From: Chitinophaga sp. SYP-B3965
GTDB lineage: Bacteria; Bacteroidota; Bacteroidia; Chitinophagales; Chitinophagaceae
Reading direction: 5' to 3'
Assembly: GCF_009647655.1 (NCBI RefSeq)
Contig: NZ_WJFD01000001.1
Span: 1,984,001-2,048,000 of the forward strand
Length of the DNA: 64,000 nt
Shown piece after piece: positions 1-64,000 of this stretch. How positions within the stretch are numbered: position 1 is the stretch's first letter; every line of letters starts with the position of its first letter. The position numbers and the translations under genes are program-made. A model generated the notes under the pieces. The model did no database searches and was not told the origin of the DNA. It saw only the letters and a list, made by a program, of their open reading frames with translations.

Positions 1-2
1 GG

Positions 3-1325
3 GACATTGTAGACTATCTCGCTAGCTCTTTCGCAATTTTCTCTGATACTTTAATAGAAATAGAAAATACAAATCAACGGAAAATAATCTGGAATCATAT
101 AGACGCTGGAAATCCTGCATTCATACTGATCAGTATTGGCATGCAGGATCTTTTTACAGACCGGTTCCCGGAATTTATTAAGCCATCGGATGATGAACCC
201 AAAACAAAAGCCAGACAAACTTTCAATATACATCCTTCATTTTATGCTGAAATGGACATACTGGAGGAAAAGATCATAAGGATAATACTCACCGTGACCC
301 GTCTTACATCAGTAGAGCTCATCCTTCACGGATATGATTATTTTGTTCCGATGCCTGGCAATGATATGGCCTGGTTAGGTAAATGTTTTCTGGAAAGGGG
401 CATCACTGAACGCAAGGAACAGGAATTGATCATCCGCAGAATGCTGGACGCCTGGAATGACAGGCTTATGCTTATATCAGCGAAATTGGGTAGCAAAGAA
501 CAATTTATCTCTTATCTGGACCTTCGTAACACACTTGAACCCGGACAATGGTACGATGAATTTCATCCAAATGATGAAGGCTTCAGTAAAATTGCAGACC
601 GGTTTGAAGGACTGATAGGAAACATGGATGAAAGAGTTCGCCAACGGAATAATGCCAGGAGCAATAAAGAATGGCTGGAAACTGCCAAATTACAATATAA
701 GAGCAGGTCGGAAGAAGCAAAAGAAAACAAGACCTTTGATCCCGAAGATCCCCAAAAGAATCTGTGGAATCGCCCGGGAGATGTCAACTATGGTTATACC
801 ATAAAAGCCAGCGTCACATCAGAATATTCATCGCTTTCCGTGTTTACAGTAAGTATTGTTATAACAAAGGAAGAAAACGCTTATGCCTACTTCGCAGCTT
901 TTATCCTGCATGATACCTTCACGCCCATGATACAAGTGGTATCTTTTACGGGGGCTGAGGCCAAACTGACACTGGTTGCCTATGAAGCGTTCACGCTGGG
1001 TGTATTGTTATCTGATGGTTCCAGCCTCGAACAGGACCTTCAAACCCTCCCGGATGATCAATGCCCCAAAGGTTTCAAGTATACAAATAAGCCAGAGGAT
1101 GTTTTGAGTAAACTCACCATCAGGGAAAAGGAGATTCTTATTTTAACTGCCCAGGGATTCAACAATAAAGAAATAGCTGAAAAGCTCAATTTGAGCAGAT
1201 ATACTATTCAATCCCATCTGAAAAACATCAGATCAAAACTAAAAGTCACAAATACTCCTGATCTTATTGCCCTTGGGAACCAACTCAGTTCTACCAATCC
1301 TTTTGATGACATCACTTATAAATAA
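3..1325 (+). CDS. SGNH-hydrolase-like / pYEATS-like / LuxR-HTH fusion, 5' end outside window
   Basis: The frame is open from base 3 through the internal ATG at 141 to the stop at 1325, so the gene is cut by the window edge and ATG 141 is probably not its start. Numbering from that Met, residues 1-155 with the bases before it resemble the C-terminal part of an SGNH/GDSL hydrolase: a block III-like ISIGMQDLF (Gln where Asn is usual), a LHGYDYFVP strand, then DLRNTL and DEFHPNDEGF, which would supply the Asp/His pair (D139, H142). Residues about 217-313 look like a prokaryotic YEATS-type beta sandwich (FILHDTF, YEAFTLGVLL, LEQDLQTLP). Residues about 323-385 are a LuxR/GerE HTH (LTIREKEILILTAQGF...NKEIAEKL). 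The HTH is certain, the SGNH assignment likely, and the YEATS assignment a motif-level judgement. The nucleophile block would lie outside the window. Confidence 0.72.
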   Translation, partial: DIVDYLASSFAIFSDTLIEIENTNQRKIIWNHIDAGNPAFILISIGMQDLFTDRFPEFIKPSDDEPKTKARQTFNIHPSFYAEMDILEEKIIRIILTVTRLTSVELILHGYDYFVPMPGNDMAWLGKCFLERGITERKEQELIIRRMLDAWNDRLMLISAKLGSKEQFISYLDLRNTLEPGQWYDEFHPNDEGFSKIADRFEGLIGNMDERVRQRNNARSNKEWLETAKLQYKSRSEEAKENKTFDPEDPQKNLWNRPGDVNYGYTIKASVTSEYSSLSVFTVSIVITKEENAYAYFAAFILHDTFTPMIQVVSFTGAEAKLTLVAYEAFTLGVLLSDGSSLEQDLQTLPDDQCPKGFKYTNKPEDVLSKLTIREKEILILTAQGFNNKEIAEKLNLSRYTIQSHLKNIRSKLKVTNTPDLIALGNQLSSTNPFDDITYK

Positions 1326-1408
1326 TAAATTAATCTAACATAACGAATAACAATATTCATCTCTCTCCCAGCCCCTTTCCGTAAATTGTTCAGCTAAAAT
1401 CGGAAACG

Positions 1409-2077
1409 ATGGCAAGACAAGCTGGCCCTAATTTCTACATAGGAAGACTGGGCGATAAAATAGGTTACAAAATAGGGGACATATACTATGAGCGCAAGAT
1501 GCCCATAAAAGTAAACCGCAGCGAAGCCACTAAAAAGGCGGCGCTGGATTTTGGCATGGCCAGCAAGCTCGGTAAGCTGCTGCGCAATGCCCTCCTGCCT
1601 AAACTGGATATTCCTGCTGACAACACCGTTACCAACCGGCTCAACCAAACCCTGGCGCCCATCATTAAGTTAGCTAACTTCAGCGCCCTGCTGGAAGCAT
1701 TCAACTTTAATACACATACACCCCTGGAAAAACTGCTAAGACAAAAACCCACCCTGCAAAAAAAACGTGGCGGCACCCTCCTCCTGCAGATACCTGCACA
1801 GACCATTAGCAAATCCCGCAACACTACGCATATAGAGATCAAAGCAATGGCTGTTTCCGTCAACTTCGATAAACAAAAACATGCCACCCTGAAGGAGGAG
1901 ATATTATTAATAGATGTAAAAAAGCCATTTACAGGCGCTACATTCCCCTTTCCTGCCCCGGGGAAGGACGTAACGCTCTACATGCTGCAAGTGCGCGCAT
2001 TAGAGCTTGTAAACGGCAAATACTATAACATGGAGAACCGCAAGTATTATGCTGCGGAGATCATTGCAGGCAGATAA
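1409..2077 (+). CDS. conserved hypothetical protein (Bacteroidota family, unknown function)
   Basis: A 222-residue basic soluble protein without signal peptide or membrane segment. The start is the ATG after GGAAACG. The N-terminus (GRLGDKIGYKIGDIYYERK) followed by SEATKKAALDFGMASKLGKLLR resembles a small family common in Bacteroidota, in which a short beta-hairpin 'identity' segment precedes a conserved helical stretch; I know no function for it. The C-terminal half (about 120-220) alternates hydrophobic and charged residues as expected for beta strands. It stands alone, 83 bases after the HTH fusion gene and 380 bases before a SusC gene, so context gives no clue. Confidence 0.6.
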   Translation: MARQAGPNFYIGRLGDKIGYKIGDIYYERKMPIKVNRSEATKKAALDFGMASKLGKLLRNALLPKLDIPADNTVTNRLNQTLAPIIKLANFSALLEAFNFNTHTPLEKLLRQKPTLQKKRGGTLLLQIPAQTISKSRNTTHIEIKAMAVSVNFDKQKHATLKEEILLIDVKKPFTGATFPFPAPGKDVTLYMLQVRALELVNGKYYNMENRKYYAAEIIAGR

Positions 2078-2459
2078 AACATAAAAAAAGCAAGTCCACC
2101 CCATCTCCACCTCATCTCCACACCAAGTCCACACCATCTCCACGGATCCCCCTACTCCTTCCCATAGTCTCCCCATCAATCAGCCATATCTCTCCCATGG
2201 AAGAAGCTGCTAAAATCCAATGAATATTCATCAAAAACGGCAACTATGCGGCACTATCCGTAACCTAATTTTAATCTAAATAATAGCACTCAGCTTTCCA
2301 CGAAAAGTTGTTGATGAAAAACATCAACATGCGGATGCCTTTGCCAAATCTGATACATGTCAAATAGACAATTAATAATTCCATAGGATAAACGTTATGA
2401 CAGCCCGGATCTCAACATTCAATTAACCATTCAAAACCAAAAACTAAAAACAGCAGCTT
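2078..2459 (+). other. intergenic region with pyrimidine-rich degenerate repeat and leader hairpin
   Basis: A 382-base stretch without a credible gene. Bases 2091-2143 are a C-rich tract built from about 11-base units ending in TCCAC; the 20-base block at 2091-2110 recurs with one change at 2124-2143. Pyrimidine-rich sequence continues to about 2200. Bases 2309-2329 form a perfect 8-bp hairpin (TGTTGATG, AAAAA loop). The region should contain the promoter and leader of the SusC gene at 2460, but I see no convincing TTTG/TAnnTTTG pair. Confidence 0.6.
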
Positions 2460-5456
2460 ATGATAAACACAGCTACCGTTGTAAAAGTAATGTGCATACT
2501 ATGGCTCTGCCTTACCTGCCATGTATCGCAGGCAGCCATACACCTTGCTCCCATCACCGTATCAGGAACGATTACAGACAAAACCACCGGCGATCCTGTA
2601 CCCGGCGCTACCGTACGTATCAAAGGAACTTCTGCCGGTGTTACCACCAACGAAACCGGCTATTATAAAATAGAAGTACCCGGCAGTGAAAGTATCCTCG
2701 TTATTTCCATTACCGGTTACGCCACACAGGAAATAGCGGTAGGTACACAAACCACTATAAATGTTGCACTCACTACACAGGCATCGGACCTGGATGAAGT
2801 AGTAGTGATCGGGTATGGCACACAGCGTAAAGGAGATGTGACCAGCGCCGTAGCCAGCGTAAAGGCGGATAACTTTGTAAAAGGATTTGCAAAGGATGCC
2901 GGCCAGCTGATCCAGGGTAAAGTGGCAGGCCTGGCAGTAACTACGCCCAGCGGCGATCCTAATGCCAATACACAGATCTCGCTGCGTGGTAACAGTACCC
3001 TGATGGCCTCTACCTCTCCCCTGGTATTGATAGATGGTATTCCCGGCTCATTGAACACCGTATCACCGGAAGACATCGAATCCATTGATGTATTGAAAGA
3101 TGGTTCCGCCGCTGCTATCTATGGCACGCGTGGTACCAATGGTGTAGTGCTCATCACCACCCGCAAAAAAGGCAACCGGCCGGCTACCTTATCTTATGAT
3201 GGTTATGTAAGCATACAAACCATTGCGCGGAAAATGGAATTCCTGGATGCTGCAGATTACCGCCGTCTTTTAGCAGAAGGATTTTTCGTACCTACCGCCA
3301 ACGAGAAATGGGATTATGGTACTTCCACCAACTGGCTGGATGAGATCACCCGCACCCCGGTAAGCCATACACATAACCTCACCCTCCAGGGCGGCACGGC
3401 ACAAACCAATTACGTGGCATCTGTGAACGTACGCCAATGGGAAGGGCTCTTTAACCGCTCTGAGAACAAACAGCTCATTGGTCGCATAGACGTGAATCAC
3501 TCCATGCTGGATAATAAACTGAAGTTCAATGTAAACGTGATCGGCCGCAACCGCAAATTCTTTGCAGCGCCCAATTATGCTTACATCTACCGGCAGGCAT
3601 TGATCAGGAATCCTACAGACAGTGTGTATACCTATGATGGAAAATGGGATGAAGATCCCAACGGCTTTAACTATGATAATCCTGTTCGCCCCATTGAAGA
3701 AGTAGATGGTGAAAGCAGGGCTACAGAGCTGCGTTTCAATGGGAATATCATCTACTCCCCCATCAAAGATTTCAATATCAAACTACTCCTCTCCGGCGCC
3801 AAAACCAGTGAACTCACCGGTTATTATGAAACATTCGATAACCGTGCTTCCATTGTCAACAACCGCAAAGGTTACGGCTCCCGTGGCGCAGGCCACTTCC
3901 AGGATAACCTGCTGGAACTGACCGCCGATTATTCCAAAAACTTTGGCCGCAGTAAATTCACCATCCTCGGTGGTTACGGCTACCAGGACGTTACAAGGGA
4001 AGGCTTCAGCGCGTGGAACTCTGACTTCCCCACTGAATTATATACTTACAACCGCCTGCAATCCGGCGATGCCGTATCTAATCCTTTTGCCACCACCGGC
4101 ATGCGCGGCGTTTCCAGTTACAAGAATAATTACAAGCTCATTGGCTTCTTCGGCCGGTTGAATTATGCATGGGAAGATAAGTACCTGCTGATGGCTACCA
4201 TACGGCATGAAGGTTCTTCTAAATTCGGCGTGAACTATAAATGGGGTACGTTCTCTGCATTTTCTGCCGGATGGCGTATCAGTCAGGAAGCATTCCTGAA
4301 AGGCAGCAATGTAGTGAACGATCTGAAGATCCGTGCAGGATATGGTATCACCGGCACCGCGCCTAATGATCCTTATATGTCCATCATCGTATTGAATTAT
4401 AATACAGATAGTCGCTTTCTCTACAACGGCACCTGGATCCAACCCGTAGAACCCAACCGGAATTCCAATCCGGACCTTCGCTGGGAAAAGAAAGAAGAGA
4501 TCAATGTAGGGATAGACTTCTCCCTGTTCAACAGCCGTTTATCTGGTTCCCTGGATGTTTACCAGCGGGATACAAAAGATATGCTGTACGACTTCCCGGT
4601 ACCCGTACCGCCCAACCTCTTTGGCTCTACCCTCGCCAACGCAGGCCGCATGCGCAACCGTGGTGTGGAGGTATTGCTGAACTACGAGATCATCCGTTCG
4701 AGAGATATTAGCCTGAGCAGCAATATCACTTACATGAACAACAAGAACACGCTCATGAGCATCTCCAACGACCTGTATAAAACATCCAATGATTTCTTCT
4801 TTGCAGGCCATACCGGAGAGCCCATCCAGGTAACCACCCATCGCGTGAAAGTAGGTGAGCCCATCGGAAATTTCTACGGTTATAAATCTGTTGATATTGA
4901 TGCAGACGGTAACTGGATCATTGAAGGCAAAGACGGCAAACCCAAACCAATCGACGATGCCGTGCCAGACGATCGTAAAGTATTGGGTAATGGTATCGCC
5001 CGCCACACCGCCGGCTGGAACCTGGCCTTCCGTTACAAACAATTCAGCCTGAACCTGAACATGCGCGGCGCATTCGGTTACCAGATCCTCAACTTCCAGC
5101 GGATGTATTATGAAAACCCTACCATCAAACAATACAACATGCTGAAAACAGCATTTGATAAAGTATATGGAAAAAGAGAACTCGCCAATCCGCTTGCCTA
5201 TGTTTCTCATTACATAGAAAATGGCAATCACTGGAAGTTCGACAATATCACGCTGGGATATAATGTAGATGTTTCGAGCAGCAAGTATTTCAAACAGGCA
5301 AGGGTATATGTATCCGGCCTCAACCTGCTGGTGCTTACCGGGTATAAAGGTATAGATCCGGAGATCAGCCGCCTTGGCCTGGATGCGGGGAATGATAGTC
5401 GCGATAAATATCCCACTACCCGCACCTTCACCATCGGCACGAACATCACTTTCTAA
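2460..5456 (+). CDS. SusC/RagA family TonB-linked outer membrane transporter
   Basis: A 998-residue outer membrane transporter expected to import oligosaccharides or similar ligands with its SusD lid. A Sec signal peptide covers about residues 1-26, then a carboxypeptidase-regulatory-like beta domain (about 33-108, VSGTITDKTTGDPVPGATV), the family junction LDEVVVIGYGTQ (about 111-122), a plug with LVLIDGIPGSL and DIESIDVLKDGSAAAIYG, and a barrel ending in the short aromatic C-terminus TFTIGTNITF. There is no STN domain, so it is not wired to a FecR/sigma pair. The SusD gene follows 19 bases later. No enzyme or regulator is co-directional, so the substrate cannot be inferred. Confidence 0.95.
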   Translation: MINTATVVKVMCILWLCLTCHVSQAAIHLAPITVSGTITDKTTGDPVPGATVRIKGTSAGVTTNETGYYKIEVPGSESILVISITGYATQEIAVGTQTTINVALTTQASDLDEVVVIGYGTQRKGDVTSAVASVKADNFVKGFAKDAGQLIQGKVAGLAVTTPSGDPNANTQISLRGNSTLMASTSPLVLIDGIPGSLNTVSPEDIESIDVLKDGSAAAIYGTRGTNGVVLITTRKKGNRPATLSYDGYVSIQTIARKMEFLDAADYRRLLAEGFFVPTANEKWDYGTSTNWLDEITRTPVSHTHNLTLQGGTAQTNYVASVNVRQWEGLFNRSENKQLIGRIDVNHSMLDNKLKFNVNVIGRNRKFFAAPNYAYIYRQALIRNPTDSVYTYDGKWDEDPNGFNYDNPVRPIEEVDGESRATELRFNGNIIYSPIKDFNIKLLLSGAKTSELTGYYETFDNRASIVNNRKGYGSRGAGHFQDNLLELTADYSKNFGRSKFTILGGYGYQDVTREGFSAWNSDFPTELYTYNRLQSGDAVSNPFATTGMRGVSSYKNNYKLIGFFGRLNYAWEDKYLLMATIRHEGSSKFGVNYKWGTFSAFSAGWRISQEAFLKGSNVVNDLKIRAGYGITGTAPNDPYMSIIVLNYNTDSRFLYNGTWIQPVEPNRNSNPDLRWEKKEEINVGIDFSLFNSRLSGSLDVYQRDTKDMLYDFPVPVPPNLFGSTLANAGRMRNRGVEVLLNYEIIRSRDISLSSNITYMNNKNTLMSISNDLYKTSNDFFFAGHTGEPIQVTTHRVKVGEPIGNFYGYKSVDIDADGNWIIEGKDGKPKPIDDAVPDDRKVLGNGIARHTAGWNLAFRYKQFSLNLNMRGAFGYQILNFQRMYYENPTIKQYNMLKTAFDKVYGKRELANPLAYVSHYIENGNHWKFDNITLGYNVDVSSSKYFKQARVYVSGLNLLVLTGYKGIDPEISRLGLDAGNDSRDKYPTTRTFTIGTNITF

Positions 5457-5475
5457 CCTTCTAAACGAAAAGACT

Positions 5476-7056
5476 ATGTACAAGAAAATATTGATCCTGT
5501 TGCTCTTCATCGTGCCGGCAGGTTGCACCAATCTGGACGAAGAAGTATACGACCTCGTACCCGAATCAGAATACCAGCCGGGCACAGGAGATATCCCATC
5601 TATCATTGCACCCGCGTACACGGTACTGCGGGGCATGTATGCCGGCTGGCAGGGGAATTTTGATCTGCAGGAAGAACCCGCCGATGTACTCGTTACACCT
5701 AACCGCCCTAATGGCTGGTATGATGCAGGCACTTACCAGATCATGCATAAACACGACTGGCCCTCCAATCAATGGCAGCCGGAGAACGTTTGGCAGCATG
5801 CCTTTTCGGGCATTAACAATGCCAACCGGATCATTTTCCAGATAGAGGAAGGGAAGATCCCTGTTACCTCCGGTAAAGAAGAGTTGATAGCGGAACTCCG
5901 TACAGCCAGGGCGTTCTACTATTCCGTGCTGATAGATACCCATGGCAATGTGCCCATCGTTACAGACTTCCGCGATGGCTCTGCCCCCAGCCAAAGTACC
6001 CGGCAGCAGGTGTTTGATTTCATCGTGAAGGAATTGAATGAATGTATGCCCCTGTTAAGTATGGAAGTATCCAAAGTAACCTACGGCCGCTTTAACCGGT
6101 GGACGGCTAAAGCCATTCTGGCCAGGTTATACCTCAATGCGCAGGTGTACATCGGTGTTACCAAATGGGATGAATGTATAGCCACCTGTGATGATATCTT
6201 CAACAGCGCGAAATACTCCCTGGAGGAATCATACAAAACGAATTTCGTGACGGAGAATCACAACTCCAAGGAAACCATTTTTGCAGTGCCGTATGATGAG
6301 ATTTTTGCTTCGCAGAATTCTATCCATATGAAAACGCTGGCCACGGCGCATCGTAACGTGCTGAACATGGCAGCACAACCATGGGGAGGTAATTGCGCAG
6401 TGCCACAGTTTATTGATACTTATGATGCAGATGATACCCGTAAGAAGGATACCTGGATCATGGGCCCACAGTACAGTGTTTCCACCGGTGCACTCATCCT
6501 TACTTACAGGAAAGAGGTACCCAGCATGAACGGAACAGATTATTTTGATGGTTACCGCATTGGTAAATACGAGATCAAAACAGGTGCCCGTGGAGGCCTG
6601 AGTACGGATTATATCATCTTCCGTTATTCAGATATTAAAATGATGAAAGCGGAATGCCTCTTAAGGAAAGGTTTATCCGGCGATGCAGCTTTACTGGTAA
6701 CAGAAGTAAGGCAAAGAGCATTTGCTACGACTAATCCGGCAAAAGCTACCGTAACCGGTGCGCAGTTATTACTGGGTAGTGTATATCAATACGGATACCA
6801 GGAAATAAATGGTACTATCTCCGGCCTGGAAGGCGGGGCAGATATACAGTTTGGCCGCTTCTACGATGAGCTGGGATGGGAATTTGCAGCGGAAGGGCAT
6901 CGGAGGATGGATATGATCCGTTTTGGTGTATTTGCCCGGAAATCATGGTTCAATCACCGTCCGAAGAATGATGGAAAGCTGAGAACGCTTTTCCCTATTC
7001 CGCAGGATGAAATAGATAAAAACCCCAACCTGGTACAGAATCCCGATTATAGGTAA
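5476..7056 (+). CDS. SusD/RagB family nutrient-binding outer membrane lipoprotein
   Basis: A 526-residue lipoprotein, the extracellular lid of the SusC transporter just upstream. I start at ATG 5476, not at the in-frame ATG 5374 inside the SusC gene, because MYKKILILLLFIVPAGC is a textbook signal peptide with a lipobox Cys at residue 17 and the spacing to SusC is then 19 bases. The middle part carries the TPR-like helical repeats of the family (AELRTARAFYYSVLIDTHGNVP, RFNRWTAKAILARLYLNA). The C-terminus has the usual ELGWEFAAEGHRRMDMIRFG and LFPIPQDEIDKNPNLVQNP signatures. Two terminator hairpins follow the stop. Confidence 0.95.
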   Translation: MYKKILILLLFIVPAGCTNLDEEVYDLVPESEYQPGTGDIPSIIAPAYTVLRGMYAGWQGNFDLQEEPADVLVTPNRPNGWYDAGTYQIMHKHDWPSNQWQPENVWQHAFSGINNANRIIFQIEEGKIPVTSGKEELIAELRTARAFYYSVLIDTHGNVPIVTDFRDGSAPSQSTRQQVFDFIVKELNECMPLLSMEVSKVTYGRFNRWTAKAILARLYLNAQVYIGVTKWDECIATCDDIFNSAKYSLEESYKTNFVTENHNSKETIFAVPYDEIFASQNSIHMKTLATAHRNVLNMAAQPWGGNCAVPQFIDTYDADDTRKKDTWIMGPQYSVSTGALILTYRKEVPSMNGTDYFDGYRIGKYEIKTGARGGLSTDYIIFRYSDIKMMKAECLLRKGLSGDAALLVTEVRQRAFATTNPAKATVTGAQLLLGSVYQYGYQEINGTISGLEGGADIQFGRFYDELGWEFAAEGHRRMDMIRFGVFARKSWFNHRPKNDGKLRTLFPIPQDEIDKNPNLVQNPDYR

Positions 7057-7065
7057 AAAAGTAAG

Positions 7066-7166
7066 GAAAGCAACAAGGCCCGGCGTTCACGTCGGGCTTT
7101 ATTTTTTATGAAGGGCATTATTGAAAGCAACAAGCTCGGCGTGAACGCCGGGCTTGTTATGCTTTA
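7066..7166 (+). terminator. two tandem terminator hairpins (duplicated), between convergent genes
   Basis: GAAAGCAACAAG at 7066-7077 and again at 7123-7134 (period 57) each lead into a GC-rich hairpin. The first pairs GCCCG 7078-7082 with CGGGC 7093-7097 and is followed by TTTATTTTTT. The second is a 14-bp stem, AACAAGC/CGGCGT with ACGCCG/GCTTGTT around 7129-7158, followed by ATGCTTTATTTTTT. The pair lies between the SusD gene (+) and the GH99-like gene (-); A-runs upstream of each stem let them work on the minus strand too. Confidence 0.75.
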
Positions 7167-8396
7167 TTTTTTAACAGGCCTGAATACATCCCTGATCGCA
7201 TTTAAATAAGCTGCCCCATATTTCTTTTCCGGCAGCAAATAGCTTCCCTCCGTCCACTCATTCCAGGAATTTATGACCAGTATCTTATGCTTCGGGTTGT
7301 AATCATCTAAAAACTTCTTTGCTTCCTGCAGCTGCATTTTAAACGAAGCAGGTGTATTACCTACAAATACAGGCGTCCACGGATAATCCCGCCGTTCAAA
7401 TACATCACTTTGCATGCAACGCGGACTCGCATCCCATCCCATGGAAACATTAGGTGTATATAGCACCTCCGGATATTCTGCAGAGAATTCTTTCCAATAG
7501 GATTTTATTCCTTCGAAAACTTTCCCGACCGGCACCGTAGGGAATTCATCTTTGCTGAAGTTACCGAAGTGATGAATGTAGCAATAGGTAGACACACTTT
7601 CCGTATGCAACCCACTGAGCATAACATGCGGATTGGCAGGTTTTGCCGGGCCTGTGATCGATCTTACCGAGTGATCATTCACCATCCAGCTCATCACGTT
7701 CAGATGCACACCAGGGAAACCTGCTTTCTTTGTTTTCTCCTCCAGCAGCTGAATGGCTTTCTTCGCTTCCTCCATGCCTCCGAGCCCATTGATGAATGTA
7801 ATGATCTCATAAATGGAAAAATAAGGCTTGCCATCGATCTTCCAGTAGTTGGGCTGTTTAAAATACTTTTCAACAATGTAAGTGGAAATCGTATCCCATA
7901 ATTCTTTGGATACTTCTCCTTCCGTGAGCTTCACACGGGCATTATCAAACGTAGCTGGTTGAATGTTCAGCCAGTCGTGGTTAGCCCACATTAGTGCAAA
8001 CTTCAGGCGGTTGCGGTTAGGGGCTTTCAGGAAACCTTCCTCCAACCCCTCATGCAGATACCGGCCAGTGTTGCTATACCAATACCAGTCATAAATAAAA
8101 CAGTCGATACCATTGTCTGCCGCCAGATCTATTTCCTTTGCAGCCCACTTAGGATCAGCTTCATTGAAATACCCCCAGGTGGGCACCTTGGGTTGTTCAT
8201 GCCCTGAAAAACGCGGTTTGGCGGCTTTCACCACTTCCCATTCTGTCCAGCCTTTGCCATGCCACAGGGAATTGATGCTATCAGGATGATAGTTCGGGAA
8301 ATAATAAACAGCTACTTCATATTCTTTCTGCTGTGCCGTGGCGTAAAAGCTGAATAGGACGATCCAGGATAGTGACGTAAATATTCTTTTTAACAT
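7164..8396 (-). CDS. GH99-like / WbsX-type secreted protein
   Basis: A secreted protein of 410 residues in the WbsX / glycoside hydrolase family 99-like domain family. I prefer the ATG at 8396 because MLKRIFTSLSWIVLFSFYATAQ is a clean Sec signal peptide and AAGTAAGG lies just upstream; an in-frame ATG at 8426 would add ten residues. The signature is the N-terminal VAVYYFPNYHPDS, then GKGWTEWEVVKAAKPRFSGH and DCFIYDWYWYS, ending with the conserved NSWNEWTEGSYLLPE. Relatives occur as domains of polysaccharide biosynthesis proteins and, when secreted, probably as endo-acting mannosidase-like hydrolases; activity here is not established. It is convergent with the SusCD pair and may have its own promoter. 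Confidence 0.85.
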   Translation of the reverse strand: MLKRIFTSLSWIVLFSFYATAQQKEYEVAVYYFPNYHPDSINSLWHGKGWTEWEVVKAAKPRFSGHEQPKVPTWGYFNEADPKWAAKEIDLAADNGIDCFIYDWYWYSNTGRYLHEGLEEGFLKAPNRNRLKFALMWANHDWLNIQPATFDNARVKLTEGEVSKELWDTISTYIVEKYFKQPNYWKIDGKPYFSIYEIITFINGLGGMEEAKKAIQLLEEKTKKAGFPGVHLNVMSWMVNDHSVRSITGPAKPANPHVMLSGLHTESVSTYCYIHHFGNFSKDEFPTVPVGKVFEGIKSYWKEFSAEYPEVLYTPNVSMGWDASPRCMQSDVFERRDYPWTPVFVGNTPASFKMQLQEAKKFLDDYNPKHKILVINSWNEWTEGSYLLPEKKYGAAYLNAIRDVFRPVKK

Positions 8397-8468
8397 AAGC
8401 AACCTTACTTTATGTAAAAAGTACAACCCTCTGGCTGGTTGGGCATCCTGTTCTATCCTGCAACAAAT

Positions 8469-9269
8469 CTATTTCTTCCGGCCGGAGAGTTCCGTGGGTG
8501 TTATACCAAACTTCTTTTTAAACGCAAATGAAAAATGAGACAGGTCTTCAAACCCTACTTCAAGATACACATCGGAGGCCCGCTGGCCCTTTTTATCCAT
8601 TAAAAAGTACGCTTCCTGCAGCCGCTTCTGTATAAGCCAACTGCCGGGTGTATCATGAAAGGTCTTTTTGAAATCCTGTTTAAAACTGGTCAGGCTTCTT
8701 CCGGTAAGATAAGCAAAACGCTGAACCGCTACATTAAACTTGAAGTTCTTGTTCATAAATGCTTCCAGGTCTATCTTCTCCGGGCTGCCAAAATCGAAGA
8801 GGACATTACCCAGTTCAGGACTGGTACGCAAAAGTATCAGCAGCAGTTCCTCCCGTTTCACATCCATGAATGTCTGATCTATTTTTCCTTCTGCACTATA
8901 ATATGGAAAAAGCGAACTGATAAAATTCGGAATAAGTTCATTTTTAGGAATAGCAAAAAAGGCTTCTTTGGAAGTAGATCTTGTTACCCGAACCTTATGT
9001 TTCTCCTGGAACTGGTGCAGGAAAACCTCATCAAATATCACCACCACTTTTTCAAACTCCTCATCCTCTTTTTGCTTATTGTACCTGGCCAGGTGGTTCT
9101 TCCGGACCATACAGCATTCACCCGGTTTTAATTTATAGCTTTTACTTCCATCATATCCATGTATAGTCCCCTTCGCCAGGTACAAAAAGAAATGTTCGGC
9201 GATGAATTGCTCCGGCGAAATCTGCGGTCCTATGTAACAGGACGTTATCTTATTTTCTTTCGTCAACAT
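8469..9269 (-). CDS. AraC family transcriptional regulator
   Basis: A 266-residue regulator with an N-terminal cupin-like sensing half (about 1-150, FLYLAKGTIHGYDGSKSYKLKPGECC) and a C-terminal pair of AraC helix-turn-helices (FAYLTGRSLTSFKQDFKKTF and ASDVYLEVGFEDLSHFSFAF...KKFGITPTEL). The frame also opens at a TTG (9275), but the ATG at 9269 is the more likely start: AAAGGCG in the end of the preceding gene is then correctly spaced. It is the last gene of a minus-strand operon after an NAD-dependent reductase and a metallo-hydrolase and may regulate that operon or the GH99-like gene 72 bases downstream. Effector unknown. Confidence 0.9.
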   Translation of the reverse strand: MLTKENKITSCYIGPQISPEQFIAEHFFLYLAKGTIHGYDGSKSYKLKPGECCMVRKNHLARYNKQKEDEEFEKVVVIFDEVFLHQFQEKHKVRVTRSTSKEAFFAIPKNELIPNFISSLFPYYSAEGKIDQTFMDVKREELLLILLRTSPELGNVLFDFGSPEKIDLEAFMNKNFKFNVAVQRFAYLTGRSLTSFKQDFKKTFHDTPGSWLIQKRLQEAYFLMDKKGQRASDVYLEVGFEDLSHFSFAFKKKFGITPTELSGRKK

Positions 9270-9275
9270 ATTCAA

Positions 9276-10406
9276 TTATTTAACGCCTTTCCACCATTCT
9301 TTAAAAACCTGAGAAGGGTTATTGAGATACACCACTTCCCCTATCATGGGCGTTGCCAGACGGTAAGGCTGAGATACAGAAAGCTCCGTAGCTTTTATCA
9401 ATGGTTCATCCCAGGCATGTTTGCCTAAAGTGTATTTTGAATGATGTACTGTAAGCAAATGTTTTGCTTTCAGTTCCAGTGTAGCCTGCCTTACTTCTTC
9501 CGGCAACAGATGAACAGATTGCCAAGCTTTATCATACTGCCCGTTCTCCATGATAGCCCAGTCGATAGGGCCGAATTTCTTACCTATCTCAGCAAATCTT
9601 CCATCATACCCGCCATCACCGCTGTAATATATTTTCAAACCGGGTGTTTGTATGAGATAAGACATCCATAATGTTTTACCACGCACAAAACCTCTGCCGG
9701 ATTCATGGTGGCTTGATTCGGTGTAGATCGTAAAACTACTGTCCACCTCAATCTTTTCATACCAGTCTCTTTCCATGATCTGCTCCGGTGCATAACCCCA
9801 ATGTTCAAAATGCGCTCCTACACCCAAACCGCAAACCACATGTTTTACTTTATCCTTTAATGCTACCACCGTTTCATAGTCCAGGTGATCGTAATGGTCG
9901 TGAGAGATGAACAGGTAATCTATGGGAGGCATATCAGCTGCGGTATAAACATTACTGCCCTTATAAGCTTTTACGGAACCTGGCAGCGGTGATCCTTTAC
10001 CGCTGAAAGAAGGGTCCACCAGCATCCTTTTCCCATCTGCCTGGATGAATACGGATGAATGGCCAAACCACACAGCTACATTACTGTCTATGGGTAGTTT
10101 TAAGAGGTCTGTTTTTACAGAAGGAAGGGAATCCTTCGGTTCACGCCTTGGGTATTCTTTAAAGAGCGTATTATAGATCTCTCCACTGATGCTGTATCCT
10201 GGTGTTATTGTTGGTTTTTCTACCAGGTTGTGGAACCGCCCTTTTTTATAATGCGGTGATCTTTCCAACCGCGCGAGCCTTTCACCTGAAGGGTTTGCAC
10301 CAAACTGTGGCTGGCGCATATAGAAAAAGACGGCCACTGCCAGTACGAGGATAAGCGAGAGCACAATGATCAGTGTCCGTTTAATTATTCTAAAAGCTCT
10401 TTTCAT
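9276..10406 (-). CDS. MBL-fold metallo-hydrolase (NAPE-PLD / UlaG-like)
   Basis: A 376-residue membrane-anchored hydrolase with an N-terminal transmembrane helix (about 8-30). The metal-binding motif is SHDHYDHLD (HxHxDH), preceded by WFGHSSVFIQADGKRMLVDPSF, the beta-lactamase-fold entry strand also seen in N-acyl-phosphatidylethanolamine phospholipase D-like proteins. Further ligands are likely in YYSGDGGYDG and VHHSKYTLGKHAWDEP. The long linker with RWxxGxNPSG-like sequence before the domain is typical of the NAPE-PLD-like group, so a phospholipid-type substrate is possible but not shown. It overlaps the upstream reductase gene by 4 bases and ends 6 bases before the AraC start, so the three are almost certainly cotranscribed. 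Confidence 0.88.
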   Translation of the reverse strand: MKRAFRIIKRTLIIVLSLILVLAVAVFFYMRQPQFGANPSGERLARLERSPHYKKGRFHNLVEKPTITPGYSISGEIYNTLFKEYPRREPKDSLPSVKTDLLKLPIDSNVAVWFGHSSVFIQADGKRMLVDPSFSGKGSPLPGSVKAYKGSNVYTAADMPPIDYLFISHDHYDHLDYETVVALKDKVKHVVCGLGVGAHFEHWGYAPEQIMERDWYEKIEVDSSFTIYTESSHHESGRGFVRGKTLWMSYLIQTPGLKIYYSGDGGYDGRFAEIGKKFGPIDWAIMENGQYDKAWQSVHLLPEEVRQATLELKAKHLLTVHHSKYTLGKHAWDEPLIKATELSVSQPYRLATPMIGEVVYLNNPSQVFKEWWKGVK

Positions 10407-11425
10407 GCATGTTTAAATTTTATGAGGCTCTCTGCCGTAGCCAGTATCGCTTCTTCGTTACTTCTGGGCTGCCAGCCTAAAAGCGTTTTTGCTTTTTCAT
10501 TACTGGCACTCCTGTAGCGGCCCAATTGCGGAACAATATTTTTTGCCACAGGGCTAAACAATGCCGCCACTCTCACCACCCAATCAGGCATCTTCTTAGT
10601 AGAGATCGTTTCATTGCCCAACCGGTCTTTTAATAACTGAGCTATCTCCGGCAGGGACATGATACCTCCCGCCAAAGCCAGGAACCGTTGTCCCTTTGCG
10701 GCAGGGTTGACCATGGCACGAATATGCAGGTCCGCCACATCACGTACATCCACAATGCCCAGTGTAATATCCGGAATTCTTTTCAGGGAGCCATCCAGTA
10801 CCTTTTTTAATAACTCAAAACCACTGGACAGATCCGGTCCCAGCGAAGGGCCAAAGATCCCCATCGGGTTGATGACAGATAATTCCAGCTTACCGCCTTC
10901 TTTGTGCATAAAATCCCAGGCAGCCCTTTCCGCCAATACTTTTGATTTGTTATAGGCAGAAAGCCCTTTTTCATTGGGGGCCGTCCAGCTTTCTTCTGTG
11001 ATAAGCCGGGTGGTATCCTTATGGCTATAACCAACTGCACCAAAATTGGATGTCATCACCACGCGTTTCACACGGGCATTCCTTGCCGCTTTCAGCACGC
11101 GTAAGGTTCCTTCCACTGCAGGAATGATCATTTCATTTTCGTGTTTGGGAATGGTTAAACCGATAGGTGAGGCAACATGTAAAACGTATTCGCAGTCTTC
11201 CATTGCTTTATCCCAGTTGGCATCTTTGGTGAGATCGGCTTCAATGAATGATAGCCCGTCCGTAGTTTCCATGCCGCCGTACCGGAGCATGTCCAATACC
11301 TCGTTTTCCCGGCTGAGGGAGCGAAGGGTGGTCCTTACCTGATATCCTTTTTGCAGGAGCTGCAAAATACAATGTATGCCCACAAATCCCGTTCCTCCGG
11401 TTACCAGTATTTTTTGATCTTTCAT
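10403..11425 (-). CDS. NAD(P)-dependent epimerase/dehydratase family reductase
   Basis: A 340-residue extended short-chain dehydrogenase similar to dihydroflavonol-4-reductase/cinnamoyl-CoA-reductase-like bacterial proteins. The NAD(P)-binding loop is VTGGTGFVGIHC near the N-terminus. The catalytic Tyr/Lys pair sits in the equivalent of YxxxK (LSAYNKSKVLAERAAWDF), followed by the family-typical VINPMGIFGPSLGPD. It is the first gene of the minus-strand reductase / MBL hydrolase / AraC operon, with a 4-base overlap into the hydrolase. Substrate unknown; members reduce small ketones or aldehydes, which would suit a detoxification role. Confidence 0.88.
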   Translation of the reverse strand: MKDQKILVTGGTGFVGIHCILQLLQKGYQVRTTLRSLSRENEVLDMLRYGGMETTDGLSFIEADLTKDANWDKAMEDCEYVLHVASPIGLTIPKHENEMIIPAVEGTLRVLKAARNARVKRVVMTSNFGAVGYSHKDTTRLITEESWTAPNEKGLSAYNKSKVLAERAAWDFMHKEGGKLELSVINPMGIFGPSLGPDLSSGFELLKKVLDGSLKRIPDITLGIVDVRDVADLHIRAMVNPAAKGQRFLALAGGIMSLPEIAQLLKDRLGNETISTKKMPDWVVRVAALFSPVAKNIVPQLGRYRSASNEKAKTLLGWQPRSNEEAILATAESLIKFKHA

Positions 11426-11497
11426 GCAGTAAAGATCCGCAGAAGAAGAACTGCCCGCTTTGTTGAAAGGGCATAGTTTACTTTGCTGAGAGGTCAG

Positions 11498-12580
11498 CTA
11501 AAACGCTCCCGGCATAGAGATCTCTTTCATAAATTCTTCCAGCTTCTGCAGCGACCGGGCATACCGTTGTTCCAGGTCTTTTTTCTTCCCAAAACGGAAG
11601 CGGAATTCCTGTATAACGTTCATCTTCTGATAATACTCTACCGTGAGCAAAGTAGTATCCGGCCCCTTTTTATCCATGATGTAATTAGTGATCTGCTGGT
11701 TGTCTTCATCCGATTCACTAAATATGATCCTTGATTCCGGGTGATAGGAAAAGCCACTGGCGTAGTACTTCAGTTCCTCTCCGTTCGTCAGCTCTCCCCG
11801 CAGTAAACTCCCCACGCCGGGAATAAGGTGGCTCACTTCTTTCACATTCACTACTCCTTCCAGCCAGTGCTCCCTGAACTCATAATGGACGATGGTGTAA
11901 AACACCTTTTTAATTTCTTCTTTAAATTCTTTCGACATAGTGAACACTTTCACTTTATCCTTTAGCTCCGTCCGCGGTATGGGATCATGCGGGATCTCAT
12001 TTTTAAGCTGCCCGAGCTGTGTATAATGAAAAGTGATCTCTCCTGCCTCTGTTTGCCGGGCGCTGGTATTCCATTCCATCCACTCCCTGTAATCACCAGG
12101 CTGCTGATCCCCCAGCATATTGGAAGTAACCAGCCAGTATTCATGCTGTTCAATATCGTTCTTCAGCAACTGGTGCGCTACGATCACATCCCTGCCTATC
12201 AGTTTCGAAAAGTTCTTTACATTATACTCCGTGAATTCGCCATAATGTGTGATCACTTTTAAAGAAAGCCCTACGGCTGAGATACACGCCTGGCACTGGC
12301 AGATCTTGCGGTGATCGTAATTGATCAGGTAACGGTGAAAGGCACAGAACATCTTCTCCACCTGCCTGTATACTGCAGCCAGATCAGCCGGTTCCCCAAA
12401 CTTGTAAAAGAGGATGGCATCTCCTTCGATCTCGGAGACCACCAGACCCAGTTCGTTGGCATTGATGAGTATTTCCAGCAGGTCCTTAATGATATAGCTA
12501 CTGTGTTCGATCTCAGCTTCATTAACGAATTTGGAAAAGCCACTTATGTCAGGAATAAAAAGCAGGCCCCTGTTTTCCAT
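11498..12580 (-). CDS. DUF2652 protein: class III nucleotidyl cyclase-like domain plus SRPBCC-like domain
   Basis: A 360-residue cytoplasmic protein. The N-terminal half has the layout of a class III adenylate/guanylate cyclase: IPDISGFSKFV carries the first metal Asp, and SEIEGDAILFYKFG carries the GD of the second. The purine-binding Lys expected before GD is Glu here. A CQCQAC cluster and LSLKVITHYGEF follow, as usual in DUF2652. The C-terminal half (about 215-340) reads like an SRPBCC/polyketide-cyclase fold (FREHWLEGVVNVKEVSHLIPG). The start is the ATG at 12580; a TTG at 12607 would add nine residues. It diverges from the LacI gene 90 bases away. Whether it makes a cyclic nucleotide is open. 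Confidence 0.75.
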   Translation of the reverse strand: MENRGLLFIPDISGFSKFVNEAEIEHSSYIIKDLLEILINANELGLVVSEIEGDAILFYKFGEPADLAAVYRQVEKMFCAFHRYLINYDHRKICQCQACISAVGLSLKVITHYGEFTEYNVKNFSKLIGRDVIVAHQLLKNDIEQHEYWLVTSNMLGDQQPGDYREWMEWNTSARQTEAGEITFHYTQLGQLKNEIPHDPIPRTELKDKVKVFTMSKEFKEEIKKVFYTIVHYEFREHWLEGVVNVKEVSHLIPGVGSLLRGELTNGEELKYYASGFSYHPESRIIFSESDEDNQQITNYIMDKKGPDTTLLTVEYYQKMNVIQEFRFRFGKKKDLEQRYARSLQKLEEFMKEISMPGAF

Positions 12581-12642
12581 CGTGCAAATAATTAGGTCTG
12601 CATGCAAGATAATTAATTATTTTTTCGCCCGAAATTTGTTTA

Positions 12643-12656
12643 CTTAAACGTTTAAG
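12643..12656. promoter_or_regulatory. LacI-family operator upstream of the lacI-type gene (site 1)
   Basis: A perfect 14-bp palindrome, CTTAAACGTTTAAG, ends 14 bases before the start codon of the LacI-family gene. The same sequence stands before the SusC gene at 27968-27981, and close variants precede the GH172 and GH116 genes. A central CG in a palindrome is typical of LacI-family operators. Its place at the gene's own start implies autoregulation. Confidence 0.8.
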
Positions 12657-12670
12657 CATATTTTTATTCC

Positions 12671-13681
12671 ATGAAGAAGAAGGTCTCCTTAAAAGATATT
12701 GCCCAGGAAGCCGGTGTATCCACTGCACTGGTATCTTATGTGCTCACCAACAAAGAGGAGAAAGCGAGAGTAGGCCAGGAAATGGCCAAAAAGATCCGCA
12801 AGATAGCCCGCAAGCTCAACTATCAGCCCAACCACATTGCCCGCAGCCTCAAAAGCGGCCGGTCGGACACCATTGGCCTGATCGTGGCGGACATCTCCAA
12901 CCCCTTCTTCGCCAATATTGCCCGCACCATTGAAGACGAAGCCAAACGGAATAACTATACCGTGATCTTCGGCAGCTCTGATGAGAACGTGGATAAATCC
13001 CGGGACCTGATCAATGTACTGCTGAACCGTCAGGTAGACGGGCTCATACTCATTCCCACAGAAGGTTCCGAACAGCAGATCAAAACCCTGCAGAACCAGA
13101 ACGTGCCCTTCGTGCTGATAGACCGGTATTTTCCGGATATCCCGGCCAGCCACATCAGTATCAACAATTACGAATCCGCTTATAATGCTGTTTCCCATCT
13201 CATCAAAATGGGCCGCCAGCAGATAGGTATGATCGCCTATAAAACAGCGTTGCATCATATCAGCGAACGCAAACGCGGGTATATGGAAGCATTAACAGAT
13301 CAGAAGAAGAGCCTGATGAAACTGGCCCGGTATTCCCACTTAAAAGAAGATATCAAACTGGCCATCGATCAGCTGCTCAACGCCCGCAAACCCGCCGATG
13401 CCCTTTTCTTTGCCACAAACAGCCTGGCCATCGAAGGTTTAAAATATATCAATGAACTGGGGATCCGCGTGCCGGAAGATCTGGCCGTGGTGAGCTTTGA
13501 TGAAAGTGAAGCGTTTGACCTCTTCTACTCCCCCGTTACCTATGTAAGGCAACCCATCCTCGAAATGGGTAAAGAAGCCGTGCGCGTATTACTCGAACAA
13601 ATTAAAGATGCAGATAAACCCGCAGAACTGATCTGCATTGATACCGAACTCGTGATCAGAAAATCCTCAGGAAAAAAATAA
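12671..13681 (+). CDS. LacI family transcriptional regulator
   Basis: A 336-residue regulator. The N-terminal HTH (about 5-25, VSLKDIAQEAGVSTALVSYVL) and hinge helix (about 50-65, NYQPNHIARSLKSG) precede a periplasmic-binding-protein-like sensor (IGLIVADISNPFFANIARTIEDEA to LVIRKSSG). It opens the plus-strand cluster that continues with the GH172 operon 42 bases later. Operator-like palindromes lie directly before this gene, the GH172 operon, the SusC gene at 27928 and the GH116 gene at 30561, so it is the best candidate regulator of the whole 12.6-30.6 kb locus. The inducer is inferred to be a pentose or a product of its oxidation. Only 14 bases separate operator and ATG and there is no Shine-Dalgarno, so the mRNA may have a very short leader. 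Confidence 0.95.
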   Translation: MKKKVSLKDIAQEAGVSTALVSYVLTNKEEKARVGQEMAKKIRKIARKLNYQPNHIARSLKSGRSDTIGLIVADISNPFFANIARTIEDEAKRNNYTVIFGSSDENVDKSRDLINVLLNRQVDGLILIPTEGSEQQIKTLQNQNVPFVLIDRYFPDIPASHISINNYESAYNAVSHLIKMGRQQIGMIAYKTALHHISERKRGYMEALTDQKKSLMKLARYSHLKEDIKLAIDQLLNARKPADALFFATNSLAIEGLKYINELGIRVPEDLAVVSFDESEAFDLFYSPVTYVRQPILEMGKEAVRVLLEQIKDADKPAELICIDTELVIRKSSGKK

Positions 13682-13690
13682 ACAACTATT

Positions 13691-13706
13691 GCTTAATCGT
13701 TAAAGC
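13691..13706. promoter_or_regulatory. LacI-family operator upstream of the GH172 catabolic operon (site 2)
   Basis: GCTTAATCGTTAAAGC is an imperfect 16-bp palindrome centred on CG and ends 17 bases before the GH172 start codon. It keeps the outer GCTT/AAGC and central CG of the operator at 30588-30603. This is the most divergent of the four sites. Confidence 0.65.
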
Positions 13707-13723
13707 ATTAACACACAAAACGT

Positions 13724-14860
13724 ATGAAAAAACTGTTCCTCCTCTCACTGGCTGTCTCCCTTAGCTGGACGGCCTTCTCGCAGCAAACCTTTAACGGGCT
13801 GGACATGAACCTCGGCAATCTCTCCCGCCTCTCCGATGCCAAAACCCGGTCTATCAGTCCGGAGAATATCACCGGCGAACCTGGTAAAGGCGGCATGGCC
13901 ACACTGGATCAAGGCAATGCAAAGAATGCAGCAAGAGACCTGGGGCAGGGTTGGAAAGTAAATCCATACATTCATATTGAAGCGGGGAAAACTGTTACCC
14001 TCGCAGAGATCACCGGCTCCGGCGCTATCCAGCATATCTGGATGACACCCACCGGCAACTGGCGCTATTCCATCCTCCGTTTTTACTGGGATGATGAAAC
14101 CACTCCTTCCGTTGAAGTACCTGTAGGTGATTTCTTCGGTATGGGATGGGGTGAATATGCACAAATGAATTCCCTCGCTGTTACCGTAAATCCCGGCAGT
14201 GCATTTAACTGCTATTGGTCCATGCCCTTTCGCAAGAAGTGTAAGATCACGATGGAGAACATCAATACAGAACGTATGACGCTCTACTACCAGGTAGATT
14301 ACACCCTCACACAGGTACCGGAAGATGCGGCTTATTTTCATGCACAGTTCCGCCGCAACAATCCTGTGAAAGGCGCAGAGTTCACCATGATAGATGGCAT
14401 CAAAGGGAAAGGCCAGTACGTGGGTACTTATGTAGCATGGGGTGTGAACAATAATGGCTGGTGGGGTGAAGGTGAAATAAAGTTCTTTATGGACGGAGAT
14501 AACAAATTCCCTACTATCTGCGGTACCGGTACAGAAGATTATTTCTGCGGTTCCTACAACTTTGACAACAAAGGAAAATACCAGGAATTCTCCACGCCCT
14601 ACGCAGGGTTACACCAGGTGATCCGCCCGGATGGCCTATACAAATCGCAGCAACGTTTTGGCCTGTACCGCTGGCATATCATGGACCCTGTGCGTTTTGA
14701 GAAAGAATTGAAAATAACTATCCAGGACCTTGGCTGGCGCAGTGGCGGGCGTTATCTTCCACAGCAATCAGATATCAGCAGCGTAGTGTTCTGGTATCAG
14801 CGCGAGCCGCATGCACCGTTTCCTAAATTACAGGCAAAAGACGAATTAGAAGTAAACTGA
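13724..14860 (+). CDS. GH172 (DUF2961) glycoside hydrolase, secreted
   Basis: A 378-residue protein with Sec signal peptide (MKKLFLLSLAVSLSWTAFSQ) and a DUF2961 domain, classified as GH172. Known members act on furanosides: exo-alpha-D-arabinofuranosidases and alpha-D-fructofuranosidase / difructose dianhydride I enzymes. Signature stretches are GPG-like EPGKGGMAT, GSGAIQHIWMTP, VEVPVGDFFGMGWGE, FNCYWSMPFRKKCKITMEN and the strongly conserved CGTGTEDYFCGSYNF, where the acidic residues would sit at the active site. It heads the operon of pentose-oxidation enzymes (aldehyde dehydrogenase starts 1 base after its stop), so release and catabolism of the sugar are coupled. Together with the GH116 under the same operator this points to D-arabinofuranosides; fructofuranosides remain an alternative. 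Confidence 0.9.
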   Translation: MKKLFLLSLAVSLSWTAFSQQTFNGLDMNLGNLSRLSDAKTRSISPENITGEPGKGGMATLDQGNAKNAARDLGQGWKVNPYIHIEAGKTVTLAEITGSGAIQHIWMTPTGNWRYSILRFYWDDETTPSVEVPVGDFFGMGWGEYAQMNSLAVTVNPGSAFNCYWSMPFRKKCKITMENINTERMTLYYQVDYTLTQVPEDAAYFHAQFRRNNPVKGAEFTMIDGIKGKGQYVGTYVAWGVNNNGWWGEGEIKFFMDGDNKFPTICGTGTEDYFCGSYNFDNKGKYQEFSTPYAGLHQVIRPDGLYKSQQRFGLYRWHIMDPVRFEKELKITIQDLGWRSGGRYLPQQSDISSVVFWYQREPHAPFPKLQAKDELEVN

Positions 14861-14861
14861 C

Positions 14862-16400
14862 ATGGAAACTATCGATCTGGCGGTAAAACAAGCCGCACAA
14901 GCTTTTACAACTTATAAAAAAATATCTCCCCGGCAACGCGCAGCCTTTTTACGCGCCATTGCAGAAGAGATCAATACATTGGGAGATGAATTGATCAACA
15001 CAGCCTCTGCAGAAAGCAACTTACCACTCCCCCGTTTGCAGGGAGAAAGAGATCGCACCACAGGGCAGCTACGGCTGTTCGCGGACCTGATCACTGAAGG
15101 TTCCTGGGTAAATGCACGCATTGACAAAGGCACACCGGATATACGGCAAATGCAGATCCCGCTTGGCGTGATCGGTATCTTTGGTGCCAGTAATTTCCCA
15201 TTGGCCTTCTCTGTAGCCGGTGGTGATACGGCTGCTGCACTTGCTGCAGGCAGTACTGTTGTATTCAAAGCACATCCTGCACATCCGCAGACTTCAGATC
15301 TTGTGGCAAATGCGATCCTCACCGCTGCTAAGAACACCGGTTTGCCGGAAGGTGTATTCTCTTTAATTCATGGTGCTACTATTGATACCGGCCAGCAGCT
15401 CGCCCTTCATCCGCAGTTGTCTGCCATCGCTTTTACAGGCTCATTCAGGGGCGGCAAGGCCCTCTATGATACAGCCACCCGCAGAGTTGTGCCCATTCCT
15501 GTTTATGCGGAAATGGGCAGCGTAAACCCGGTTTTCTTTCTGCCCCGTGTGCTGAAAGAAAAAGGAGAAGCATTAGCTGCACAGTTTCTGCAATCCCTTA
15601 CCATGGGCGTGGGTCAGTTCTGTACGAACCCGGGAGTGTTTTTGACGTTGAATGGAACTGATAAATCAGTTCCATTCAACGGACCATCTTCTTCTTATGA
15701 AGGAATGGAAAACAAACAGGCATCCGTTTCATCAAATGAAACAAACGCTTCCCCCTCATCAAACAGATCTGGAACAGATCTGTTCCTCCCCACCCTGCAA
15801 AAAGGAATCGCAGCAATGCCCACCGGACGCATGTTAACTCCCGGAATCCTGGAGGCTTACAACAGCGGCATCAACAGCCTGCGGCAGGCAGGCGCCCAAT
15901 TACTTGGAAAAGCGCCTGCCACCGCACACCAGGCATCTCCTGCCCTTTTACAGATCAGCGCCACACAGGCACTGGAAGACCCGGCCCTCTGCCATGAAGT
16001 GTTCGGGCCCTCTTCTTTGCACATCAGTGCCAACAGTAAAGAAGAATTATTCCAGCTCGCCAATGCCCTGGAAGGCCAGCTCACCGCCACTATCCACGGT
16101 ACGGAAGAAGACCTTCATGAGTACGCAGAACTGGTAGACATCCTCCGGGAAAAAGCCGGCAGGATCGTCATCAACGGTTTTCCTACAGGCGTAGCCGTTA
16201 ACCATGCCATGGTACACGGCGGCCCATGGCCTGCCACCACTCCCGCAGCAGGCACATCAGTTGGCTCATCTGCCATCTACCGCTTCTGCAGGCCCGTCTG
16301 CTACCAGGACTTCCCCGCATACCTTTTACCACCTGAGCTGCAGGACGAAAACCCACTCGGCATATGGCGCTTATTCAACGGAAACTTTTCTAAAACGTAA
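14862..16400 (+). CDS. alpha-ketoglutarate-semialdehyde (2,5-dioxovalerate) dehydrogenase with internal insertion
   Basis: A 512-residue NAD(P)-dependent aldehyde dehydrogenase oxidising 2,5-dioxopentanoate to 2-oxoglutarate, the last step of non-phosphorylative pentose (and related sugar acid) oxidation. Visible motifs: PLGVIGIFGASNFPLAFSVAG, GSTVVFKAHPAHPQTSDLV, AFTGSFRGGKAL, general base Glu217 in AEMGS and catalytic Cys254 in GQFCTNPG; the C-terminus GFPTGVAVNHAMVHGGPWPAT is typical of the KGSADH subgroup. Between LNG and TDLFL (about residues 264-303) there is a Ser/Asn-rich segment roughly 35 residues longer than I expect, encoded by a run of three perfect hairpins. The frame stays intact, so the enzyme may still be active. 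The start lies 1 base after the GH172 stop. Confidence 0.93.
   Translation: METIDLAVKQAAQAFTTYKKISPRQRAAFLRAIAEEINTLGDELINTASAESNLPLPRLQGERDRTTGQLRLFADLITEGSWVNARIDKGTPDIRQMQIPLGVIGIFGASNFPLAFSVAGGDTAAALAAGSTVVFKAHPAHPQTSDLVANAILTAAKNTGLPEGVFSLIHGATIDTGQQLALHPQLSAIAFTGSFRGGKALYDTATRRVVPIPVYAEMGSVNPVFFLPRVLKEKGEALAAQFLQSLTMGVGQFCTNPGVFLTLNGTDKSVPFNGPSSSYEGMENKQASVSSNETNASPSSNRSGTDLFLPTLQKGIAAMPTGRMLTPGILEAYNSGINSLRQAGAQLLGKAPATAHQASPALLQISATQALEDPALCHEVFGPSSLHISANSKEELFQLANALEGQLTATIHGTEEDLHEYAELVDILREKAGRIVINGFPTGVAVNHAMVHGGPWPATTPAAGTSVGSSAIYRFCRPVCYQDFPAYLLPPELQDENPLGIWRLFNGNFSKT
15647..15786 (+). repeat. palindrome-rich in-frame insertion inside the aldehyde dehydrogenase gene
   Basis: Three perfect inverted repeats follow one another: GTTGAATGGAACTGA (15647-15661) with its complement at 15666-15680, loop TAAA; GTTTCAT (15726-15732) with ATGAAAC (15736-15742); and the 16-bp palindrome GGAACAGATCTGTTCC (15771-15786). 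The outer two share TGGAAC[T/A]GAT as a near direct repeat about 118 bases apart. The stretch matches the extra Ser/Asn-rich segment of the protein. It looks like a small palindromic element that entered in frame. Confidence 0.7.
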
Positions 16401-16407
16401 ATTATTT

Positions 16408-17178
16408 ATGGACCTGGGATTAAAAGATAAGATCATCATAGTAACAGGTGGCGCCAAAGGAATTGGAGCAGCTATTTCAGCCGTACTCGCAGCAGAAGGC
16501 GCCTTCCCCGTGATCATCGGAAGGAACGAAGAAGACAATCTCCAACACCTGGCCCATATCGGCAAAGGCGGACAGATAACTGCTGAGCTAACAGGTCCCG
16601 AAGCCTGCAAAACCGCAGTAGAAGCTATCGTAAATCAATACGGAAGAATAGACGGCCTTGTGAACAATGCCGGCGTAAACGATGGCGTTGGCCTCGAATC
16701 CGGTTCTTACGAAGCATTTATGCAATCATTGCACCGCAACGTAGTGCACTATTATCTCATCGCACATCATGCGCTGCCTTACCTGAAAAAAAGCAAAGGC
16801 GCTATTGTGAACATCACCTCCAAAACCGCAGAAACCGGCCAGGGCAACACCTCCGGTTATGCAGCCGCCAACGGAGGCAGAAACGCACTCACCCGCGAAT
16901 GGGCGGTAGAATTACTCCCCTACAGCATCCGCGTAAATGCGATAGTGGTAGCAGAATCATGGACGCCCTTATACGAAAGCTGGATCAATACTTTTGAAGA
17001 TAAAGAAACCAAACTCGCCGGCATCGTAGCAGGCATACCACTGGAAAAAAGAATGACCACGCCGGAAGAGATCGCCAATATGGCAGCCTTCCTGTTATCG
17101 GAGAAGTCCAGCCACACCACCGGCCAGCTCATCCATGTGGACGGCGGTTATGTGCACCTGGACAGAGCTTTAAAATAG
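16408..17178 (+). CDS. SDR family oxidoreductase, L-fucose/D-arabinose dehydrogenase-like, YxxxN variant
   Basis: A 256-residue short-chain dehydrogenase, proposed to oxidise the free sugar (D-arabinose or L-fucose type) to the lactone at the start of the oxidative pathway. I use ATG 16408; the frame is open further upstream inside the dehydrogenase gene, but MDLGLKDKIIIVTGGAKGIG is the natural N-terminus. Cofactor loop TGGAKGIG, NNAG at about 86-89, Ser138 in ITSKT and Tyr151 are present. The position of the catalytic Lys (YxxxK) is Asn155 (codon at 16870-16872, AAC). A downstream DGGYVH is typical. It lies 7 bases after the dehydrogenase and 8 before the dehydratase. A later oxidation step, as in L-fucose routes, is the alternative. 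Confidence 0.85.
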   Translation: MDLGLKDKIIIVTGGAKGIGAAISAVLAAEGAFPVIIGRNEEDNLQHLAHIGKGGQITAELTGPEACKTAVEAIVNQYGRIDGLVNNAGVNDGVGLESGSYEAFMQSLHRNVVHYYLIAHHALPYLKKSKGAIVNITSKTAETGQGNTSGYAAANGGRNALTREWAVELLPYSIRVNAIVVAESWTPLYESWINTFEDKETKLAGIVAGIPLEKRMTTPEEIANMAAFLLSEKSSHTTGQLIHVDGGYVHLDRALK

Positions 17179-17186
17179 ATCACAAC

Positions 17187-18806
17187 ATGCCACAACAAAT
17201 ATTAAAGATCCATCCAACAGATAATGTGTGGGTAGCCCTGCAGGACATTCCCGCAGGCACTACCGTGCAAGGCGTCACCGCCCTGCGCGACGTAGCCGCC
17301 AAACATAAGTTAACCGCTGCGTTCATTGCGAAGGACAGTCCCGTTGTCATGTACGGTGTGCTGGTTGGCTTAGCCAATGAAGACCTCGCTAAAGGCGAAC
17401 TGCTCACCACAAAGAACATCCGCCATGCCTCCGGGAATTTTGCCGTGAAAGAAGAAAGGAAAACCAGCTGGGATACACCGGATATTTCCCGCTGGAAAGA
17501 CCGTCACTTTATGGGTTATCACCGCACAGACGGACGTGTGGGCACCGGCAATTACTGGGTGATCATCCCACTCGTATTCTGCGAAAACCGCAATGTGCAG
17601 ATGCTGCACAAAGTATTGGTAAAAGAACTCGGCTACCGCAAATACAATCCTTACGAAGAAATGCTGCAACAATTATTGCAGGAAGTAAAAGAAGGTAAAG
17701 AAGAAGCAGATATACTCATCGCCCCACCCCGGCGCAGGGCTTTTGAAAACATAGACGGCATAAAACTACTCTCCCATACTTTAGGCTGCGGCGGCACCAA
17801 AGATGATGCCCGCACGCTTTGCGGCCTGTTAGCCGGATACATCACTCATCCTAATGTGGCTGGCGCTACGGTACTCAGCCTGGGCTGCCAGAACGCACAG
17901 ATAGATATGCTGAAAGAAGAGATCGAAAAAAGAGTACCGGGTTTCGACAGAACGGTGATCTGCCTGGAACAGCAAAAGATAGGATCCGAAAAAGTGCTAA
18001 TGGAACAGGCGCTGCAGCTCACTTTTGAAGGCCTCAGCAAAGCCAACAAACAACAACGCCAGCCTGCGCCGTTGAACAAACTCATCATCGGCATGGAATG
18101 CGGCGGCTCAGACGGATTCTCCGGCATCTCTGCCAACCCTGCCGTAGGAAGGGTTTCAGACATCCTCGTAGCACTCGGCGGCTCCGTGATCTTATCTGAA
18201 TTCCCTGAGCTCTGCGGTGTTGAACAGGAACTGAGTGACCGTTGCATCAACACAGACCTCGCCACCCGTTACACACAATTGATGCGTGATTATGCCAGCA
18301 GAGCAGAAGCTGTAGGCTCGGGATTTGATTCCAATCCTTCTGCCGGCAACATCCGCGACGGCCTCATTACAGACGCGATCAAATCCGCCGGTGCGGCAAA
18401 AAAAGGAGGCTCCTCTCCTGTGACGGATGTGATAGATTACCCGGGAAGGGTACAACGGCCCGGTCTTGCATTGCTTTGCACACCCGGCAGCGATGTGGAA
18501 TCCACCACAGCGGAAGTAGGGGCTGGTGCCAACATCGTGCTCTTCACTACTGGTTTGGGTACACCCACCGGCAATCCTATTACACCGGTGCTCAAACTAT
18601 CCACCAACACTAAGCTGGCCAACAAAATGGAGGATATCATAGATATAGATACCGGCACGATCATCAATGGAAAAGAATCTATCAACGAAGCAGCAGAGCG
18701 GATCTTAAATTTAGTGATCGATACCGCCAGCGGTTTATACACCGCACGGGCACAAGTGCTGGAACAGGATGATTTCATTCCCTGGAAAAGAGGGGTTTCT
18801 TTATAA
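17187..18806 (+). CDS. UxaA family (altronate/galactarate-type) sugar-acid dehydratase
   Basis: A 539-residue fusion of an N-terminal SAF domain (about 1-90, IHPTDNVWVALQDIPAGTTV) with the UxaA catalytic part. Family signatures are YHRTDGRVGTGNYW, SHTLGCGGTKDD, HPNVAGATVLSLGCQNAQ, the C-terminal GMECGGSDGFSGISANPAVG, and FTTGLGTPTGNPITPVLKLS. Members dehydrate aldonates such as D-altronate or D-galactarate with Fe(II) or Mn(II) to 2-keto-3-deoxy acids. Beside a KGSADH and a KdaD-like FAH enzyme, the likely substrate here is a pentonate such as D-arabinonate. In the well known routes that step uses IlvD/EDD- or enolase-type dehydratases. It is the fourth gene of the GH172 operon. No lactonase is seen nearby. 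Confidence 0.9.
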   Translation: MPQQILKIHPTDNVWVALQDIPAGTTVQGVTALRDVAAKHKLTAAFIAKDSPVVMYGVLVGLANEDLAKGELLTTKNIRHASGNFAVKEERKTSWDTPDISRWKDRHFMGYHRTDGRVGTGNYWVIIPLVFCENRNVQMLHKVLVKELGYRKYNPYEEMLQQLLQEVKEGKEEADILIAPPRRRAFENIDGIKLLSHTLGCGGTKDDARTLCGLLAGYITHPNVAGATVLSLGCQNAQIDMLKEEIEKRVPGFDRTVICLEQQKIGSEKVLMEQALQLTFEGLSKANKQQRQPAPLNKLIIGMECGGSDGFSGISANPAVGRVSDILVALGGSVILSEFPELCGVEQELSDRCINTDLATRYTQLMRDYASRAEAVGSGFDSNPSAGNIRDGLITDAIKSAGAAKKGGSSPVTDVIDYPGRVQRPGLALLCTPGSDVESTTAEVGAGANIVLFTTGLGTPTGNPITPVLKLSTNTKLANKMEDIIDIDTGTIINGKESINEAAERILNLVIDTASGLYTARAQVLEQDDFIPWKRGVSL

Positions 18807-18824
18807 GTTTTCAAAACACCCGTT

Positions 18825-20054
18825 ATGAAATTGAACATTATCGCAGCCGGTTTGCTGATCGGCATGATCAGCTGCAACCAAAGCAGTACAACAGAAACAG
18901 CAAAGAAACCCGGCAACTTCGGGGAGGATGTAACATTCCTGCAAAAACATTTACAGAACGTAGTAGTACTGCAAAGCAGCAGCGATAGCAGCCGCCTCGT
19001 AGTAACCGGCGATTACCAGGCCCGTGTAATGACCAGCACCGCCAGCGGCAGCCAGGGCAAAAGCTTTGGATGGATCAATTACAACCTCGTATCCTCCGGT
19101 AAACTCGCACCGCACATCAACGCCTTCGGAGGTGAAGAACGTTTCTGGTTAGGCCCTGAAGGCGGACAATATTCCCTGTTCTTCCCCGGTGGCAAATCCT
19201 TTGAGTTCGACAACTGGCAAACACCCGGCCTGATAGACACTGCCCATTACAACGTGAAATCCCAATCCCCCACAGAGATCACGTACCAATATGACGGTAC
19301 CATTCAAAACTATTCCGGCACTACTTTTAAACTGGATATCAGCAGAACTATCCGCCTGCTGGACAACAATGCCATCACTGCAAAACTACAAACAGCACTG
19401 CCTGCAGGTATCAAAAGCATTGCCTACGAAACAGAAAATGTACTCACCAATAAAGGCGACAGCGCCTGGCAGGAAAAGAACGGCCTGCTGAGCATCTGGC
19501 TGCTGGGCATGTTCATCCCTTCTGATCAGACCGTGGTAGTAGCGCCATTCAAAGGCATCACAGATGCCCGCACACATATCACAGACGATTACTTCGGCAA
19601 GATCCCTCCGCAAAACCTGCTGGTGAAAGACAGCCTGCTGCTCTTCCGCGCAGATGGTAAAGCCCGCGGCAAACTGGGCCTCTCCCCGCTTGTAGCTAAA
19701 TCAGGCGCAGGTAGTGTAGATCTGCAAAACAACACCATCACCGTACTCTTCTATGAAGTAGTGCCACAAGGCCGTTATGTGAATTCCAAATGGGAATTGC
19801 AGAAAGAACCGTTTAAAGGAGATGCCGTGAATTGCTATAACGATGGCCCGTTGGCAGATGGTTCTCAAATGGGACCTTTCTATGAAGTAGAATCCTCTTC
19901 AGATGCCCGTGCACTGCAACCCGGCGAAGCGCTCAACTACCGCCAGGTAACGATGCACTTCGAAGCTGCTGACCGCGCCGCATTACAAGCCCTCGCTACC
20001 CGATTGTGGAACCTGCCGCTGGAAGAAGTACAACAATTCCTCAGTAAAAAATAA
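18825..20054 (+). CDS. DUF6786-like lipoprotein, function unknown
   Basis: A 409-residue lipoprotein: MKLNIIAAGLLIGMISC has a lipobox with Cys17. The rest is beta-rich and reads like a galactose-mutarotase/aldose-epimerase-type sandwich (GDYQARVMTSTASGSQGKSFGWINY, INAFGGEERFWLGPEGGQYSLFF, FNDGPLADGS-like CYNDGPLADGSQMGPFYEVES). I associate this with the DUF6786 family but cannot confirm it. It sits between the dehydratase (18 bases upstream) and the FAH-family gene (6 bases downstream), a non-cytoplasmic protein inside an otherwise cytoplasmic catabolic operon. A role in sugar mutarotation or binding in the periplasm fits; lactone hydrolysis is possible only if the lactone were formed outside the cytoplasm. 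Confidence 0.8.
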   Translation: MKLNIIAAGLLIGMISCNQSSTTETAKKPGNFGEDVTFLQKHLQNVVVLQSSSDSSRLVVTGDYQARVMTSTASGSQGKSFGWINYNLVSSGKLAPHINAFGGEERFWLGPEGGQYSLFFPGGKSFEFDNWQTPGLIDTAHYNVKSQSPTEITYQYDGTIQNYSGTTFKLDISRTIRLLDNNAITAKLQTALPAGIKSIAYETENVLTNKGDSAWQEKNGLLSIWLLGMFIPSDQTVVVAPFKGITDARTHITDDYFGKIPPQNLLVKDSLLLFRADGKARGKLGLSPLVAKSGAGSVDLQNNTITVLFYEVVPQGRYVNSKWELQKEPFKGDAVNCYNDGPLADGSQMGPFYEVESSSDARALQPGEALNYRQVTMHFEAADRAALQALATRLWNLPLEEVQQFLSKK

Positions 20055-20060
20055 TGACCA

Positions 20061-20912
20061 ATGCAGATCATCCGTCTCTATAAAACCGCTGCCACCATAT
20101 TGGTGCATTACAATGAACAATATTATGCCATCAACACCAGCTGGAATAATTTCGTGAACAGGAAAAACCTGTTTGCATGTATCCTCAAAGATCTTTCTGA
20201 TCAGACATCCATTGATACGATCACCGCGGAAAGCATCATTGGCAATGAACTGCAAGCCCCCATTGCCACGCAGGAAGTATGGGCAGCCGGCGTAACGTAT
20301 TTCCGCAGTCGTACGGCACGCATGGAAGAATCAGAAGGCGGCGCTGATTTTTACGATAAAGTATATGCAGCAGAAAGACCTGAGCTCTTTTTTAAAGCCA
20401 CCCCGCACCGGGTATCCGGCCATAACCAGGTAGTGTTCATCCGCGAAGATTCTACCTGGGATGTACCGGAACCGGAACTCACCCTCTTTGTGAGCAGCCA
20501 TGGTACCATTGAAGGATATACCATTGGCAACGACATGAGTTCCCGCAGTATTGAAGGAGAAAATCCGCTCTACCTCCCACAGGCAAAAGTTTATGAAAAA
20601 TGCGCTGGCCTTGGGCCCTGCCTGATCGTAACGGATACACCTATCCCTCCGGATACGCTCATCAAAATGGCCATCTACCGCAAAGAAGAAATGAAATACT
20701 CAGATAGCGTTCCCATCAGCCAGATGAAACGCGGCCACCAGGAACTGGTGGACTTCCTCTTCAGAGGATGTGCCTTCCCCGATGGTTGTTACCTGATGAC
20801 GGGCACCTGTCTTGTTCCCGATAACAGCTTCACCTTACAGGATAACGACCGTGTAGAGATCAGCATAGACCACATCGGTACGTTGATCAATGATGTTCAG
20901 ACACTACATTAA
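20061..20912 (+). CDS. FAH-family hydrolase/dehydratase, 2-keto-3-deoxy-D-arabinonate dehydratase-like
   Basis: A 283-residue fumarylacetoacetate-hydrolase-family enzyme. The metal ligands expected for the family are present: the two Glu of [11 protein letters not shown] and the Asp of [11 protein letters not shown]. The downstream stretch [16 protein letters not shown] followed by GLGPC is the hallmark of the subgroup that includes 2-keto-3-deoxy-D-arabinonate dehydratase (KdaD). The Asp usually after the Arg (SSRD) is Ser here. The reaction would turn 2-keto-3-deoxypentonate into 2,5-dioxopentanoate, exactly the substrate of the aldehyde dehydrogenase in the same operon. It sits 6 bases after the lipoprotein gene and 12 before the permease. 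Confidence 0.9.
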
Positions 20913-20924
20913 ATTCCGCCCTAT

Positions 20925-22193
20925 ATGAATTCCACCGTTGAAACGTTGCAGCCCTCCACGCGCAGCAACACTGTTAAACTGACCTTCATACTCGTTATCA
21001 GCCTGTTCTTTCTATGGGCACTAACGGGTAACCTGATACCAGTGCTCATCCCGCATCTCCGGAAAGCCTGCCAGCTAAACGATTTTCAATCCGCTTTCAT
21101 AGACTCCGCTTATTGGGTAAGCTATTTCTTTTTCGCACTGCCCGCTGCATGGGTGATGCGCAAATGGAGTTACAAAACAGGGATCATCACCGGCCTGCTC
21201 ATTGCAGCAGCGGGTGCTGTCTTATTCTTCCCTGCTGCGGAGTTACGTTCCTTCGGTTTATTCCTGTTTGCGCTCTTCTTAGTAGCAGCGGGCATGACCT
21301 TCCTCGAAACGGCCGCCAATCCTTACATCACCATCATGGGATCAAAAGAGACGGCTGTACAACGCCTCAACTTTGCACAGGCCTTTAATGGATTAGGTGC
21401 TTTCGTAGCAGCATTCTTCCTGAGTAAAGTGATCCTCTCCGGTAAAGAGTTTTCTACAGCACAACTCAATGCCATGAGCCCTGAGGTACTCAACAATTAT
21501 TTACTTTCAGAAGCAAGGTCTGTACAAGTTCCCTATCTCGCTATTGCAGGGGTACTCCTGTTGGTAGCACTCACCTTCAGGCTGGTACACTTCCCTAAAG
21601 TGCAGGAAGAACATGACGATAAACTGAGCATCAACCTGCGCGTATTCCGGCATGTACATTTCCGCTGGGGTGTGATCGCGCAGTTTGCTTATGTAGGTGC
21701 GCAGGTATGTATTTCCAGTTTCTTTATTCGTTATGCCGGCTTCAGCGCAGGCATGCCGGAAATGGAAGCCACTACTTTCCTCGGGATGCTGCTGTTATGT
21801 TTTATGATAGGCAGGTATGTGGGCACTTTCCTGATGCAAAAAATAGCACCGCGGATGCTGCTGATCTTCTACAGCGCGGCCTGTGTATTGTTGCTGGCTT
21901 ATTGTGTATTGCAGGGCGGTAGGATGGGCGTGTATTTCTTACTGATGGTGGAGTTCTTTATGTCCATCATGTTCCCTACTATCTTTTCCCTCGCTATCAG
22001 GGACCTGGGGAATGAAACAAAATCAGGTTCTGCTTTCCTTGTGATGTCTATTGTTGGCGGGGCCTTGATTCCATTAGGGTTGGGCGCCATTGCTTATAAT
22101 TACAATGTACAACTGGCTTATGTAGTACCCACGATCTGTTTTGCAGTGGTATTGTATTACGCATGGCGACATGCATTACCGAAGCAGTCTTAA
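20925..22193 (+). CDS. FucP-like sugar:proton symporter (MFS)
   Basis: A 422-residue inner membrane permease with about 12 transmembrane helices, similar to L-fucose:H+ symporter FucP. Family stretches are FFLWALTGNLIPVLIPHLRKA, SYWVSYF-like SAYWVSYFFFALPAAWVMRK, GMTFLETAANPYITIMG and LNFAQAFNGLGAFV. FucP of E. coli also carries D-arabinose and L-galactose, which fits the rest of the operon. It is the last gene of the GH172 operon. Its 3' end overlaps the convergent secreted-protein gene by 18 bases, so there is no room for a dedicated terminator between them. Confidence 0.93.
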   Translation: MNSTVETLQPSTRSNTVKLTFILVISLFFLWALTGNLIPVLIPHLRKACQLNDFQSAFIDSAYWVSYFFFALPAAWVMRKWSYKTGIITGLLIAAAGAVLFFPAAELRSFGLFLFALFLVAAGMTFLETAANPYITIMGSKETAVQRLNFAQAFNGLGAFVAAFFLSKVILSGKEFSTAQLNAMSPEVLNNYLLSEARSVQVPYLAIAGVLLLVALTFRLVHFPKVQEEHDDKLSINLRVFRHVHFRWGVIAQFAYVGAQVCISSFFIRYAGFSAGMPEMEATTFLGMLLLCFMIGRYVGTFLMQKIAPRMLLIFYSAACVLLLAYCVLQGGRMGVYFLLMVEFFMSIMFPTIFSLAIRDLGNETKSGSAFLVMSIVGGALIPLGLGAIAYNYNVQLAYVVPTICFAVVLYYAWRHALPKQS

Positions 22194-23117
22194 ACCAAAA
22201 TAAACCTTCTGCCCGGGAACATATTTCTCCCGTAATTCAAAGTTCTCAAACGAGGGTCCGCCCGGTATAGCAATATACTGTTGCGGATCCCTGTTTCCAC
22301 CGCTCCAGTACTTCGCCCGGCCATTCACCCGCACCTGTAAGGAAGGTACTGTTTTATCCTTCCGCCAATATTGCGTGAGCATATAAAAAGGGCGATACCG
22401 CCAGTTCCATCTGGCTAAGTAAGCAGGTTCCTGCGGCCATGCGGCTAATTCTGCAAATGATTCATCCGGCGTGGCCAATACCAAACAACTATCCCCTTCT
22501 TTAATATCATAAGGCGCTTTCTCTATGAAGTCTATTCCATCATACCCCGCATACAACTCCCGGGAATTGATCACTGTATCTTTCAAATACAATTTCCGCA
22601 ACCGGGAATAATTGCCCATCGTGGCAGTGATGCCGCAACGTTCCATGGGTGCACTGTCCGGATGATGGAATACCTCAATGCACAATTCCTCTGGTCTGCT
22701 CTTGTGAATACTTAGCTTCAGATAAGGATGCGAACCGTTTGCAAACTTTTCCATGTGCACATACACACTTAAAACCTCAGAAGAAATAACACTATCCTTT
22801 AGCCACATAAACTTCCCCCATTTCCCATCCACAACAGAAGGTGATATCTCACTAAATTCCATCTTCCCGTTCACCACCGGTTCCACAGCGATGTAATTGA
22901 TGTGATACGTCACACCGCCATAGTTATAACCGATGCGCAGTAAACCCCTCGGCCCTCCGTTTGAGCTTTCCTTCAAGCCTTCAATAGCCCCCGGCCAGAA
23001 GCCCACCACAATACCATTGCGGATACCGAATACGGTACTATCCCTCCTTATCCATTGGGCCTGGCTCAGTGCAAAAGAAAATAATAAACTGACTGTTAAA
23101 AAAGATCTGCTCACCAT
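22176..23117 (-). CDS. secreted protein of unknown function in the SusCD operon
   Basis: A 313-residue protein with Sec signal peptide (about 1-20, SRSFLTVSLLFSFALSQAQ) and no lipobox. The remainder is rich in beta strands and aromatic residues (GFWPGAIEGLKESSNGGPRG, YNYGGVTYHINYIAVEP, YLARWNWRYRPFYMLTQYW), as often seen in carbohydrate-active proteins. I do not recognise a family. It overlaps the SusD gene by 7 bases (translational coupling) and is therefore the third gene of the LacI-operator-controlled SusC/SusD unit. Position and secretion make it a candidate glycan-binding protein or a new enzyme for the same glycan, perhaps the endo-acting step that the locus otherwise lacks. Confidence 0.8.
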   Translation of the reverse strand: MVSRSFLTVSLLFSFALSQAQWIRRDSTVFGIRNGIVVGFWPGAIEGLKESSNGGPRGLLRIGYNYGGVTYHINYIAVEPVVNGKMEFSEISPSVVDGKWGKFMWLKDSVISSEVLSVYVHMEKFANGSHPYLKLSIHKSRPEELCIEVFHHPDSAPMERCGITATMGNYSRLRKLYLKDTVINSRELYAGYDGIDFIEKAPYDIKEGDSCLVLATPDESFAELAAWPQEPAYLARWNWRYRPFYMLTQYWRKDKTVPSLQVRVNGRAKYWSGGNRDPQQYIAIPGGPSFENFELREKYVPGQKVYFGLRLLR

Positions 23118-24886
23118 CCAACGTTTTGTACCAGGTTACGGTTCTTATTAATTTCCTCTTGCTGCAAGGGCCATAGATAATGCTTCGGTGCAATGAACAC
23201 CCGCTTCTCTATCACCGTACGTTTATAAAAATTGTTATCGCCCAGATTAGTGCCCGCGCCAATGTTCATTCCATGAATTTCTTTACTGTCAATCACCGCG
23301 GCTATCTTCCATCTGCGCGTATCAAAGTAACGATGCGTTTCAAATGCCAGTTCTATCCTCCGTTCATGCCTGATCTTTTCCCTCATTTCATCCTGACTTA
23401 ATCCTGCGGGCAATACAGGCAGCCCGGAGCGTTCCCGGATCAGGTTCACGTATTTATATACATCTGGTACAGCGCCATCCATTTCATTCAGCGCCTCTGC
23501 ATAATTCAGATAAGATTCTCCTAACCTGTAATAAATAAACGTATTCAGGGAGAACCTGTTCTGGAAAATATCAGAAGTAGGGTTCACCATTTTCTTCATC
23601 AGGTAACCGGAAATGCAATAATCAGAACCTGCACGTTTCCTGCCATCCAGCCCTTCAAACCAGAACTGTATGCCCCTTCCTTTCCAGATAGCGCCATTGA
23701 AATTGATGCTCGCATAAAACCGCGGTTCCCGGCCCACATACATATTACTCACGCCGGCAGGATAGTAATCCAGCGGATGTTTCGCCGCAGCATATCCCGC
23801 TTCCACATAACCGGACCCTGCATTGATAATGGGCGAACCATCTGCGTTATAACCATTCACCGGCCGTAAACCATTCGCCATTTCATAATCATCCACCAGT
23901 TCCTGCGTAGGACAGAAAATAGAGAATCCCCCATAACTGATCGGATTACTGCAACGTTCAAAGTGAGAATGTTCACCGGCATTACGGGCAAACAGCACTT
24001 CGGAATTATTGCGCTCAATGAATACCTCCTGGTAATTCCTCACCGGATCGTTATTCGCTGCGCGGTACAATTTATACCCGTTAGCTTCTACCCCATCGAT
24101 ACATTCCTTGGCGGCCACTGCCGCCTTACGCCATCTTTCTTTATCAAAAGCAGGAAAAAGCTGCAAACCTTCGTTATCCTTTATCCCCGTGTAATCAGGA
24201 TTACCATTCCAAAGCGGACTCGCCATGTACAACAACGCCTGTGCCTTCAATGCCAGTGCAGCAGCTTTGGTAACACGCCCCATTTTATCCGCCCCTACTT
24301 TCCATTCCAGTAATGGCACTGCCTTATCACATTCCTTCGTGATAAATTCAATTACTTTATCAATGGGCTGTCTCCTGATCTTGGAATAATCTTCATTAAG
24401 CGTATAAGCATGATCCCCGATGGGAATAGCGCCATAAATGCGTGCCAGCATAAAGTGGAAGAAAGCGCGCAGGAAAGTGGCTTCCCCTATCCACCGGTTC
24501 CGCTCTGTTTCATCCATGGGCACATCTGCCACATTATCCAGGAAGAGATTGGTTTTGCGGATGCCCTCATACATAAAACCCCATACATCCGGGAAGTAAT
24601 CATTGGCACTCCAGGCGCCGGAGTTCAGTAAGTGAGAATAGGCGCCCAGGAAAGTGATCTCCATTTCGTCACTGGCGCCGGTAAAGGGATTACGCTGATC
24701 CCAGTCTGCCGCACCCAGCATAACGGGCACGTTGTTATACGCCGAAGTGAGGAAGGATTCCGCATATTTCCTTTCGGAAAATACCTTTTTAATATCCAGG
24801 TCTTCATCCGGTGCTTTTTTAAGATAGTCTTTGGTGCATGATGCTGTTAAGAGCAATATGGTGATTAAAACAAGGAACTTGTTCAT
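23111..24886 (-). CDS. SusD/RagB family nutrient-binding lipoprotein
   Basis: A 591-residue lipoprotein with lipobox Cys17 (MNKFLVLITILLLTASC). SusD hallmarks are WGFMYEGIRKTNLFLDNV near the N-terminus, GEATFLRAFFHFMLARIYGAIP, AALALKAQALLYMASPLWNG, and the C-terminal REKIRHERRIELAFETHRYFDTRRWKI and HYLWPLQQEEINKNRNLVQNVGW. It is the surface lid of the SusC gene 21 bases upstream. The two form the outer membrane uptake unit of the LacI-operator locus, followed by an overlapping secreted-protein gene. Confidence 0.96.
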   Translation of the reverse strand: MNKFLVLITILLLTASCTKDYLKKAPDEDLDIKKVFSERKYAESFLTSAYNNVPVMLGAADWDQRNPFTGASDEMEITFLGAYSHLLNSGAWSANDYFPDVWGFMYEGIRKTNLFLDNVADVPMDETERNRWIGEATFLRAFFHFMLARIYGAIPIGDHAYTLNEDYSKIRRQPIDKVIEFITKECDKAVPLLEWKVGADKMGRVTKAAALALKAQALLYMASPLWNGNPDYTGIKDNEGLQLFPAFDKERWRKAAVAAKECIDGVEANGYKLYRAANNDPVRNYQEVFIERNNSEVLFARNAGEHSHFERCSNPISYGGFSIFCPTQELVDDYEMANGLRPVNGYNADGSPIINAGSGYVEAGYAAAKHPLDYYPAGVSNMYVGREPRFYASINFNGAIWKGRGIQFWFEGLDGRKRAGSDYCISGYLMKKMVNPTSDIFQNRFSLNTFIYYRLGESYLNYAEALNEMDGAVPDVYKYVNLIRERSGLPVLPAGLSQDEMREKIRHERRIELAFETHRYFDTRRWKIAAVIDSKEIHGMNIGAGTNLGDNNFYKRTVIEKRVFIAPKHYLWPLQQEEINKNRNLVQNVGW

Positions 24887-24907
24887 CTGGTAAGTTTGAA
24901 GGTTGAA

Positions 24908-27900
24908 TTAAAACGAAAGCTGTGCCCCGAAATTGATGCTGCGCTGTAAAGGATATCCCCCTGTGCCGTAATTCGATTCCGGATCTATCACTTTTATCTT
25001 ATCCCAGGTGGCCAGGTTATAACCGTTGATGAACAGGCGGATACCTTCCAGCCCGCGTTTTATGGCAAAATTGTAAGCGATCTCCGCACTCTTCAGCCGG
25101 ATGTAGGATGCATCCTGCAGGAACAAGGTGGAGGTCCTGTTGTTATTAGGATTCTGTAGTGGTGAAACACGGGGATATCTGGCATCAGTATGCTGCGGTG
25201 TCCAGCGGTTATCGTAATACTCACGCATAATATTGTAAGTACCTGATCCCATCTGGAAGGCATACATGGAAGGCCCGTCTACAAATAAACTGGTACGTGC
25301 CACGCCGGTAAAGAAAAAGCTCAGTTCAAAACCCTTGTAGCCAAAACTCGCACCTGCTCCATACACCATCTGTGGTGTTCTGGGATAACCGATCGGCACA
25401 CGGTCGTAATCATCTACTACACCGTCATTGTTATAATCCTGGTATTTGATATCCCCCGGCCTTACCTGGTCCATGAAATTCTGCTTCGGACTTTTCTCTA
25501 TATCCGCCTGGTCTTTAAAGAAGCCCAGTGCTATCAATCCCATCGGCTGATCTATCGGCTGGTCAACGAAGGATTGATAAGCGTATTTCGGGATGGGATC
25601 ATCGTTCTGTGTGCAGATACTTTTAGCATAAGTGAAAGTACCCCTGAAGTTGTAATAGAAACCTTTGCGGGTAGTATGCCTTACTTCCAGCAATGCATCA
25701 ATGCCGGAGTTCTTTGCTTTCCCCAGGTTGGCATAAGGCAGCGTCCAGGGATAATAACCTGTTACGCGTGGTATAACACCCCGCTGGATGAGGATACCTT
25801 CCCGGTCTTCTTTAAACGCATCCACCTGTAAACTGATGGTGCCTTTCAGCAATTCCAGGTCCATCCCGATGTTTGCCTTTGTAGCTACTTCCCAGGTTAC
25901 ATCATCATTGCCTATCTGCGCTTCTTCAAAACCCTGGTAGAAACGCTGGTTATCCCCAAAGAAATAGGACTGCCCCTGGCGATTGATCGTAGTGAGGAAT
26001 AAGAAGCGTCGTGCGCCTATCTGGTCATTACCTACCTGCCCGTAAGATCCTCTTATTTTGAGGCTGGAAATAGCGTTTACATGCCAGAACTTTTCATTGC
26101 TGATGATCCAGCCCGCAGAAACGGAAGGAAAGAAGCCGTATTGTTTCCCTTCGGGGAAATTCTCTGAACCGTTATATCCTGCATTCACTTCTGCGAGGTA
26201 ACGGTTCTTAAAGTTATAAGTGATCCGCCCTGCCAGCCCCTGCCGCCTGTAGGGCAGGTTATTTAAAGTAGTTCCTGCCGTGAGATCAATGTATTCCCTG
26301 CGGTTGCCTAACAGCATGCCCGTTAGTGTATGATCCCCGAAAGTGCGGTTGTAATTGACGCCCACCTCTGTATAATATGCGCGGTTAGCACCGTTATGCA
26401 GCACATAGGTCATGGGCTGCTCTTCCCGGATAGGCGGCGAAGAATACTGGTCATTCCCATTCGCATCCTTACCCAGGTACTGTTTGATGGCATAAGGCTT
26501 GATACGGTCTGTGGAAGCGGAATAATAGTGGTCATAAGCAAATAATCCCCGTACAGAAAGCCCTGGTGTTACGAGCCTGGAAAGATCCCATTTGCCACCA
26601 AAAGTTCCCTGCAGTGTGTTCCTGTCCTGCCGCGTATAGCCTGATTGTGTAACCAGCCCCCAGGGGTTGTTCTGCAGGTAGGAAGTGGAAGCCCCGGCAA
26701 CAGAACCATCAGGATTCAATTTCGGATAATTGATCGGCGAAGTGATCTTCAGTGCATCAAAGATCCCGGGAGCACCCGTGCCCGGATAATTGCCTTTCTG
26801 TATCACGCCGCCAATACCCAGTTCTATGCTGATAGTTTTAGAAACATTGATATCCACATTGGAACGAAAGTTATACCGTTGCATCTGTGCATTGGTTTTA
26901 TAGGCATTCTTAGGGTCCTGTTTGTAGATGCCATTCAGCACTGTATAACCCACATTCGTATAATACTTCACAATTTCATTACCGCCGGAAACACTCAGGT
27001 TATTGATACTCTGGAAAGTGTTCTTCTTCAGCACGGCATCCGTCCAATCTACATTCGGATAGAGATAAGGGTCAGAACCATCTTTGAACTTCTGCAGTTC
27101 TGCTGCTGTATACCGGGCGGGCAGGCCATTGTTGGCCAGCGCTTCATTGATCAGCCCTGCATATTCAGGCCCGTTGATATAATCAGGCAGCCGCAAAGCC
27201 TGCAGACTGGCATTCTCCGTACGGAAGATCACTTTCGGTTTGCCGGTAACTCCTCTCTTCGTAACGATCAGGATCACACCATTTGCTCCCCTCACCCCAT
27301 ATACCGCGGTAGCAGATGCATCTTTCAGAATAGAAAAACTTTCAATTTCCTGCGTGTTGATATTGTTGATATCCCGTTCCACTCCATCTACCAGTATCAA
27401 CGGCGCCCTGTTGGCCCAGGTTCCAAAACCACGGATAAATACCGCCGCCCCGTCATAACCCGGCTCTCCGGAACTTTGCCGTGTGATGATCCCCGGCATA
27501 CTGCCCGCCAGCGCATTGGACAAAGAAGGCGTAGAGATCCGCTGGATGTTATTCACCGGCACACTGGAGATAGCACCTGTTACCGTCATTTTCTTTTGCT
27601 TTCCGAAACCTACCACCACCACATCACCCAGTGTGCTGGATTGCTGCTTTAATTGTATGTTCAGGATGCTGTTATTACCTACCGTGATAGCCTGCGGTTC
27701 ATACCCTACATAGGTATATACCAGCATGGCTTCATTGCCGGATACTTTTATGGCATAAGTACCATCAGGGTAAGTAGTGGTGCCCACAGGTGTGCCCTGC
27801 ACTACGATGGTTACTTCAGATAATGGTTTACCATCTTCGGCAGAAGTGACCTTGCCCGTGATCACTTTCTGCGCATAGCTGACGGTAATGGACGTGAGGA

Positions 27901-27928
27901 AGAAGACGAATGCGGATAAGCATTTCAT
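24908..27928 (-). CDS. SusC/RagA family TonB-linked outer membrane transporter
   Basis: A 1006-residue transporter with signal peptide ending at about residue 19 (VSYAQ), a carboxypeptidase-regulatory-like domain (about 22-95, VITGKVTSAEDGKPLSEVTI), the junction LGDVVVVGFGKQKK, a plug with APLILVDGVERDINNI and EIESFSILKDASATAVYG, and the barrel. It lacks a STN domain, in keeping with regulation by a LacI-type repressor and not a FecR relay. A perfect operator palindrome (27968-27981) lies 39 bases upstream. The GH116 gene ends 113 bases upstream on the same strand. It would import oligosaccharides released from the polymer that the GH172/GH116 enzymes finish. Confidence 0.96.
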   Translation of the reverse strand: MKCLSAFVFFLTSITVSYAQKVITGKVTSAEDGKPLSEVTIVVQGTPVGTTTYPDGTYAIKVSGNEAMLVYTYVGYEPQAITVGNNSILNIQLKQQSSTLGDVVVVGFGKQKKMTVTGAISSVPVNNIQRISTPSLSNALAGSMPGIITRQSSGEPGYDGAAVFIRGFGTWANRAPLILVDGVERDINNINTQEIESFSILKDASATAVYGVRGANGVILIVTKRGVTGKPKVIFRTENASLQALRLPDYINGPEYAGLINEALANNGLPARYTAAELQKFKDGSDPYLYPNVDWTDAVLKKNTFQSINNLSVSGGNEIVKYYTNVGYTVLNGIYKQDPKNAYKTNAQMQRYNFRSNVDINVSKTISIELGIGGVIQKGNYPGTGAPGIFDALKITSPINYPKLNPDGSVAGASTSYLQNNPWGLVTQSGYTRQDRNTLQGTFGGKWDLSRLVTPGLSVRGLFAYDHYYSASTDRIKPYAIKQYLGKDANGNDQYSSPPIREEQPMTYVLHNGANRAYYTEVGVNYNRTFGDHTLTGMLLGNRREYIDLTAGTTLNNLPYRRQGLAGRITYNFKNRYLAEVNAGYNGSENFPEGKQYGFFPSVSAGWIISNEKFWHVNAISSLKIRGSYGQVGNDQIGARRFLFLTTINRQGQSYFFGDNQRFYQGFEEAQIGNDDVTWEVATKANIGMDLELLKGTISLQVDAFKEDREGILIQRGVIPRVTGYYPWTLPYANLGKAKNSGIDALLEVRHTTRKGFYYNFRGTFTYAKSICTQNDDPIPKYAYQSFVDQPIDQPMGLIALGFFKDQADIEKSPKQNFMDQVRPGDIKYQDYNNDGVVDDYDRVPIGYPRTPQMVYGAGASFGYKGFELSFFFTGVARTSLFVDGPSMYAFQMGSGTYNIMREYYDNRWTPQHTDARYPRVSPLQNPNNNRTSTLFLQDASYIRLKSAEIAYNFAIKRGLEGIRLFINGYNLATWDKIKVIDPESNYGTGGYPLQRSINFGAQLSF

Positions 27929-27967
27929 AAACGTGTTAGTTTTGGTTATAGGAGTAATAAGTACTTA

Positions 27968-27981
27968 CTTAAACGTTTAAG
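27968..27981. promoter_or_regulatory. LacI-family operator upstream of the SusC/SusD unit (site 3)
   Basis: The perfect 14-bp palindrome CTTAAACGTTTAAG, identical to the site before the LacI-family gene 15.3 kb away, 39 bases upstream of the SusC start codon on the minus strand. An identical site this far away in a promoter position is strong evidence for a shared regulator. Confidence 0.85.
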
Positions 27982-28041
27982 CAAATATCATTTTGAATAC
28001 CAAATAAAACGTGGATGGACGTGCTGTTACATCGTTGGCTG

Positions 28042-30561
28042 TTAGGTCAGTTGAACGCTCTTACCGGAAACTATTACCTGTTTCACGGGTATTGTGCCAT
28101 ATGCTATAGTTAATGATGGTTTTCCTTTTTGCAGGCTCACAGTACCGAAACCTTTGTCTGTGGAAATGAAACTGGTAAAATCCCCTACTTTGGAATCAAT
28201 AAAAAGGGTACCGTCTACCGCATCAAAACGAACGCCGGTTAATCCCTGCAACATGCCATAACTGCTCATGGCCCTGGCATACCAGTGCCCGCATTCATAT
28301 TCATTGAAAGGATTACGTACCGCACCATCGTAACGGTTGCGGCAGGCCTTCACAATATCCAGCCCTTTTTCTACTTCTCCCATGAACATCAGGTGAGAAG
28401 CCACCTGGTATTCAATGCCTGTCCATACTTCATTGCTGTACACAAATGGTAAAGACAACATGCCGCCTTTGGGCCAGGAGCATAATAACAATCCCCCTTC
28501 GTTCCCTAAAGCAAAAGTGGGCCGTTGCGGATTCACATGTGCGCTGAGATCTTTCTTCAGGTTGTATTTATGTACAGCCAGTAAATGACTTTTTGTTTTG
28601 GCCACATCCACCGGCTCTTCCATCCCGCACACCCGTGCGATCCAGGAACCCAGGATGCCATCAGAAAGGCAGCCTGTACCGTATTGGTACTTAGGGCCTT
28701 CTTTTTGCAGGAGTTGTTGCGCCTCTGCGGAATATTGCGTTTGGAAGGATTGCGCTTTCACGGGGTCTGGTGCATTCAATCCTGTCCATTGTATCTTTTG
28801 TATAAAGTATTCGCCGTTGTACAATTCCGTTTCCAGGTATTGTTTGCCTTTTTCATACAGCGAAGTATATTCCGTTACATCATTACCAAGAGATTTTCCC
28901 ATCAGCGAAATGGCATGTAATGCGCCGAGATAGAAACTCGTACACATGCCCGTAGGGCCCCAGAATTCAATATCATAGGTATTGTGATGCGGCTCTTCCA
29001 CGATGCCTTTCTTGCGGGGGTCCCAGGTGCGGATGCAATAATCCATACTTGTTTTCACTGCAGGATAGATCTGTTTCAGCCATTCATTATCGCCGCTGAT
29101 GCGCCATTCCCGGTGCACTTTCATGATGCCGCCTAACTGTCCGTCTGCTGCTGCGTGGAAATTATGCACTAAGGGAGAGATGGGGATATTCGCACGGAAA
29201 CCCTGATGCCCGTCTGCATTCTGGTTCTCTTTGAACTCTGTATTGCGCAGGCTTCTTTCCAGCGCCGGAAATAAATGGGGAACGGCCTGTGCATAATTCC
29301 ACACATGCGTGCAGGAACCATGGCAGCTGCCCCAGTTATCTCCGGAACCTTCCCAGCACCAGAAGCGGCCATCATACTGCCGCATAACGGTAGCAGATTT
29401 CAGTATGGTCAGATTGGCGGCAACCGCTTCCACTACTTCCGGCGGTAAAGTACTTTTATAAAATGCGTCTGAGAATAATGTTGTTTTCTTTTGCAGTGTT
29501 TCATAGTTATCCTTCCAGTAATCCGCTACTTCTTCTATGCTTTTAAACTTACTGCTATACCATGGTTTGTGGAATCCCGTGGTTGCATCATCTCCTATAT
29601 GTAATTTGGAATCCGGCACATACCAGGCCATCATCAAACGAACTACTTTCTTCTCTCCCGGTTTCAACCGGAAAGGCACGAATAAAGAGCCGCCCGGTGC
29701 ATCTTTTTCTACCGGTGCATTGCTTTTAACCGTACCATCTTTCACCGCATTCCATACCATGCTCAGCGGATCGAACCAACCGCCCCGGAACCAGCAATGG
29801 TCTACCACCGTATTGTTATCAGTAGTATAGATCGCAAAGCGACCTTGCTTTTCCGGGGCATTGGTGATGGCTTCCTGTGATAAGATGAATCCGTTCTGAA
29901 TAGGTTTAACTGCATTACCAGCATCTCCCTGCCGCATAAAGTTGCGGGCATTGTAAGAGAACACGATCTCTTCCGTGGTAGTACCAGTATTCGTAAAATG
30001 ATATTCTAATGCGCCAACGGGCAAGCTGGAATTATCTTCATCTGTAGGCACAAAAGGACTCCATCCTTTAATACGTACTGCTACCGGCATCGTAGCATCT
30101 TTCAAAGTGATCTCTGCAAAAGGGAAACGGGCTTTAAACTCCGCTGTGGCAAAACGCGGAAGGCCCCAGGTAGCGCCACCGGTTCCACCAAGACCAGCAT
30201 CCCGCTGACCGAATTTCTTCCAGTCCGGGATGATCTGCTCCAGCACTTTTGCCCCCTTTCCTTTTATACTGATAGCCGCAAACATGGCCGGCTCAAAGAA
30301 CATTTCAGGGTTGTGGCGGATGCTCATATGAGAGATAGCACCCGTGCCTTCCAGGCAGAACATACCCGCACCGATCCCTCCAATGGGAAATGCAATGCGG
30401 CTGATATCTTTTCCTTTATAGGTGTCGTTAAAATTACGGGCGCCGGGAGCCTTTTCTTTTGACGTTCCTTTCGCTAAAACCACCGCAGGCAGCGCAGTTG
30501 CGCCAATTGCCCCTAATGTAAAGTTCTTTAAGAAATTACGCCGGTTATTACGTGCTTTCAT
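28042..30561 (-). CDS. GH116 family glycoside hydrolase, Tat-type signal
   Basis: An 839-residue protein. The N-terminus NRRNFLKNFTLGAIGATALPAVVLA fits a twin-arginine signal. The N-terminal domain (about 45-330, ISRIAFPIGGIGAGMFCLEGTGAI) is the GBA2-type beta sandwich; the C-terminal (alpha/alpha)6 domain follows from about 370 (HVWNYAQAVPHLFPALERSLR, HNTYDIEFWGPTGMC, TGCLSDGILGSWIARV, ECGHWYARAMSSYGML). The Asp in LSDGILGSW aligns by eye with the family acid/base region. GH116 includes beta-glucosidases, beta-xylosidases and an exo-beta-D-arabinofuranosidase; the operon partners favour the last. An operator-like site lies 26 bases upstream of its start. The SusC gene follows with its own operator. 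Confidence 0.9.
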   Translation of the reverse strand: MKARNNRRNFLKNFTLGAIGATALPAVVLAKGTSKEKAPGARNFNDTYKGKDISRIAFPIGGIGAGMFCLEGTGAISHMSIRHNPEMFFEPAMFAAISIKGKGAKVLEQIIPDWKKFGQRDAGLGGTGGATWGLPRFATAEFKARFPFAEITLKDATMPVAVRIKGWSPFVPTDEDNSSLPVGALEYHFTNTGTTTEEIVFSYNARNFMRQGDAGNAVKPIQNGFILSQEAITNAPEKQGRFAIYTTDNNTVVDHCWFRGGWFDPLSMVWNAVKDGTVKSNAPVEKDAPGGSLFVPFRLKPGEKKVVRLMMAWYVPDSKLHIGDDATTGFHKPWYSSKFKSIEEVADYWKDNYETLQKKTTLFSDAFYKSTLPPEVVEAVAANLTILKSATVMRQYDGRFWCWEGSGDNWGSCHGSCTHVWNYAQAVPHLFPALERSLRNTEFKENQNADGHQGFRANIPISPLVHNFHAAADGQLGGIMKVHREWRISGDNEWLKQIYPAVKTSMDYCIRTWDPRKKGIVEEPHHNTYDIEFWGPTGMCTSFYLGALHAISLMGKSLGNDVTEYTSLYEKGKQYLETELYNGEYFIQKIQWTGLNAPDPVKAQSFQTQYSAEAQQLLQKEGPKYQYGTGCLSDGILGSWIARVCGMEEPVDVAKTKSHLLAVHKYNLKKDLSAHVNPQRPTFALGNEGGLLLCSWPKGGMLSLPFVYSNEVWTGIEYQVASHLMFMGEVEKGLDIVKACRNRYDGAVRNPFNEYECGHWYARAMSSYGMLQGLTGVRFDAVDGTLFIDSKVGDFTSFISTDKGFGTVSLQKGKPSLTIAYGTIPVKQVIVSGKSVQLT

Positions 30562-30587
30562 GATAGTAGTAGTTCAGTTTTCATAAC

Positions 30588-30603
30588 GCTTAAACGATTA
30601 AGC
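30588..30603. promoter_or_regulatory. LacI-family operator upstream of the GH116 gene (site 4)
   Basis: GCTTAAACGATTAAGC is a 16-bp near-palindrome (one mismatched pair) with the same half-sites as the 14-bp perfect sites at 12643 and 27968. It ends 26 bases before the GH116 start codon on the minus strand. Confidence 0.8.
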
Positions 30604-30649
30604 AGAAAGACATAAAAAAAGCAGCTTTCGCTTCAGGAGATGAAAGTAA

Positions 30650-30689
30650 AATATAAAAAAATAGGAACCAAATATTTTTTTGGTTCCTA
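30650..30689 (-). terminator. rho-independent terminator at the end of the GH106/GH28 operon
   Basis: Read on the minus strand, an 11-bp perfect stem (TAGGAACCAAA with TTTGGTTCCTA, 30662-30689, 6-base loop) is followed by TTTTTTTATATTTTAC. It closes the second locus about 95 bases after the GH28 stop and insulates it from the GH116 promoter. Confidence 0.85.
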
Positions 30690-30701
30690 ACTGAAAAGCA
30701 A

Positions 30702-30775
30702 CCGGGCTGCCTAAAAAGTGTTCCCCCCCGGGAGATGAAGGCCAAACCTCCATCCCACTTTTTAGGCCCGCCCGG
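30702..30775 (-). other. long bulged hairpin in the 3' UTR of the GH28 gene
   Basis: GCCTAAAAAGTG (30709-30720) pairs perfectly with CACTTTTTAGGC (30756-30767). Outside it CCGGGC (30702-30707) pairs with GCCCGG (30770-30775). The 35-base loop holds a C7/G3 run. It lies between the GH28 stop and the T-tailed terminator, so it would form at the 3' end of the operon mRNA, as a stabilising structure or a processed small RNA. Confidence 0.55.
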
Positions 30776-30782
30776 ATATTTA

Positions 30783-32255
30783 TTATTTTAAAGCCTGGTT
30801 ATTGATCACAATACCGGTTGACCGTTTTGCATAACCCGTTGCTTTCTTCTCCGGCTCCTTCACTGTGAGGTTGGTAAACTTTGCATTTTGTACATTATCA
30901 AACACTACAGCCATTCTGAAATCCTTCTTCGCTACGGTTAGCGTAAGGCCGGAGATATCAATGTTCTTAGCGTGCCTGATAAAAAGCCCCCAGGCCGGCA
31001 ATTCCCCGAACATGGAATATTCAGGGTAAGCAGTACCTTTGTTATTGATCCTGTCCAGCGTATCCAGCGCTACCTTTGCAAAGAAAGGATTGGCGCCGCC
31101 GGGATAGTTGATGGTCACGTTTTTAAAGCTCACGTTATTGATCAGTGCATCCGGCATGCCTACAATAGACGATGGCGAAATATTCCGCGGCATATCTTCT
31201 ATCGGCCCCTCATATTCATAACCCACATCCGGTTTGGTAGCAGGGATTTCTGCATATACATTAGAGATCCTGATGTTTTCCAGCCTTCCTTTCTTTCCGG
31301 CCACCCGCTCTCCTATCCGCATGAAGATAGCATTACCGGTATTAAATGCTTCCAGGCTGTCTACTTCCACATCTTCCAGGAAACCACCATCTACGGCCTG
31401 TAAAGCCACAGCAGAACGATAGGTATCAAATACCTTGATGTTCTTTATCCGGATGTTACTGAAACCACCATGAGAAGCAGTGCCGAATTTGATCCCGTTC
31501 GCGCTGGAGCGGATGATGCAATTCTGGATCAGTACATTCCTGCAGGCCTTGGTGCCATCATGCGATTTCAAACACACACCATCATCATCTGAATCAATAT
31601 AAGAATTGGTGATCTTCACATTTTCACAATCCACAATATCGATCCCGTCATTATTCCAATATGCTTTACTGTCTACAAAAATACTATCGAGGTGCAGGTT
31701 CTTACACTGATCATACGTTTGTACCCAGCTGGCAGAATTCTTTATCGTTACACCCCTGATCAGGATATTACTGGTATTGCGGAAGTTGATGACCATAGGC
31801 CGTGCTTCCGCTTCCGGGCGATCATAACGGAACCCGTCTTTCAAGATCCCCTTATGGATATTCTCTACCACATTACGCGCCACCTGCCGGCCCTGCCCGT
31901 CTATAATCCCTTTCCCTGTAATACCAACATCCTGCTGGTCATGCGAAAAAATAAGCGCGGTGAACCCATGCCGGTCGTAATCCCAGGGATTAAGCGAACC
32001 CAGCAGCACCGCGCCCTCCTGCAGTTGTAGGGTAACATTTGATTTCAAATAGATAGAGCCCGTCAGGTATCTGCCAACATGGAACACGAGCCTGCCGCCG
32101 CCATTTTTATTAATATAGTCGATGCCGTATTGAATGGCACGTGTATTTAATGTTACACCATCAGAATAGATGCCGAACAAAGAAGCCGGGTAATCTTTTG
32201 CTGAAACCTGTATAGAAAACAAGGTCAGCAATAGCAGTATAAATGATCTCTTCAT
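30783..32255 (-). CDS. GH28-family-like (polygalacturonase superfamily) secreted beta-helix protein
   Basis: A 490-residue secreted right-handed beta-helix protein (signal peptide MKRSFILLLLTLFSIQVSA). GH28 catalytic elements are visible: NNDGIDI (N-x-D), DSDDDGVCLKS (the DD pair) and ASHGG (the G-H-G equivalent). The RxK motif that binds the galacturonate carboxylate is absent; the equivalent stretch reads YRSAVALQAVDGG. The substrate may therefore not be a plain galacturonan. It is the last gene of the SusC-to-GH28 operon, 2 bases after the GH106-like gene, and is followed by a terminator. Confidence 0.87.
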   Translation of the reverse strand: MKRSFILLLLTLFSIQVSAKDYPASLFGIYSDGVTLNTRAIQYGIDYINKNGGGRLVFHVGRYLTGSIYLKSNVTLQLQEGAVLLGSLNPWDYDRHGFTALIFSHDQQDVGITGKGIIDGQGRQVARNVVENIHKGILKDGFRYDRPEAEARPMVINFRNTSNILIRGVTIKNSASWVQTYDQCKNLHLDSIFVDSKAYWNNDGIDIVDCENVKITNSYIDSDDDGVCLKSHDGTKACRNVLIQNCIIRSSANGIKFGTASHGGFSNIRIKNIKVFDTYRSAVALQAVDGGFLEDVEVDSLEAFNTGNAIFMRIGERVAGKKGRLENIRISNVYAEIPATKPDVGYEYEGPIEDMPRNISPSSIVGMPDALINNVSFKNVTINYPGGANPFFAKVALDTLDRINNKGTAYPEYSMFGELPAWGLFIRHAKNIDISGLTLTVAKKDFRMAVVFDNVQNAKFTNLTVKEPEKKATGYAKRSTGIVINNQALK

Positions 32256-32257
32256 GG

Positions 32258-35107
32258 TTATTGTTTTTTAGCAGACAGTACACTCACGGGGCCGATCATA
32301 CCTAATGGCTGAATAGGCTGGTTCTTGCGGAGTTCATTTGTCCAGTATTGCGCCACTTTATTATCAGTGAGCGTTTTCATATAGTTACCCATATTGGTGG
32401 TGATCTTTATCTCAATCGCATTATCACCTGTTTTCACATCCTGCGTTATGTTATACAAACGCCTGCCATACCATTGCACACCCAATGATTTGCCATTCAC
32501 CGTTAGTTCAGAAATACCATGCACCTTTCCAAGATTCAACCAGATCGCATTGTTTTTATCCGTTACCGGCAGGTTATTGCGATAGGTGATCGTACCCGTA
32601 AAGTTCTGCAATTCCGCTATTTCTGCCAGGTCTTTCAATTCATCGAACGTTACTTCCTTCACGGAACCATCGATATGTTTGAGTGTAGCTTTCCAACTGC
32701 CGCTGAGTTTCACACCGTTGCCGGAAAGCAATGGCGCTTCGGCTTTTCCTTTCTTTGTTTTATCAAACACCAGCAGTTTGGAATCTGAAGGGCCGAGGTC
32801 TAATATGTAATGACCGTTCTCTCCATTCAGCGTGTGCCTTTCCCCGTTATCAGGGTTCCATACCCAGCCTTCCCTTTTACCGATCAGTTCTTTGGCAACA
32901 GTGATGTCTACCATATACCCTTCATCCATATGGGAATTAGTGAACAGCAGTATCTCTGTATCTCCAGCCTGGTAACGCACCTGTGTAACAAAAGGTTCCG
33001 GTTTGGCGATCTTTACATAAGGTTTGATCTGGTACTTTTCCTGCACCTCCTTATACCAGCCAATGAAATCCTTTTCCGGTTTCTTCAGCAGGATGAAATT
33101 ATTAGGATGTGATTGCAGTTTCGTTACCAGGTCTTTCACCTGCTGATCATGTTCCGCATGATCCTTCCAGCCCGTAGATCGCTCCGGATATTTTTCTATA
33201 CAGAAGATCCTTCCACCTGCCAATACAAAATCGAGCAGTTTTTGCAACGTAGCAGGTTCCATACTTAATACTTCTATCAGGAATAAAGTATGATACTTCC
33301 GCGGGCCGTAGTGCATGAACCCATTCTTAAAGGTAGCATCGCGGATCACGGATTCAGATACATGATCACAGGCATTCCCGTTCTTGTGGATGGCTTCCCA
33401 GATCAGCGGCTGGTAAGGCGGATGGATGATGAAAGGGAATGGTTCATTCTGTGCGCTGTACATGCCCCACATATCCGCAGTAGGCGGCAAAACAGCAATG
33501 TCTGCAAACATATCTCCCTGTTGCAGCAAAGCAGAGATCCGCGCTTTATAATCTGTAAAATGGCGGAAGTAAGGCCACCAGTTATTCTTTTCATTATAAA
33601 ACCCGCCATACCTGATCCAGCCAGGGAACGGTGCATCCGGCGGTGTGTAATTGAAACCATGGAAAATGGGATGTGTTACACCGGATATCGTACTCTGGTC
33701 ACCCGCTACTTTCAGCATCTCCAGGGAATCGTTGAATACCATATCCGTATTCGTTAGTTCCTCTGCACTGATGTACCGTTTGCCTTTCAGATGCGCGGCA
33801 GAAGACACATACTTATTGATCATCGTATAAGCCCTGCCCAGCAACGGTGTATCCTCCGGCATCTTATAACCGATGCCATACTTCAGCCAGGTTTCACATT
33901 CAGGCAGGTCAAAATCAAAACTGCCTTCCAGCAGGAAGTAACCCCTGCCGTATGCCTGCGCACGAGATTTCATGTTGTTCTTTTTGCACCATGCCACATA
34001 CGTTTTAATAAAACTGTCTTCCAGCATTTCTGCTTTGGTCAGTTCAAAATCATACCGCATCCTTTGTACCATATCAGCAAATTCCGTACTCATGGAAACA
34101 CCATACTGGTAATTGTAGGTGTTGCCCATGGAGGCGATCTTCAGCAATACAAAAGGCAGATAAGGATAAAGGTCATACCCGCGCCGCTTCTTAAACTCAT
34201 CCATCATGTCACTGCTCCAGTTGGCGCCTTCCAGCTCCATACTGTCTGTGAACAATGCACGTACGTGGCGCGACAGAGGACCTATCCTATTCTGTATGGT
34301 GTCCGTCATATGATTGAGGTACTTGTTCACGGCTGTTTTGTTATAGTGATTCAACACAGGGCCATTAGCCCCCGGCGCACCGTTGATCACTTCCATAAAG
34401 CCTTTTACTTTAACAAGTCCGTATAAAGCATATTTACCTTTGGGTATATCCAGTTTAATGATATCGTCTTTCACCAGTGCCTTGAGGTCTTTCTCTTCAC
34501 TCAGATCACTGATAGGGTCCGGTACCAGTTTTAATTCCATCATTTCCATTGTTCTGCCCGGGAAGGGAGAAGTAATGGCAGGATCTGCTTCTTTAAACAG
34601 ATCGAACATGGACGTTTCATAATACAGCGGTCCTTCCAGTTTCTTAACCGCTATCACCACTACATCAGAACGTTCTTCTCCCTGCAGGTATTCAGCGCCA
34701 AATGGCCAGCCGGAACCCACAATAAGGTCGCAGGTCATACCTAAGGATTCCGCTTCTTTAAAGGTAGCCAGCAACAGGTCATTCCATTCATTGCTCAGCC
34801 ATTGTAAAGAAGGTTTGCCCATATCATCTGTGCGGGAAGGGAATTTGATGGGATTGATCTCCACGCCACCAATACCGGCAGCATGCATCAACCGTAATTC
34901 CCTGATCAGTTCGTCTTTCTCTACTTTATCGCCATTCCACCACCAGCGTACAAAAGGACGGTAAACAGGCAGCGGGTCTTTAAACAGTTTATAAAGGTCT
35001 GTATCCCCCGCAGCAAGTGCTGCGCGAGCTATTCCCGGCAATGTACCAACAATAGAATATCCGGCTGTGAGGAATGTACTCTTTAACAGAAAGTCTCTTC
35101 TTTTCAT
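32258..35107 (-). CDS. GH106-like glycoside hydrolase (alpha-L-rhamnosidase type)
   Basis: A 949-residue secreted enzyme. The N-terminus KRRDFLLKSTFLTAGYSIVG resembles a Tat signal. The family-typical opening VYRPFVRWWWNGDKVEKDEL is followed by ELRLMHAAGIGGVEINPI and DLIVGSGWPFGAEYL; GH106 (and related unclassified glycosyl hydrolases) show the same pattern. Late in the protein (about 850-930) comes a galactose-binding-like beta sandwich (LNLGKVHGISELTVNGKSLG). GH106 enzymes remove alpha-L-rhamnose from pectic or other polysaccharides. The ATG overlaps the stop of the upstream isomerase gene by 1 base (TTAATG), and the GH28 gene follows 2 bases after its stop, so it is embedded in the operon. 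Confidence 0.83.
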   Translation of the reverse strand: MKRRDFLLKSTFLTAGYSIVGTLPGIARAALAAGDTDLYKLFKDPLPVYRPFVRWWWNGDKVEKDELIRELRLMHAAGIGGVEINPIKFPSRTDDMGKPSLQWLSNEWNDLLLATFKEAESLGMTCDLIVGSGWPFGAEYLQGEERSDVVVIAVKKLEGPLYYETSMFDLFKEADPAITSPFPGRTMEMMELKLVPDPISDLSEEKDLKALVKDDIIKLDIPKGKYALYGLVKVKGFMEVINGAPGANGPVLNHYNKTAVNKYLNHMTDTIQNRIGPLSRHVRALFTDSMELEGANWSSDMMDEFKKRRGYDLYPYLPFVLLKIASMGNTYNYQYGVSMSTEFADMVQRMRYDFELTKAEMLEDSFIKTYVAWCKKNNMKSRAQAYGRGYFLLEGSFDFDLPECETWLKYGIGYKMPEDTPLLGRAYTMINKYVSSAAHLKGKRYISAEELTNTDMVFNDSLEMLKVAGDQSTISGVTHPIFHGFNYTPPDAPFPGWIRYGGFYNEKNNWWPYFRHFTDYKARISALLQQGDMFADIAVLPPTADMWGMYSAQNEPFPFIIHPPYQPLIWEAIHKNGNACDHVSESVIRDATFKNGFMHYGPRKYHTLFLIEVLSMEPATLQKLLDFVLAGGRIFCIEKYPERSTGWKDHAEHDQQVKDLVTKLQSHPNNFILLKKPEKDFIGWYKEVQEKYQIKPYVKIAKPEPFVTQVRYQAGDTEILLFTNSHMDEGYMVDITVAKELIGKREGWVWNPDNGERHTLNGENGHYILDLGPSDSKLLVFDKTKKGKAEAPLLSGNGVKLSGSWKATLKHIDGSVKEVTFDELKDLAEIAELQNFTGTITYRNNLPVTDKNNAIWLNLGKVHGISELTVNGKSLGVQWYGRRLYNITQDVKTGDNAIEIKITTNMGNYMKTLTDNKVAQYWTNELRKNQPIQPLGMIGPVSVLSAKKQ

Positions 35108-35916
35108 TAATCTTGATTATATCTATTGTCCAGGAATATTTTCATCCATAGGTTGATCCGCCATTGCTCCTGCTGTGGCGATCCCTTTCTGTCTCCCATC
35201 ACCATATAAGGTGGTGGTCCGAATTCCGGTGTGATCGTGCAGTACTGATCCCCGTTCTTTTTCCTTTGTTTGATCCATTCATCCCAGATGGCGAGGTGCG
35301 CAGCCAAAGCCGCTTCATATTCCGGCAATGCAGGATCCCATACCTGCGGTCCTTCTGTATGCCCTACCCTTGCATGAACATGACGGGCATGGCGGATCGC
35401 TTCCGCCACCGTATCCTGCTGATCTTCCAGGTAACTTTCAGATACGCAGAACCAGTGAGAAACATCCAGCGTTAAAGGCAGTGAAGGGAATTTCCGCAAC
35501 AGTGGCCCTACTGCATGTGCGGCAAAGGTCCATTTGTTACGATGTGTTTCCTGGTACACCGGCACGCTTATCTGATCACATACTTCCAGGCATTGTATGA
35601 TCTGCTCTTCCGTGTAATATTCCCGGCCTGTTTGCGCACTGATGAACAGTGGCTGCAACTGGCTGAGTGCCGTTAACTGTTCTTTAAAAGCAGTCAGGTA
35701 TTCCTTAAAATTATCCGGCATAGGTATTACCGCCATCACAATGGAAAACTCCAGGTCATATTGCTTTAGCAGGTTCACAACGGTAGCAGGATCAGTAGGT
35801 TCACCATAAGGGAACCATTCCACGCCTGCATACCCTGCGGCTTTTACATTTTCCAGGAAAACAGGCCAGGGGATCTGTTCACTACCCCATCTTGGACAAA
35901 AGAATTTAACTATCAT
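35107..35916 (-). CDS. sugar phosphate isomerase/epimerase-like TIM-barrel protein
   Basis: A 269-residue cytoplasmic protein of the xylose-isomerase-like / AP-endonuclease-2 TIM-barrel superfamily. It shows AAGYAGVEWFPYGEPTDPATV near the N-terminus, a metal-site-like Glu in PVYQETHRN, LPLTLDVSHWFCVSESY and HVHARVGHTEGPQVWDP, and ends with a TPEFGPPPYM stretch. These carry the acidic and His residues usually binding a divalent cation. It probably isomerises or epimerises a sugar or sugar acid released from the locus substrate. It overlaps the upstream PhyH-type gene by 4 bases and the GH106-like gene by 1 base. Confidence 0.83.
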   Translation of the reverse strand: MIVKFFCPRWGSEQIPWPVFLENVKAAGYAGVEWFPYGEPTDPATVVNLLKQYDLEFSIVMAVIPMPDNFKEYLTAFKEQLTALSQLQPLFISAQTGREYYTEEQIIQCLEVCDQISVPVYQETHRNKWTFAAHAVGPLLRKFPSLPLTLDVSHWFCVSESYLEDQQDTVAEAIRHARHVHARVGHTEGPQVWDPALPEYEAALAAHLAIWDEWIKQRKKNGDQYCTITPEFGPPPYMVMGDRKGSPQQEQWRINLWMKIFLDNRYNQD

Positions 35917-36734
35917 AAGGTTTTCGGGTAGATCAGCGGATTCTGTTCGTTGTTATTTAGCGGATCTCCAATTTTAAGTGTTTGCAGGTAATCATCCGGG
36001 AGGATGTTCTTTTGCCCGTTAAAAATATTGCCTTCCGGCATATAGGCACAGGTCATTGCACGGCGGAAACCATTGGTCATATTGGCACCCGCCCCATGGA
36101 TCGTTAACCCATTATGGAAAGAACAGCTGCCGGCTTTCATGGGCGCAGCAACTGATGCAGTTTTGGCTAATTGAGGATACACGGTAAAGATGCCATCCAT
36201 ATTTTTTCCGATACCGCTATTCTCAAAACTCGTTTGCTGAAAAGATCCCGGTATGAAATACAGGCAGCCATTCTCATAAGTGGCATCGTCCAGCGCTACC
36301 CAGATGGATAGCGCTTTACGATCGGAGAAAGACCAGAACGGTGTATCAAGATGCCAGGCAGTGGCATTGGCCCAGGGCCGTTTAAACAGCGCCTGATCGT
36401 GCCAGATCCTGATGCCTTCAGCACCGGAAAGCTGAGCAGCCATCTGGCCGATACGTTCATCCAGCATGATATCTTTTACTCCTTCATGCGTTTGCCAGAG
36501 ATTGAGCAACTGGTCAAACACTTTACCGAAGTAATCAGCATCTTCATTGATCCCATCATCCTCTCCCACTTTAGTATCCTTGCCCGGCATTTTTCTGCCG
36601 GCCCTTTGTTCAACTGCTTCCATCACCACATTGCGCCAGTGTGCCAGTTCATCCTTCGAGAGGAAGTCTTCTATTACAATAAACCCATTTTTCTGATAGC
36701 TTTCAATTTGCGCTTTATCCAATGTGTATTTCAT
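35913..36734 (-). CDS. phytanoyl-CoA dioxygenase (PhyH) family Fe(II)/2-oxoglutarate oxygenase
   Basis: A 273-residue soluble protein with the double-stranded beta-helix of PhyH oxygenases. The iron triad is visible as H and D in WHLDTPFWSF and the distal His in LTIHGAGAN; the Arg in NGFRRAMTCAYMP would bind 2-oxoglutarate. The N-terminus MKYTLDKAQIESYQKNGFIVIEDFLSKDEL is the usual start of this family. It has no signal peptide, so it acts in the cytoplasm. It lies between SusD (12 bases) and the isomerase (4-base overlap) in a glycan-utilisation operon, which is unusual and suggests oxidation or demethylation of an imported sugar. Confidence 0.87.
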   Translation of the reverse strand: MKYTLDKAQIESYQKNGFIVIEDFLSKDELAHWRNVVMEAVEQRAGRKMPGKDTKVGEDDGINEDADYFGKVFDQLLNLWQTHEGVKDIMLDERIGQMAAQLSGAEGIRIWHDQALFKRPWANATAWHLDTPFWSFSDRKALSIWVALDDATYENGCLYFIPGSFQQTSFENSGIGKNMDGIFTVYPQLAKTASVAAPMKAGSCSFHNGLTIHGAGANMTNGFRRAMTCAYMPEGNIFNGQKNILPDDYLQTLKIGDPLNNNEQNPLIYPKTL

Positions 36735-36746
36735 AAATGGAAGATT

Positions 36747-38324
36747 TTAATAACCCTGGTTTTGTGTCAGTTTGGTATTGATCTGCCTTTCTGAGAAAGG
36801 GATGGCAAATATCAGTTTGTCGTTGTTCACCGTGTAAGAACCGGGTAACAGGTAACCGTAGGTAGCTTTCATCACAATGCCATGTGCATTCATTACGGCT
36901 ACAGCCTGTTTGGTACGCACCAGGTCTAACCAGCGATGGTTTTCAAATGCCAGTTCCACTCTTCTCTCTTTCGCGATGATAGCCCGTAACTGCACCTGGT
37001 CTGTAGTAGTGATATCGTTCAGTAAACCGGCTCTTCTGCGTACCCTGTTCAGGTGCGGTAACGCTTCTCCTGATCTGTTGCTTTCATTCAGACTTTCTGC
37101 CAGCATCAGCAACACATCTGAGTATCTGAAAACGGGCCAGTTGTCTTTCGTGTTGTTAACAAGTGTGTATGGCGGATGCAGGTACTTTTTAATGAACCTT
37201 TTGGCGATCTTTCCTGCAGGAGGGCCCGCATACCCAACAATACTAACAATTTTTTCCGGTATAAAATCAGTATTGGAGTTCAGGGCGCCTTCTATCACAG
37301 CAATACTGGCATCCAGCCTTTGATCTCCTGCTTCATAAGCAGCCACCATATCATCTGTAGGGATGTTCCAGCCCCCGTCTGTATTGTTGTAAGTGATACC
37401 CAGGATGTTCAGCGTATTAGGCGTAACAGGAATAAAACGGTAGATCAGGTTGCCCTGTTGCCCGTCCGTACCATCTTTATACTGGATCTCAAAAATAGAC
37501 TCAACACTGTTCTTCTTATTGGGATCAAATACTTCCGCATAAGTAGGCAACAGATCATACCCCATAGTGGTAACGCTTTGCAGCAATGGAACTGCCAGGT
37601 CATACTTCTCACGCGTCATATGCACCAGGGCTAATTCAGTAGCCACCATACCTTTGGTAACACGGCCGGATTGCGGGAACTTAGCCGGTGGCCCCAGTAA
37701 GGCCAGCGCATCTGTGAAATCACTGATGATCTGCGTATAGACAGAATCTACACCTGTACGTGCAAGAAATGCCTGCTCCGCTCCCTTCACTTCATGCAGC
37801 GGCAACGGTACAGCACCATAGTGACGAACGAGATCAAAGTAATAATGTGCACGTAATGCCTTTGCTTCTCCTACGATCTGGTTCTTGTCTGCTTCTGCCA
37901 TTGTAAAATCTATCGTCTCTATCCTGTCCAGGATCACATTTGCACGGGAGATACCAGTATAGGCAGCTCTGTATCTGCTTAATACCACACCGTTGGGCGC
38001 ATCATCCATAAAATCCGCCAGCTGCTCATACCCTATTCCTCCGCGGTCCTTTGCATTATAATCGTAGTGCGTATTATCAGAACGCATCTCATCCATAAAG
38101 AAGGCGATGTTATTGATACCGGAACCAGCCACATAAGTGCCCCTGGTGGCATCGATCGCGCCTCTGAGCGGTGCATAAACACCCGTTACGGCCTGTTGAA
38201 AATCCTGGGTGCTTTTATAAAAATTTCCTTCATTTAACTGCCCTTCCGGGAATTCAGTAAGGAAACGATCCTTGCAGGAAGAGAACAGCAAGACGGTAAG
38301 TATAATATTTATAACAGATTTCAT
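36747..38324 (-). CDS. SusD/RagB family nutrient-binding lipoprotein
   Basis: A 525-residue lipoprotein with lipobox Cys17 (MKSVINIILTVLLFSSC). Family features include NLNEGNFYK-like GQLNEGNFYKSTQDFQQAVTG, SRANVILDRIETIDF, GEAKALRAHYYFDLVRHYGAVPL, WPVFRYSDVLLMLAESLNES, and a C-terminal KERRVELAFENHRWLDLVRT with IPFSERQINTKLTQNQGY. It follows the STN-type SusC by 24 bases and is the glycan-binding lid of that transporter. Confidence 0.96.
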   Translation of the reverse strand: MKSVINIILTVLLFSSCKDRFLTEFPEGQLNEGNFYKSTQDFQQAVTGVYAPLRGAIDATRGTYVAGSGINNIAFFMDEMRSDNTHYDYNAKDRGGIGYEQLADFMDDAPNGVVLSRYRAAYTGISRANVILDRIETIDFTMAEADKNQIVGEAKALRAHYYFDLVRHYGAVPLPLHEVKGAEQAFLARTGVDSVYTQIISDFTDALALLGPPAKFPQSGRVTKGMVATELALVHMTREKYDLAVPLLQSVTTMGYDLLPTYAEVFDPNKKNSVESIFEIQYKDGTDGQQGNLIYRFIPVTPNTLNILGITYNNTDGGWNIPTDDMVAAYEAGDQRLDASIAVIEGALNSNTDFIPEKIVSIVGYAGPPAGKIAKRFIKKYLHPPYTLVNNTKDNWPVFRYSDVLLMLAESLNESNRSGEALPHLNRVRRRAGLLNDITTTDQVQLRAIIAKERRVELAFENHRWLDLVRTKQAVAVMNAHGIVMKATYGYLLPGSYTVNNDKLIFAIPFSERQINTKLTQNQGY

Positions 38325-38348
38325 ACTTTAAAATTGATGGTGAATGCC

Positions 38349-41300
38349 TCAGAAATTGATGTTTGCGCCAAACATGAGTGTTCTCGGAATGGGGAAAGAA
38401 CCATTGTCCTGACCCGCCAGTGTACCGAAATCCCGGGTATCATTCACTTCCGGATTCTGGCCTGGATATTTCGTAAACACAAACGCCTGTTGCAAACTGG
38501 CATAGAAACGGATAGACTGCAAATATTTCAACCGCTTCATATCTGCCGTGTAACCCAATGAAATGTTCTTAATAGTGAGATAATCACCGGAGAACACCCA
38601 GTTGGAATTAGCCAGGCGGTAGAGTTCTGTAGTATTGGCCAATGTTCTCGGCACTTTGCCATTGCCCGGATCCTGCTCAGAGCGCCAGCGGTTGGCCATG
38701 TCCTTGGTTACATTGAAGATCCCGTCTATGTTAACCAGGTTCTGCATATTGGTATTCATGATATCACTACCCGTTTGCCCTGCTATTACAATAGAGAAAT
38801 CAAACTTTTTATACCGGAGGTCATTGGCCATACCAAAAATCATACGTGGGTTAGGATTGCCGATATAATCCTTATCATTCGCATCTATCTTTTTATCTCC
38901 GTTCACATCTTTCATACGGGTAGACCCCACCGCAGAAGTAACATGTTTAGGTTGCGCATTGTATTCAGCCTGCGTCATGTAAATACCATCAAATACATAT
39001 CCCCAGAATTCACCGATCCTTCTGCCTACTGCAGTGCGGTTATAATCGCTGTAGGTATTGATACCACCTATAGGCGTATTATTCTGAAGGGCCATCACTT
39101 TATTATCATTGAAGGAAATATTGAAATTGGTATTCCATTCCAGTTCTCCGGTCAGATTGCGTGTATTGATCTGGAATTCATGGCCCCACATCTGGATAGT
39201 ACCGATATTATATTTTATAGCCCCATAACCGGAAGCCCAGGGAATGACCAGGTTATGCAGCATGTCTCTTGTTTCCTTTTTATAGTAATCGTACGTGAAG
39301 GAAATACGGTCTTTCAGTAAACTCATCTCAAGGCCAATGTCCAGTTGCCGGGAAGTTTCCCAGCCAAGATACTTGTTACCCAACTGGGTAATTGATTGCC
39401 CTGGAGACAATGCGCCATCAAACACATAGTTAGTAGCGCTGAGCAGCGAAACCTGCGTATAATCACCCACATTATGGTTACCTGTCAATCCGTAACTTCC
39501 TCTTATTTTCAAGAGAGACAGTGCTTCTGATTTAGGGAAGAAAGGTTCTTCACTCACTATCCAGCCAACAGAAGCAGAGGGGAAATACCCCCACTTGGTG
39601 AATTCACCAAAACGGGAAGAACCATCCCCGCGGATATTGGCGGTCACGTAATATTTATCCCTGAACTGATAGTTCACCCGGCCAAACCAGGAAGCGAGGG
39701 TCCAGGCTGTATTATTGGTACTGCCTGTAGTAGTACTGGCACCAACGATCCAGGGGATCTTATCACCGGGGAAATTGGAACCATTGATATTCCTGAAGTT
39801 CTGTTCATATTTCTGCGCGCTGTATCCGGCCAGCAGATCAAAACTATGTTCCTTCAATTTGAAATTGTAGGTGAGCAGGTTCTCATTCAACCAGGAAACA
39901 ATATTTGCAGAGTTGGCTGCTGCAGAAGGTATCCGGGGTGGCGGACTGCCAAAAGATCCTGTGGCGGAAGGAAAGAAGGCATTGTAATCGTAATTGCCGA
40001 GATCAGTATTAAATGTGGTCTTGAAATGCAGGTTCGGCAATAGTTCCAGGTCTGCATACACATTAGCCAGCAAACGCAGTGACTTCTGGTTAATGTTCAT
40101 GATCATGAGCTGCTGATAGAAGTTAGGCAGCGCATACATACCATAGGAACTTGTTTTGGTAGGATAAGTTCCATCCGGGTTGATCTTGGGGATCAAAGGA
40201 GAACTGATAAGCCCACCTGAAATCGCGTTACGGTTATTATCAATGGAACTGCTGCGGGTATTCTTATCCACCTGGTAAACGGGATTAAGATTTAAACCCA
40301 GTTTCAGTTTATCATTGGGACGGTATTCGTTATTGGAACGTAAGGAGAACCGTTCCATACCAGTATTATACATCACCCCTTCCTGGTTGAAATAGGTGAG
40401 CGTGGTGCTGGACAATACCTTCTCCGTTCCCGTTGAGATACTCAGGGAATAATTAGAGATAGGTGCCGTTCTCAGCAAGGCATCATACCAGTCTGTTCCT
40501 TCTCCATACTGGGAAGGTGTTCTATAATCCAGCGGAATTTCTGCCAGGCCGGTAGCCGGGTCCTTCCAGTTTTCATACTTAATTTTGTCTTCATAAAATC
40601 CGTTCATAAAAGTGGCAAATTCACGGGCATTCATCATATCCGGCTTACCTCTTTTAGCAACAGACTGCCATCCGTAATAAGTGTTCAGCGTTGTGGTAGT
40701 ACGCCCTAATTTCGCCTGTTTGGTAGTGATGATCACTACACCGTTTGCAGCCCTTGAACCATATAAGGCAGTAGCAGATGCATCTTTCAATACGGAAAAA
40801 CTTTCTATATCATCCGGGTTGAGCAGGTTGATATTTTCATTGGTGATGGGTTGACCATCTACCACTATCAAAGGCTGGTTACCAGAACTCAAAGAAGCAG
40901 CTCCCCTGATCTTAAAGGTCATGCCCTGTCCCGGGCGACCTGATACCTGGCTGATCTGCACACCGGCAACACGCCCCTGCAGTTTCTGCCCGAACTCCGC
41001 CGCAGGGATATCCTGCACTTCTTTGGAAGATACCTTTGAAATGGCGCCCGTAATATTGCGCGCTCGTTGTGTACCATAACTCACTACCACCACTTCCTCT
41101 ATATTACTGTTGGAAGCCTGCAGCTCAACGGAAATGTCCGTACGGCCATTCACCGGCTCTTCCAGTGTAGTATGCCCTATATAACTAAATACGAGTACCG
41201 CTGCCTTTTCTACGCTGATGGTATAAGCCCCGTTCACATCTGTAACCGTACCCACATTGGTGCCCTTTGCTTTTACGGTAACACCTACCAATGGTTGTCC

Positions 41301-41726
41301 TTTTTCGGTTACCTTTCCCTGCACTTTGATCACCTCCACTACAGGTGCAACCACCTCTTCCGGCGGTGCCTGCCTGATAATGATGGTTTTACCGGAGATC
41401 ACATAGGTCACCGGCTGATCCTTCAGGGCAATGTTCAATACATCCCGGAAAGGCATTTCCTTTACGTTTAGGTCCACTTTACGGGTCTGCTGCAACAGGT
41501 GCGTATTATAGAGGAACTGGTAATCGCATTGTTTCCTTATTTCTTCAAATACTTTCTGGAGGGAGATGTTCTTCCCCGATAGCGTTACCGTTTGTGCAGA
41601 AACCTTTGCACTAACTTGTAAACAGGTTGCTGTAATTAGTACTATAAGCAACTTCATGACAAGGAATATTTTAAGGAGATGCCGGATAGAAGTGGCCCTC
41701 CTTTTACTTTGTGTATAGGAATCCAT
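38349..41726 (-). CDS. SusC/RagA family transporter with STN signalling domain
   Basis: An 1125-residue TonB-dependent transporter. After a long N-terminal extension (an in-frame Met24 gives a cleaner signal peptide, MKLLIVLITATCLQVSA) come a secretin/TonB short N-terminal (STN) domain (about 50-115, VTLSGKNISLQKVFEEIRKQC), a carboxypeptidase-like domain (about 133-200), the junction IEEVVVVSYGTQRARN, a plug with QPLIVVDGQPITNENINLL and DDIESFSVLKDASATALYG, and the barrel. The STN domain would touch the FecR protein encoded just upstream, so ligand binding can switch on the ECF sigma factor. It starts the six-gene transport and degradation operon. Confidence 0.96.
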   Translation of the reverse strand: MDSYTQSKRRATSIRHLLKIFLVMKLLIVLITATCLQVSAKVSAQTVTLSGKNISLQKVFEEIRKQCDYQFLYNTHLLQQTRKVDLNVKEMPFRDVLNIALKDQPVTYVISGKTIIIRQAPPEEVVAPVVEVIKVQGKVTEKGQPLVGVTVKAKGTNVGTVTDVNGAYTISVEKAAVLVFSYIGHTTLEEPVNGRTDISVELQASNSNIEEVVVVSYGTQRARNITGAISKVSSKEVQDIPAAEFGQKLQGRVAGVQISQVSGRPGQGMTFKIRGAASLSSGNQPLIVVDGQPITNENINLLNPDDIESFSVLKDASATALYGSRAANGVVIITTKQAKLGRTTTTLNTYYGWQSVAKRGKPDMMNAREFATFMNGFYEDKIKYENWKDPATGLAEIPLDYRTPSQYGEGTDWYDALLRTAPISNYSLSISTGTEKVLSSTTLTYFNQEGVMYNTGMERFSLRSNNEYRPNDKLKLGLNLNPVYQVDKNTRSSSIDNNRNAISGGLISSPLIPKINPDGTYPTKTSSYGMYALPNFYQQLMIMNINQKSLRLLANVYADLELLPNLHFKTTFNTDLGNYDYNAFFPSATGSFGSPPPRIPSAAANSANIVSWLNENLLTYNFKLKEHSFDLLAGYSAQKYEQNFRNINGSNFPGDKIPWIVGASTTTGSTNNTAWTLASWFGRVNYQFRDKYYVTANIRGDGSSRFGEFTKWGYFPSASVGWIVSEEPFFPKSEALSLLKIRGSYGLTGNHNVGDYTQVSLLSATNYVFDGALSPGQSITQLGNKYLGWETSRQLDIGLEMSLLKDRISFTYDYYKKETRDMLHNLVIPWASGYGAIKYNIGTIQMWGHEFQINTRNLTGELEWNTNFNISFNDNKVMALQNNTPIGGINTYSDYNRTAVGRRIGEFWGYVFDGIYMTQAEYNAQPKHVTSAVGSTRMKDVNGDKKIDANDKDYIGNPNPRMIFGMANDLRYKKFDFSIVIAGQTGSDIMNTNMQNLVNIDGIFNVTKDMANRWRSEQDPGNGKVPRTLANTTELYRLANSNWVFSGDYLTIKNISLGYTADMKRLKYLQSIRFYASLQQAFVFTKYPGQNPEVNDTRDFGTLAGQDNGSFPIPRTLMFGANINF

Positions 41727-41795
41727 ACCTTTGCAATGTTTGGGTGTGTTAAGAAATCGTTGACTGACGTTTTTTTCGGCTGCCCAAAGAATCTG

Positions 41796-41818
41796 CAGGA
41801 GCGTCGTAACCGCTCCTG
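41796..41818. other. hairpin between FecR and SusC genes
   Basis: CAGGAGCG (41796-41803) pairs with CGCTCCTG (41811-41818). A TTTTCTTTT run follows on the plus strand, opposite to the genes here. On the minus strand it would be a stable structure in the FecR-SusC intergenic RNA or the SusC leader, which could uncouple the two genes' expression. Confidence 0.5.
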
Positions 41819-41928
41819 TTTTCTTTTGCAGAAATGCTGGTTGTTAGTTTTTTCGCTGGTGGAATTGCCTTTTCATGTGTGGATCAGTTTTTGGTTAATA
41901 ATCTGGTATCTATCATCAATTGCATTAC

Positions 41929-43083
41929 TTACTTTAAAGCGTTTACTGTTACTCTTCTTCCTTCTACCTTAAAATCAATTTCATTGGTCAACTCCAGCAT
42001 CTTCAATACTTCAGAGATATTGGAATTGCGGGAAATATATCCGGAATAGTCTTTCATTTTCATGTTGCCGGTGTATACGGGTTCTATATCATACCAGCGG
42101 GATAACTGCTTCATAATAATGGTGATATTCTCTCCGTTGAACTGGAAAAATCCGTTCTTCCAGGCCACCACCCTTTCCACATCGGGTTTGTCGATCACAA
42201 ACTTAGTGCCACCCTCTTGCATCTGTGCCCGCTCTCCGGGTTTAATAGTGATACGTTCCTTCCCATTTGTTAATCGCACAGCACCTTCCAGCAAAGTAGT
42301 GGCAATAGCGCTTTCATCCTTATAGGCGTTCACGTTAAAATGGGTACCCAGTACTTCAATGGTGGTTTTATCTTCCAGGCTTACTTTAAAAGGGCGTTTC
42401 GCATTTTTAGCGATCTCGAAATAAGCTTCTCCTGTTAATTCCACCTTCCTTTCCGTACCGGTGAATGCAGTAGGGAATTTCAGGGAAGATGCCGCATTCA
42501 GCCATACCTTGCTGCCATCTGGTAAGGTAACAGAATACTGGCCGCCACGCGGTGTGCTGAGGGTGTTAAAACTGACAGCAGCATTTGCGTCAGTAGCTGT
42601 ATAGTGAAGTTGACCATTTTGCTGATTGATAGTGGTGCCTCCCTGCTGGATCACCTGGTTGCCCGCACTGTCCAAAGTGACAACGGTTCCATCTGCAAGG
42701 TGCAGCACTGCTTTGTTGGTACCCGGTGGCACATCATTTTGCGCTGTCATCACCGCCGCCTCCTCTTTCCAGGACATGCTCCGCCAGCTGTAAAACCCGG
42801 CAAAAATCACCACCAAAACGGCAGCGGCGGCAGCCAGCCCGCGCCACCAGTTGATATGTTTACGGGTATGGGATTGTACGTTCGAGAGGATCTGTTCGCT
42901 TTGTGTATCGCTGAATACGTTCCCTTTTGGCTCAAAAAGGAGGTATGCTTCTTCCATGAGTAACTTTACAGCAGCTTCATTTTCAGGCTGGTCCATCAGC
43001 AGGCTCAACTCATCCAGCTCCTGCCGGGTGGCCGTTTTCTGGAAATAACGGTAAAACAAATAGGTGAGCCTTTCATTAGCCAT
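41929..43083 (-). CDS. FecR family anti-sigma factor
   Basis: A 384-residue inner membrane regulator. The N-terminal cytoplasmic part (about 1-85, LTYLFYRYFQKTATRQELDELSLL) would hold the sigma factor. One transmembrane helix follows (about 83-101, WWRGLAAAAAVLVVIFAGFY), and then the periplasmic FecR domain with the typical STPRGGQYSVTLPDGSKVWLNAASSLKFP and a C-terminal DUF4974-like STN-contacting end (FNGENITIIMKQLSRWYDIEPVY). It lies 173 bases after the sigma gene and 202 before the STN-type SusC, forming the usual cell-surface signalling trio. Confidence 0.95.
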   Translation of the reverse strand: MANERLTYLFYRYFQKTATRQELDELSLLMDQPENEAAVKLLMEEAYLLFEPKGNVFSDTQSEQILSNVQSHTRKHINWWRGLAAAAAVLVVIFAGFYSWRSMSWKEEAAVMTAQNDVPPGTNKAVLHLADGTVVTLDSAGNQVIQQGGTTINQQNGQLHYTATDANAAVSFNTLSTPRGGQYSVTLPDGSKVWLNAASSLKFPTAFTGTERKVELTGEAYFEIAKNAKRPFKVSLEDKTTIEVLGTHFNVNAYKDESAIATTLLEGAVRLTNGKERITIKPGERAQMQEGGTKFVIDKPDVERVVAWKNGFFQFNGENITIIMKQLSRWYDIEPVYTGNMKMKDYSGYISRNSNISEVLKMLELTNEIDFKVEGRRVTVNALK

Positions 43084-43150
43084 ATAATAGGATTCTATAG
43101 ACTAAAGACACAGCGGTAATAAAAAAGGGGTAGTTGGGTGGGAATTTTTT

Positions 43151-43292
43151 TATTTTAATATAAAAAAGAAACAACACTGCATCCAAAAAGGGGGTAGCTT
43201 TTTATTTTACCATTAAAAGAAGAAACAACACCGCATCCAAAAAGGGGGTAGCTTTTCATTTTACCATTAAAAGAAGAAACAACACCGCATCC
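43151..43292 (-). repeat. 54-bp tandem duplication of the sigma gene 3' end
   Basis: A 54-base unit is repeated: ACAACACxGC recurs at 43171, 43225 and 43279, each followed by ATCC, and two copies continue with AAAAAGGGGGTAGC. The third copy is the last coding part and stop of the sigma gene. As 54 is a multiple of 3, each downstream copy stays in frame and again encodes a VLFLLLMVK-like tail with its own stop. The leftmost copy has diverged most. Confidence 0.85.
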
Positions 43293-43837
43293 GGGTGGTT
43301 GCGCACATACTGCGTAATAGAACGCAAAGCCAGTTTCATGTGTTTCTTAGCCGTTTCCGTAGAGATGCCGAGTTGGATAGCTATCTCTTCATGTTTCAGC
43401 CTTTTATGCCGGCTGAGGAAGTATACTTTCTGCTGCTGGGGAGGCAGCTTGGCCACTGCCGCATCCAGGATAGCCCGGTAATCATCTTCCCGGTAACCGG
43501 AAGGGATGGCTTCCTGCTCCACCTGCCTGGCCCATTGCTGCTGACGGGCCTGTTCATTCACCCGCTGCCGCAAGCAATTGAAAGCATGGTTCCTGCTGAG
43601 GATAAATAAATAGTGGGTAAAGCTGTTCAGGGAAGGCAGGGTTTCCCTTTTCATCCAGATCTTGATAAAAACATCCTGCACAATATCCTCCGTCATCTCC
43701 ATAGAATCCGTGAGCAGATAGATATATTCCGCCAGCTGCTGGTGATAGGCATAGAACAGTTCTGCAAACGCATCCGGTTCTCCCTGCGCCACCTGCTTCA
43801 GTAATACTGATTCGTTATGAACGGATCTTATTGACAA
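43256..43837 (-). CDS. ECF RNA polymerase sigma factor (Bacteroidota sigma-70 family)
   Basis: A 193-residue ECF sigma factor. Region 2 is at about 20-90 (PDAFAELFYAYHQQLAEYIYLLTDSMEMTEDIVQDVFIKIW) and region 4 at about 125-180 (LPPQQQKVYFLSRHKRLKHEEIAIQLGISTETAKKHM). It ends in the hydrophobic VLFLLLMVK tail that Bacteroidota sigma factors of this type often carry. It is paired with the FecR gene downstream and the STN-type SusC and should drive the SusC-to-GH28 operon. Its last 54 bases are tandemly duplicated after the stop codon. It diverges from an AraC gene across 139 bases. Confidence 0.95.
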   Translation of the reverse strand: MSIRSVHNESVLLKQVAQGEPDAFAELFYAYHQQLAEYIYLLTDSMEMTEDIVQDVFIKIWMKRETLPSLNSFTHYLFILSRNHAFNCLRQRVNEQARQQQWARQVEQEAIPSGYREDDYRAILDAAVAKLPPQQQKVYFLSRHKRLKHEEIAIQLGISTETAKKHMKLALRSITQYVRNHPDAVLFLLLMVK

Positions 43838-43976
43838 TCTAGCTTAGGATTTAACAATAAATTTAAACAAAGTAATTGCTAATTTCAACTTCCTCGCTAA
43901 TATAAGTTGAACCTCATTATTTAGCATCCTGCCCCATCATGCGCTATGTCCATATTTTTCTGATATTTGCCCTGTT

Positions 43977-44906
43977 ATGAAAACAACAGCAGAAAAACTG
44001 GTTTTTAATAAGTTGTACGATCAATATGTGTATCTGAACTTACCACTGGATAAGATAGATCCGCAATCAGATTTCACGATCCACAATCTGAAAGACATCC
44101 ATGATGTCATTCCTTATAAGTCCCCGGTATTCAGGACCAACTTTTTCTCCTTCGTTTTTGTAAAAGATGCATCCGGGCAATACACCACGGACGACCAGGT
44201 ATTCAACACCGTACCCGGTACCATCTACTTCACCAACCCCGGCCATTTTAAATCCTTCGACTGGCGGGAAATGCGGGAAGTATGCCTCGTTACCCTCAGC
44301 GAATCCTTCCTGAAAGAGAATGTACATCCAAAGATCTTTGAAGAGTTCCCCTTCCTCCTGGCAGAAACCGTACCGCCCAGGGTATTGCAGCCCGAGGTGT
44401 TCGCCCAGTTCGAACAGCTGTACCTCCAGATAGAGAAAGAGTACTTTGGGGACTCCCTCTACCGGAACCGCCTCATCGGCAACCTCTTTGTGGTATTGCT
44501 GCTGAAGATCAAGGAATACTTCTGGGAAGATTATAACCCTATATATGAAGGGAACAGAAGCTCCCATATCGTCAAAACCTTTAAAAGGACACTGGAAAAA
44601 CACTACCGGGATCTCATGAGCGGCAAGGCAGACAAACCCTACCGTATCCAGGACTACGCAGACGAGCTGAACCTTCACCCCAATTACCTCAGCAATGTGA
44701 TCAAAAGCAAAACCGGTAAACCTATCGGCACCTGGATCTCAGAGAAAACCATTGCAGAAGCCAAGTCCCTCCTGCAGAACTCGGCTATATCTATTAAAGA
44801 GATAGCCTGGCAGTTAGGCTTTACTGAATCCACCCATTTCTCTAACTACTTTAAAAAACATACCGACCTCTCCCCTGTTCTTTTCAGGAAACAACACGTT
44901 TCTTAG
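43977..44906 (+). CDS. AraC family transcriptional regulator
   Basis: A 309-residue regulator with an N-terminal cupin-like sensing half (YKSPVFRTNFFSFVFVKDASGQYTTD, NTVPGTIYFTNPGHFKSF) and a C-terminal AraC double HTH (IQDYADELNLHPNYLSNVIKSKTG and SIKEIAWQLGFTESTHFSNYFKKHTDLSP). The sensing half matches the type common in Bacteroidota regulators of small oxidoreductase genes. The two short-chain dehydrogenase genes follow in the same direction from 93 bases downstream and are the likely targets. Divergent from the ECF sigma gene. Confidence 0.93.
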   Translation: MKTTAEKLVFNKLYDQYVYLNLPLDKIDPQSDFTIHNLKDIHDVIPYKSPVFRTNFFSFVFVKDASGQYTTDDQVFNTVPGTIYFTNPGHFKSFDWREMREVCLVTLSESFLKENVHPKIFEEFPFLLAETVPPRVLQPEVFAQFEQLYLQIEKEYFGDSLYRNRLIGNLFVVLLLKIKEYFWEDYNPIYEGNRSSHIVKTFKRTLEKHYRDLMSGKADKPYRIQDYADELNLHPNYLSNVIKSKTGKPIGTWISEKTIAEAKSLLQNSAISIKEIAWQLGFTESTHFSNYFKKHTDLSPVLFRKQHVS

Positions 44907-44998
44907 GAATTTGTATCTTTTTGTGGAATACCCGTCCTCTTTAGGCCTATAAACAGATGATCTTTGTTCTATCAAAGTAACAAACTAAAACAAATCAT

Positions 44999-45739
44999 AT
45001 GAGTACGCTAAAAGGAAAAGTAATCATCGTTACCGGGTCATCAAGAGGCATCGGCGCTACCATCGCACACCAACTGGCTAAAGCCGGCGCCAGTGTAGTA
45101 GTAAATTATGCAGGCGGTAAAGACGCTGCAGAACAGGTAGTAAATGACATCAAACAACAAGGCGGAGATGCCATCGCTGTACAGGCAGATGTAAGCAAAT
45201 CAGACCAGGTAAAAACACTCTTCGACACCACCATCGCACAGTATGGGAAAGTAGATGTACTGGTGAACAACGCCGGCATCATGCTTACCAAACTGATCAA
45301 AGACACTACCGACGAAGATTTCACCCGCCAGTTCGACATCAATGTAAGAGGTACCTTCAACACCATGCGTGAAGCCGCTACCCGCCTGGCAGACAAAGGC
45401 AGTATCATCAACTTCTCTACTTCCGTTCTCCGCATCATGCTGCCAACCTATGGCACTTATGTAGCCACCAAAGCAGCCGTGGAACAACTCACCAGGGTAT
45501 TTGCCAAAGAAGTAGGCAGCAGGGGCATCAATGTAAACTCCATCTCTCCCGGCCCCACCAACACAGAACTCTTCACAACCGGTAAACCTAAAGAAGTCAT
45601 AGACCGCCTCGCATCTCTCTCCGCTTTCAACCGCATCGGTGAACCGGAAGACATTGCAGGTCTCGTTCTCTTCCTCGCCGGCGACGATGCCAAATGGATC
45701 AGCGCACAGAACATTGGCGTAAATGGCGGTATGGCTTAA
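44999..45739 (+). CDS. SDR family oxidoreductase (FabG-like)
   Basis: A 246-residue classical short-chain dehydrogenase. Cofactor motif TGSSRGIGATIA; Asn-Asn-Ala-Gly at LVNNAGIML; catalytic Ser in NFSTSVLR and Tyr/Lys in YVATK; late motif ISPGPTNTELF. An Asn-rather-than-Arg/Asp pattern after beta2 (VVVNYAGGKDAAEQVV) is typical of NADP-preferring SDRs annotated as 3-oxoacyl-ACP or glucose dehydrogenases. Substrate unknown. It is followed by a paralogous SDR after 55 bases and preceded by an AraC regulator, which suggests an inducible aldehyde/ketone reductase pair. Confidence 0.92.
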   Translation: MSTLKGKVIIVTGSSRGIGATIAHQLAKAGASVVVNYAGGKDAAEQVVNDIKQQGGDAIAVQADVSKSDQVKTLFDTTIAQYGKVDVLVNNAGIMLTKLIKDTTDEDFTRQFDINVRGTFNTMREAATRLADKGSIINFSTSVLRIMLPTYGTYVATKAAVEQLTRVFAKEVGSRGINVNSISPGPTNTELFTTGKPKEVIDRLASLSAFNRIGEPEDIAGLVLFLAGDDAKWISAQNIGVNGGMA

Positions 45740-45794
45740 TTAATTCTACAACAAAATCACTAAACACTTCTAACACAACAAAATCTTAAACAAA

Positions 45795-46547
45795 ATGAAC
45801 AGGTTAAACAACAAAGTAGCCCTGATCACAGGATCAGCACGGGGCTTAGGGAAAGCTATTGCCGAACGTTATGCAGCTCTTGGCGCAGACATCGTCATCA
45901 ACTATTCAAAAGACAAATCTTCTGCCGATGAAGTAGTCAGCAATATCACCGCCATGGGCGTAAGGGTAATATCTGTACAGGCAGATGTAAGTAAAGTGGC
46001 TGATCTCGACAGATTATTTAAAGAAGCCATCGCCGCTTTCGGAAAGATAGACATCGTAGTAGCCAATGCAGGTATTGAAATGGTAGAAGTACCGGTAACG
46101 GAATTCACCGAAGAACAATTCGACAAGGTGTTTTCCATCAACACAAAAGGAACCTACTTCACCATGCAGCAGGCAGCAAAACATATATCTGATAACGGAA
46201 GGATCATTTACATCGCATCCAGCACTACTTCCTTCCCTGTTCCGGGTATGGCAGTATATGGCGGCAGCAAAACCACACCAAGATATTTAGTGGACATCCT
46301 TTCCAAAGAGATCGGTCACAGAGGCGTAACGGTGAACTCCATCATTCCTTTTGCCGTAGACCACTCCGGTATCTTTGTAGATCCAAAAGCATATCCTGAG
46401 TTAAGGAAACAACTCCTGGACAGCTGCCCAATGGGAAGACTGGCAGAAGTAGAAGACGTAGCCAACCTGGCAGAATTCTTTGCCAGCGACCTATCTTCCT
46501 TCGTTTCAGGACAACACTTATTAGTAAATGGCGGAGCGACTAATTAA
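45795..46547 (+). CDS. SDR family oxidoreductase
   Basis: A 250-residue classical SDR, paralogous to the gene just upstream. TGSARGLGKAIA is the cofactor loop, VANAGIEMVEV replaces the NNAG strand, and the catalytic Ser/Tyr/Lys lie in IASSTTSFP and YGGSK. The tail FVSGQHLLVNGG is normal for the family. A strong terminator follows 20 bases after the stop, which ends the AraC-associated two-gene unit here. Confidence 0.92.
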   Translation: MNRLNNKVALITGSARGLGKAIAERYAALGADIVINYSKDKSSADEVVSNITAMGVRVISVQADVSKVADLDRLFKEAIAAFGKIDIVVANAGIEMVEVPVTEFTEEQFDKVFSINTKGTYFTMQQAAKHISDNGRIIYIASSTTSFPVPGMAVYGGSKTTPRYLVDILSKEIGHRGVTVNSIIPFAVDHSGIFVDPKAYPELRKQLLDSCPMGRLAEVEDVANLAEFFASDLSSFVSGQHLLVNGGATN

Positions 46548-46567
46548 TGGGGACGATTAGTTGGAAC

Positions 46568-46596
46568 CGGGTCAGGTTATCTGGCCCGTTTTTTTT
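46568..46596 (+). terminator. rho-independent terminator after the SDR pair
   Basis: CGGGTCAG (46568-46575) pairs with CTGGCCCG (46581-46588; one G-U pair), loop GTTAT, followed by TTTTTTTTAT. It lies between the second SDR gene and the small gene at 46609. Confidence 0.88.
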
Positions 46597-46608
46597 ATAT
46601 CTTGAGGC

Positions 46609-46881
46609 ATGGCAACATTTAAAATAGATCACAGCTTTAAATTAATCAATCATGGTTTAGTAATAGTTGGTGAATTACTCAGTGGGAGCATTAAACCTAA
46701 TGATATCCTGCAATTAAAAGATGGCCCTTCCTTAAGGATCAAAAGCATTGAGTCCGTTGATAATATAGCGGAGCAGATCTTTAGAACAGGTTTATTATTC
46801 CACTATGAAAATGAAGAACAGCAGGAACAACTGGAAAATCTGAAGGTGACTCCGCAAATAGCAGTTATTGAAGACTGCTGA
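46609..46881 (+). CDS. small stand-alone EF-Tu domain 2-like protein
   Basis: A 90-residue acidic protein. The first half, FKLINHGLVIVGELLSGSIKPNDILQL, copies the beta-barrel of EF-Tu domain 2 (GTVVxGxVxxGxIKxGDxL). There is no GTPase domain. The second half (SLRIKSIESVDNIAEQIFRTGLLFHYENEE) continues the same small barrel. Such proteins occur singly in Bacteroidota with no known role. It begins 13 bases after the terminator T-run, so it needs its own short promoter or read-through. Convergent with the HNH gene, 4 bases apart. Confidence 0.65.
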   Translation: MATFKIDHSFKLINHGLVIVGELLSGSIKPNDILQLKDGPSLRIKSIESVDNIAEQIFRTGLLFHYENEEQQEQLENLKVTPQIAVIEDC

Positions 46882-46885
46882 TGAT

Positions 46886-47614
46886 CTAGCGATTGATCAA
46901 GGCTTTCAAATCTTCAATGGACAACACATCAATCTTTTTATGCAACATCCTATGGCAATTAGCGCAAACTAAAGCTAGGTCTTTTAGAGATGTTTTCGAA
47001 GAGGCCTGCAAACTAGATAATGGAGTACGGTGATGGCATTCTATAAAACCTATTCCTAATTCACCATAGCGTTCATAAAAATCAAACTCACAAATTTCAC
47101 AAACTAATTTCCCAAATAACACTAACGCCCGTTTTTTCTTTTGTTGAACAATTTTAGCAGAACGTTCTCTTGATTTGTGCAGTTTATATAGAATACTTCC
47201 TTCGGCGACCGTATCATTCCATGTTTGTTCATCTTCCTCAATAGACAGTATTTCAATCCTTATGCTATCATCATTATTTATTCTAGTAATTTCAGCAGCA
47301 ATTGTTTTTAGTAATTCTTTCTTATCGTTAAATTCAAAAAACACTTGCTTATCCATTTTTGACCCCCTAGTCATTCCTTTCCCTGAATGATTTGGATCAA
47401 CCGCCAAAAAGTTGGAGAGTTTCATACTAACCCCATTAGGATTTCTGAACTTCTCTTTATCTGGCCGATCTGTAACTATTGGAAGCCTGTTAAGCATTCT
47501 GCTTAATTCAATGACCTTTGGATTCCTTGCATCAATTGAACCTCTATCTTTCGAAAAATAAAAATGGAGGGTAAGAATGATCTCATCCCTATGCCATTTT
47601 GGGTTTCGCTTCAT
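46886..47614 (-). CDS. HNH endonuclease family protein
   Basis: A 242-residue protein ending in a clear HNH nuclease domain (about 165-235). The zinc-type cysteines are in CEICEFDFYERYG and CANCHRML, and the catalytic His pair in ECHHRTPL. The N-terminal 130 residues (KWHRDEIILTLHFYF...LSRMLNRLPIV...FRNPNGVSMKLSNFLAVDP) form a conserved helical domain that comes with such nucleases, probably for DNA binding or specificity. The gene is AT-rich: the line 47041-47100 has 18 G/C in 60, against 30 in 60 at 48121-48180 in the next gene. It is probably acquired, and is a candidate type IV-like restriction or homing-type nuclease. Confidence 0.85.
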   Translation of the reverse strand: MKRNPKWHRDEIILTLHFYFSKDRGSIDARNPKVIELSRMLNRLPIVTDRPDKEKFRNPNGVSMKLSNFLAVDPNHSGKGMTRGSKMDKQVFFEFNDKKELLKTIAAEITRINNDDSIRIEILSIEEDEQTWNDTVAEGSILYKLHKSRERSAKIVQQKKKRALVLFGKLVCEICEFDFYERYGELGIGFIECHHRTPLSSLQASSKTSLKDLALVCANCHRMLHKKIDVLSIEDLKALINR

Positions 47615-47755
47615 TTATGTCGATTTGGGTATAATGCAATAATAATAAAATTTCCAATTCATCACTCAATTCCCCCAACTCACACACCTCTCCATTTAAA
47701 TCCCCCTACCCTCACTATACCTTAGCATTCGAAAATAAAAAACACCCCAAGGATC

Positions 47756-48712
47756 ATGATTAAAAAAATCCTCAAATGGACGGCATTGGTTGTACTAACG
47801 CCTATCGCCATTATCCTGCTGCTTGTCCCTTTCCGGCAAAAATTGAAATATGAAGCTCCCTTCCCTGAGATCAAAGCCTCGAAAGACAGCGCTGTGATAG
47901 CTTACGGGAAACATCTCGTATTTGGTCCTGCACACTGTATGGACTGCCACAGTACCGCCAATAATGATTCCCTGCTCAGCCTCGGCCAGGAACCCTCTTT
48001 AACCGGTGGGTACAAATTCAGCTTACCACTGGGAGATATCTATTCAAAGAACATCACCCCGGATGAAGAAACCGGCATCGGTAAATATTCAGATGCAGCC
48101 ATTGCCCGTATCTTACGGTATGGTGTACACGCAGACGGACGTGCAGTATATGAGTTCATGTCTTTCCACGATGCCAGTGATGAAGACCTCACTGCTATTA
48201 TTTCTTACCTCCGCTCTGCACCATCCGTTAAAAAAGAGGTCCCCCAACACGATCTTAATTTCATGGGTAATCTTGTGCAAGCCTACATGATCAAGCCTAA
48301 CGGGCCGCATGGAGAAATTCCCAAATCCGTTGTAAAGGATACTTCCGCTTCTTATGGAAAGTACCTGGCCCATAACATTGCTAACTGCAATGGCTGCCAC
48401 ACTGCAAGAGACCTTGCAGGCAACTCAATCGGCGAACCCTTTGCAGGAGGCACACCCATAGAAGAACGCCTGGGCTCCTTTACGCCGCCGAATATCACCC
48501 CGGATTCCACCAGCCGCATCTTTAACTGGAGCCAGGAAAACTTCATCGCGCGGTTTCGTTTAGGCAAGATCGTGGAAGGTACCCCCATGCCCTGGAGCGC
48601 TTTCAAAGGCATGACGGATAATGAGCTGAAAGCTATTTATAAATACCTCCAGACCCTTCAACCAGTACACACTGAAATAGCCAGCACATTTAAACCCAAA
48701 GAAGCAAAATGA
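47756..48712 (+). CDS. di-haem cytochrome c family protein
   Basis: A 318-residue membrane-anchored c-type cytochrome. An N-terminal hydrophobic helix (about 7-25, WTALVVLTPIAIILLLVPF) anchors it. Two haem sites follow, CMDCH at about residue 62 and CNGCH at about 214, each opening a cytochrome c fold with the distal Met in later stretches such as GTPMPWSAF. Repeats of FXXPNITPD-like text (SKNITPDEETGIG, FTPPNITPDSTSR) show the domain duplication known from alcohol- and sorbosone-dehydrogenase-type cytochrome subunits. No dehydrogenase partner is adjacent. The next gene overlaps by 4 bases. Confidence 0.92.
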   Translation: MIKKILKWTALVVLTPIAIILLLVPFRQKLKYEAPFPEIKASKDSAVIAYGKHLVFGPAHCMDCHSTANNDSLLSLGQEPSLTGGYKFSLPLGDIYSKNITPDEETGIGKYSDAAIARILRYGVHADGRAVYEFMSFHDASDEDLTAIISYLRSAPSVKKEVPQHDLNFMGNLVQAYMIKPNGPHGEIPKSVVKDTSASYGKYLAHNIANCNGCHTARDLAGNSIGEPFAGGTPIEERLGSFTPPNITPDSTSRIFNWSQENFIARFRLGKIVEGTPMPWSAFKGMTDNELKAIYKYLQTLQPVHTEIASTFKPKEAK

Positions 48713-49749
48713 AACAAGTGATCTTTTGTCTGTTGTTTGCTAACACCGCCTTTGCACAAACCGCCTGTCCACCCTGGGTGGCGACACTCGAAACAAGGAA
48801 TAACAGCACACCCGCATTCCGCAATGCCGTTCTTGCCATTGAAAAAACAGCACGGGACAATCCGCATTTCAATAGTATAACACCTGCAAGATTTCGCACA
48901 TCGATGACCATGGGTGGCGGTTACGCTCAGATCAACGTGAAAGCATACAGCCAAAAAGGCTGGGATGATAAATGTGGCATCATTCCGCAGGCAGACAGGA
49001 TAGCCGCAGACGATGCAGGTATCTCTTTCAACATCAACAAAACCGGCCCGCATTATACCTCCCTGGAAGACAGCCCTGTGAAAGACGAAAAACTGGATGC
49101 CTTTAAAGAACCTGTAAGTACTAAAACGATAGGCGGCCAGCCGCTGTATTATGAAAGCATGGGCAATCACTTCCTGCTGATCACTTACAATGGAGAGGTG
49201 CCATGGGAACCGGTAACCACAGCAGAATACCTTGATTTCATTGAACGAAGATTACAAAGGCTGATACAAGACCATAAGGACCAAAATAAACTCCAAACCT
49301 TCACACCCAGCGATCCTTTAAAAAATGGATATTATCTTGAACTGAAAAAAACAAAACCGAAGGAAGCAGAAGAGTTTATTGCGCTCGCTGAAAAGATGAA
49401 TAAAGAAATGGCTGTATCCATCAAAAAAGCAAATGAGATGATAGCAACCGGCGCAGTTAATCTGCAGAAAGATCTGGATGAATTCAGGGCCCTGCGTGCT
49501 ACTTATTCTGCCGAAGATCTGAAAAAACAGGCCCTGCGAGGCCATAGCAAGTTCGGGCTATACACCGGCGAGTATCCCAACTCTAAAGCAGCACTCGTAA
49601 AGATCAAAAAGGAATTCCTTCTGCCGGATAAGATCAGGCTCATCACCATCTGGGCTGCAGGCACGATATTAGACTGGAACGAACGTATTCAAAAGGCATT
49701 GGAAACGCTGGATTATAAAGCTATTAGGCAAGTCATGTATAAAGGATAA
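48709..49749 (+). CDS. secreted protein of unknown function
   Basis: A 346-residue protein with a short signal peptide (MKQVIFCLLFANTAFAQ). It overlaps the cytochrome gene by 4 bases, so it is translationally coupled to it. The N-terminal half shows Cys in TACPPWV and DDKCGI, ALxxVEYxDFIERRL-like TTAEYLDFIERRLQRLIQDH; the C-terminal half is strongly charged and helical (KKTKPKEAEEFIALAEKMNKEM, NLQKDLDEFRALRATY), with coiled-coil potential. I do not recognise a family. Coupling to a periplasmic cytochrome suggests a redox partner or periplasmic accessory role. Confidence 0.75.
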   Translation: MKQVIFCLLFANTAFAQTACPPWVATLETRNNSTPAFRNAVLAIEKTARDNPHFNSITPARFRTSMTMGGGYAQINVKAYSQKGWDDKCGIIPQADRIAADDAGISFNINKTGPHYTSLEDSPVKDEKLDAFKEPVSTKTIGGQPLYYESMGNHFLLITYNGEVPWEPVTTAEYLDFIERRLQRLIQDHKDQNKLQTFTPSDPLKNGYYLELKKTKPKEAEEFIALAEKMNKEMAVSIKKANEMIATGAVNLQKDLDEFRALRATYSAEDLKKQALRGHSKFGLYTGEYPNSKAALVKIKKEFLLPDKIRLITIWAAGTILDWNERIQKALETLDYKAIRQVMYKG

Positions 49750-49780
49750 TACCCTACCTTTAGTCATAAATGATCGCACT

Positions 49781-50599
49781 ATGACCTACCAGAACCGTAC
49801 TGTTTTCATTACCGGCGCCAGCAGAGGCATCGGAGAAGCGATAGCCCTCAAACTCGCTGCCGCAGGCGCTAATATTATTATCGCTGCAAAAAGCGTAGAA
49901 GAAGATCCCCGCCTGGGCGGCACCATTTTTTCCGTAGCGGAAGCCGTAGAAAAAGCAGGCGGCAAAGCCCTCCCCATTCAGGTGGACATCCGTGATGAAG
50001 CCAATATCCAGCAGGCTGTTCAGCAGGCAGCGGAGAAATTCGGCGGCATAGATATCCTCATCAACAATGCATCCGCCATACAATTAACAAATACAGAACA
50101 AACACCCGCCAAACGTTTCGATCTGATGCACGACATCAATGTACGGGGCACTTTCCTTGTTACACAACACTGCATCCCCTGGTTGAAAAAAGGCACTAAC
50201 CCGCATATACTTACCTTATCCCCTCCCATCAATTTAGCCCCGAAATGGTTAGGCCCCCATGTGGCCTATACGATCAGCAAATACAATATGAGCATGCTTA
50301 TATTAGGCTGGGCGGAAGAATTAAAACAATACGGTATCGCCGCTAATTCACTCTGGCCGGCCACTACCATTGCCACCGCCGCAGTAAAGAACCTCCTGGG
50401 AGGAGACGCACTGATCAGCATGAGCCGCAAACCGGATATCATCGCAGATGCTGCATTTTATATCCTGAGCAGGTCTTCCGCCAGTTGCACCGGCAATAAT
50501 TTTATTGATGAAGATGTATTGAAGGACGAAGGAATAACCGATCTCGAAAAATACGCCGTTACACCCGGCGGGAAATTATACCCGGACCTTTTCCTGTAA
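49781..50599 (+). CDS. SDR family oxidoreductase (HSDL2-like)
   Basis: A 272-residue short-chain dehydrogenase of the HSDL2-like group. It has the cofactor loop TGASRGIGEAIA, INNASAIQL for the NNAG strand, and Ser/Tyr/Lys in LTLSPPIN and YTISK. The N-terminal insertion SVEEDPRLGGTIFSVAEAVE after beta2 and ANSLWPATTIATAAV are typical for that group. The C-terminal SCP2 domain of the human protein is absent. Stand-alone between the secreted-protein gene and the ABC-type permease. Substrate unknown. Confidence 0.92.
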   Translation: MTYQNRTVFITGASRGIGEAIALKLAAAGANIIIAAKSVEEDPRLGGTIFSVAEAVEKAGGKALPIQVDIRDEANIQQAVQQAAEKFGGIDILINNASAIQLTNTEQTPAKRFDLMHDINVRGTFLVTQHCIPWLKKGTNPHILTLSPPINLAPKWLGPHVAYTISKYNMSMLILGWAEELKQYGIAANSLWPATTIATAAVKNLLGGDALISMSRKPDIIADAAFYILSRSSASCTGNNFIDEDVLKDEGITDLEKYAVTPGGKLYPDLFL

Positions 50600-50709
50600 G
50601 CGAACACCACCTGTATTAAAAGCGGACAGTTTACAAATCCACAGAACTATAAATACTTCATTATCAATACACTCTAAAGGTGGCATCCTGTTTGAACCCC
50701 TGCTATCTT

Positions 50710-53109
50710 ATGCTGCAAAACTACATAAAGATCGCCCAGCGGAATATCCTCAAGAATCGTTTCTATTCCCTGTTGAATATCACCGGGCTGGCAACGGGCA
50801 TTGCCTTTGCCATGCTGATCATGGCGTATGTGTGGAGCGAATTGCAGGTAAATGCCAATTTGAAGAATGCCTCTCATCAATACATCCTCCAGAGCAAATG
50901 GAAAGATCCCAATATGGGATTTGAACTGGCTACTATCGGCCCGCTCGCTAAAGCCCTCAAGGAACAATACCCCACCCTCGTAAAAAACTACTATCGCTGG
51001 GATGGCGTTACCACCAACGCCGCCGTAGGTGAAAAGAAATTCCGCCAGGGTGTGCAGATGGGAGACAGTACTTTCCTCACCATGTATGGTTTTAAAGTAT
51101 TGTACGGAGATGCCACCACGGCGTTGAATGATCCTTACGCCATGGTGCTCACAGAAACCATGGCTAAAAAGTATTTCGGCTCAACGGATGTACTCGGCAA
51201 AACAATGAGCCTGGAAAACTTCTCCGGTGATAAACATGATTTCCAGGTGACTGCCGTGATAAAGATCAACGGCAAAAATTCCGTTACCAGTCTTACAGAT
51301 CAAAATGAAAACGGCATCTATCTTTCGCCCAAAGCATTCCCTTTCTTTGGCCGCGATATGGAAAGCTGGAACAATCCATATATAGTAGGCATGCTGGAAT
51401 TGCAGGATGGTGTAACTGCAGCGCAGCTGAAAACACCCATTGCCACACTGATCAAACAAAATACACCTGCGCAGATAGCTGATAACATAAATCCTTATGT
51501 GGTAGCCCTGAAAGATTATTACCTGCAAAAGGATAATCGCTTAGTAAGCCGCATGTTGTATACACTTTCCGGTGTTGCACTGTTTATCCTGCTGATGGCC
51601 ATCATTAACTTCATCAATATTTCCGTGAGCCGTTCTTCTACCCGCATGAAAGAAATAGGCGTGCGCAAAGTACTGGGTAGTTTAAAGAAACAGCTCATCT
51701 GGCAGTTCCTCATAGAATCCACCATCCTTGTTTTTATTTCTGCGATACTGGCATTTGTGCTCTACCTCGCATTGAAACCTACTTTCAGCCAGATCCTCAA
51801 CAGGACCATCCCTTCACTGGATGAATTCCCCTTGTACTTCATTACTTTCCCGCTGTTGCTGATCTGTTTAACAGGACTGGCAGCAGGTCTCTATCCGGCC
51901 TTTGTATTATCCTCCCTGAAATCAGTGGACTCATTAAAAGGCACGCTGAAGTCAGTAAAAGAAAATGTGATCTTACGCAAATCATTAGTGGCTTTTCAAT
52001 TCTTCACAGCTGCTATTGTACTCATAGGCGCTTTCATCATCACGAAACAAATACAACTTTTCTTCAGCAAGAATATTGGCTACGACAAGGAATATGTAGT
52101 GTCCGCCCAGGTACCAAGGGATTGGACACCCAAAGGTGTGAACCAGATGCAGGGCCTGCGTACACAATTTGCAGCCATGCCGGAAGTAAAAGCCGTATCA
52201 CTTTCTTTCGAAATACCAGATGGCGGTAACTCCGGCAACCTGAATGTGTATCGTGCCAATGCAGATTCTACCACAGCCGTAGCTTCCTATATGCTCAGCA
52301 CCGATGAGTATTATGCGGATACCTATGGCATTCCCATGGCAGCCGGTAAATATTTTAATGAGCCCGGCATGTATACAGATAGCAGCAAAGTGGTGATCAA
52401 TGAAAAGATGGCAGCTTCCCTGGGCTGGAAAGTACCAGAAGAGGCTATCGGGCAACAGGTAAAGCTGGTAGGGTTCAACACGCTGTCTACCATCGCCGGT
52501 GTTACAAAAGATTTCCACTTCTCCTCCATGCAACAGGCCGTACAGCCTATTATATTCATCAATGTAAGGAGCGCGAATATCTTCCGTTACTTTTCCTTTA
52601 AGCTGAAAGGAGACGATGCCATCAAAACCCTCCAGCGCAAATGGGCGGAACTGATGCCCGGCGCCCCTTTTGAATACAAATTCACAGACGACATCCTGGC
52701 GAATATGTACCAAACAGAAGTGCAACTGAAACAAGCGGCCTACACTGCCACGATACTTTCTTTCATCATTGTGTTATTAGGGGTAACAGGCATGATCTCT
52801 TTAAGTATTCAGAAACGCAGGAAAGAAATTGGTATCCGCAAAGTATTAGGTTCTTCCATCAATGGCATAGTAGCCCTCTTTGTAAAAGAATTTGCCGTAG
52901 TGATCCTGGTAGCAGGATTGATCGCCTGCCCGGTAGCTTATATCATTATGAAGAACTGGCTGAATGATTATGTATATCGGATAGATATCACCGCGCTGCC
53001 TTTCGTTATTACGATAGCATTGCTACTGGCCGTAACCGGCATACTGATCATACTGCAAACCGTAAAAGCTGCATCCGTTAACCCGGTTAAAAGCTTACGA
53101 TCTGAATAA
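50710..53109 (+). CDS. MacB/FtsX-type ABC transporter permease
   Basis: An 800-residue inner membrane protein. I start at ATG 50710 (MLQNYIKIAQRNILKNRFYSLLNITGLATG); a GTG at 50680 would add ten residues. It has the layout of Bacteroidota MacB-like permeases: transmembrane helix near the N-terminus, large periplasmic MacB_PCD domain, three helices with FtsX motifs (STRMKEIGVRKVLGSLKKQLIWQFL), a second periplasmic domain, and a final FtsX domain (SIQKRRKEIGIRKVLGSSINGIVALF). There is no ATPase gene nearby, which is normal for this family. The role would be export or mechanotransmission of an unknown substrate. Confidence 0.93.
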   Translation: MLQNYIKIAQRNILKNRFYSLLNITGLATGIAFAMLIMAYVWSELQVNANLKNASHQYILQSKWKDPNMGFELATIGPLAKALKEQYPTLVKNYYRWDGVTTNAAVGEKKFRQGVQMGDSTFLTMYGFKVLYGDATTALNDPYAMVLTETMAKKYFGSTDVLGKTMSLENFSGDKHDFQVTAVIKINGKNSVTSLTDQNENGIYLSPKAFPFFGRDMESWNNPYIVGMLELQDGVTAAQLKTPIATLIKQNTPAQIADNINPYVVALKDYYLQKDNRLVSRMLYTLSGVALFILLMAIINFINISVSRSSTRMKEIGVRKVLGSLKKQLIWQFLIESTILVFISAILAFVLYLALKPTFSQILNRTIPSLDEFPLYFITFPLLLICLTGLAAGLYPAFVLSSLKSVDSLKGTLKSVKENVILRKSLVAFQFFTAAIVLIGAFIITKQIQLFFSKNIGYDKEYVVSAQVPRDWTPKGVNQMQGLRTQFAAMPEVKAVSLSFEIPDGGNSGNLNVYRANADSTTAVASYMLSTDEYYADTYGIPMAAGKYFNEPGMYTDSSKVVINEKMAASLGWKVPEEAIGQQVKLVGFNTLSTIAGVTKDFHFSSMQQAVQPIIFINVRSANIFRYFSFKLKGDDAIKTLQRKWAELMPGAPFEYKFTDDILANMYQTEVQLKQAAYTATILSFIIVLLGVTGMISLSIQKRRKEIGIRKVLGSSINGIVALFVKEFAVVILVAGLIACPVAYIIMKNWLNDYVYRIDITALPFVITIALLLAVTGILIILQTVKAASVNPVKSLRSE

Positions 53110-53505
53110 AGCGTTCCCCCTTATTCTGCTATTTCCTATCTTAATAGAAGGACCCTTCCTGAAATTAAATGCCATTAATGAAAAGGAACCTTACCAGATG
53201 GGATTTTATATATAAGCTGTACAAGCAAAGTGGAATAAAAAACATATTCCAGGGCCTGAGGGTGATCACCCTCCCTTTTCTATATTTATCAAATTTGTAC
53301 GAAAATGTAGTACAGTATTGGAAAGCATTAAAAAAAACTTTTTTGTCAATGCGGATATTTTTTTTTACTTTTCATATGTTCATTAACCAATAGCATATTC
53401 CCCACCCCCGATATTATTTTCCCCAAATCTTTGATTTCTACCCTGCAACGGTTAATTTCATCCCAACACTGCAATCGTTTGCAGAATAAGTAAATTTCCA
53501 CAGTT
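53110..53505 (+). other. intergenic region: palindrome and promoter of the GH28 gene
   Basis: A 396-base stretch. It contains a perfect 16-bp palindrome, GAGGGTGATCACCCTC (53259-53274), followed by CCTTTTCT, which may be the terminator of the permease gene 150 bases upstream. A 74-codon frame at 53169-53393 has atypical composition and I do not believe it is a gene. The right end carries a promoter-like pair (separate entry). Confidence 0.6.
53430..53460 (+). promoter_or_regulatory. Bacteroidota-type promoter of the GH28 gene
   Basis: TTTG at 53430-53433 and TAATTTCA at 53453-53460 are spaced by exactly 19 bases, close to the Bacteroidota -33/-7 consensus TTTG-N19-TAnnTTTG (two mismatches in the -7 box). 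The GH28 start codon lies 45 bases after the -7 box. Confidence 0.5.
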
Positions 53506-55044
53506 ATGAGAGCTATTATACACTGCCTATTACTATTGGCATTCACCAACACCTACGCCAAAGACGTAAACATCACCTCCCACGGCGCCATAGGCGATGG
53601 CCAGAAATTAAACACAGCAGCCATTCAAAAAGCCATTGACGAATGCCACAGCAGCGGCGGTGGCAAAGTGATCTTCCCCAAAGGCATCTTCCTTTCCGGC
53701 ACCATCGTACTGAAAGATAAAGTAACACTCCATTTTGAACAGGATGCTGTTTTACTGGGCAGCACAGATGTAAACGATTATAAGAATATGGACCCCTTCA
53801 CCGATGGCCTCGGCATCGATGTAGGATGGGCCTTATTAGTAGCCGTAGATGCAAAGAACATCGGCATTGAAGGAAATGGCACCATAGACGGACAAGGCAC
53901 TAAACTAAGAGAACAACAGATCCAAACAGACACCCGTTCAGAATCATTACGCTGGGGCCGCCGCCCATTCCTCGTACGCATTGTAAGATGCGAAGGTGTG
54001 AACGTAAAGGACATCACCTTGAAATACTCCGCTGCCTGGACTTCCCACTACTTCCAGTGCAAAAAAGTGAATATCGAAAAAGTAAAGATCCTTAGCCACG
54101 GCGTACCACATAATGACGGCATAGACATTGACGGTTGCCAGGATGTACGCATCAGTGATTGCGACATCCAAAGCGGAGACGATGCACTCTGTTTCAAAAC
54201 CACTTCCAGCAAAATGGGCTGCAACAACATCGTGGTTACCCGCATGCGTTTAAAAAGCGGCCACGGTGCCATTAAAATGGGCACTGAATCCATGGCGCCT
54301 TTTGAGAACATCAAGATCTCCGATTGTTATATCTACGATACTAACAACGGCGGCATCAAACTACTCACCGTAGATGGCGCACACCTCCGGAATGTAGATA
54401 TCTCCAACATCACCATGGTGAATGTGAAAACACCTATGTTATTCCGCTTAGGATCAAGACTGAGTGTTTTTCGTAAAGGAAAAGACACCCAGCAGCAAAC
54501 CGGCACCATGGAAAATGTAACGGTGAGAGATGTAATAGCAAAGGCATCAGCCAATGCACAATTGATGCCCCCTTCCGGTATCCTTATTACCGGCGTACCT
54601 GGTCATTATATTACCGGCCTTACTTTAGAGAATATTAAAATAGACCTCGCTGGTGGCGGAACCGCAGAAAACGCCCGCCAGGTAGTGCCCGAAGCCATTG
54701 ATAAATATCCTGAAGTGAAAACCTTCGGACCACTGGTACCCGCATACGGCATCTGGGCAAGACACGTAAAAGGATTGAAGCTGAAGAACATCCAGTTCAA
54801 CCTGAACAGTAATGACCTCCGCCCTGCTTTTGTTTGTGAAGACGGGAAAGATATTACACTCACTGATTGGAACATCCCTTCAACAGAAGGTGCAGAAGCG
54901 ATTATCAGGTTAGAGAATGTGAACAAAGCCAATATAACCGGAGTAAAAGCAAAGGGAACCGCTCAAAATTTCGTAAAAGTAGAAGGAGCAGAAAGTAAAG
55001 ATATAAAACAATCAAAAAACGAAGTACCCGCCACAATCAAATAA
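53506..55044 (+). CDS. GH28-family-like secreted beta-helix protein
   Basis: A 512-residue secreted right-handed beta helix (signal peptide to about residue 18, YAK junction). The catalytic elements of GH28 are visible: HNDGIDIDGC (N-x-D), QSGDDALCFK (the DD pair) and SGHGAIKMG (G-H-G). The RxK motif is changed: the equivalent stretch NNGGIKLLTVDG keeps the Lys but not the Arg. Like the GH28-like gene at 30783 it shares a later RLGSRLS segment (GERV in the other). It stands alone with its own promoter and terminator and no transporter, so its substrate cannot be read from context. Confidence 0.9.
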   Translation: MRAIIHCLLLLAFTNTYAKDVNITSHGAIGDGQKLNTAAIQKAIDECHSSGGGKVIFPKGIFLSGTIVLKDKVTLHFEQDAVLLGSTDVNDYKNMDPFTDGLGIDVGWALLVAVDAKNIGIEGNGTIDGQGTKLREQQIQTDTRSESLRWGRRPFLVRIVRCEGVNVKDITLKYSAAWTSHYFQCKKVNIEKVKILSHGVPHNDGIDIDGCQDVRISDCDIQSGDDALCFKTTSSKMGCNNIVVTRMRLKSGHGAIKMGTESMAPFENIKISDCYIYDTNNGGIKLLTVDGAHLRNVDISNITMVNVKTPMLFRLGSRLSVFRKGKDTQQQTGTMENVTVRDVIAKASANAQLMPPSGILITGVPGHYITGLTLENIKIDLAGGGTAENARQVVPEAIDKYPEVKTFGPLVPAYGIWARHVKGLKLKNIQFNLNSNDLRPAFVCEDGKDITLTDWNIPSTEGAEAIIRLENVNKANITGVKAKGTAQNFVKVEGAESKDIKQSKNEVPATIK

Positions 55045-55080
55045 CATAAAACGAAACCACAAAAACCAAATAACATAAAA

Positions 55081-55115
55081 ATGCCCCCAAATAGCGTCCG
55101 GCTATTTGGGGGCAT
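55081..55115. terminator. bidirectional terminator hairpin between the GH28 and CPCC genes
   Basis: A 15-bp perfect stem, ATGCCCCCAAATAGC with its complement at 55101-55115 and a 5-base loop, lies between two convergent genes. The minus strand shows TTTTATGTT after the stem; the plus strand has only a weak T run. Confidence 0.75.
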
Positions 55116-55132
55116 CATACTTTGTACTGTAA

Positions 55133-55417
55133 TTAGAAAGGCCTCCACTCCGGATCCTTCGGCTCATCCGGCAAAGGCTTTCTCACACTGGAAACCATCG
55201 CCATTTCACAAGCCCCAAACAAAATAAAGTTCTGCTGCGCCTGTTTAAGCGAAACAAAATTCGCTCCTCCTGTATGATTAGGATTTTGAAACTGCGTCAG
55301 ATCATCCTCCCAGAAACATACCGGGCAAATATCATAACTGCCAACCGGCGCTGAGTTCATCGTTTTATACCCACAACAGGGGCAGGTACCGTTGTTCATG
55401 TGAATCTCTTTTTCCAT
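55133..55417 (-). CDS. CPCC family cysteine-rich protein
   Basis: A 94-residue protein of the cysteine-rich CPCC family. Two CxxC pairs, CPCCGY and CPVCFWEDD, probably bind zinc as a small ribbon, followed by the conserved NPNHTGGANFVSLKQAQ-type segment. The start is the first ATG (MEKEIH); a second ATG six residues later is possible. Function of the family is not established; members occur singly in many bacteria. Convergent with the GH28 gene. Confidence 0.85.
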   Translation of the reverse strand: MEKEIHMNNGTCPCCGYKTMNSAPVGSYDICPVCFWEDDLTQFQNPNHTGGANFVSLKQAQQNFILFGACEMAMVSSVRKPLPDEPKDPEWRPF

Positions 55418-55577
55418 GGCCGTTTATTGGTCATCCATTTGGCATAAATAATAAGGAAAATGATCCACGGCAAGGCCCATGGTAATAAAATTATTATCAT
55501 ATGACCAAAGTACGATAAAAATTTGTCCTATTTCTGGAATCTCATTTGATATAAGAATATAACCAAAGCTTTTTATC

Positions 55578-56123
55578 ATGAGACAGCTCAATGTATTCAA
55601 TTTCACAACACTGAACGGCTATTACAAAGGCCCGCAGGAAGATATCGGCTGGCACAGCCATGGTGGCCCTGAAAATGAATATGGCGTGGAAGCCATGAAG
55701 GCTAATAGCACACTTGTTTTTGGCCGCGTCACCTATGAGATGATGTCCAGCTACTGGCCTACGCCCGATGCCATTAAGAACATGCCCGAAATGGCCAAAG
55801 GCATGAATGAAGCAGAAAAGATCGTTTTCTCCAAAACCCTCAAAAAGGCAGACTGGAACAATACAACGATCATAAAGGACATAAACGAAATGGCTACACT
55901 GAAAAAAGGAAACGGCCCTGATATGACCATCCTCGGCAGCGGCAGTATCATCACCCAGTTAGCCGGTTTGATAGACACCTACCAGATCATGATAGATCCC
56001 ATAGCCCTCGGTGATGGCACTCCCATGTTCAAAGGAATGAAAACCCCGCTGCACCTGGAACTGGTAGATACAAAAACCTTCAAAAGCGGAGTCATTCTCT
56101 TAAGCTATCAGCGGATTCCTTAA
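55578..56123 (+). CDS. dihydrofolate reductase family protein (RibD C-terminal-like)
   Basis: A 181-residue protein with the RibD/DHFR-like fold: the start MRQLNVFNFTTLNGYYKGP, GRVTYEMMSSYWPT (cofactor loop), KIVFSKTLKKADWNN and MTILGSGSIITQLAGLIDTYQIMI are typical of YyaP/YwjB-like proteins. These bind NADPH but their substrate is unknown, and they commonly lie next to YCII-type and sigma genes as here. It starts a co-directional cluster of five small genes. Confidence 0.9.
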   Translation: MRQLNVFNFTTLNGYYKGPQEDIGWHSHGGPENEYGVEAMKANSTLVFGRVTYEMMSSYWPTPDAIKNMPEMAKGMNEAEKIVFSKTLKKADWNNTTIIKDINEMATLKKGNGPDMTILGSGSIITQLAGLIDTYQIMIDPIALGDGTPMFKGMKTPLHLELVDTKTFKSGVILLSYQRIP

Positions 56124-56132
56124 ATTAGTAAA

Positions 56133-56474
56133 ATGGAAGAATATATCATCCTCATGCGTTTAGACCTGCTCACTAAAGAGGCCCAGCCCTCTCCTGAACA
56201 GATGCAGGTGTACATGAAACAGTACCAGGACTGGGTAGGTGGCATTGCTGCGCAAAATAAGTTCAAAGGTGGTACCGGCCTCTCAACAGAAGGAAAAGTG
56301 ATAAAGAACAACGTGGTAACAGACGGGCCTTATGTTGATATCAAAGAATCCATCGCCGGCTTCATTATGATCCATGCGAAGGACTTTGACGAAGCCACAA
56401 AGATAGCCGGCGAATGCCCCATATTAGCGGGAGCAAACAACAGCGTGGAAGTAAGAAAAGTAGTGATGCAGTAA
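56133..56474 (+). CDS. YCII-related (DGPF) protein associated with ECF42 sigma factor
   Basis: A 113-residue YCII/DGPF-domain protein (EYIILMRLDLLTKEAQPSPEQM, KNNVVTDGPYVDIKESIAGF). DGPF proteins are the usual gene neighbours of ECF42 sigma factors, and the sigma gene follows here after 1 base, so this is one functional pair. The role of the domain is unclear; it may sense a small metabolite or serve as an enzyme regulated by the sigma factor. Confidence 0.9.
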   Translation: MEEYIILMRLDLLTKEAQPSPEQMQVYMKQYQDWVGGIAAQNKFKGGTGLSTEGKVIKNNVVTDGPYVDIKESIAGFIMIHAKDFDEATKIAGECPILAGANNSVEVRKVVMQ

Positions 56475-56475
56475 T

Positions 56476-57687
56476 ATGGAAAAGGACGAACTCATACCAC
56501 ATTTGTTCAGGACCGAATACCGGAAAATAGTATCCGTGCTCTGCAAACGTTTTGGGTTTGACCAGGTAGCAATTGCCGAAGATATTACCAGCGATACTTT
56601 CCTTACTGCTACACAATCCTGGGGCCTCAAAGGCCTGCCGGAAAACCCCACTGCCTGGTTATATAATGTAGCAAAGAATAAAGCGAAGAACTACCTCCAG
56701 CGAAGCACTTTCTTTGAAGATAAGATTTCAGCGGAGCTGCAGCACAGCTCCGCTGAAACAACCGAAGAAACAGATATAGACCTCTCCCCGCAAAACATCA
56801 ACGACAGCCAGTTACAGATGATGTTCACCATCTGCCATCCAACTATTTCCAGTGAATCGCAGATCGGTTTATCCCTGCGTTTGCTTTGTGGTTTTGGGAT
56901 AGAAGAAATAGCAGATGCCTTCCTCACCAGTAAAGAAACCATCAATAAACGCCTGTTCCGTGCCAAAGAAAAACTGCGGGAAGAGGGAATTAAAATAGCA
57001 TTCCCCGATCCTGCAGCAATAGAACAACGGTTGGAAACAGTGCTCAAAACCATCTACCTGCTGTTCAACGAAGGGTATACCAGGTTACGTAAAGAACTCT
57101 GCCTGGAAGCGATGCGGTTATGCATTATGCTGGTAGAGAACAACAGCACTAACACACCTCCCGTAAATGCACTGCTTTCATTAATGTGTTTTCACACCTC
57201 CCGCTTCGATGCGCGCATAGATGAAGATGGCGCAATGGTATTATATGGAGAACAGGATACCAGCCGCTGGAATACAGACCTGATCAGCAAAGGAGGTTAT
57301 TTCCTGCGTAACTCCGCCAGCGGAAAGGTCACCCAATATCACCTGGAAGCTGGCATCGCTTACTGGCACACGCAAAAGGAAGACACGAAAGAAAAATGGG
57401 AAAACATCCTGCAAAACTATAACCGCTTATTGCAAATAGCCTACTCCCCCATGGCCGCCCTCAACAGAACGTATGCGCTTTCTAAAGTGAACGGCAAACC
57501 CGCAGCCATTAAAGCCGCAGAACAACTGGAACTAACAGATAATCATCTCTGCTTTGCCCTGCTGGGTGAATTATACACAGGCATCAACAACGAAAAAGCC
57601 CAAACGCACTTTGCAAAAGCTATCGCCTTAGCTAAAACACCGGCAGAGAAAGAAGCTCTTCAGCGGAAGAAAAACTTGTCGCAATAA
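56476..57687 (+). CDS. ECF42-type RNA polymerase sigma factor with C-terminal extension
   Basis: A 403-residue sigma factor. Regions 2 and 4 occupy about 1-180 (LFRTEYRKIVSVLCKRFGFDQVAIAEDITSDTF; LRLLCGFGIEEIADAFLTSKETINKRLFRAKEKLR), followed by a long DUF6596-like helical extension (about 185-395) with TPR-like repeats (LLFNEGYTRLRKE..LCLEAMRLCIMLVENN, LCFALLGELYTGINNEKAQTHFAKAIALAK). This architecture plus the adjacent DGPF gene identifies the ECF42 group, in which the extension and not an anti-sigma factor controls activity. No FecR gene is near. Confidence 0.92.
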   Translation: MEKDELIPHLFRTEYRKIVSVLCKRFGFDQVAIAEDITSDTFLTATQSWGLKGLPENPTAWLYNVAKNKAKNYLQRSTFFEDKISAELQHSSAETTEETDIDLSPQNINDSQLQMMFTICHPTISSESQIGLSLRLLCGFGIEEIADAFLTSKETINKRLFRAKEKLREEGIKIAFPDPAAIEQRLETVLKTIYLLFNEGYTRLRKELCLEAMRLCIMLVENNSTNTPPVNALLSLMCFHTSRFDARIDEDGAMVLYGEQDTSRWNTDLISKGGYFLRNSASGKVTQYHLEAGIAYWHTQKEDTKEKWENILQNYNRLLQIAYSPMAALNRTYALSKVNGKPAAIKAAEQLELTDNHLCFALLGELYTGINNEKAQTHFAKAIALAKTPAEKEALQRKKNLSQ

Positions 57688-57748
57688 CCCCTCAAAGTTG
57701 TCGTTTTCCACCAGCAGCCATTTGCCGCCAGCCCATTACATTTACAAT

Positions 57749-58159
57749 ATGGAAACTACGATATTAGACAAGGACATGAAAGTCTTTTATGTAACAGCGG
57801 CTGCTTTCCCCGAAGGTGTAATACCAGCACACGAAAAACTGCACAGCATGGTGCCATTCTCAACCGAAAGGGCCTATCTGGGGATTTCCCGCCCCGAAAA
57901 TGGCGGAGGTATTGTTTACAGGGCTGCTACCGAGGAAACTTTCCAGGGAGAAGCAGAGCAGTATAAATGTGACACCCTCATCCTGAAGAAAGGCAAGTAC
58001 CTGAGTTTGATCCTCAAAGATTATGCAAAGGACCCCCTCAGCTTTAAAAAGGCATTTGACAAACTGCTGAACCAACCCGGGTTAGACCCTAATGGCTATT
58101 GTGTGGAATGGTACATCAACGGCGGTAAAGATGCGAAATGTATGATCAGGCTGGCATAG
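57749..58159 (+). CDS. GyrI-like / effector-binding-domain small protein
   Basis: A 136-residue soluble protein. I start at ATG 57749; the frame is open 17 codons further back, where the sequence is not protein-like. The composition and pattern (VFYVTAAAFPEGVIPAHEKLHSM, RAYLGISRPE, GEAEQYKCDTLILKKGKYLSLILKD, PGLDPNGYCVEWYING) fit the GyrI/SOUL-type small-ligand-binding fold found in transcriptional regulators. No DNA-binding domain. It follows the ECF42 gene by 61 bases. Exact family uncertain. Confidence 0.7.
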   Translation: METTILDKDMKVFYVTAAAFPEGVIPAHEKLHSMVPFSTERAYLGISRPENGGGIVYRAATEETFQGEAEQYKCDTLILKKGKYLSLILKDYAKDPLSFKKAFDKLLNQPGLDPNGYCVEWYINGGKDAKCMIRLA

Positions 58160-58199
58160 TGTTTGTCCCCTTTACTATTGAAAATAAATAAGTTACGAT

Positions 58200-58589
58200 A
58201 TGAAAACAAAAACGATCTGGGGAAATCTTCCTGTTAAAGACGTGGAACGCACGAAGAAATTCTTCCTGGAACTGGGTTTTAAATTCAATGGGGGAAACAA
58301 TGAATTATGCAGCTTCATTATTGCTGAAAACGCATTCATCATTAATTTCATCGGGGAAGAAAAGTTTAAAAAAGAAGCCAGTTACAGCGAACTGACGGAT
58401 ACAAAGAAATCTGCTGAAATATGTTTCTCTCTTTCAGCAGAAAGCAAACAGGAAGTGAATGAATGGGCAGCGAAAGTAAGATCCCTCGGCGGCACGGTGC
58501 TCTTAGAACCACAGGATATACCGGGAAATATGTACAACACCGTTTTTGCAGACCTGGACGGGCACCGATGGAATGTATTGTACTGCTAA
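58200..58589 (+). CDS. VOC family (glyoxalase-like) protein
   Basis: A 129-residue single vicinal-oxygen-chelate domain. The N-terminal TIWGNLPVKDVERTKKFFLELGF and C-terminal GNMYNTVFADLDGHRWNVLYC are the two beta-alpha-beta-beta-beta ends; the acidic and His residues of the latter would bind a metal. The substrate is unknown. It is the last gene of the cluster before the sigma/FecR/SusC trio and may be a resistance or detoxification protein. Confidence 0.88.
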   Translation: MKTKTIWGNLPVKDVERTKKFFLELGFKFNGGNNELCSFIIAENAFIINFIGEEKFKKEASYSELTDTKKSAEICFSLSAESKQEVNEWAAKVRSLGGTVLLEPQDIPGNMYNTVFADLDGHRWNVLYC

Positions 58590-58667
58590 TAAACCCCTCC
58601 CCTTACTTATTATCCCCTGTTATTGTATTTTTCCGTTATTTTATGGTCAATTCAATGAAGCGGGAGA

Positions 58668-59261
58668 TTGACAGAAAATCAAATATATAATGAAAAGGAA
58701 CTCCTTTCCCGGATAGTGAAGGGAGATGAATCAGCCTATAAAATGGTTTTCCTGCAATATTGGCCAAGGGTATACTCCACCGCCCTGATCTTTACCAAAG
58801 TACCCGCTTTAGCAGAAGATGCAGCCCAGGAAGTATTTGCCCAGCTTTGGATTAAAAGGGCATTGCTGGCCGATGTAAAGGAATTCAGGACCTACCTGTT
58901 CAGCATGGCCCGCAACCTGATCTTTAATACACTCAGAACAAAGATATTCACCGGCAATTTTGACGAATACCTCCAGGAATATTTCGCTGATTCCTTTGCG
59001 GATCCCGCTGCCCTGCTGGAATTCAAAGAAGCCGGCCAGATCATAGAAAAGGGGATTGATCAACTCACCCCCCAGCAGCAAAAGGTATTTCGCATGAGCC
59101 GCTTCCAGGGTTTAAGTCATGCGGAGATCGCAAAGGCTACAGGCTTGTCTCCCAGAACAGTTAAAAATTACATGGTGGCGGCCATTCAATCCTTAAGGGG
59201 TCACCTGGATGAACAGGCTGATTCCATCACTATTTTCCTCTGGGTGCTCCTTTATTTATAA
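58668..59261 (+). CDS. ECF RNA polymerase sigma factor (Bacteroidota), TTG start
   Basis: A 197-residue ECF sigma factor. The most likely start is TTG at 58668 (MTENQIYNEKELLSRIVKG) after CGGGAGA; the first in-frame ATG would cut region 2. Region 2 shows ESAYKMVFLQYWPRVYSTALIF and EDAAQEVFAQLWIKR, region 4 LTPQQQKVFRMSRFQGLSHAEIAK and LSPRTVKNYMVAAIQSLR, ending in a hydrophobic tail (ITIFLWVLLYL). It is followed after 68 bases by a FecR gene and then a STN-type SusC, a second complete surface-signalling trio in the window. Confidence 0.93.
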   Translation: MTENQIYNEKELLSRIVKGDESAYKMVFLQYWPRVYSTALIFTKVPALAEDAAQEVFAQLWIKRALLADVKEFRTYLFSMARNLIFNTLRTKIFTGNFDEYLQEYFADSFADPAALLEFKEAGQIIEKGIDQLTPQQQKVFRMSRFQGLSHAEIAKATGLSPRTVKNYMVAAIQSLRGHLDEQADSITIFLWVLLYL

Positions 59262-59329
59262 ATTTTTTACTTTCACCAGGGTCCTATTTGAATAAAGATG
59301 TGTCTATATAGTGGGCAAACCGGAAAAAG

Positions 59330-60463
59330 ATGGACCAATTCAACCAGCTATTACAAAAATTCATCAATGATGAAACGCTTTCGAAAGAAGAGTTGCAACG
59401 CTTTTTGCAACTTGCCCGTGCTCCCGAAAATGAGCAGGTTGTAAAAGATGGTATCGGCCAAACCCTGGATGCAGTTACCTTTGATGATCTGTCAACAGAC
59501 ACAGATGCTGAGTTGCAATTCGTAAAAACCCTCCAACGCGCCGGCACCTTAAAAGCAAAACGATCTATATGGAAATGGGCCGCCGCCGCGTCTATTCTCC
59601 TTGTTATAGCCACAGGTACTTATCTTCTCCTTCCCGGGAGTCCTGAAGCACAAAAAGGCGCAACCGCACAAACAGATATCCAACCCGGAAAAGAAGGTGC
59701 CATCCTCACACTGGACGATGGTAGCGAGGTTGTGCTGGATAGTCTGGGCAATGGTCTGGTGGCCACCCAGAACGGCACCAAAATAGTGGTCCGGAACGGG
59801 CAGCTGGCCTATGACCTTACAAATGAAACGGCGAAGGAAATGGCCTATAATGTAATGACCACTCCCAAAGGCCGGCAAACTCATCTCACCCTCTCTGATG
59901 GCACACAGGTATGGCTGAATGCGGCCAGCGCCATCAGATACCCTACCGCATTTAAAGGAGAAAAACGTACAGTGGAACTAAGAGGAGAAGCATACTTCGA
60001 AGTGGCAAAAGATAAAACCCTCCCCTTTATAGTAAAAGTAAGAGGCGGCAGGAAAGTGGAAGTTTTAGGAACACGCTTTAACGTGAATTCCTACGAAGAC
60101 GAGCCCTTTATCAATACCACCTTGCTGGAAGGAAGCGTAAAAGTGGAAAACCTGGTATTAAAACCCGGCCAGCAGGCCCTGATCAATACGAGTATTAAGC
60201 TGATAGAAAATGCCGATACGGAAAAAGCAATAGCCTGGAAGAACGGCCTGTTCAATTTCGAAAATGCCAGCCTGGAAGAAGTAATGAGGCAATTAGCCAG
60301 GTGGTATGATATAGAAGTGGTCTACGAAAAAGGTATCCCGGACATTCATTTCTTAGGCAAGCTGAGCAAGGATATCAGCCTGACCGGCCTGATCAGGACA
60401 CTCAGGGCATCCGGCGTGAATTTCAGAATAGAAGAAGGACGGCGATTAATAGTATATCCATAA
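59330..60463 (+). CDS. FecR family anti-sigma factor
   Basis: A 377-residue anti-sigma factor. An N-terminal cytoplasmic helical part (about 1-75, FNQLLQKFINDETLSKEELQRFLQL) precedes a transmembrane helix (about 81-100, IWKWAAAASILLVIATGTYLLL), the periplasmic FecR domain (MTTPKGRQTHLTLSDGTQVWLNAASAIRYP, LRGEAYFEVAKDK, VEVLGTRFNVNSY) and a C-terminal DUF4974-like part (FNFENASLEEVMRQLARWYDIEVVY). It pairs with the sigma gene upstream and the STN-type SusC downstream. Confidence 0.95.
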   Translation: MDQFNQLLQKFINDETLSKEELQRFLQLARAPENEQVVKDGIGQTLDAVTFDDLSTDTDAELQFVKTLQRAGTLKAKRSIWKWAAAASILLVIATGTYLLLPGSPEAQKGATAQTDIQPGKEGAILTLDDGSEVVLDSLGNGLVATQNGTKIVVRNGQLAYDLTNETAKEMAYNVMTTPKGRQTHLTLSDGTQVWLNAASAIRYPTAFKGEKRTVELRGEAYFEVAKDKTLPFIVKVRGGRKVEVLGTRFNVNSYEDEPFINTTLLEGSVKVENLVLKPGQQALINTSIKLIENADTEKAIAWKNGLFNFENASLEEVMRQLARWYDIEVVYEKGIPDIHFLGKLSKDISLTGLIRTLRASGVNFRIEEGRRLIVYP

Positions 60464-60488
60464 ATAAATGGTCAACCAAAAAACAAAA

Positions 60489-60514
60489 CCGCTACAGCTT
60501 GAGACCTGTAGCGG
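60489..60514 (+). other. hairpin between FecR and SusC genes
   Basis: A 9-bp stem, CCGCTACAG (60489-60497) with CTGTAGCGG (60506-60514), 25 bases after the FecR stop. There is no T run, so it is more likely an attenuation or stabilising structure in the 214-base FecR-SusC gap than a plain terminator. The gap before the other STN-type SusC also has a hairpin (41796-41818). Confidence 0.5.
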
Positions 60515-60677
60515 CGAATATTTAGGTTGATCCAAAATGCGTCTTGAACAACGTTTATTTCTTAACAACCAAAATTGCTGCTAAAGTATGCCAAAATCTG
60601 CACTTTGTGAACGGAATGCTGTTCCCTGCCTGGCTAACAGGCCCGCTTTCCGGTTCACAACACAAATGTTGCGAATT

Positions 60678-63600
60678 ATGAGAATTGTAAGCTTTCTTCT
60701 CTTCGTTGTCTGCATGCATGTTTCCGCTAAATCATCCTCGCAGACGGTTACCATTTCCGGTAAAAATCTCTCCCTGAGAAAGGTTTTTGATGCTGTTGAA
60801 AAACAAACCGGTTATGTTGTATTTCTCAACAGCAATCTCCTTGCTTTATCCAGGCCCGTTTCACTTACCGTAAACAATATGCTTCTCACGGATGCATTGC
60901 CTGTTATTCTGAAAGATCAGCCATTCAACGCTTTTATCGAAGGGAAAACGATCGTTCTTTCCCAAAAACCCGGTGTTCAAAAAACAACAGAACAACCCGC
61001 ACCCATGTTAGATATACGTGGTCAGGTATTAGATAACAAAGGCACTCCCATTCAGGGCGCCACCATCTCTGTTCCCGGTTCCCGTTTAGCTACCACCGCA
61101 GATGCAGAAGGTCGTTTTTCTTTCTCCGGCATTCCGGAAGATGCTACCCTGGCGGTGTCCGCAATCGGGTTTCATTCCCTCGTTTTTAAATACACAAACG
61201 GAACACCCGTTATGGCGGAACAACCCGGAAAACTGCTGATAGCAGCCAACGGCACACTCATCTTACAACTGGAACAGAAAATAAGTACCCTCAGCGGCGT
61301 GGAAGTAACAACGGTAAATACCGGTTACCAGACTATTTCAAAATACAATTCCACCGGCGCCACAGTAGCTGTGGCAGGTAAAGAACTGGAAAAGAGATAT
61401 ACAACAAATATCATCGACAACCTGGAAGGAAGAGTACCCGGACTGGTAAATTACAGGGGAACCACTACCATCAGGGGCGTTAGCACCCTTCAGTCTTCCA
61501 CCAGTGCATTGGTGGTGGTGGATGGCCTTCCCATAGAAGGCTCCGTAGCAAACATCAACCCTTATGATATAGAAAGTATTACCGTGCTGAAAGATGCGGC
61601 CGCTGCTGCCATTTATGGCGCCAGAGCTTCTAACGGCGTTATTGTGATCACCACAAAAAGAGCCAGGGAAAAACGCACCACCGTTGAGTTTGCCAGTGAT
61701 ATCATGGTATCACAAAAACCGGATTTTTCTGAATATAATTATGTAACAGCAGCCCAGCAGGTAGATCTGGAAAAAGAATACTGGAACTTCTATTACACCG
61801 GTGGCGCCATTGCCAATCCTATTCCCACCACAGAAACAAACATCACAAAAGGCAATCCCATCTCTCCTGTTCAATACGCCTATTACCAATTAGCGAAAGG
61901 CACCATCACACAAAAGGACCTGGATGATCAGCTGGCTGCTTTCAGGAAGAACGACTTCGTGCAGCAGTATAAGGATAATGCCATGAAGAACCGCGTACTG
62001 CAACAATACAATGTAGTGGTAAGGACCAGTGGCGGCAGATTACAATCCAGCCTCGTACTCAATTACAAAAGAGATAACGGGGGAATTATCAATGCTTATA
62101 ACAAACAGTTCAACCTGTTCTATAAAGGTACCTATGACGTAAGAAAATGGCTCGACATTGATTTCGGTGTGAACACTATCGCCGGGAAATCACGAGCCAG
62201 CAACAGCAATTTCGCTACCAGCCCTTTTAATGTTTCTCCTTATCAGCAACTGCTGGATGAAAACGGCAAGCGCGTACAGTATGCCAATAAAGACTACAAT
62301 ATCTACAATACCCTCATTAACGGAACACCCCAGCTGCAAAGCATGATGGTGAACCATCTGGATGAACTGGGCCGTGATTACCTCACTACCATTCAGCAGA
62401 ACACAAGGTATTATGTGAATATGAACTTCAAAATACTGCCGGGTTTAACCTTCAAACCGCAGTTCCAGTATGAGGATAACAATGAAAATACATCCAACTA
62501 TTCCGAGGCAGAAAGTTTCATTGTAAGGAACCTGAAGAACCTTTATACCTCCCGTGCCGGCACCGCACCTAATTATACATATACCTCTCTCCTTCCGGCC
62601 AACGGTGGCAAACTGGCCACTTCCAATTCAAAAGGTACTTACTGGACTGCCCGCGCACAGGCTGATTACAACAAACAGTTTGGTAAACACATGATCAACC
62701 TGATAGCAGGTACAGAATTCAGGGAAACACGTTTACGCGGCACAAGAGGTTTATTGCTGGGATATGATGATCAGCTGCAATCCTCCGCCATGACGAATGT
62801 GAACCTTTCCGCATTCTCAGGTGTGTCTGCCACCACATTTTTCAAACCCGGATATAATCCTATCAACGAGTATAACACCAATATCGCCAATGCACTGGCA
62901 GTGATCCCTGATGTTACACACCGCTTCGCTTCAGGGTATGCGAATGCAACGTATACATACGACAGGAAGTATAACGTATTCGGTTCCTACCGGAAAGATT
63001 ATGCAGATGTATTTGGACTAGATCCTAAGTTCAGAGGCCGCCCGTTATGGTCTGCCGGCCTTGGATGGAATGTATCCAATGAATCATTTATGGCGGATGT
63101 AAAATGGGTGAATTACCTGAAACTAAGAGCTACCTATGGTGTAACAGGAAACATTAACCTTGGCACCACCAGTTTCCTCACCGCTAATTCCAGCCTGGTA
63201 AATCCCATTACCGGACTGCCTGTGGCCGTTGTTGAAAATCCGGCCAATGATAAATTAAGATGGGAAAGAACAGCCACCACTAACTTCGGGCTGGACTTTA
63301 CTTTACTGAATGACAGGTTAAAAGGATCATTTGATCTCTATCGCAAAAAAGGTACAGACCTCTTTGCCAACAGGAGATTAGACCCCTCCGAAGGATTCAG
63401 CAACCAGGTGATCAACAATGGTGGCTTAATGAATAAAGGCCTGGAATTAAGCCTGGAATACAGCTGGATAAAACCTGGCAGAAAAGATGGTTTAGGCTGG
63501 TCTACCTTGCTGGTGTTCACTAAGAACAAGAACGAGATCACCTATGTGGATGAAGTGGCCGTAACACCCATCGCATTAGCCAGTGGCGGTTATAAAGTAG

Positions 63601-64000
63601 GTTATCCCGTAAGAGGTTTATTCTCCTACCAATATAAAGGACTTACCGACGCCGGCCAGCCACAATGGTTAAAAGCAGATGGAACATTAACCACTACTGC
63701 TTTGGTGAACAGTGATCTGAGCGCTGTGATCTATTCCGGTGGACAGGATCCGCGCACAAACATGGCACTCACCAATGAGATCTATTACAAAGGGGTCAGC
63801 CTGAATGTGCTTTTGGTATATTACGGGGGACAGTTCATCCGCGCAAGGGTTCCGGAGATCCAGAACCAACCCACCACCAACCCATTACCGGCTGATGTGT
63901 TGAATAGCTGGTCGCCCGCAAACAAGGATACAGACATTCCCGGATGGGGACAATACATTCCCGTAGCACCTGTTCCCGGAAATCATCTTCGCTATTCAGA
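60678..64000 (+). CDS. SusC/RagA family transporter with STN domain, 3' end outside window
   Basis: The first 1107 codons of a TonB-dependent transporter, open to the right edge of the window. ATG 60678 opens a signal peptide (MRIVSFLLFVVCMHVSAKSS), then a STN domain (about 23-100, TVTISGKNLSLRKVFDAVEKQT), a carboxypeptidase-like domain (about 112-185, DIRGQVLDNKGTPIQGATI), the variant junction GVEVTTVNTGYQTISKYN, a plug with ALVVVDGLPIEGSVANI and DIESITVLKDAAAAAIYGA, and the barrel. The junction differs from the usual DEVVVVGYG box. The STN domain and the upstream FecR/sigma pair form a surface-signalling system. A SusD gene is expected just beyond the window. Confidence 0.95.
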   Translation, partial: MRIVSFLLFVVCMHVSAKSSSQTVTISGKNLSLRKVFDAVEKQTGYVVFLNSNLLALSRPVSLTVNNMLLTDALPVILKDQPFNAFIEGKTIVLSQKPGVQKTTEQPAPMLDIRGQVLDNKGTPIQGATISVPGSRLATTADAEGRFSFSGIPEDATLAVSAIGFHSLVFKYTNGTPVMAEQPGKLLIAANGTLILQLEQKISTLSGVEVTTVNTGYQTISKYNSTGATVAVAGKELEKRYTTNIIDNLEGRVPGLVNYRGTTTIRGVSTLQSSTSALVVVDGLPIEGSVANINPYDIESITVLKDAAAAAIYGARASNGVIVITTKRAREKRTTVEFASDIMVSQKPDFSEYNYVTAAQQVDLEKEYWNFYYTGGAIANPIPTTETNITKGNPISPVQYAYYQLAKGTITQKDLDDQLAAFRKNDFVQQYKDNAMKNRVLQQYNVVVRTSGGRLQSSLVLNYKRDNGGIINAYNKQFNLFYKGTYDVRKWLDIDFGVNTIAGKSRASNSNFATSPFNVSPYQQLLDENGKRVQYANKDYNIYNTLINGTPQLQSMMVNHLDELGRDYLTTIQQNTRYYVNMNFKILPGLTFKPQFQYEDNNENTSNYSEAESFIVRNLKNLYTSRAGTAPNYTYTSLLPANGGKLATSNSKGTYWTARAQADYNKQFGKHMINLIAGTEFRETRLRGTRGLLLGYDDQLQSSAMTNVNLSAFSGVSATTFFKPGYNPINEYNTNIANALAVIPDVTHRFASGYANATYTYDRKYNVFGSYRKDYADVFGLDPKFRGRPLWSAGLGWNVSNESFMADVKWVNYLKLRATYGVTGNINLGTTSFLTANSSLVNPITGLPVAVVENPANDKLRWERTATTNFGLDFTLLNDRLKGSFDLYRKKGTDLFANRRLDPSEGFSNQVINNGGLMNKGLELSLEYSWIKPGRKDGLGWSTLLVFTKNKNEITYVDEVAVTPIALASGGYKVGYPVRGLFSYQYKGLTDAGQPQWLKADGTLTTTALVNSDLSAVIYSGGQDPRTNMALTNEIYYKGVSLNVLLVYYGGQFIRARVPEIQNQPTTNPLPADVLNSWSPANKDTDIPGWGQYIPVAPVPGNHLRYS

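Follow-up and report, generated by a model that had tools for sequence, protein, structure and literature searches.

D-Arabinan is a polymer of the cell walls of mycobacteria and corynebacteria. In Dysgonomonas gadei on D-arabinan, ten proteins of the PUL42 locus are abundant, with a predicted fucose isomerase coming first (PMC10115798). PUL42 and the similar Dysgonomonas locus L134 encode GH172, GH116, DUF6786 and GH183 proteins and a fucose isomerase, and L134 also codes for a ribulokinase. The D-arabinan cluster of Microbacterium arabinogalactanolyticum combines an ExoMA1-type GH172 and an ExoMA2-type GH116, both signal-less, with GH183, an ABC transporter, an isomerase and a kinase (PMC10509167). 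A non-phosphorylative fate of D-arabinose, Route II, is described in Herbaspirillum huttiense and Paraburkholderia mimosarum, with a UxaA/GarD-family D-arabinonate dehydratase and an FAH-family 2-keto-3-deoxy-pentonate dehydratase; the D-arabinose dehydrogenase of P. mimosarum is an aldo/keto reductase, and the accessible part of that report describes no glycan-degrading genes (PMC6336799).

The locus of Chitinophaga sp. SYP-B3965 has the GH172, GH116 and DUF6786 proteins of PUL42 and L134, together with a SusC/SusD pair of the L134 type (49% for SusC, 48% for SusD). Unlike them, it is devoid of GH183 and fucose isomerase and harbours an oxidative cassette and a 313-residue protein. It shares both exo-enzyme types with the M. 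arabinogalactanolyticum cluster, from which it differs by SusC/SusD, signal-like N-termini on the exo-enzymes and an oxidative route. Its dehydratase families are like those of Route II, but a short-chain dehydrogenase (SDR) replaces the aldo/keto reductase, and the genes are linked to glycosidases, in a member of the Bacteroidota. The locus appears to be a variant of known D-arabinan loci in which exo-enzymes of established types are joined to Route II, a D-arabinose pathway already described in bacteria.

Layout and operators of the locus

In the window, i.e. the whole 64,000-nucleotide stretch analysed, open reading frames and family profiles define eight genes on the plus strand (12671-22193) and four on the minus strand (22176-30561), with a palindromic operator upstream of lacI, GH172, susC and GH116.

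12641..12658, no strand: operator 1, upstream of lacI; palindrome, 1 mismatch
12671..13681, plus: LacI-family regulator (Pfam LacI and Peripla_BP_3)
13690..13707, no strand: operator 2, upstream of the catabolic operon (GH172 first); 1 mismatch
13724..14860, plus: GH172 (DUF2961, E 5e-98), predicted exo-alpha-D-arabinofuranosidase
14862..16400, plus: aldehyde dehydrogenase, predicted 2-oxoglutarate-semialdehyde dehydrogenase (KGSADH) from clade and context
16408..17178, plus: SDR, predicted D-arabinose (L-fucose-type) 1-dehydrogenase (NF052481)
17187..18806, plus: UxaA/GarD-family dehydratase, predicted D-arabinonate dehydratase (PF20629, PF04295 and SAF in a single chain)
18825..20054, plus: DUF6786 protein (PF20583, E 1e-152), lipoprotein-type N-terminus by eye
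20061..20912, plus: FAH-family enzyme, predicted 2-keto-3-deoxy-D-arabinonate dehydratase (KdaD-like; match to KdaD 2q18)
20925..22193, plus: FucP-type sugar:H+ symporter (TIGR00885)
22176..23117, minus: 313-residue protein, no Pfam family; predicted galactose-mutarotase-like supersandwich
23111..24886, minus: SusD-type lipoprotein (PF07980, PF14322)
24908..27928, minus: SusC-type TonB-dependent transporter (Plug, CarbopepD_reg_2)
27966..27983, no strand: operator 3, upstream of susC; 1 mismatch
28042..30561, minus: GH116, predicted exo-beta-D-arabinofuranosidase (ExoMA2 match)
30587..30604, no strand: operator 4, upstream of GH116; 1 mismatch over the 18-mer, a perfect match to the 16-mer core

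We set the start of the SDR gene at 16408; the mechanical open reading frame begins earlier, at 16204. Open frames and profile matches agree with the genes and families described in the first-pass annotation. The catabolic operon that it listed is present but includes an additional gene, for the DUF6786 lipoprotein, and the nearby GH116 and SusC/SusD/unknown unit lies on the minus strand (22176-30561). The single operator type that it proposed for the operon, GH116 and the susC unit was recovered as well: TGCTTAANCGNTTAAGCA occurs with 1 mismatch at 12641, 13690, 27966 and 30587. With up to 3 mismatches, it has five matches in the window, where 100 shuffles averaged 0.33; the fifth (3 mismatches) is inside susD. 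A scan of the complete genome (7.14 Mb) for GCTTAANCGNTTAAGC with at most 1 mismatch gave five places, four of them at this locus and the fifth just upstream of another LacI-family gene, while its reversed control pattern gave no occurrence under the same conditions. The operators upstream of lacI, GH172 and GH116 are each kept in all eight other genomes that harbour the cassette (at most 2 mismatches).

A SusC/SusD pair and glycosidases under common control characterize the polysaccharide utilization loci of Bacteroidota; the locus has these genes, and its shared operators point to such control. The LacI protein would occupy all four operators until a sugar signal releases it. We consider it likely that this lacI and four-operator cluster takes up D-arabinofuranosyl oligosaccharides and frees D-arabinose, which the non-phosphorylative Route II would probably oxidise to 2-oxoglutarate.

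GH116, SusC/SusD and the endo step

In pairwise comparisons, GH116 scored 375 bits with ExoMA2 and 49 bits with the best beta-glucosidase chain, placing it nearer to the D-arabinofuranosidase, as anticipated. ExoMA2, of subfamily 4, has E431 as nucleophile, D557 as acid/base and R483 and H446 as specificity residues (PMC10509167). Given an offset of 4 between the ExoMA2 chain index and the numbering of that paper, E431, D557, R483 and H446 correspond to E404, D530, R456 and H419 of the window enzyme, all four being kept. We therefore predict an exo-beta-D-arabinofuranosidase of the ExoMA2 type. By eye, its N-terminus looks like a Tat signal.

The first-pass annotation had seen no GH183 endo-enzyme in the window, and this holds genome-wide: the GH183 (DUF4185) model gave no match in the Chitinophaga genome, nor in any named control genome, but reached an E value of 8e-93 in Dysgonomonas. 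A galactose-mutarotase-like supersandwich is predicted to span the whole chain of the 313-residue protein. This protein is a candidate for the missing D-arabinan step. It is doubtful that it founds a new D-arabinan enzyme family, endo-acting or removing branches or caps, that replaces GH183 in these loci, such that Bacteroidota would hold a second way to open actinobacterial D-arabinan, coupled to D-arabinose oxidation. As for DUF6786, its comparison with aldose epimerases yielded an hhalign probability of 3.5%, and its sole fold prediction is poor (pLDDT 34).

It is quite conceivable, if short of probable, that the cluster has no endo-enzyme and serves scavenging: other organisms would release or produce the D-arabino-oligosaccharides or short D-arabinofuranosyl glycans (e.g. 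of pilin or O-antigen type) on which it lives, and the 313-residue and DUF6786 proteins would be mutarotases or binding proteins. Such a lifestyle fits a genome with no GH183 match and a locus with only two exo-enzymes, and the fold predicted for the 313-residue protein is common to aldose 1-epimerases. The sugar motif also occurs in some lipopolysaccharides, and activity on pilin oligosaccharides of Pseudomonas aeruginosa PA7 is described (PMC10115798). Against it, outside of the cassette relatives the closest SusC/SusD pair among 80 GH172 loci is that of L134, which bears GH183, and all nine cassette genomes, including that of the window, keep GH116, an enzyme expected where actinobacterial arabinan with its beta-arabinofuranosyl caps is degraded. 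What weighs against the D-arabinan reading itself is that the SusC/SusD pair is kept in only three of the eight others (G001, G007 and G146); different pairs lie nearby in G002, G003, G138 and G008, and none was found in the stretch examined of G006. Both G006 and G008 are without FucP at the locus, and the 313-residue protein is absent altogether from them. Actinobacterial arabinan may be the target of the locus.

The oxidative cassette and its alternation with FucI

The operon unites the family set of Route II, namely an aldose dehydrogenase, UxaA-type and FAH-type dehydratases and a KGSADH, with predicted substrates and a presumed identity for the latter. The best solved relatives of the aldehyde dehydrogenase are 3v4c (411 bits) and 1eyy (388 bits). 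It reaches no curated KGSADH cut-off, the top NCBIfam KGSADH model being far under its own, but we take its clade, together with the context, to denote a KGSADH, and we predict this function from clade and operon. The nearest solved relative of the UxaA protein is a galactarate dehydratase, so its substrate assignment remains a prediction that goes beyond sequence; the characterized D-arabinonate dehydratase of PMC6336799 belongs to the same superfamily. The FAH enzyme scored 189 bits with KdaD (2q18) and 55 with the next match, in keeping with the KdaD-like assignment made initially. FucP passes TIGR00885 (359 bits, cut-off 280), and no lactonase was found among the Pfam families of the operon proteins.

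The SDR scored 410 bits with the L-fucose dehydrogenase model NF052481 (cut-off 300) and 303 bits with its best solved relative, 4gkb. PMC6336799 states that known L-fucose 1-dehydrogenases are dual-specific with D-arabinose, and it also reports a strictly L-fucose-specific SDR and, in Herbaspirillum, one encoded beside UxaA and FAH genes that is the 4-dehydrogenase of Route III. The role of the SDR is not certain, since both of the latter types exist. The Herbaspirillum precedent would make the SDR a 2-keto-3-deoxy-D-arabinonate 4-dehydrogenase and the FAH enzyme a hydrolase yielding pyruvate and glycolate. We deem this Route III highly unlikely, because the SDR is above the cut-off of the L-fucose dehydrogenase model, the FAH enzyme resembles KdaD, the aldehyde dehydrogenase would be superfluous and the operon encodes no other sugar 1-dehydrogenase.

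Among 80 GH172 loci, the oxidative cassette is present in six and FucI in seven, with no locus harbouring both. The cassette thus alternates with FucI in related loci; FucI had no match in the Chitinophaga genome, while E. coli and Thermotoga maritima controls were detected. DUF6786 is conserved alongside both types of catabolic module: it is found in 13 of 13 loci with either module vs nine of 67 without (p 1.6e-9, kinship ignored). One locus, L147, has a divergent cassette with no SDR in place. On the GH172-DUF6786 scaffold of other Bacteroidota, FucI replaces the cassette, with a ribulokinase in three of the seven cases; four of the 80 loci have this kinase. The three ribulokinases scanned pass PRK04123, narrowly miss TIGR01234 (the two ribulokinase models used) and are far under the fuculokinase cut-off, which points to a pentose.

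This bears on the idea that the cassette serves L-fucose or L-galactose, whose stereochemistry is alike, next to incidental GH172 and GH116 neighbours. The curated models name both the SDR and FucP for L-fucose, and the strictly L-fucose-specific SDR of PMC6336799 goes in the same direction. However, KdaD-type dehydration of a 6-deoxy acid leaves no aldehyde for the aldehyde dehydrogenase, related loci have ribulokinase rather than fuculokinase, the common operators join the cassette to GH172, SusC and GH116, and the scanned proteins gave no match to any fucosidase family. We find this reading most improbable.

GH172 and the proposed pathway

GH172 scored 432 bits with ExoMA1 and 151 bits with the fructosidase alphaFFase1. 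In a tree of 39 rows, for which long-branch warnings were raised, ExoMA1-type GH172s form a 27-row clade (support 97/97) without alphaFFase1, BACUNI_00161 and DgGH172c; the window enzyme groups with ExoMA1 and not with fructofuranosidases, the placement on which its first-pass assignment depended. The catalytic pair, assigned by alignment to DgGH172c and alphaFFase1, corresponds to E223 and E245 (ExoMA1 chain numbering) and is kept in the window enzyme and in all 89 non-reference rows. At ExoMA1 position 253, the window enzyme has Asn where alphaFFase1 has Gly; across the 89 rows, this position is Asn in 68, Asp in 12, Cys in six, Tyr in two and Ser in one. We predict that GH172 is an exo-alpha-D-arabinofuranosidase of the ExoMA1 type. 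Its N-terminus looks like a Sec signal by eye. Action on alpha-D-fructofuranosides in a fructan or dianhydride locus, suggested by the enzyme on which GH172 was reportedly founded (PMC8605356) and by a match of the LacI protein to a fructose-regulator model, at 187 of 390 bits and hence far under cut-off, is scarcely credible: fructose needs a Gly at the position of the kept Asn, which excludes that substrate, bit scores and tree agree, and no fructose-specific family was above cut-off among the proteins scanned.

The D-arabinan and D-arabinose reading proposed at first is supported by the GH172 and GH116 scores, each far higher with the D-arabinofuranosidase than with all other solved relatives, by the kept specificity residues and by the KdaD-like FAH enzyme. 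SusC/SusD would take D-arabinofuranosyl oligosaccharides into the periplasm. From their close similarity to ExoMA2 and ExoMA1 and their kept specificity residues, GH116 is predicted to trim beta-D-arabinofuranosyl ends and GH172 alpha-D-arabinofuranosyl units. D-arabinose would enter the cytoplasm via FucP. As family and order suggest, the SDR would convert it to D-arabinonolactone, which would open spontaneously or through a lactonase not assigned here; the UxaA-type enzyme would yield 2-keto-3-deoxy-D-arabinonate, the KdaD-like enzyme 2-oxoglutarate semialdehyde and the aldehyde dehydrogenase 2-oxoglutarate.

If this is true, some lineages degrade D-arabinan without GH183, the sole family of endo-enzymes in the D-arabinan papers cited, and the conserved, uncharacterized DUF6786 and 313-residue proteins are singled out as testable candidates for the missing steps. 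The locus would be a source of D-arabinan-active enzymes, and swapping cassettes within a conserved scaffold would connect D-arabinan breakdown to either of two unrelated D-arabinose pathways.

Gene order and a shared operator

The locus at 12641-30604 very probably mediates the uptake of D-arabinofuranosyl oligosaccharides, the release of D-arabinose and, likely, its oxidation. The gene positions proposed in the first-pass annotation were borne out by open frames and family scans.

12641-30604, + strand genes: lacI, GH172, aldehyde dehydrogenase, SDR, UxaA-type dehydratase, DUF6786, FAH enzyme and FucP, in this order and nearly gapless
12641-30604, - strand genes: 313-aa protein (no Pfam family), SusD, SusC and GH116
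30783-41726, - strand: adjacent locus lacking the operator and encoding GH28, GH106, TIM-barrel and PhyH-family proteins plus another SusD/SusC pair

The DUF6786 gene lies inside the + strand operon and was absent from that annotation. The proposal of a common operator type was confirmed by four palindromes, TGCTTAANCGNTTAAGCA, each with one mismatch, located upstream of lacI, GH172, susC and GH116. With up to three mismatches allowed, the shuffled window averages 0.33 matches to the pattern. The 16-base operator core (up to one mismatch) has five sites in the 7.14-Mb genome, four of them at this locus, and a reversed control pattern has no site across that genome. The fifth site, TGCTTAATCGATTTAGCA, is found just upstream of another LacI-family gene adjoining SusC/SusD-like genes (L138:6086-7120), which perhaps codes for a paralogous regulator.

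Operator conservation was analysed in eight further genomes that encode all of GH172, aldehyde dehydrogenase, SDR, UxaA, DUF6786 and FAH, here called full-set genomes (G001, G002, G003, G006, G007, G008, G138 and G146). All eight have a site with up to two mismatches upstream of lacI, GH172 and GH116, and where SusC is placed between the 313-aa gene and GH116 (G001, G002, G007, G146), a site is found there too. As no operator of this type is present past 30604 within the window, the GH28 and GH106 genes (30783-35107) were excluded from the system. The adjacent locus has the appearance of an independent cluster for rhamnose-containing pectin.

Glycosidases and uptake

The GH172 protein scores 432 bits with ExoMA1 (8ic8), an exo-D-arabinofuranosidase of Microbacterium, against 151 for the fructosidase alphaFFase1, 135 for BACUNI_00161 and 132 for DgGH172c, with 56% identity to ExoMA1 across 346 aligned positions. 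According to PMC10509167, Asn253 of ExoMA1 versus Gly299 of alphaFFase1 explains the specificity for D-Araf or fructose, and the Asn is present at the equivalent position of the window protein. The expected placement with an arabinofuranosidase was recovered in a 39-row tree, in a 27-row clade holding ExoMA1 (97/97) with the other references outside, ExoMA1 and alphaFFase1 being long branches flagged by a tool warning. Fructofuranosides were rejected as substrates on these bit scores, the kept Asn and the tree. Since DgGH172c, an active D-arabinofuranosidase (PMC10115798), sits outside the ExoMA1 clade, the latter is not the sole home of this activity.

Similarly, GH116 is closest to an arabinofuranosidase rather than to beta-glucosidases, as had been proposed, with 375 bits for ExoMA2 of Microbacterium vs 49 for the best beta-glucosidase chain. 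Of the ExoMA2 residues, the nucleophile E431 aligns with E404 of the window protein, the acid/base D557 with D530, and R483 and H446, which set specificity, with R456 and H419. By eye, the N-termini suggest a Sec-type signal for GH172 and a Tat-type signal for GH116. Away from the locus, the same genome (L002, L004; C1:2263233, C8:814695) codes for a second, distant GH172 (35% identity) with Ser at the specificity position, and for a second GH116-family protein (31%).

We surveyed 80 loci from at least 594 GH172 matches, with many contigs cut. Among these 80 loci, the best pair for the window SusC and SusD outside the cassette relatives (49% and 48% identity, respectively, at full length) is that of a Dysgonomonas locus, L134, which also harbours GH116, DUF6786, FucI, ribulokinase and GH183. 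A 697-aa protein without a Pfam family is also encoded in this D-arabinan-type locus (L134:8101-10191). In the similar PUL42 of D. gadei, ten proteins are reported as abundant on D-arabinan growth and GH172, GH183 and a fucose isomerase are present (PMC10115798), as is a putative GH116 (PMC10509167). Given this closest pair and the gene contents of L134 and PUL42, SusC/SusD likely import D-arabinan-like oligosaccharides, with actinobacterial arabinan as their presumed natural source. The window-type pair is found in three of the eight full-set genomes (G001, G007, G146). FucP is absent from the locus in G006 and G008.

The oxidative cassette and its exchange with FucI

The FAH enzyme is KdaD-like, as first annotated (189 bits with KdaD, 55 for the next). 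The SDR exceeds the L-fucose dehydrogenase model cut-off (410 bits vs 300) and FucP that of the fucP model (359 bits vs 280), and the dehydratase is a UxaA/GarD protein in one chain. The solved relatives closest to the aldehyde dehydrogenase are 3v4c and 1eyy, which we place on the type III KGSADH side of the superfamily; with this protein, the curated KGSADH models all stay below their cut-offs.

Within the same 80 of at least 594 GH172 matches, UxaA and FAH occur together in six loci and FucI in seven, with no locus having both, and DUF6786 is present in all 13 of these loci vs 9 of the 67 others (p 1.6e-9, kinship ignored). Four of the 80 loci have ribulokinase, accompanied by FucI in three cases; the three ribulokinases scanned score above PRK04123, narrowly under TIGR01234 and far under the fuculokinase cut-off. 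An isomerase with a ribulokinase constitutes a pentose route, and thus the scaffold common to both cassette types points to D-arabinose. L-fucose as the main substrate was rejected on the KdaD-type enzyme, the aldehyde dehydrogenase and the ribulokinase of related loci. FucI has no match in the window's genome, the E. coli control being positive.

The linkage extends past Chitinophaga and its nearest kin, as L147, from a less closely related member of the family, has GH116 (62%), aldehyde dehydrogenase (47%), UxaA (61%), DUF6786 (48%), FAH (55%), FucP (51%) and GH172 (68%), though no SDR in its cassette. In Muricauda L083, an SDR at about 17.3 kb with 54% identity to the window dehydrogenase adjoins FucI and ribulokinase; this arrangement may be intermediate between the oxidative and the FucI cassette.

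Not every FAH relative is a D-arabinose gene. The FAH survey covered 107 family genomes, of which 37 gave a total of 39 matches; in the 20 regions fetched, the neighbour is a ~572-aa family in eight, DUF6786 in six and neither in six. The single ~572-aa member scanned is an IlvD/Edd dehydratase, and these eight regions are taken to be D-xylose or L-arabinose routes. In other Chitinophagaceae, an FAH relative (about 51-55% identity) occurs with an IlvD/Edd-type dehydratase, joined in L155:6286-9074 by a gluconolactonase-like lipoprotein; such pairs are likely Weimberg-type clusters.

The oxidative D-arabinose biochemistry is already known for bacteria, as a UxaA/GarD-family D-arabinonate dehydratase and FAH-family KDP dehydratases have been characterised in Burkholderiales (PMC6336799). 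The same source refers to L-fucose 1-dehydrogenases that also accept D-arabinose, and itself found one strictly L-fucose-specific SDR and an SDR that is a 4-dehydrogenase of Route III. A title- and abstract-level literature search, mostly of non-subscription journals, found no published link of the oxidative route to D-arabinan enzymes in Bacteroidota, nothing on DUF6786, on Chitinophaga with D-arabinan or on non-phosphorylative D-arabinose use in Bacteroidota, and, for Chitinophaga and D-arabinofuranosyl, only the abstract of a beta-glucosidase study.

The 313-aa protein, DUF6786 and GH183

The reported lack of a visible GH183 endo-D-arabinanase holds genome-wide, with no match in the window's genome. 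That the 313-aa protein represents a new D-arabinan enzyme family replacing GH183 is unlikely. Among 16 genomes, seven have the 313-aa protein, four a full-length GH183, one both and six neither (p 0.58). Restricted to the 11 genomes with GH172 and GH116, the protein is found in six of the eight without full-length GH183 and in none of the three with it (p 0.06), and mutual exclusion is at best suggestive. Because partial DUF4185 matches over the cut-off (about 100-120 residues, 39-52 bits) are present in G001, G002, G003 (= G136) and G008, the absence of GH183 is not clean there.

Few of the searched genomes encode a member of the 313-aa family, which was detected in 1 of 395 phylum genomes, the window's own (at most five first-look candidates scored per genome, misses being possible), and in 4 of 30 relatives, own genome counted. 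In the database, 946 proteins match. The gene was mapped in G000, G001, G002, G003, G007, G023, G028, G138 and G146, always adjoining GH172 or GH116, most of these genomes having been picked for GH172 and only G138 and G146 (with G136 = G003) coming from a protein-alone search. It lies directly downstream of GH116 on the same strand in G003 and G138, and is therefore probably cotranscribed with it there. The protein is absent from the G006 and G008 genomes. No support was obtained for GH183 or DUF6786 as relatives of the 313-aa protein, nor from hhalign for DUF6786 as an aldose epimerase, and single-sequence prediction of the DUF6786 fold gave no usable model.

A Muricauda cluster (L133:808-11388) groups two DUF4185 proteins, of which one has ricin-type lectin domains plus a secretion tail, with GH172 and a 313-aa relative. 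The same locus as in the window is present in Chitinophaga cymbidii and C. polysaccharea; in the former, the 313-aa gene is separated from SusD by the gene of a GH123-domain protein (L126:18292-19941).

Altogether, the initial observation was right, and so was its interpretation as far as sequence can tell. The locus has no GH183 and includes two uncharacterised conserved proteins, DUF6786 and the 313-aa protein. Its exo-enzymes and oxidative pathway are known parts; what is new is that, as predicted from its genes, this pathway replaces the isomerase route in a D-arabinan-type locus of Bacteroidota.
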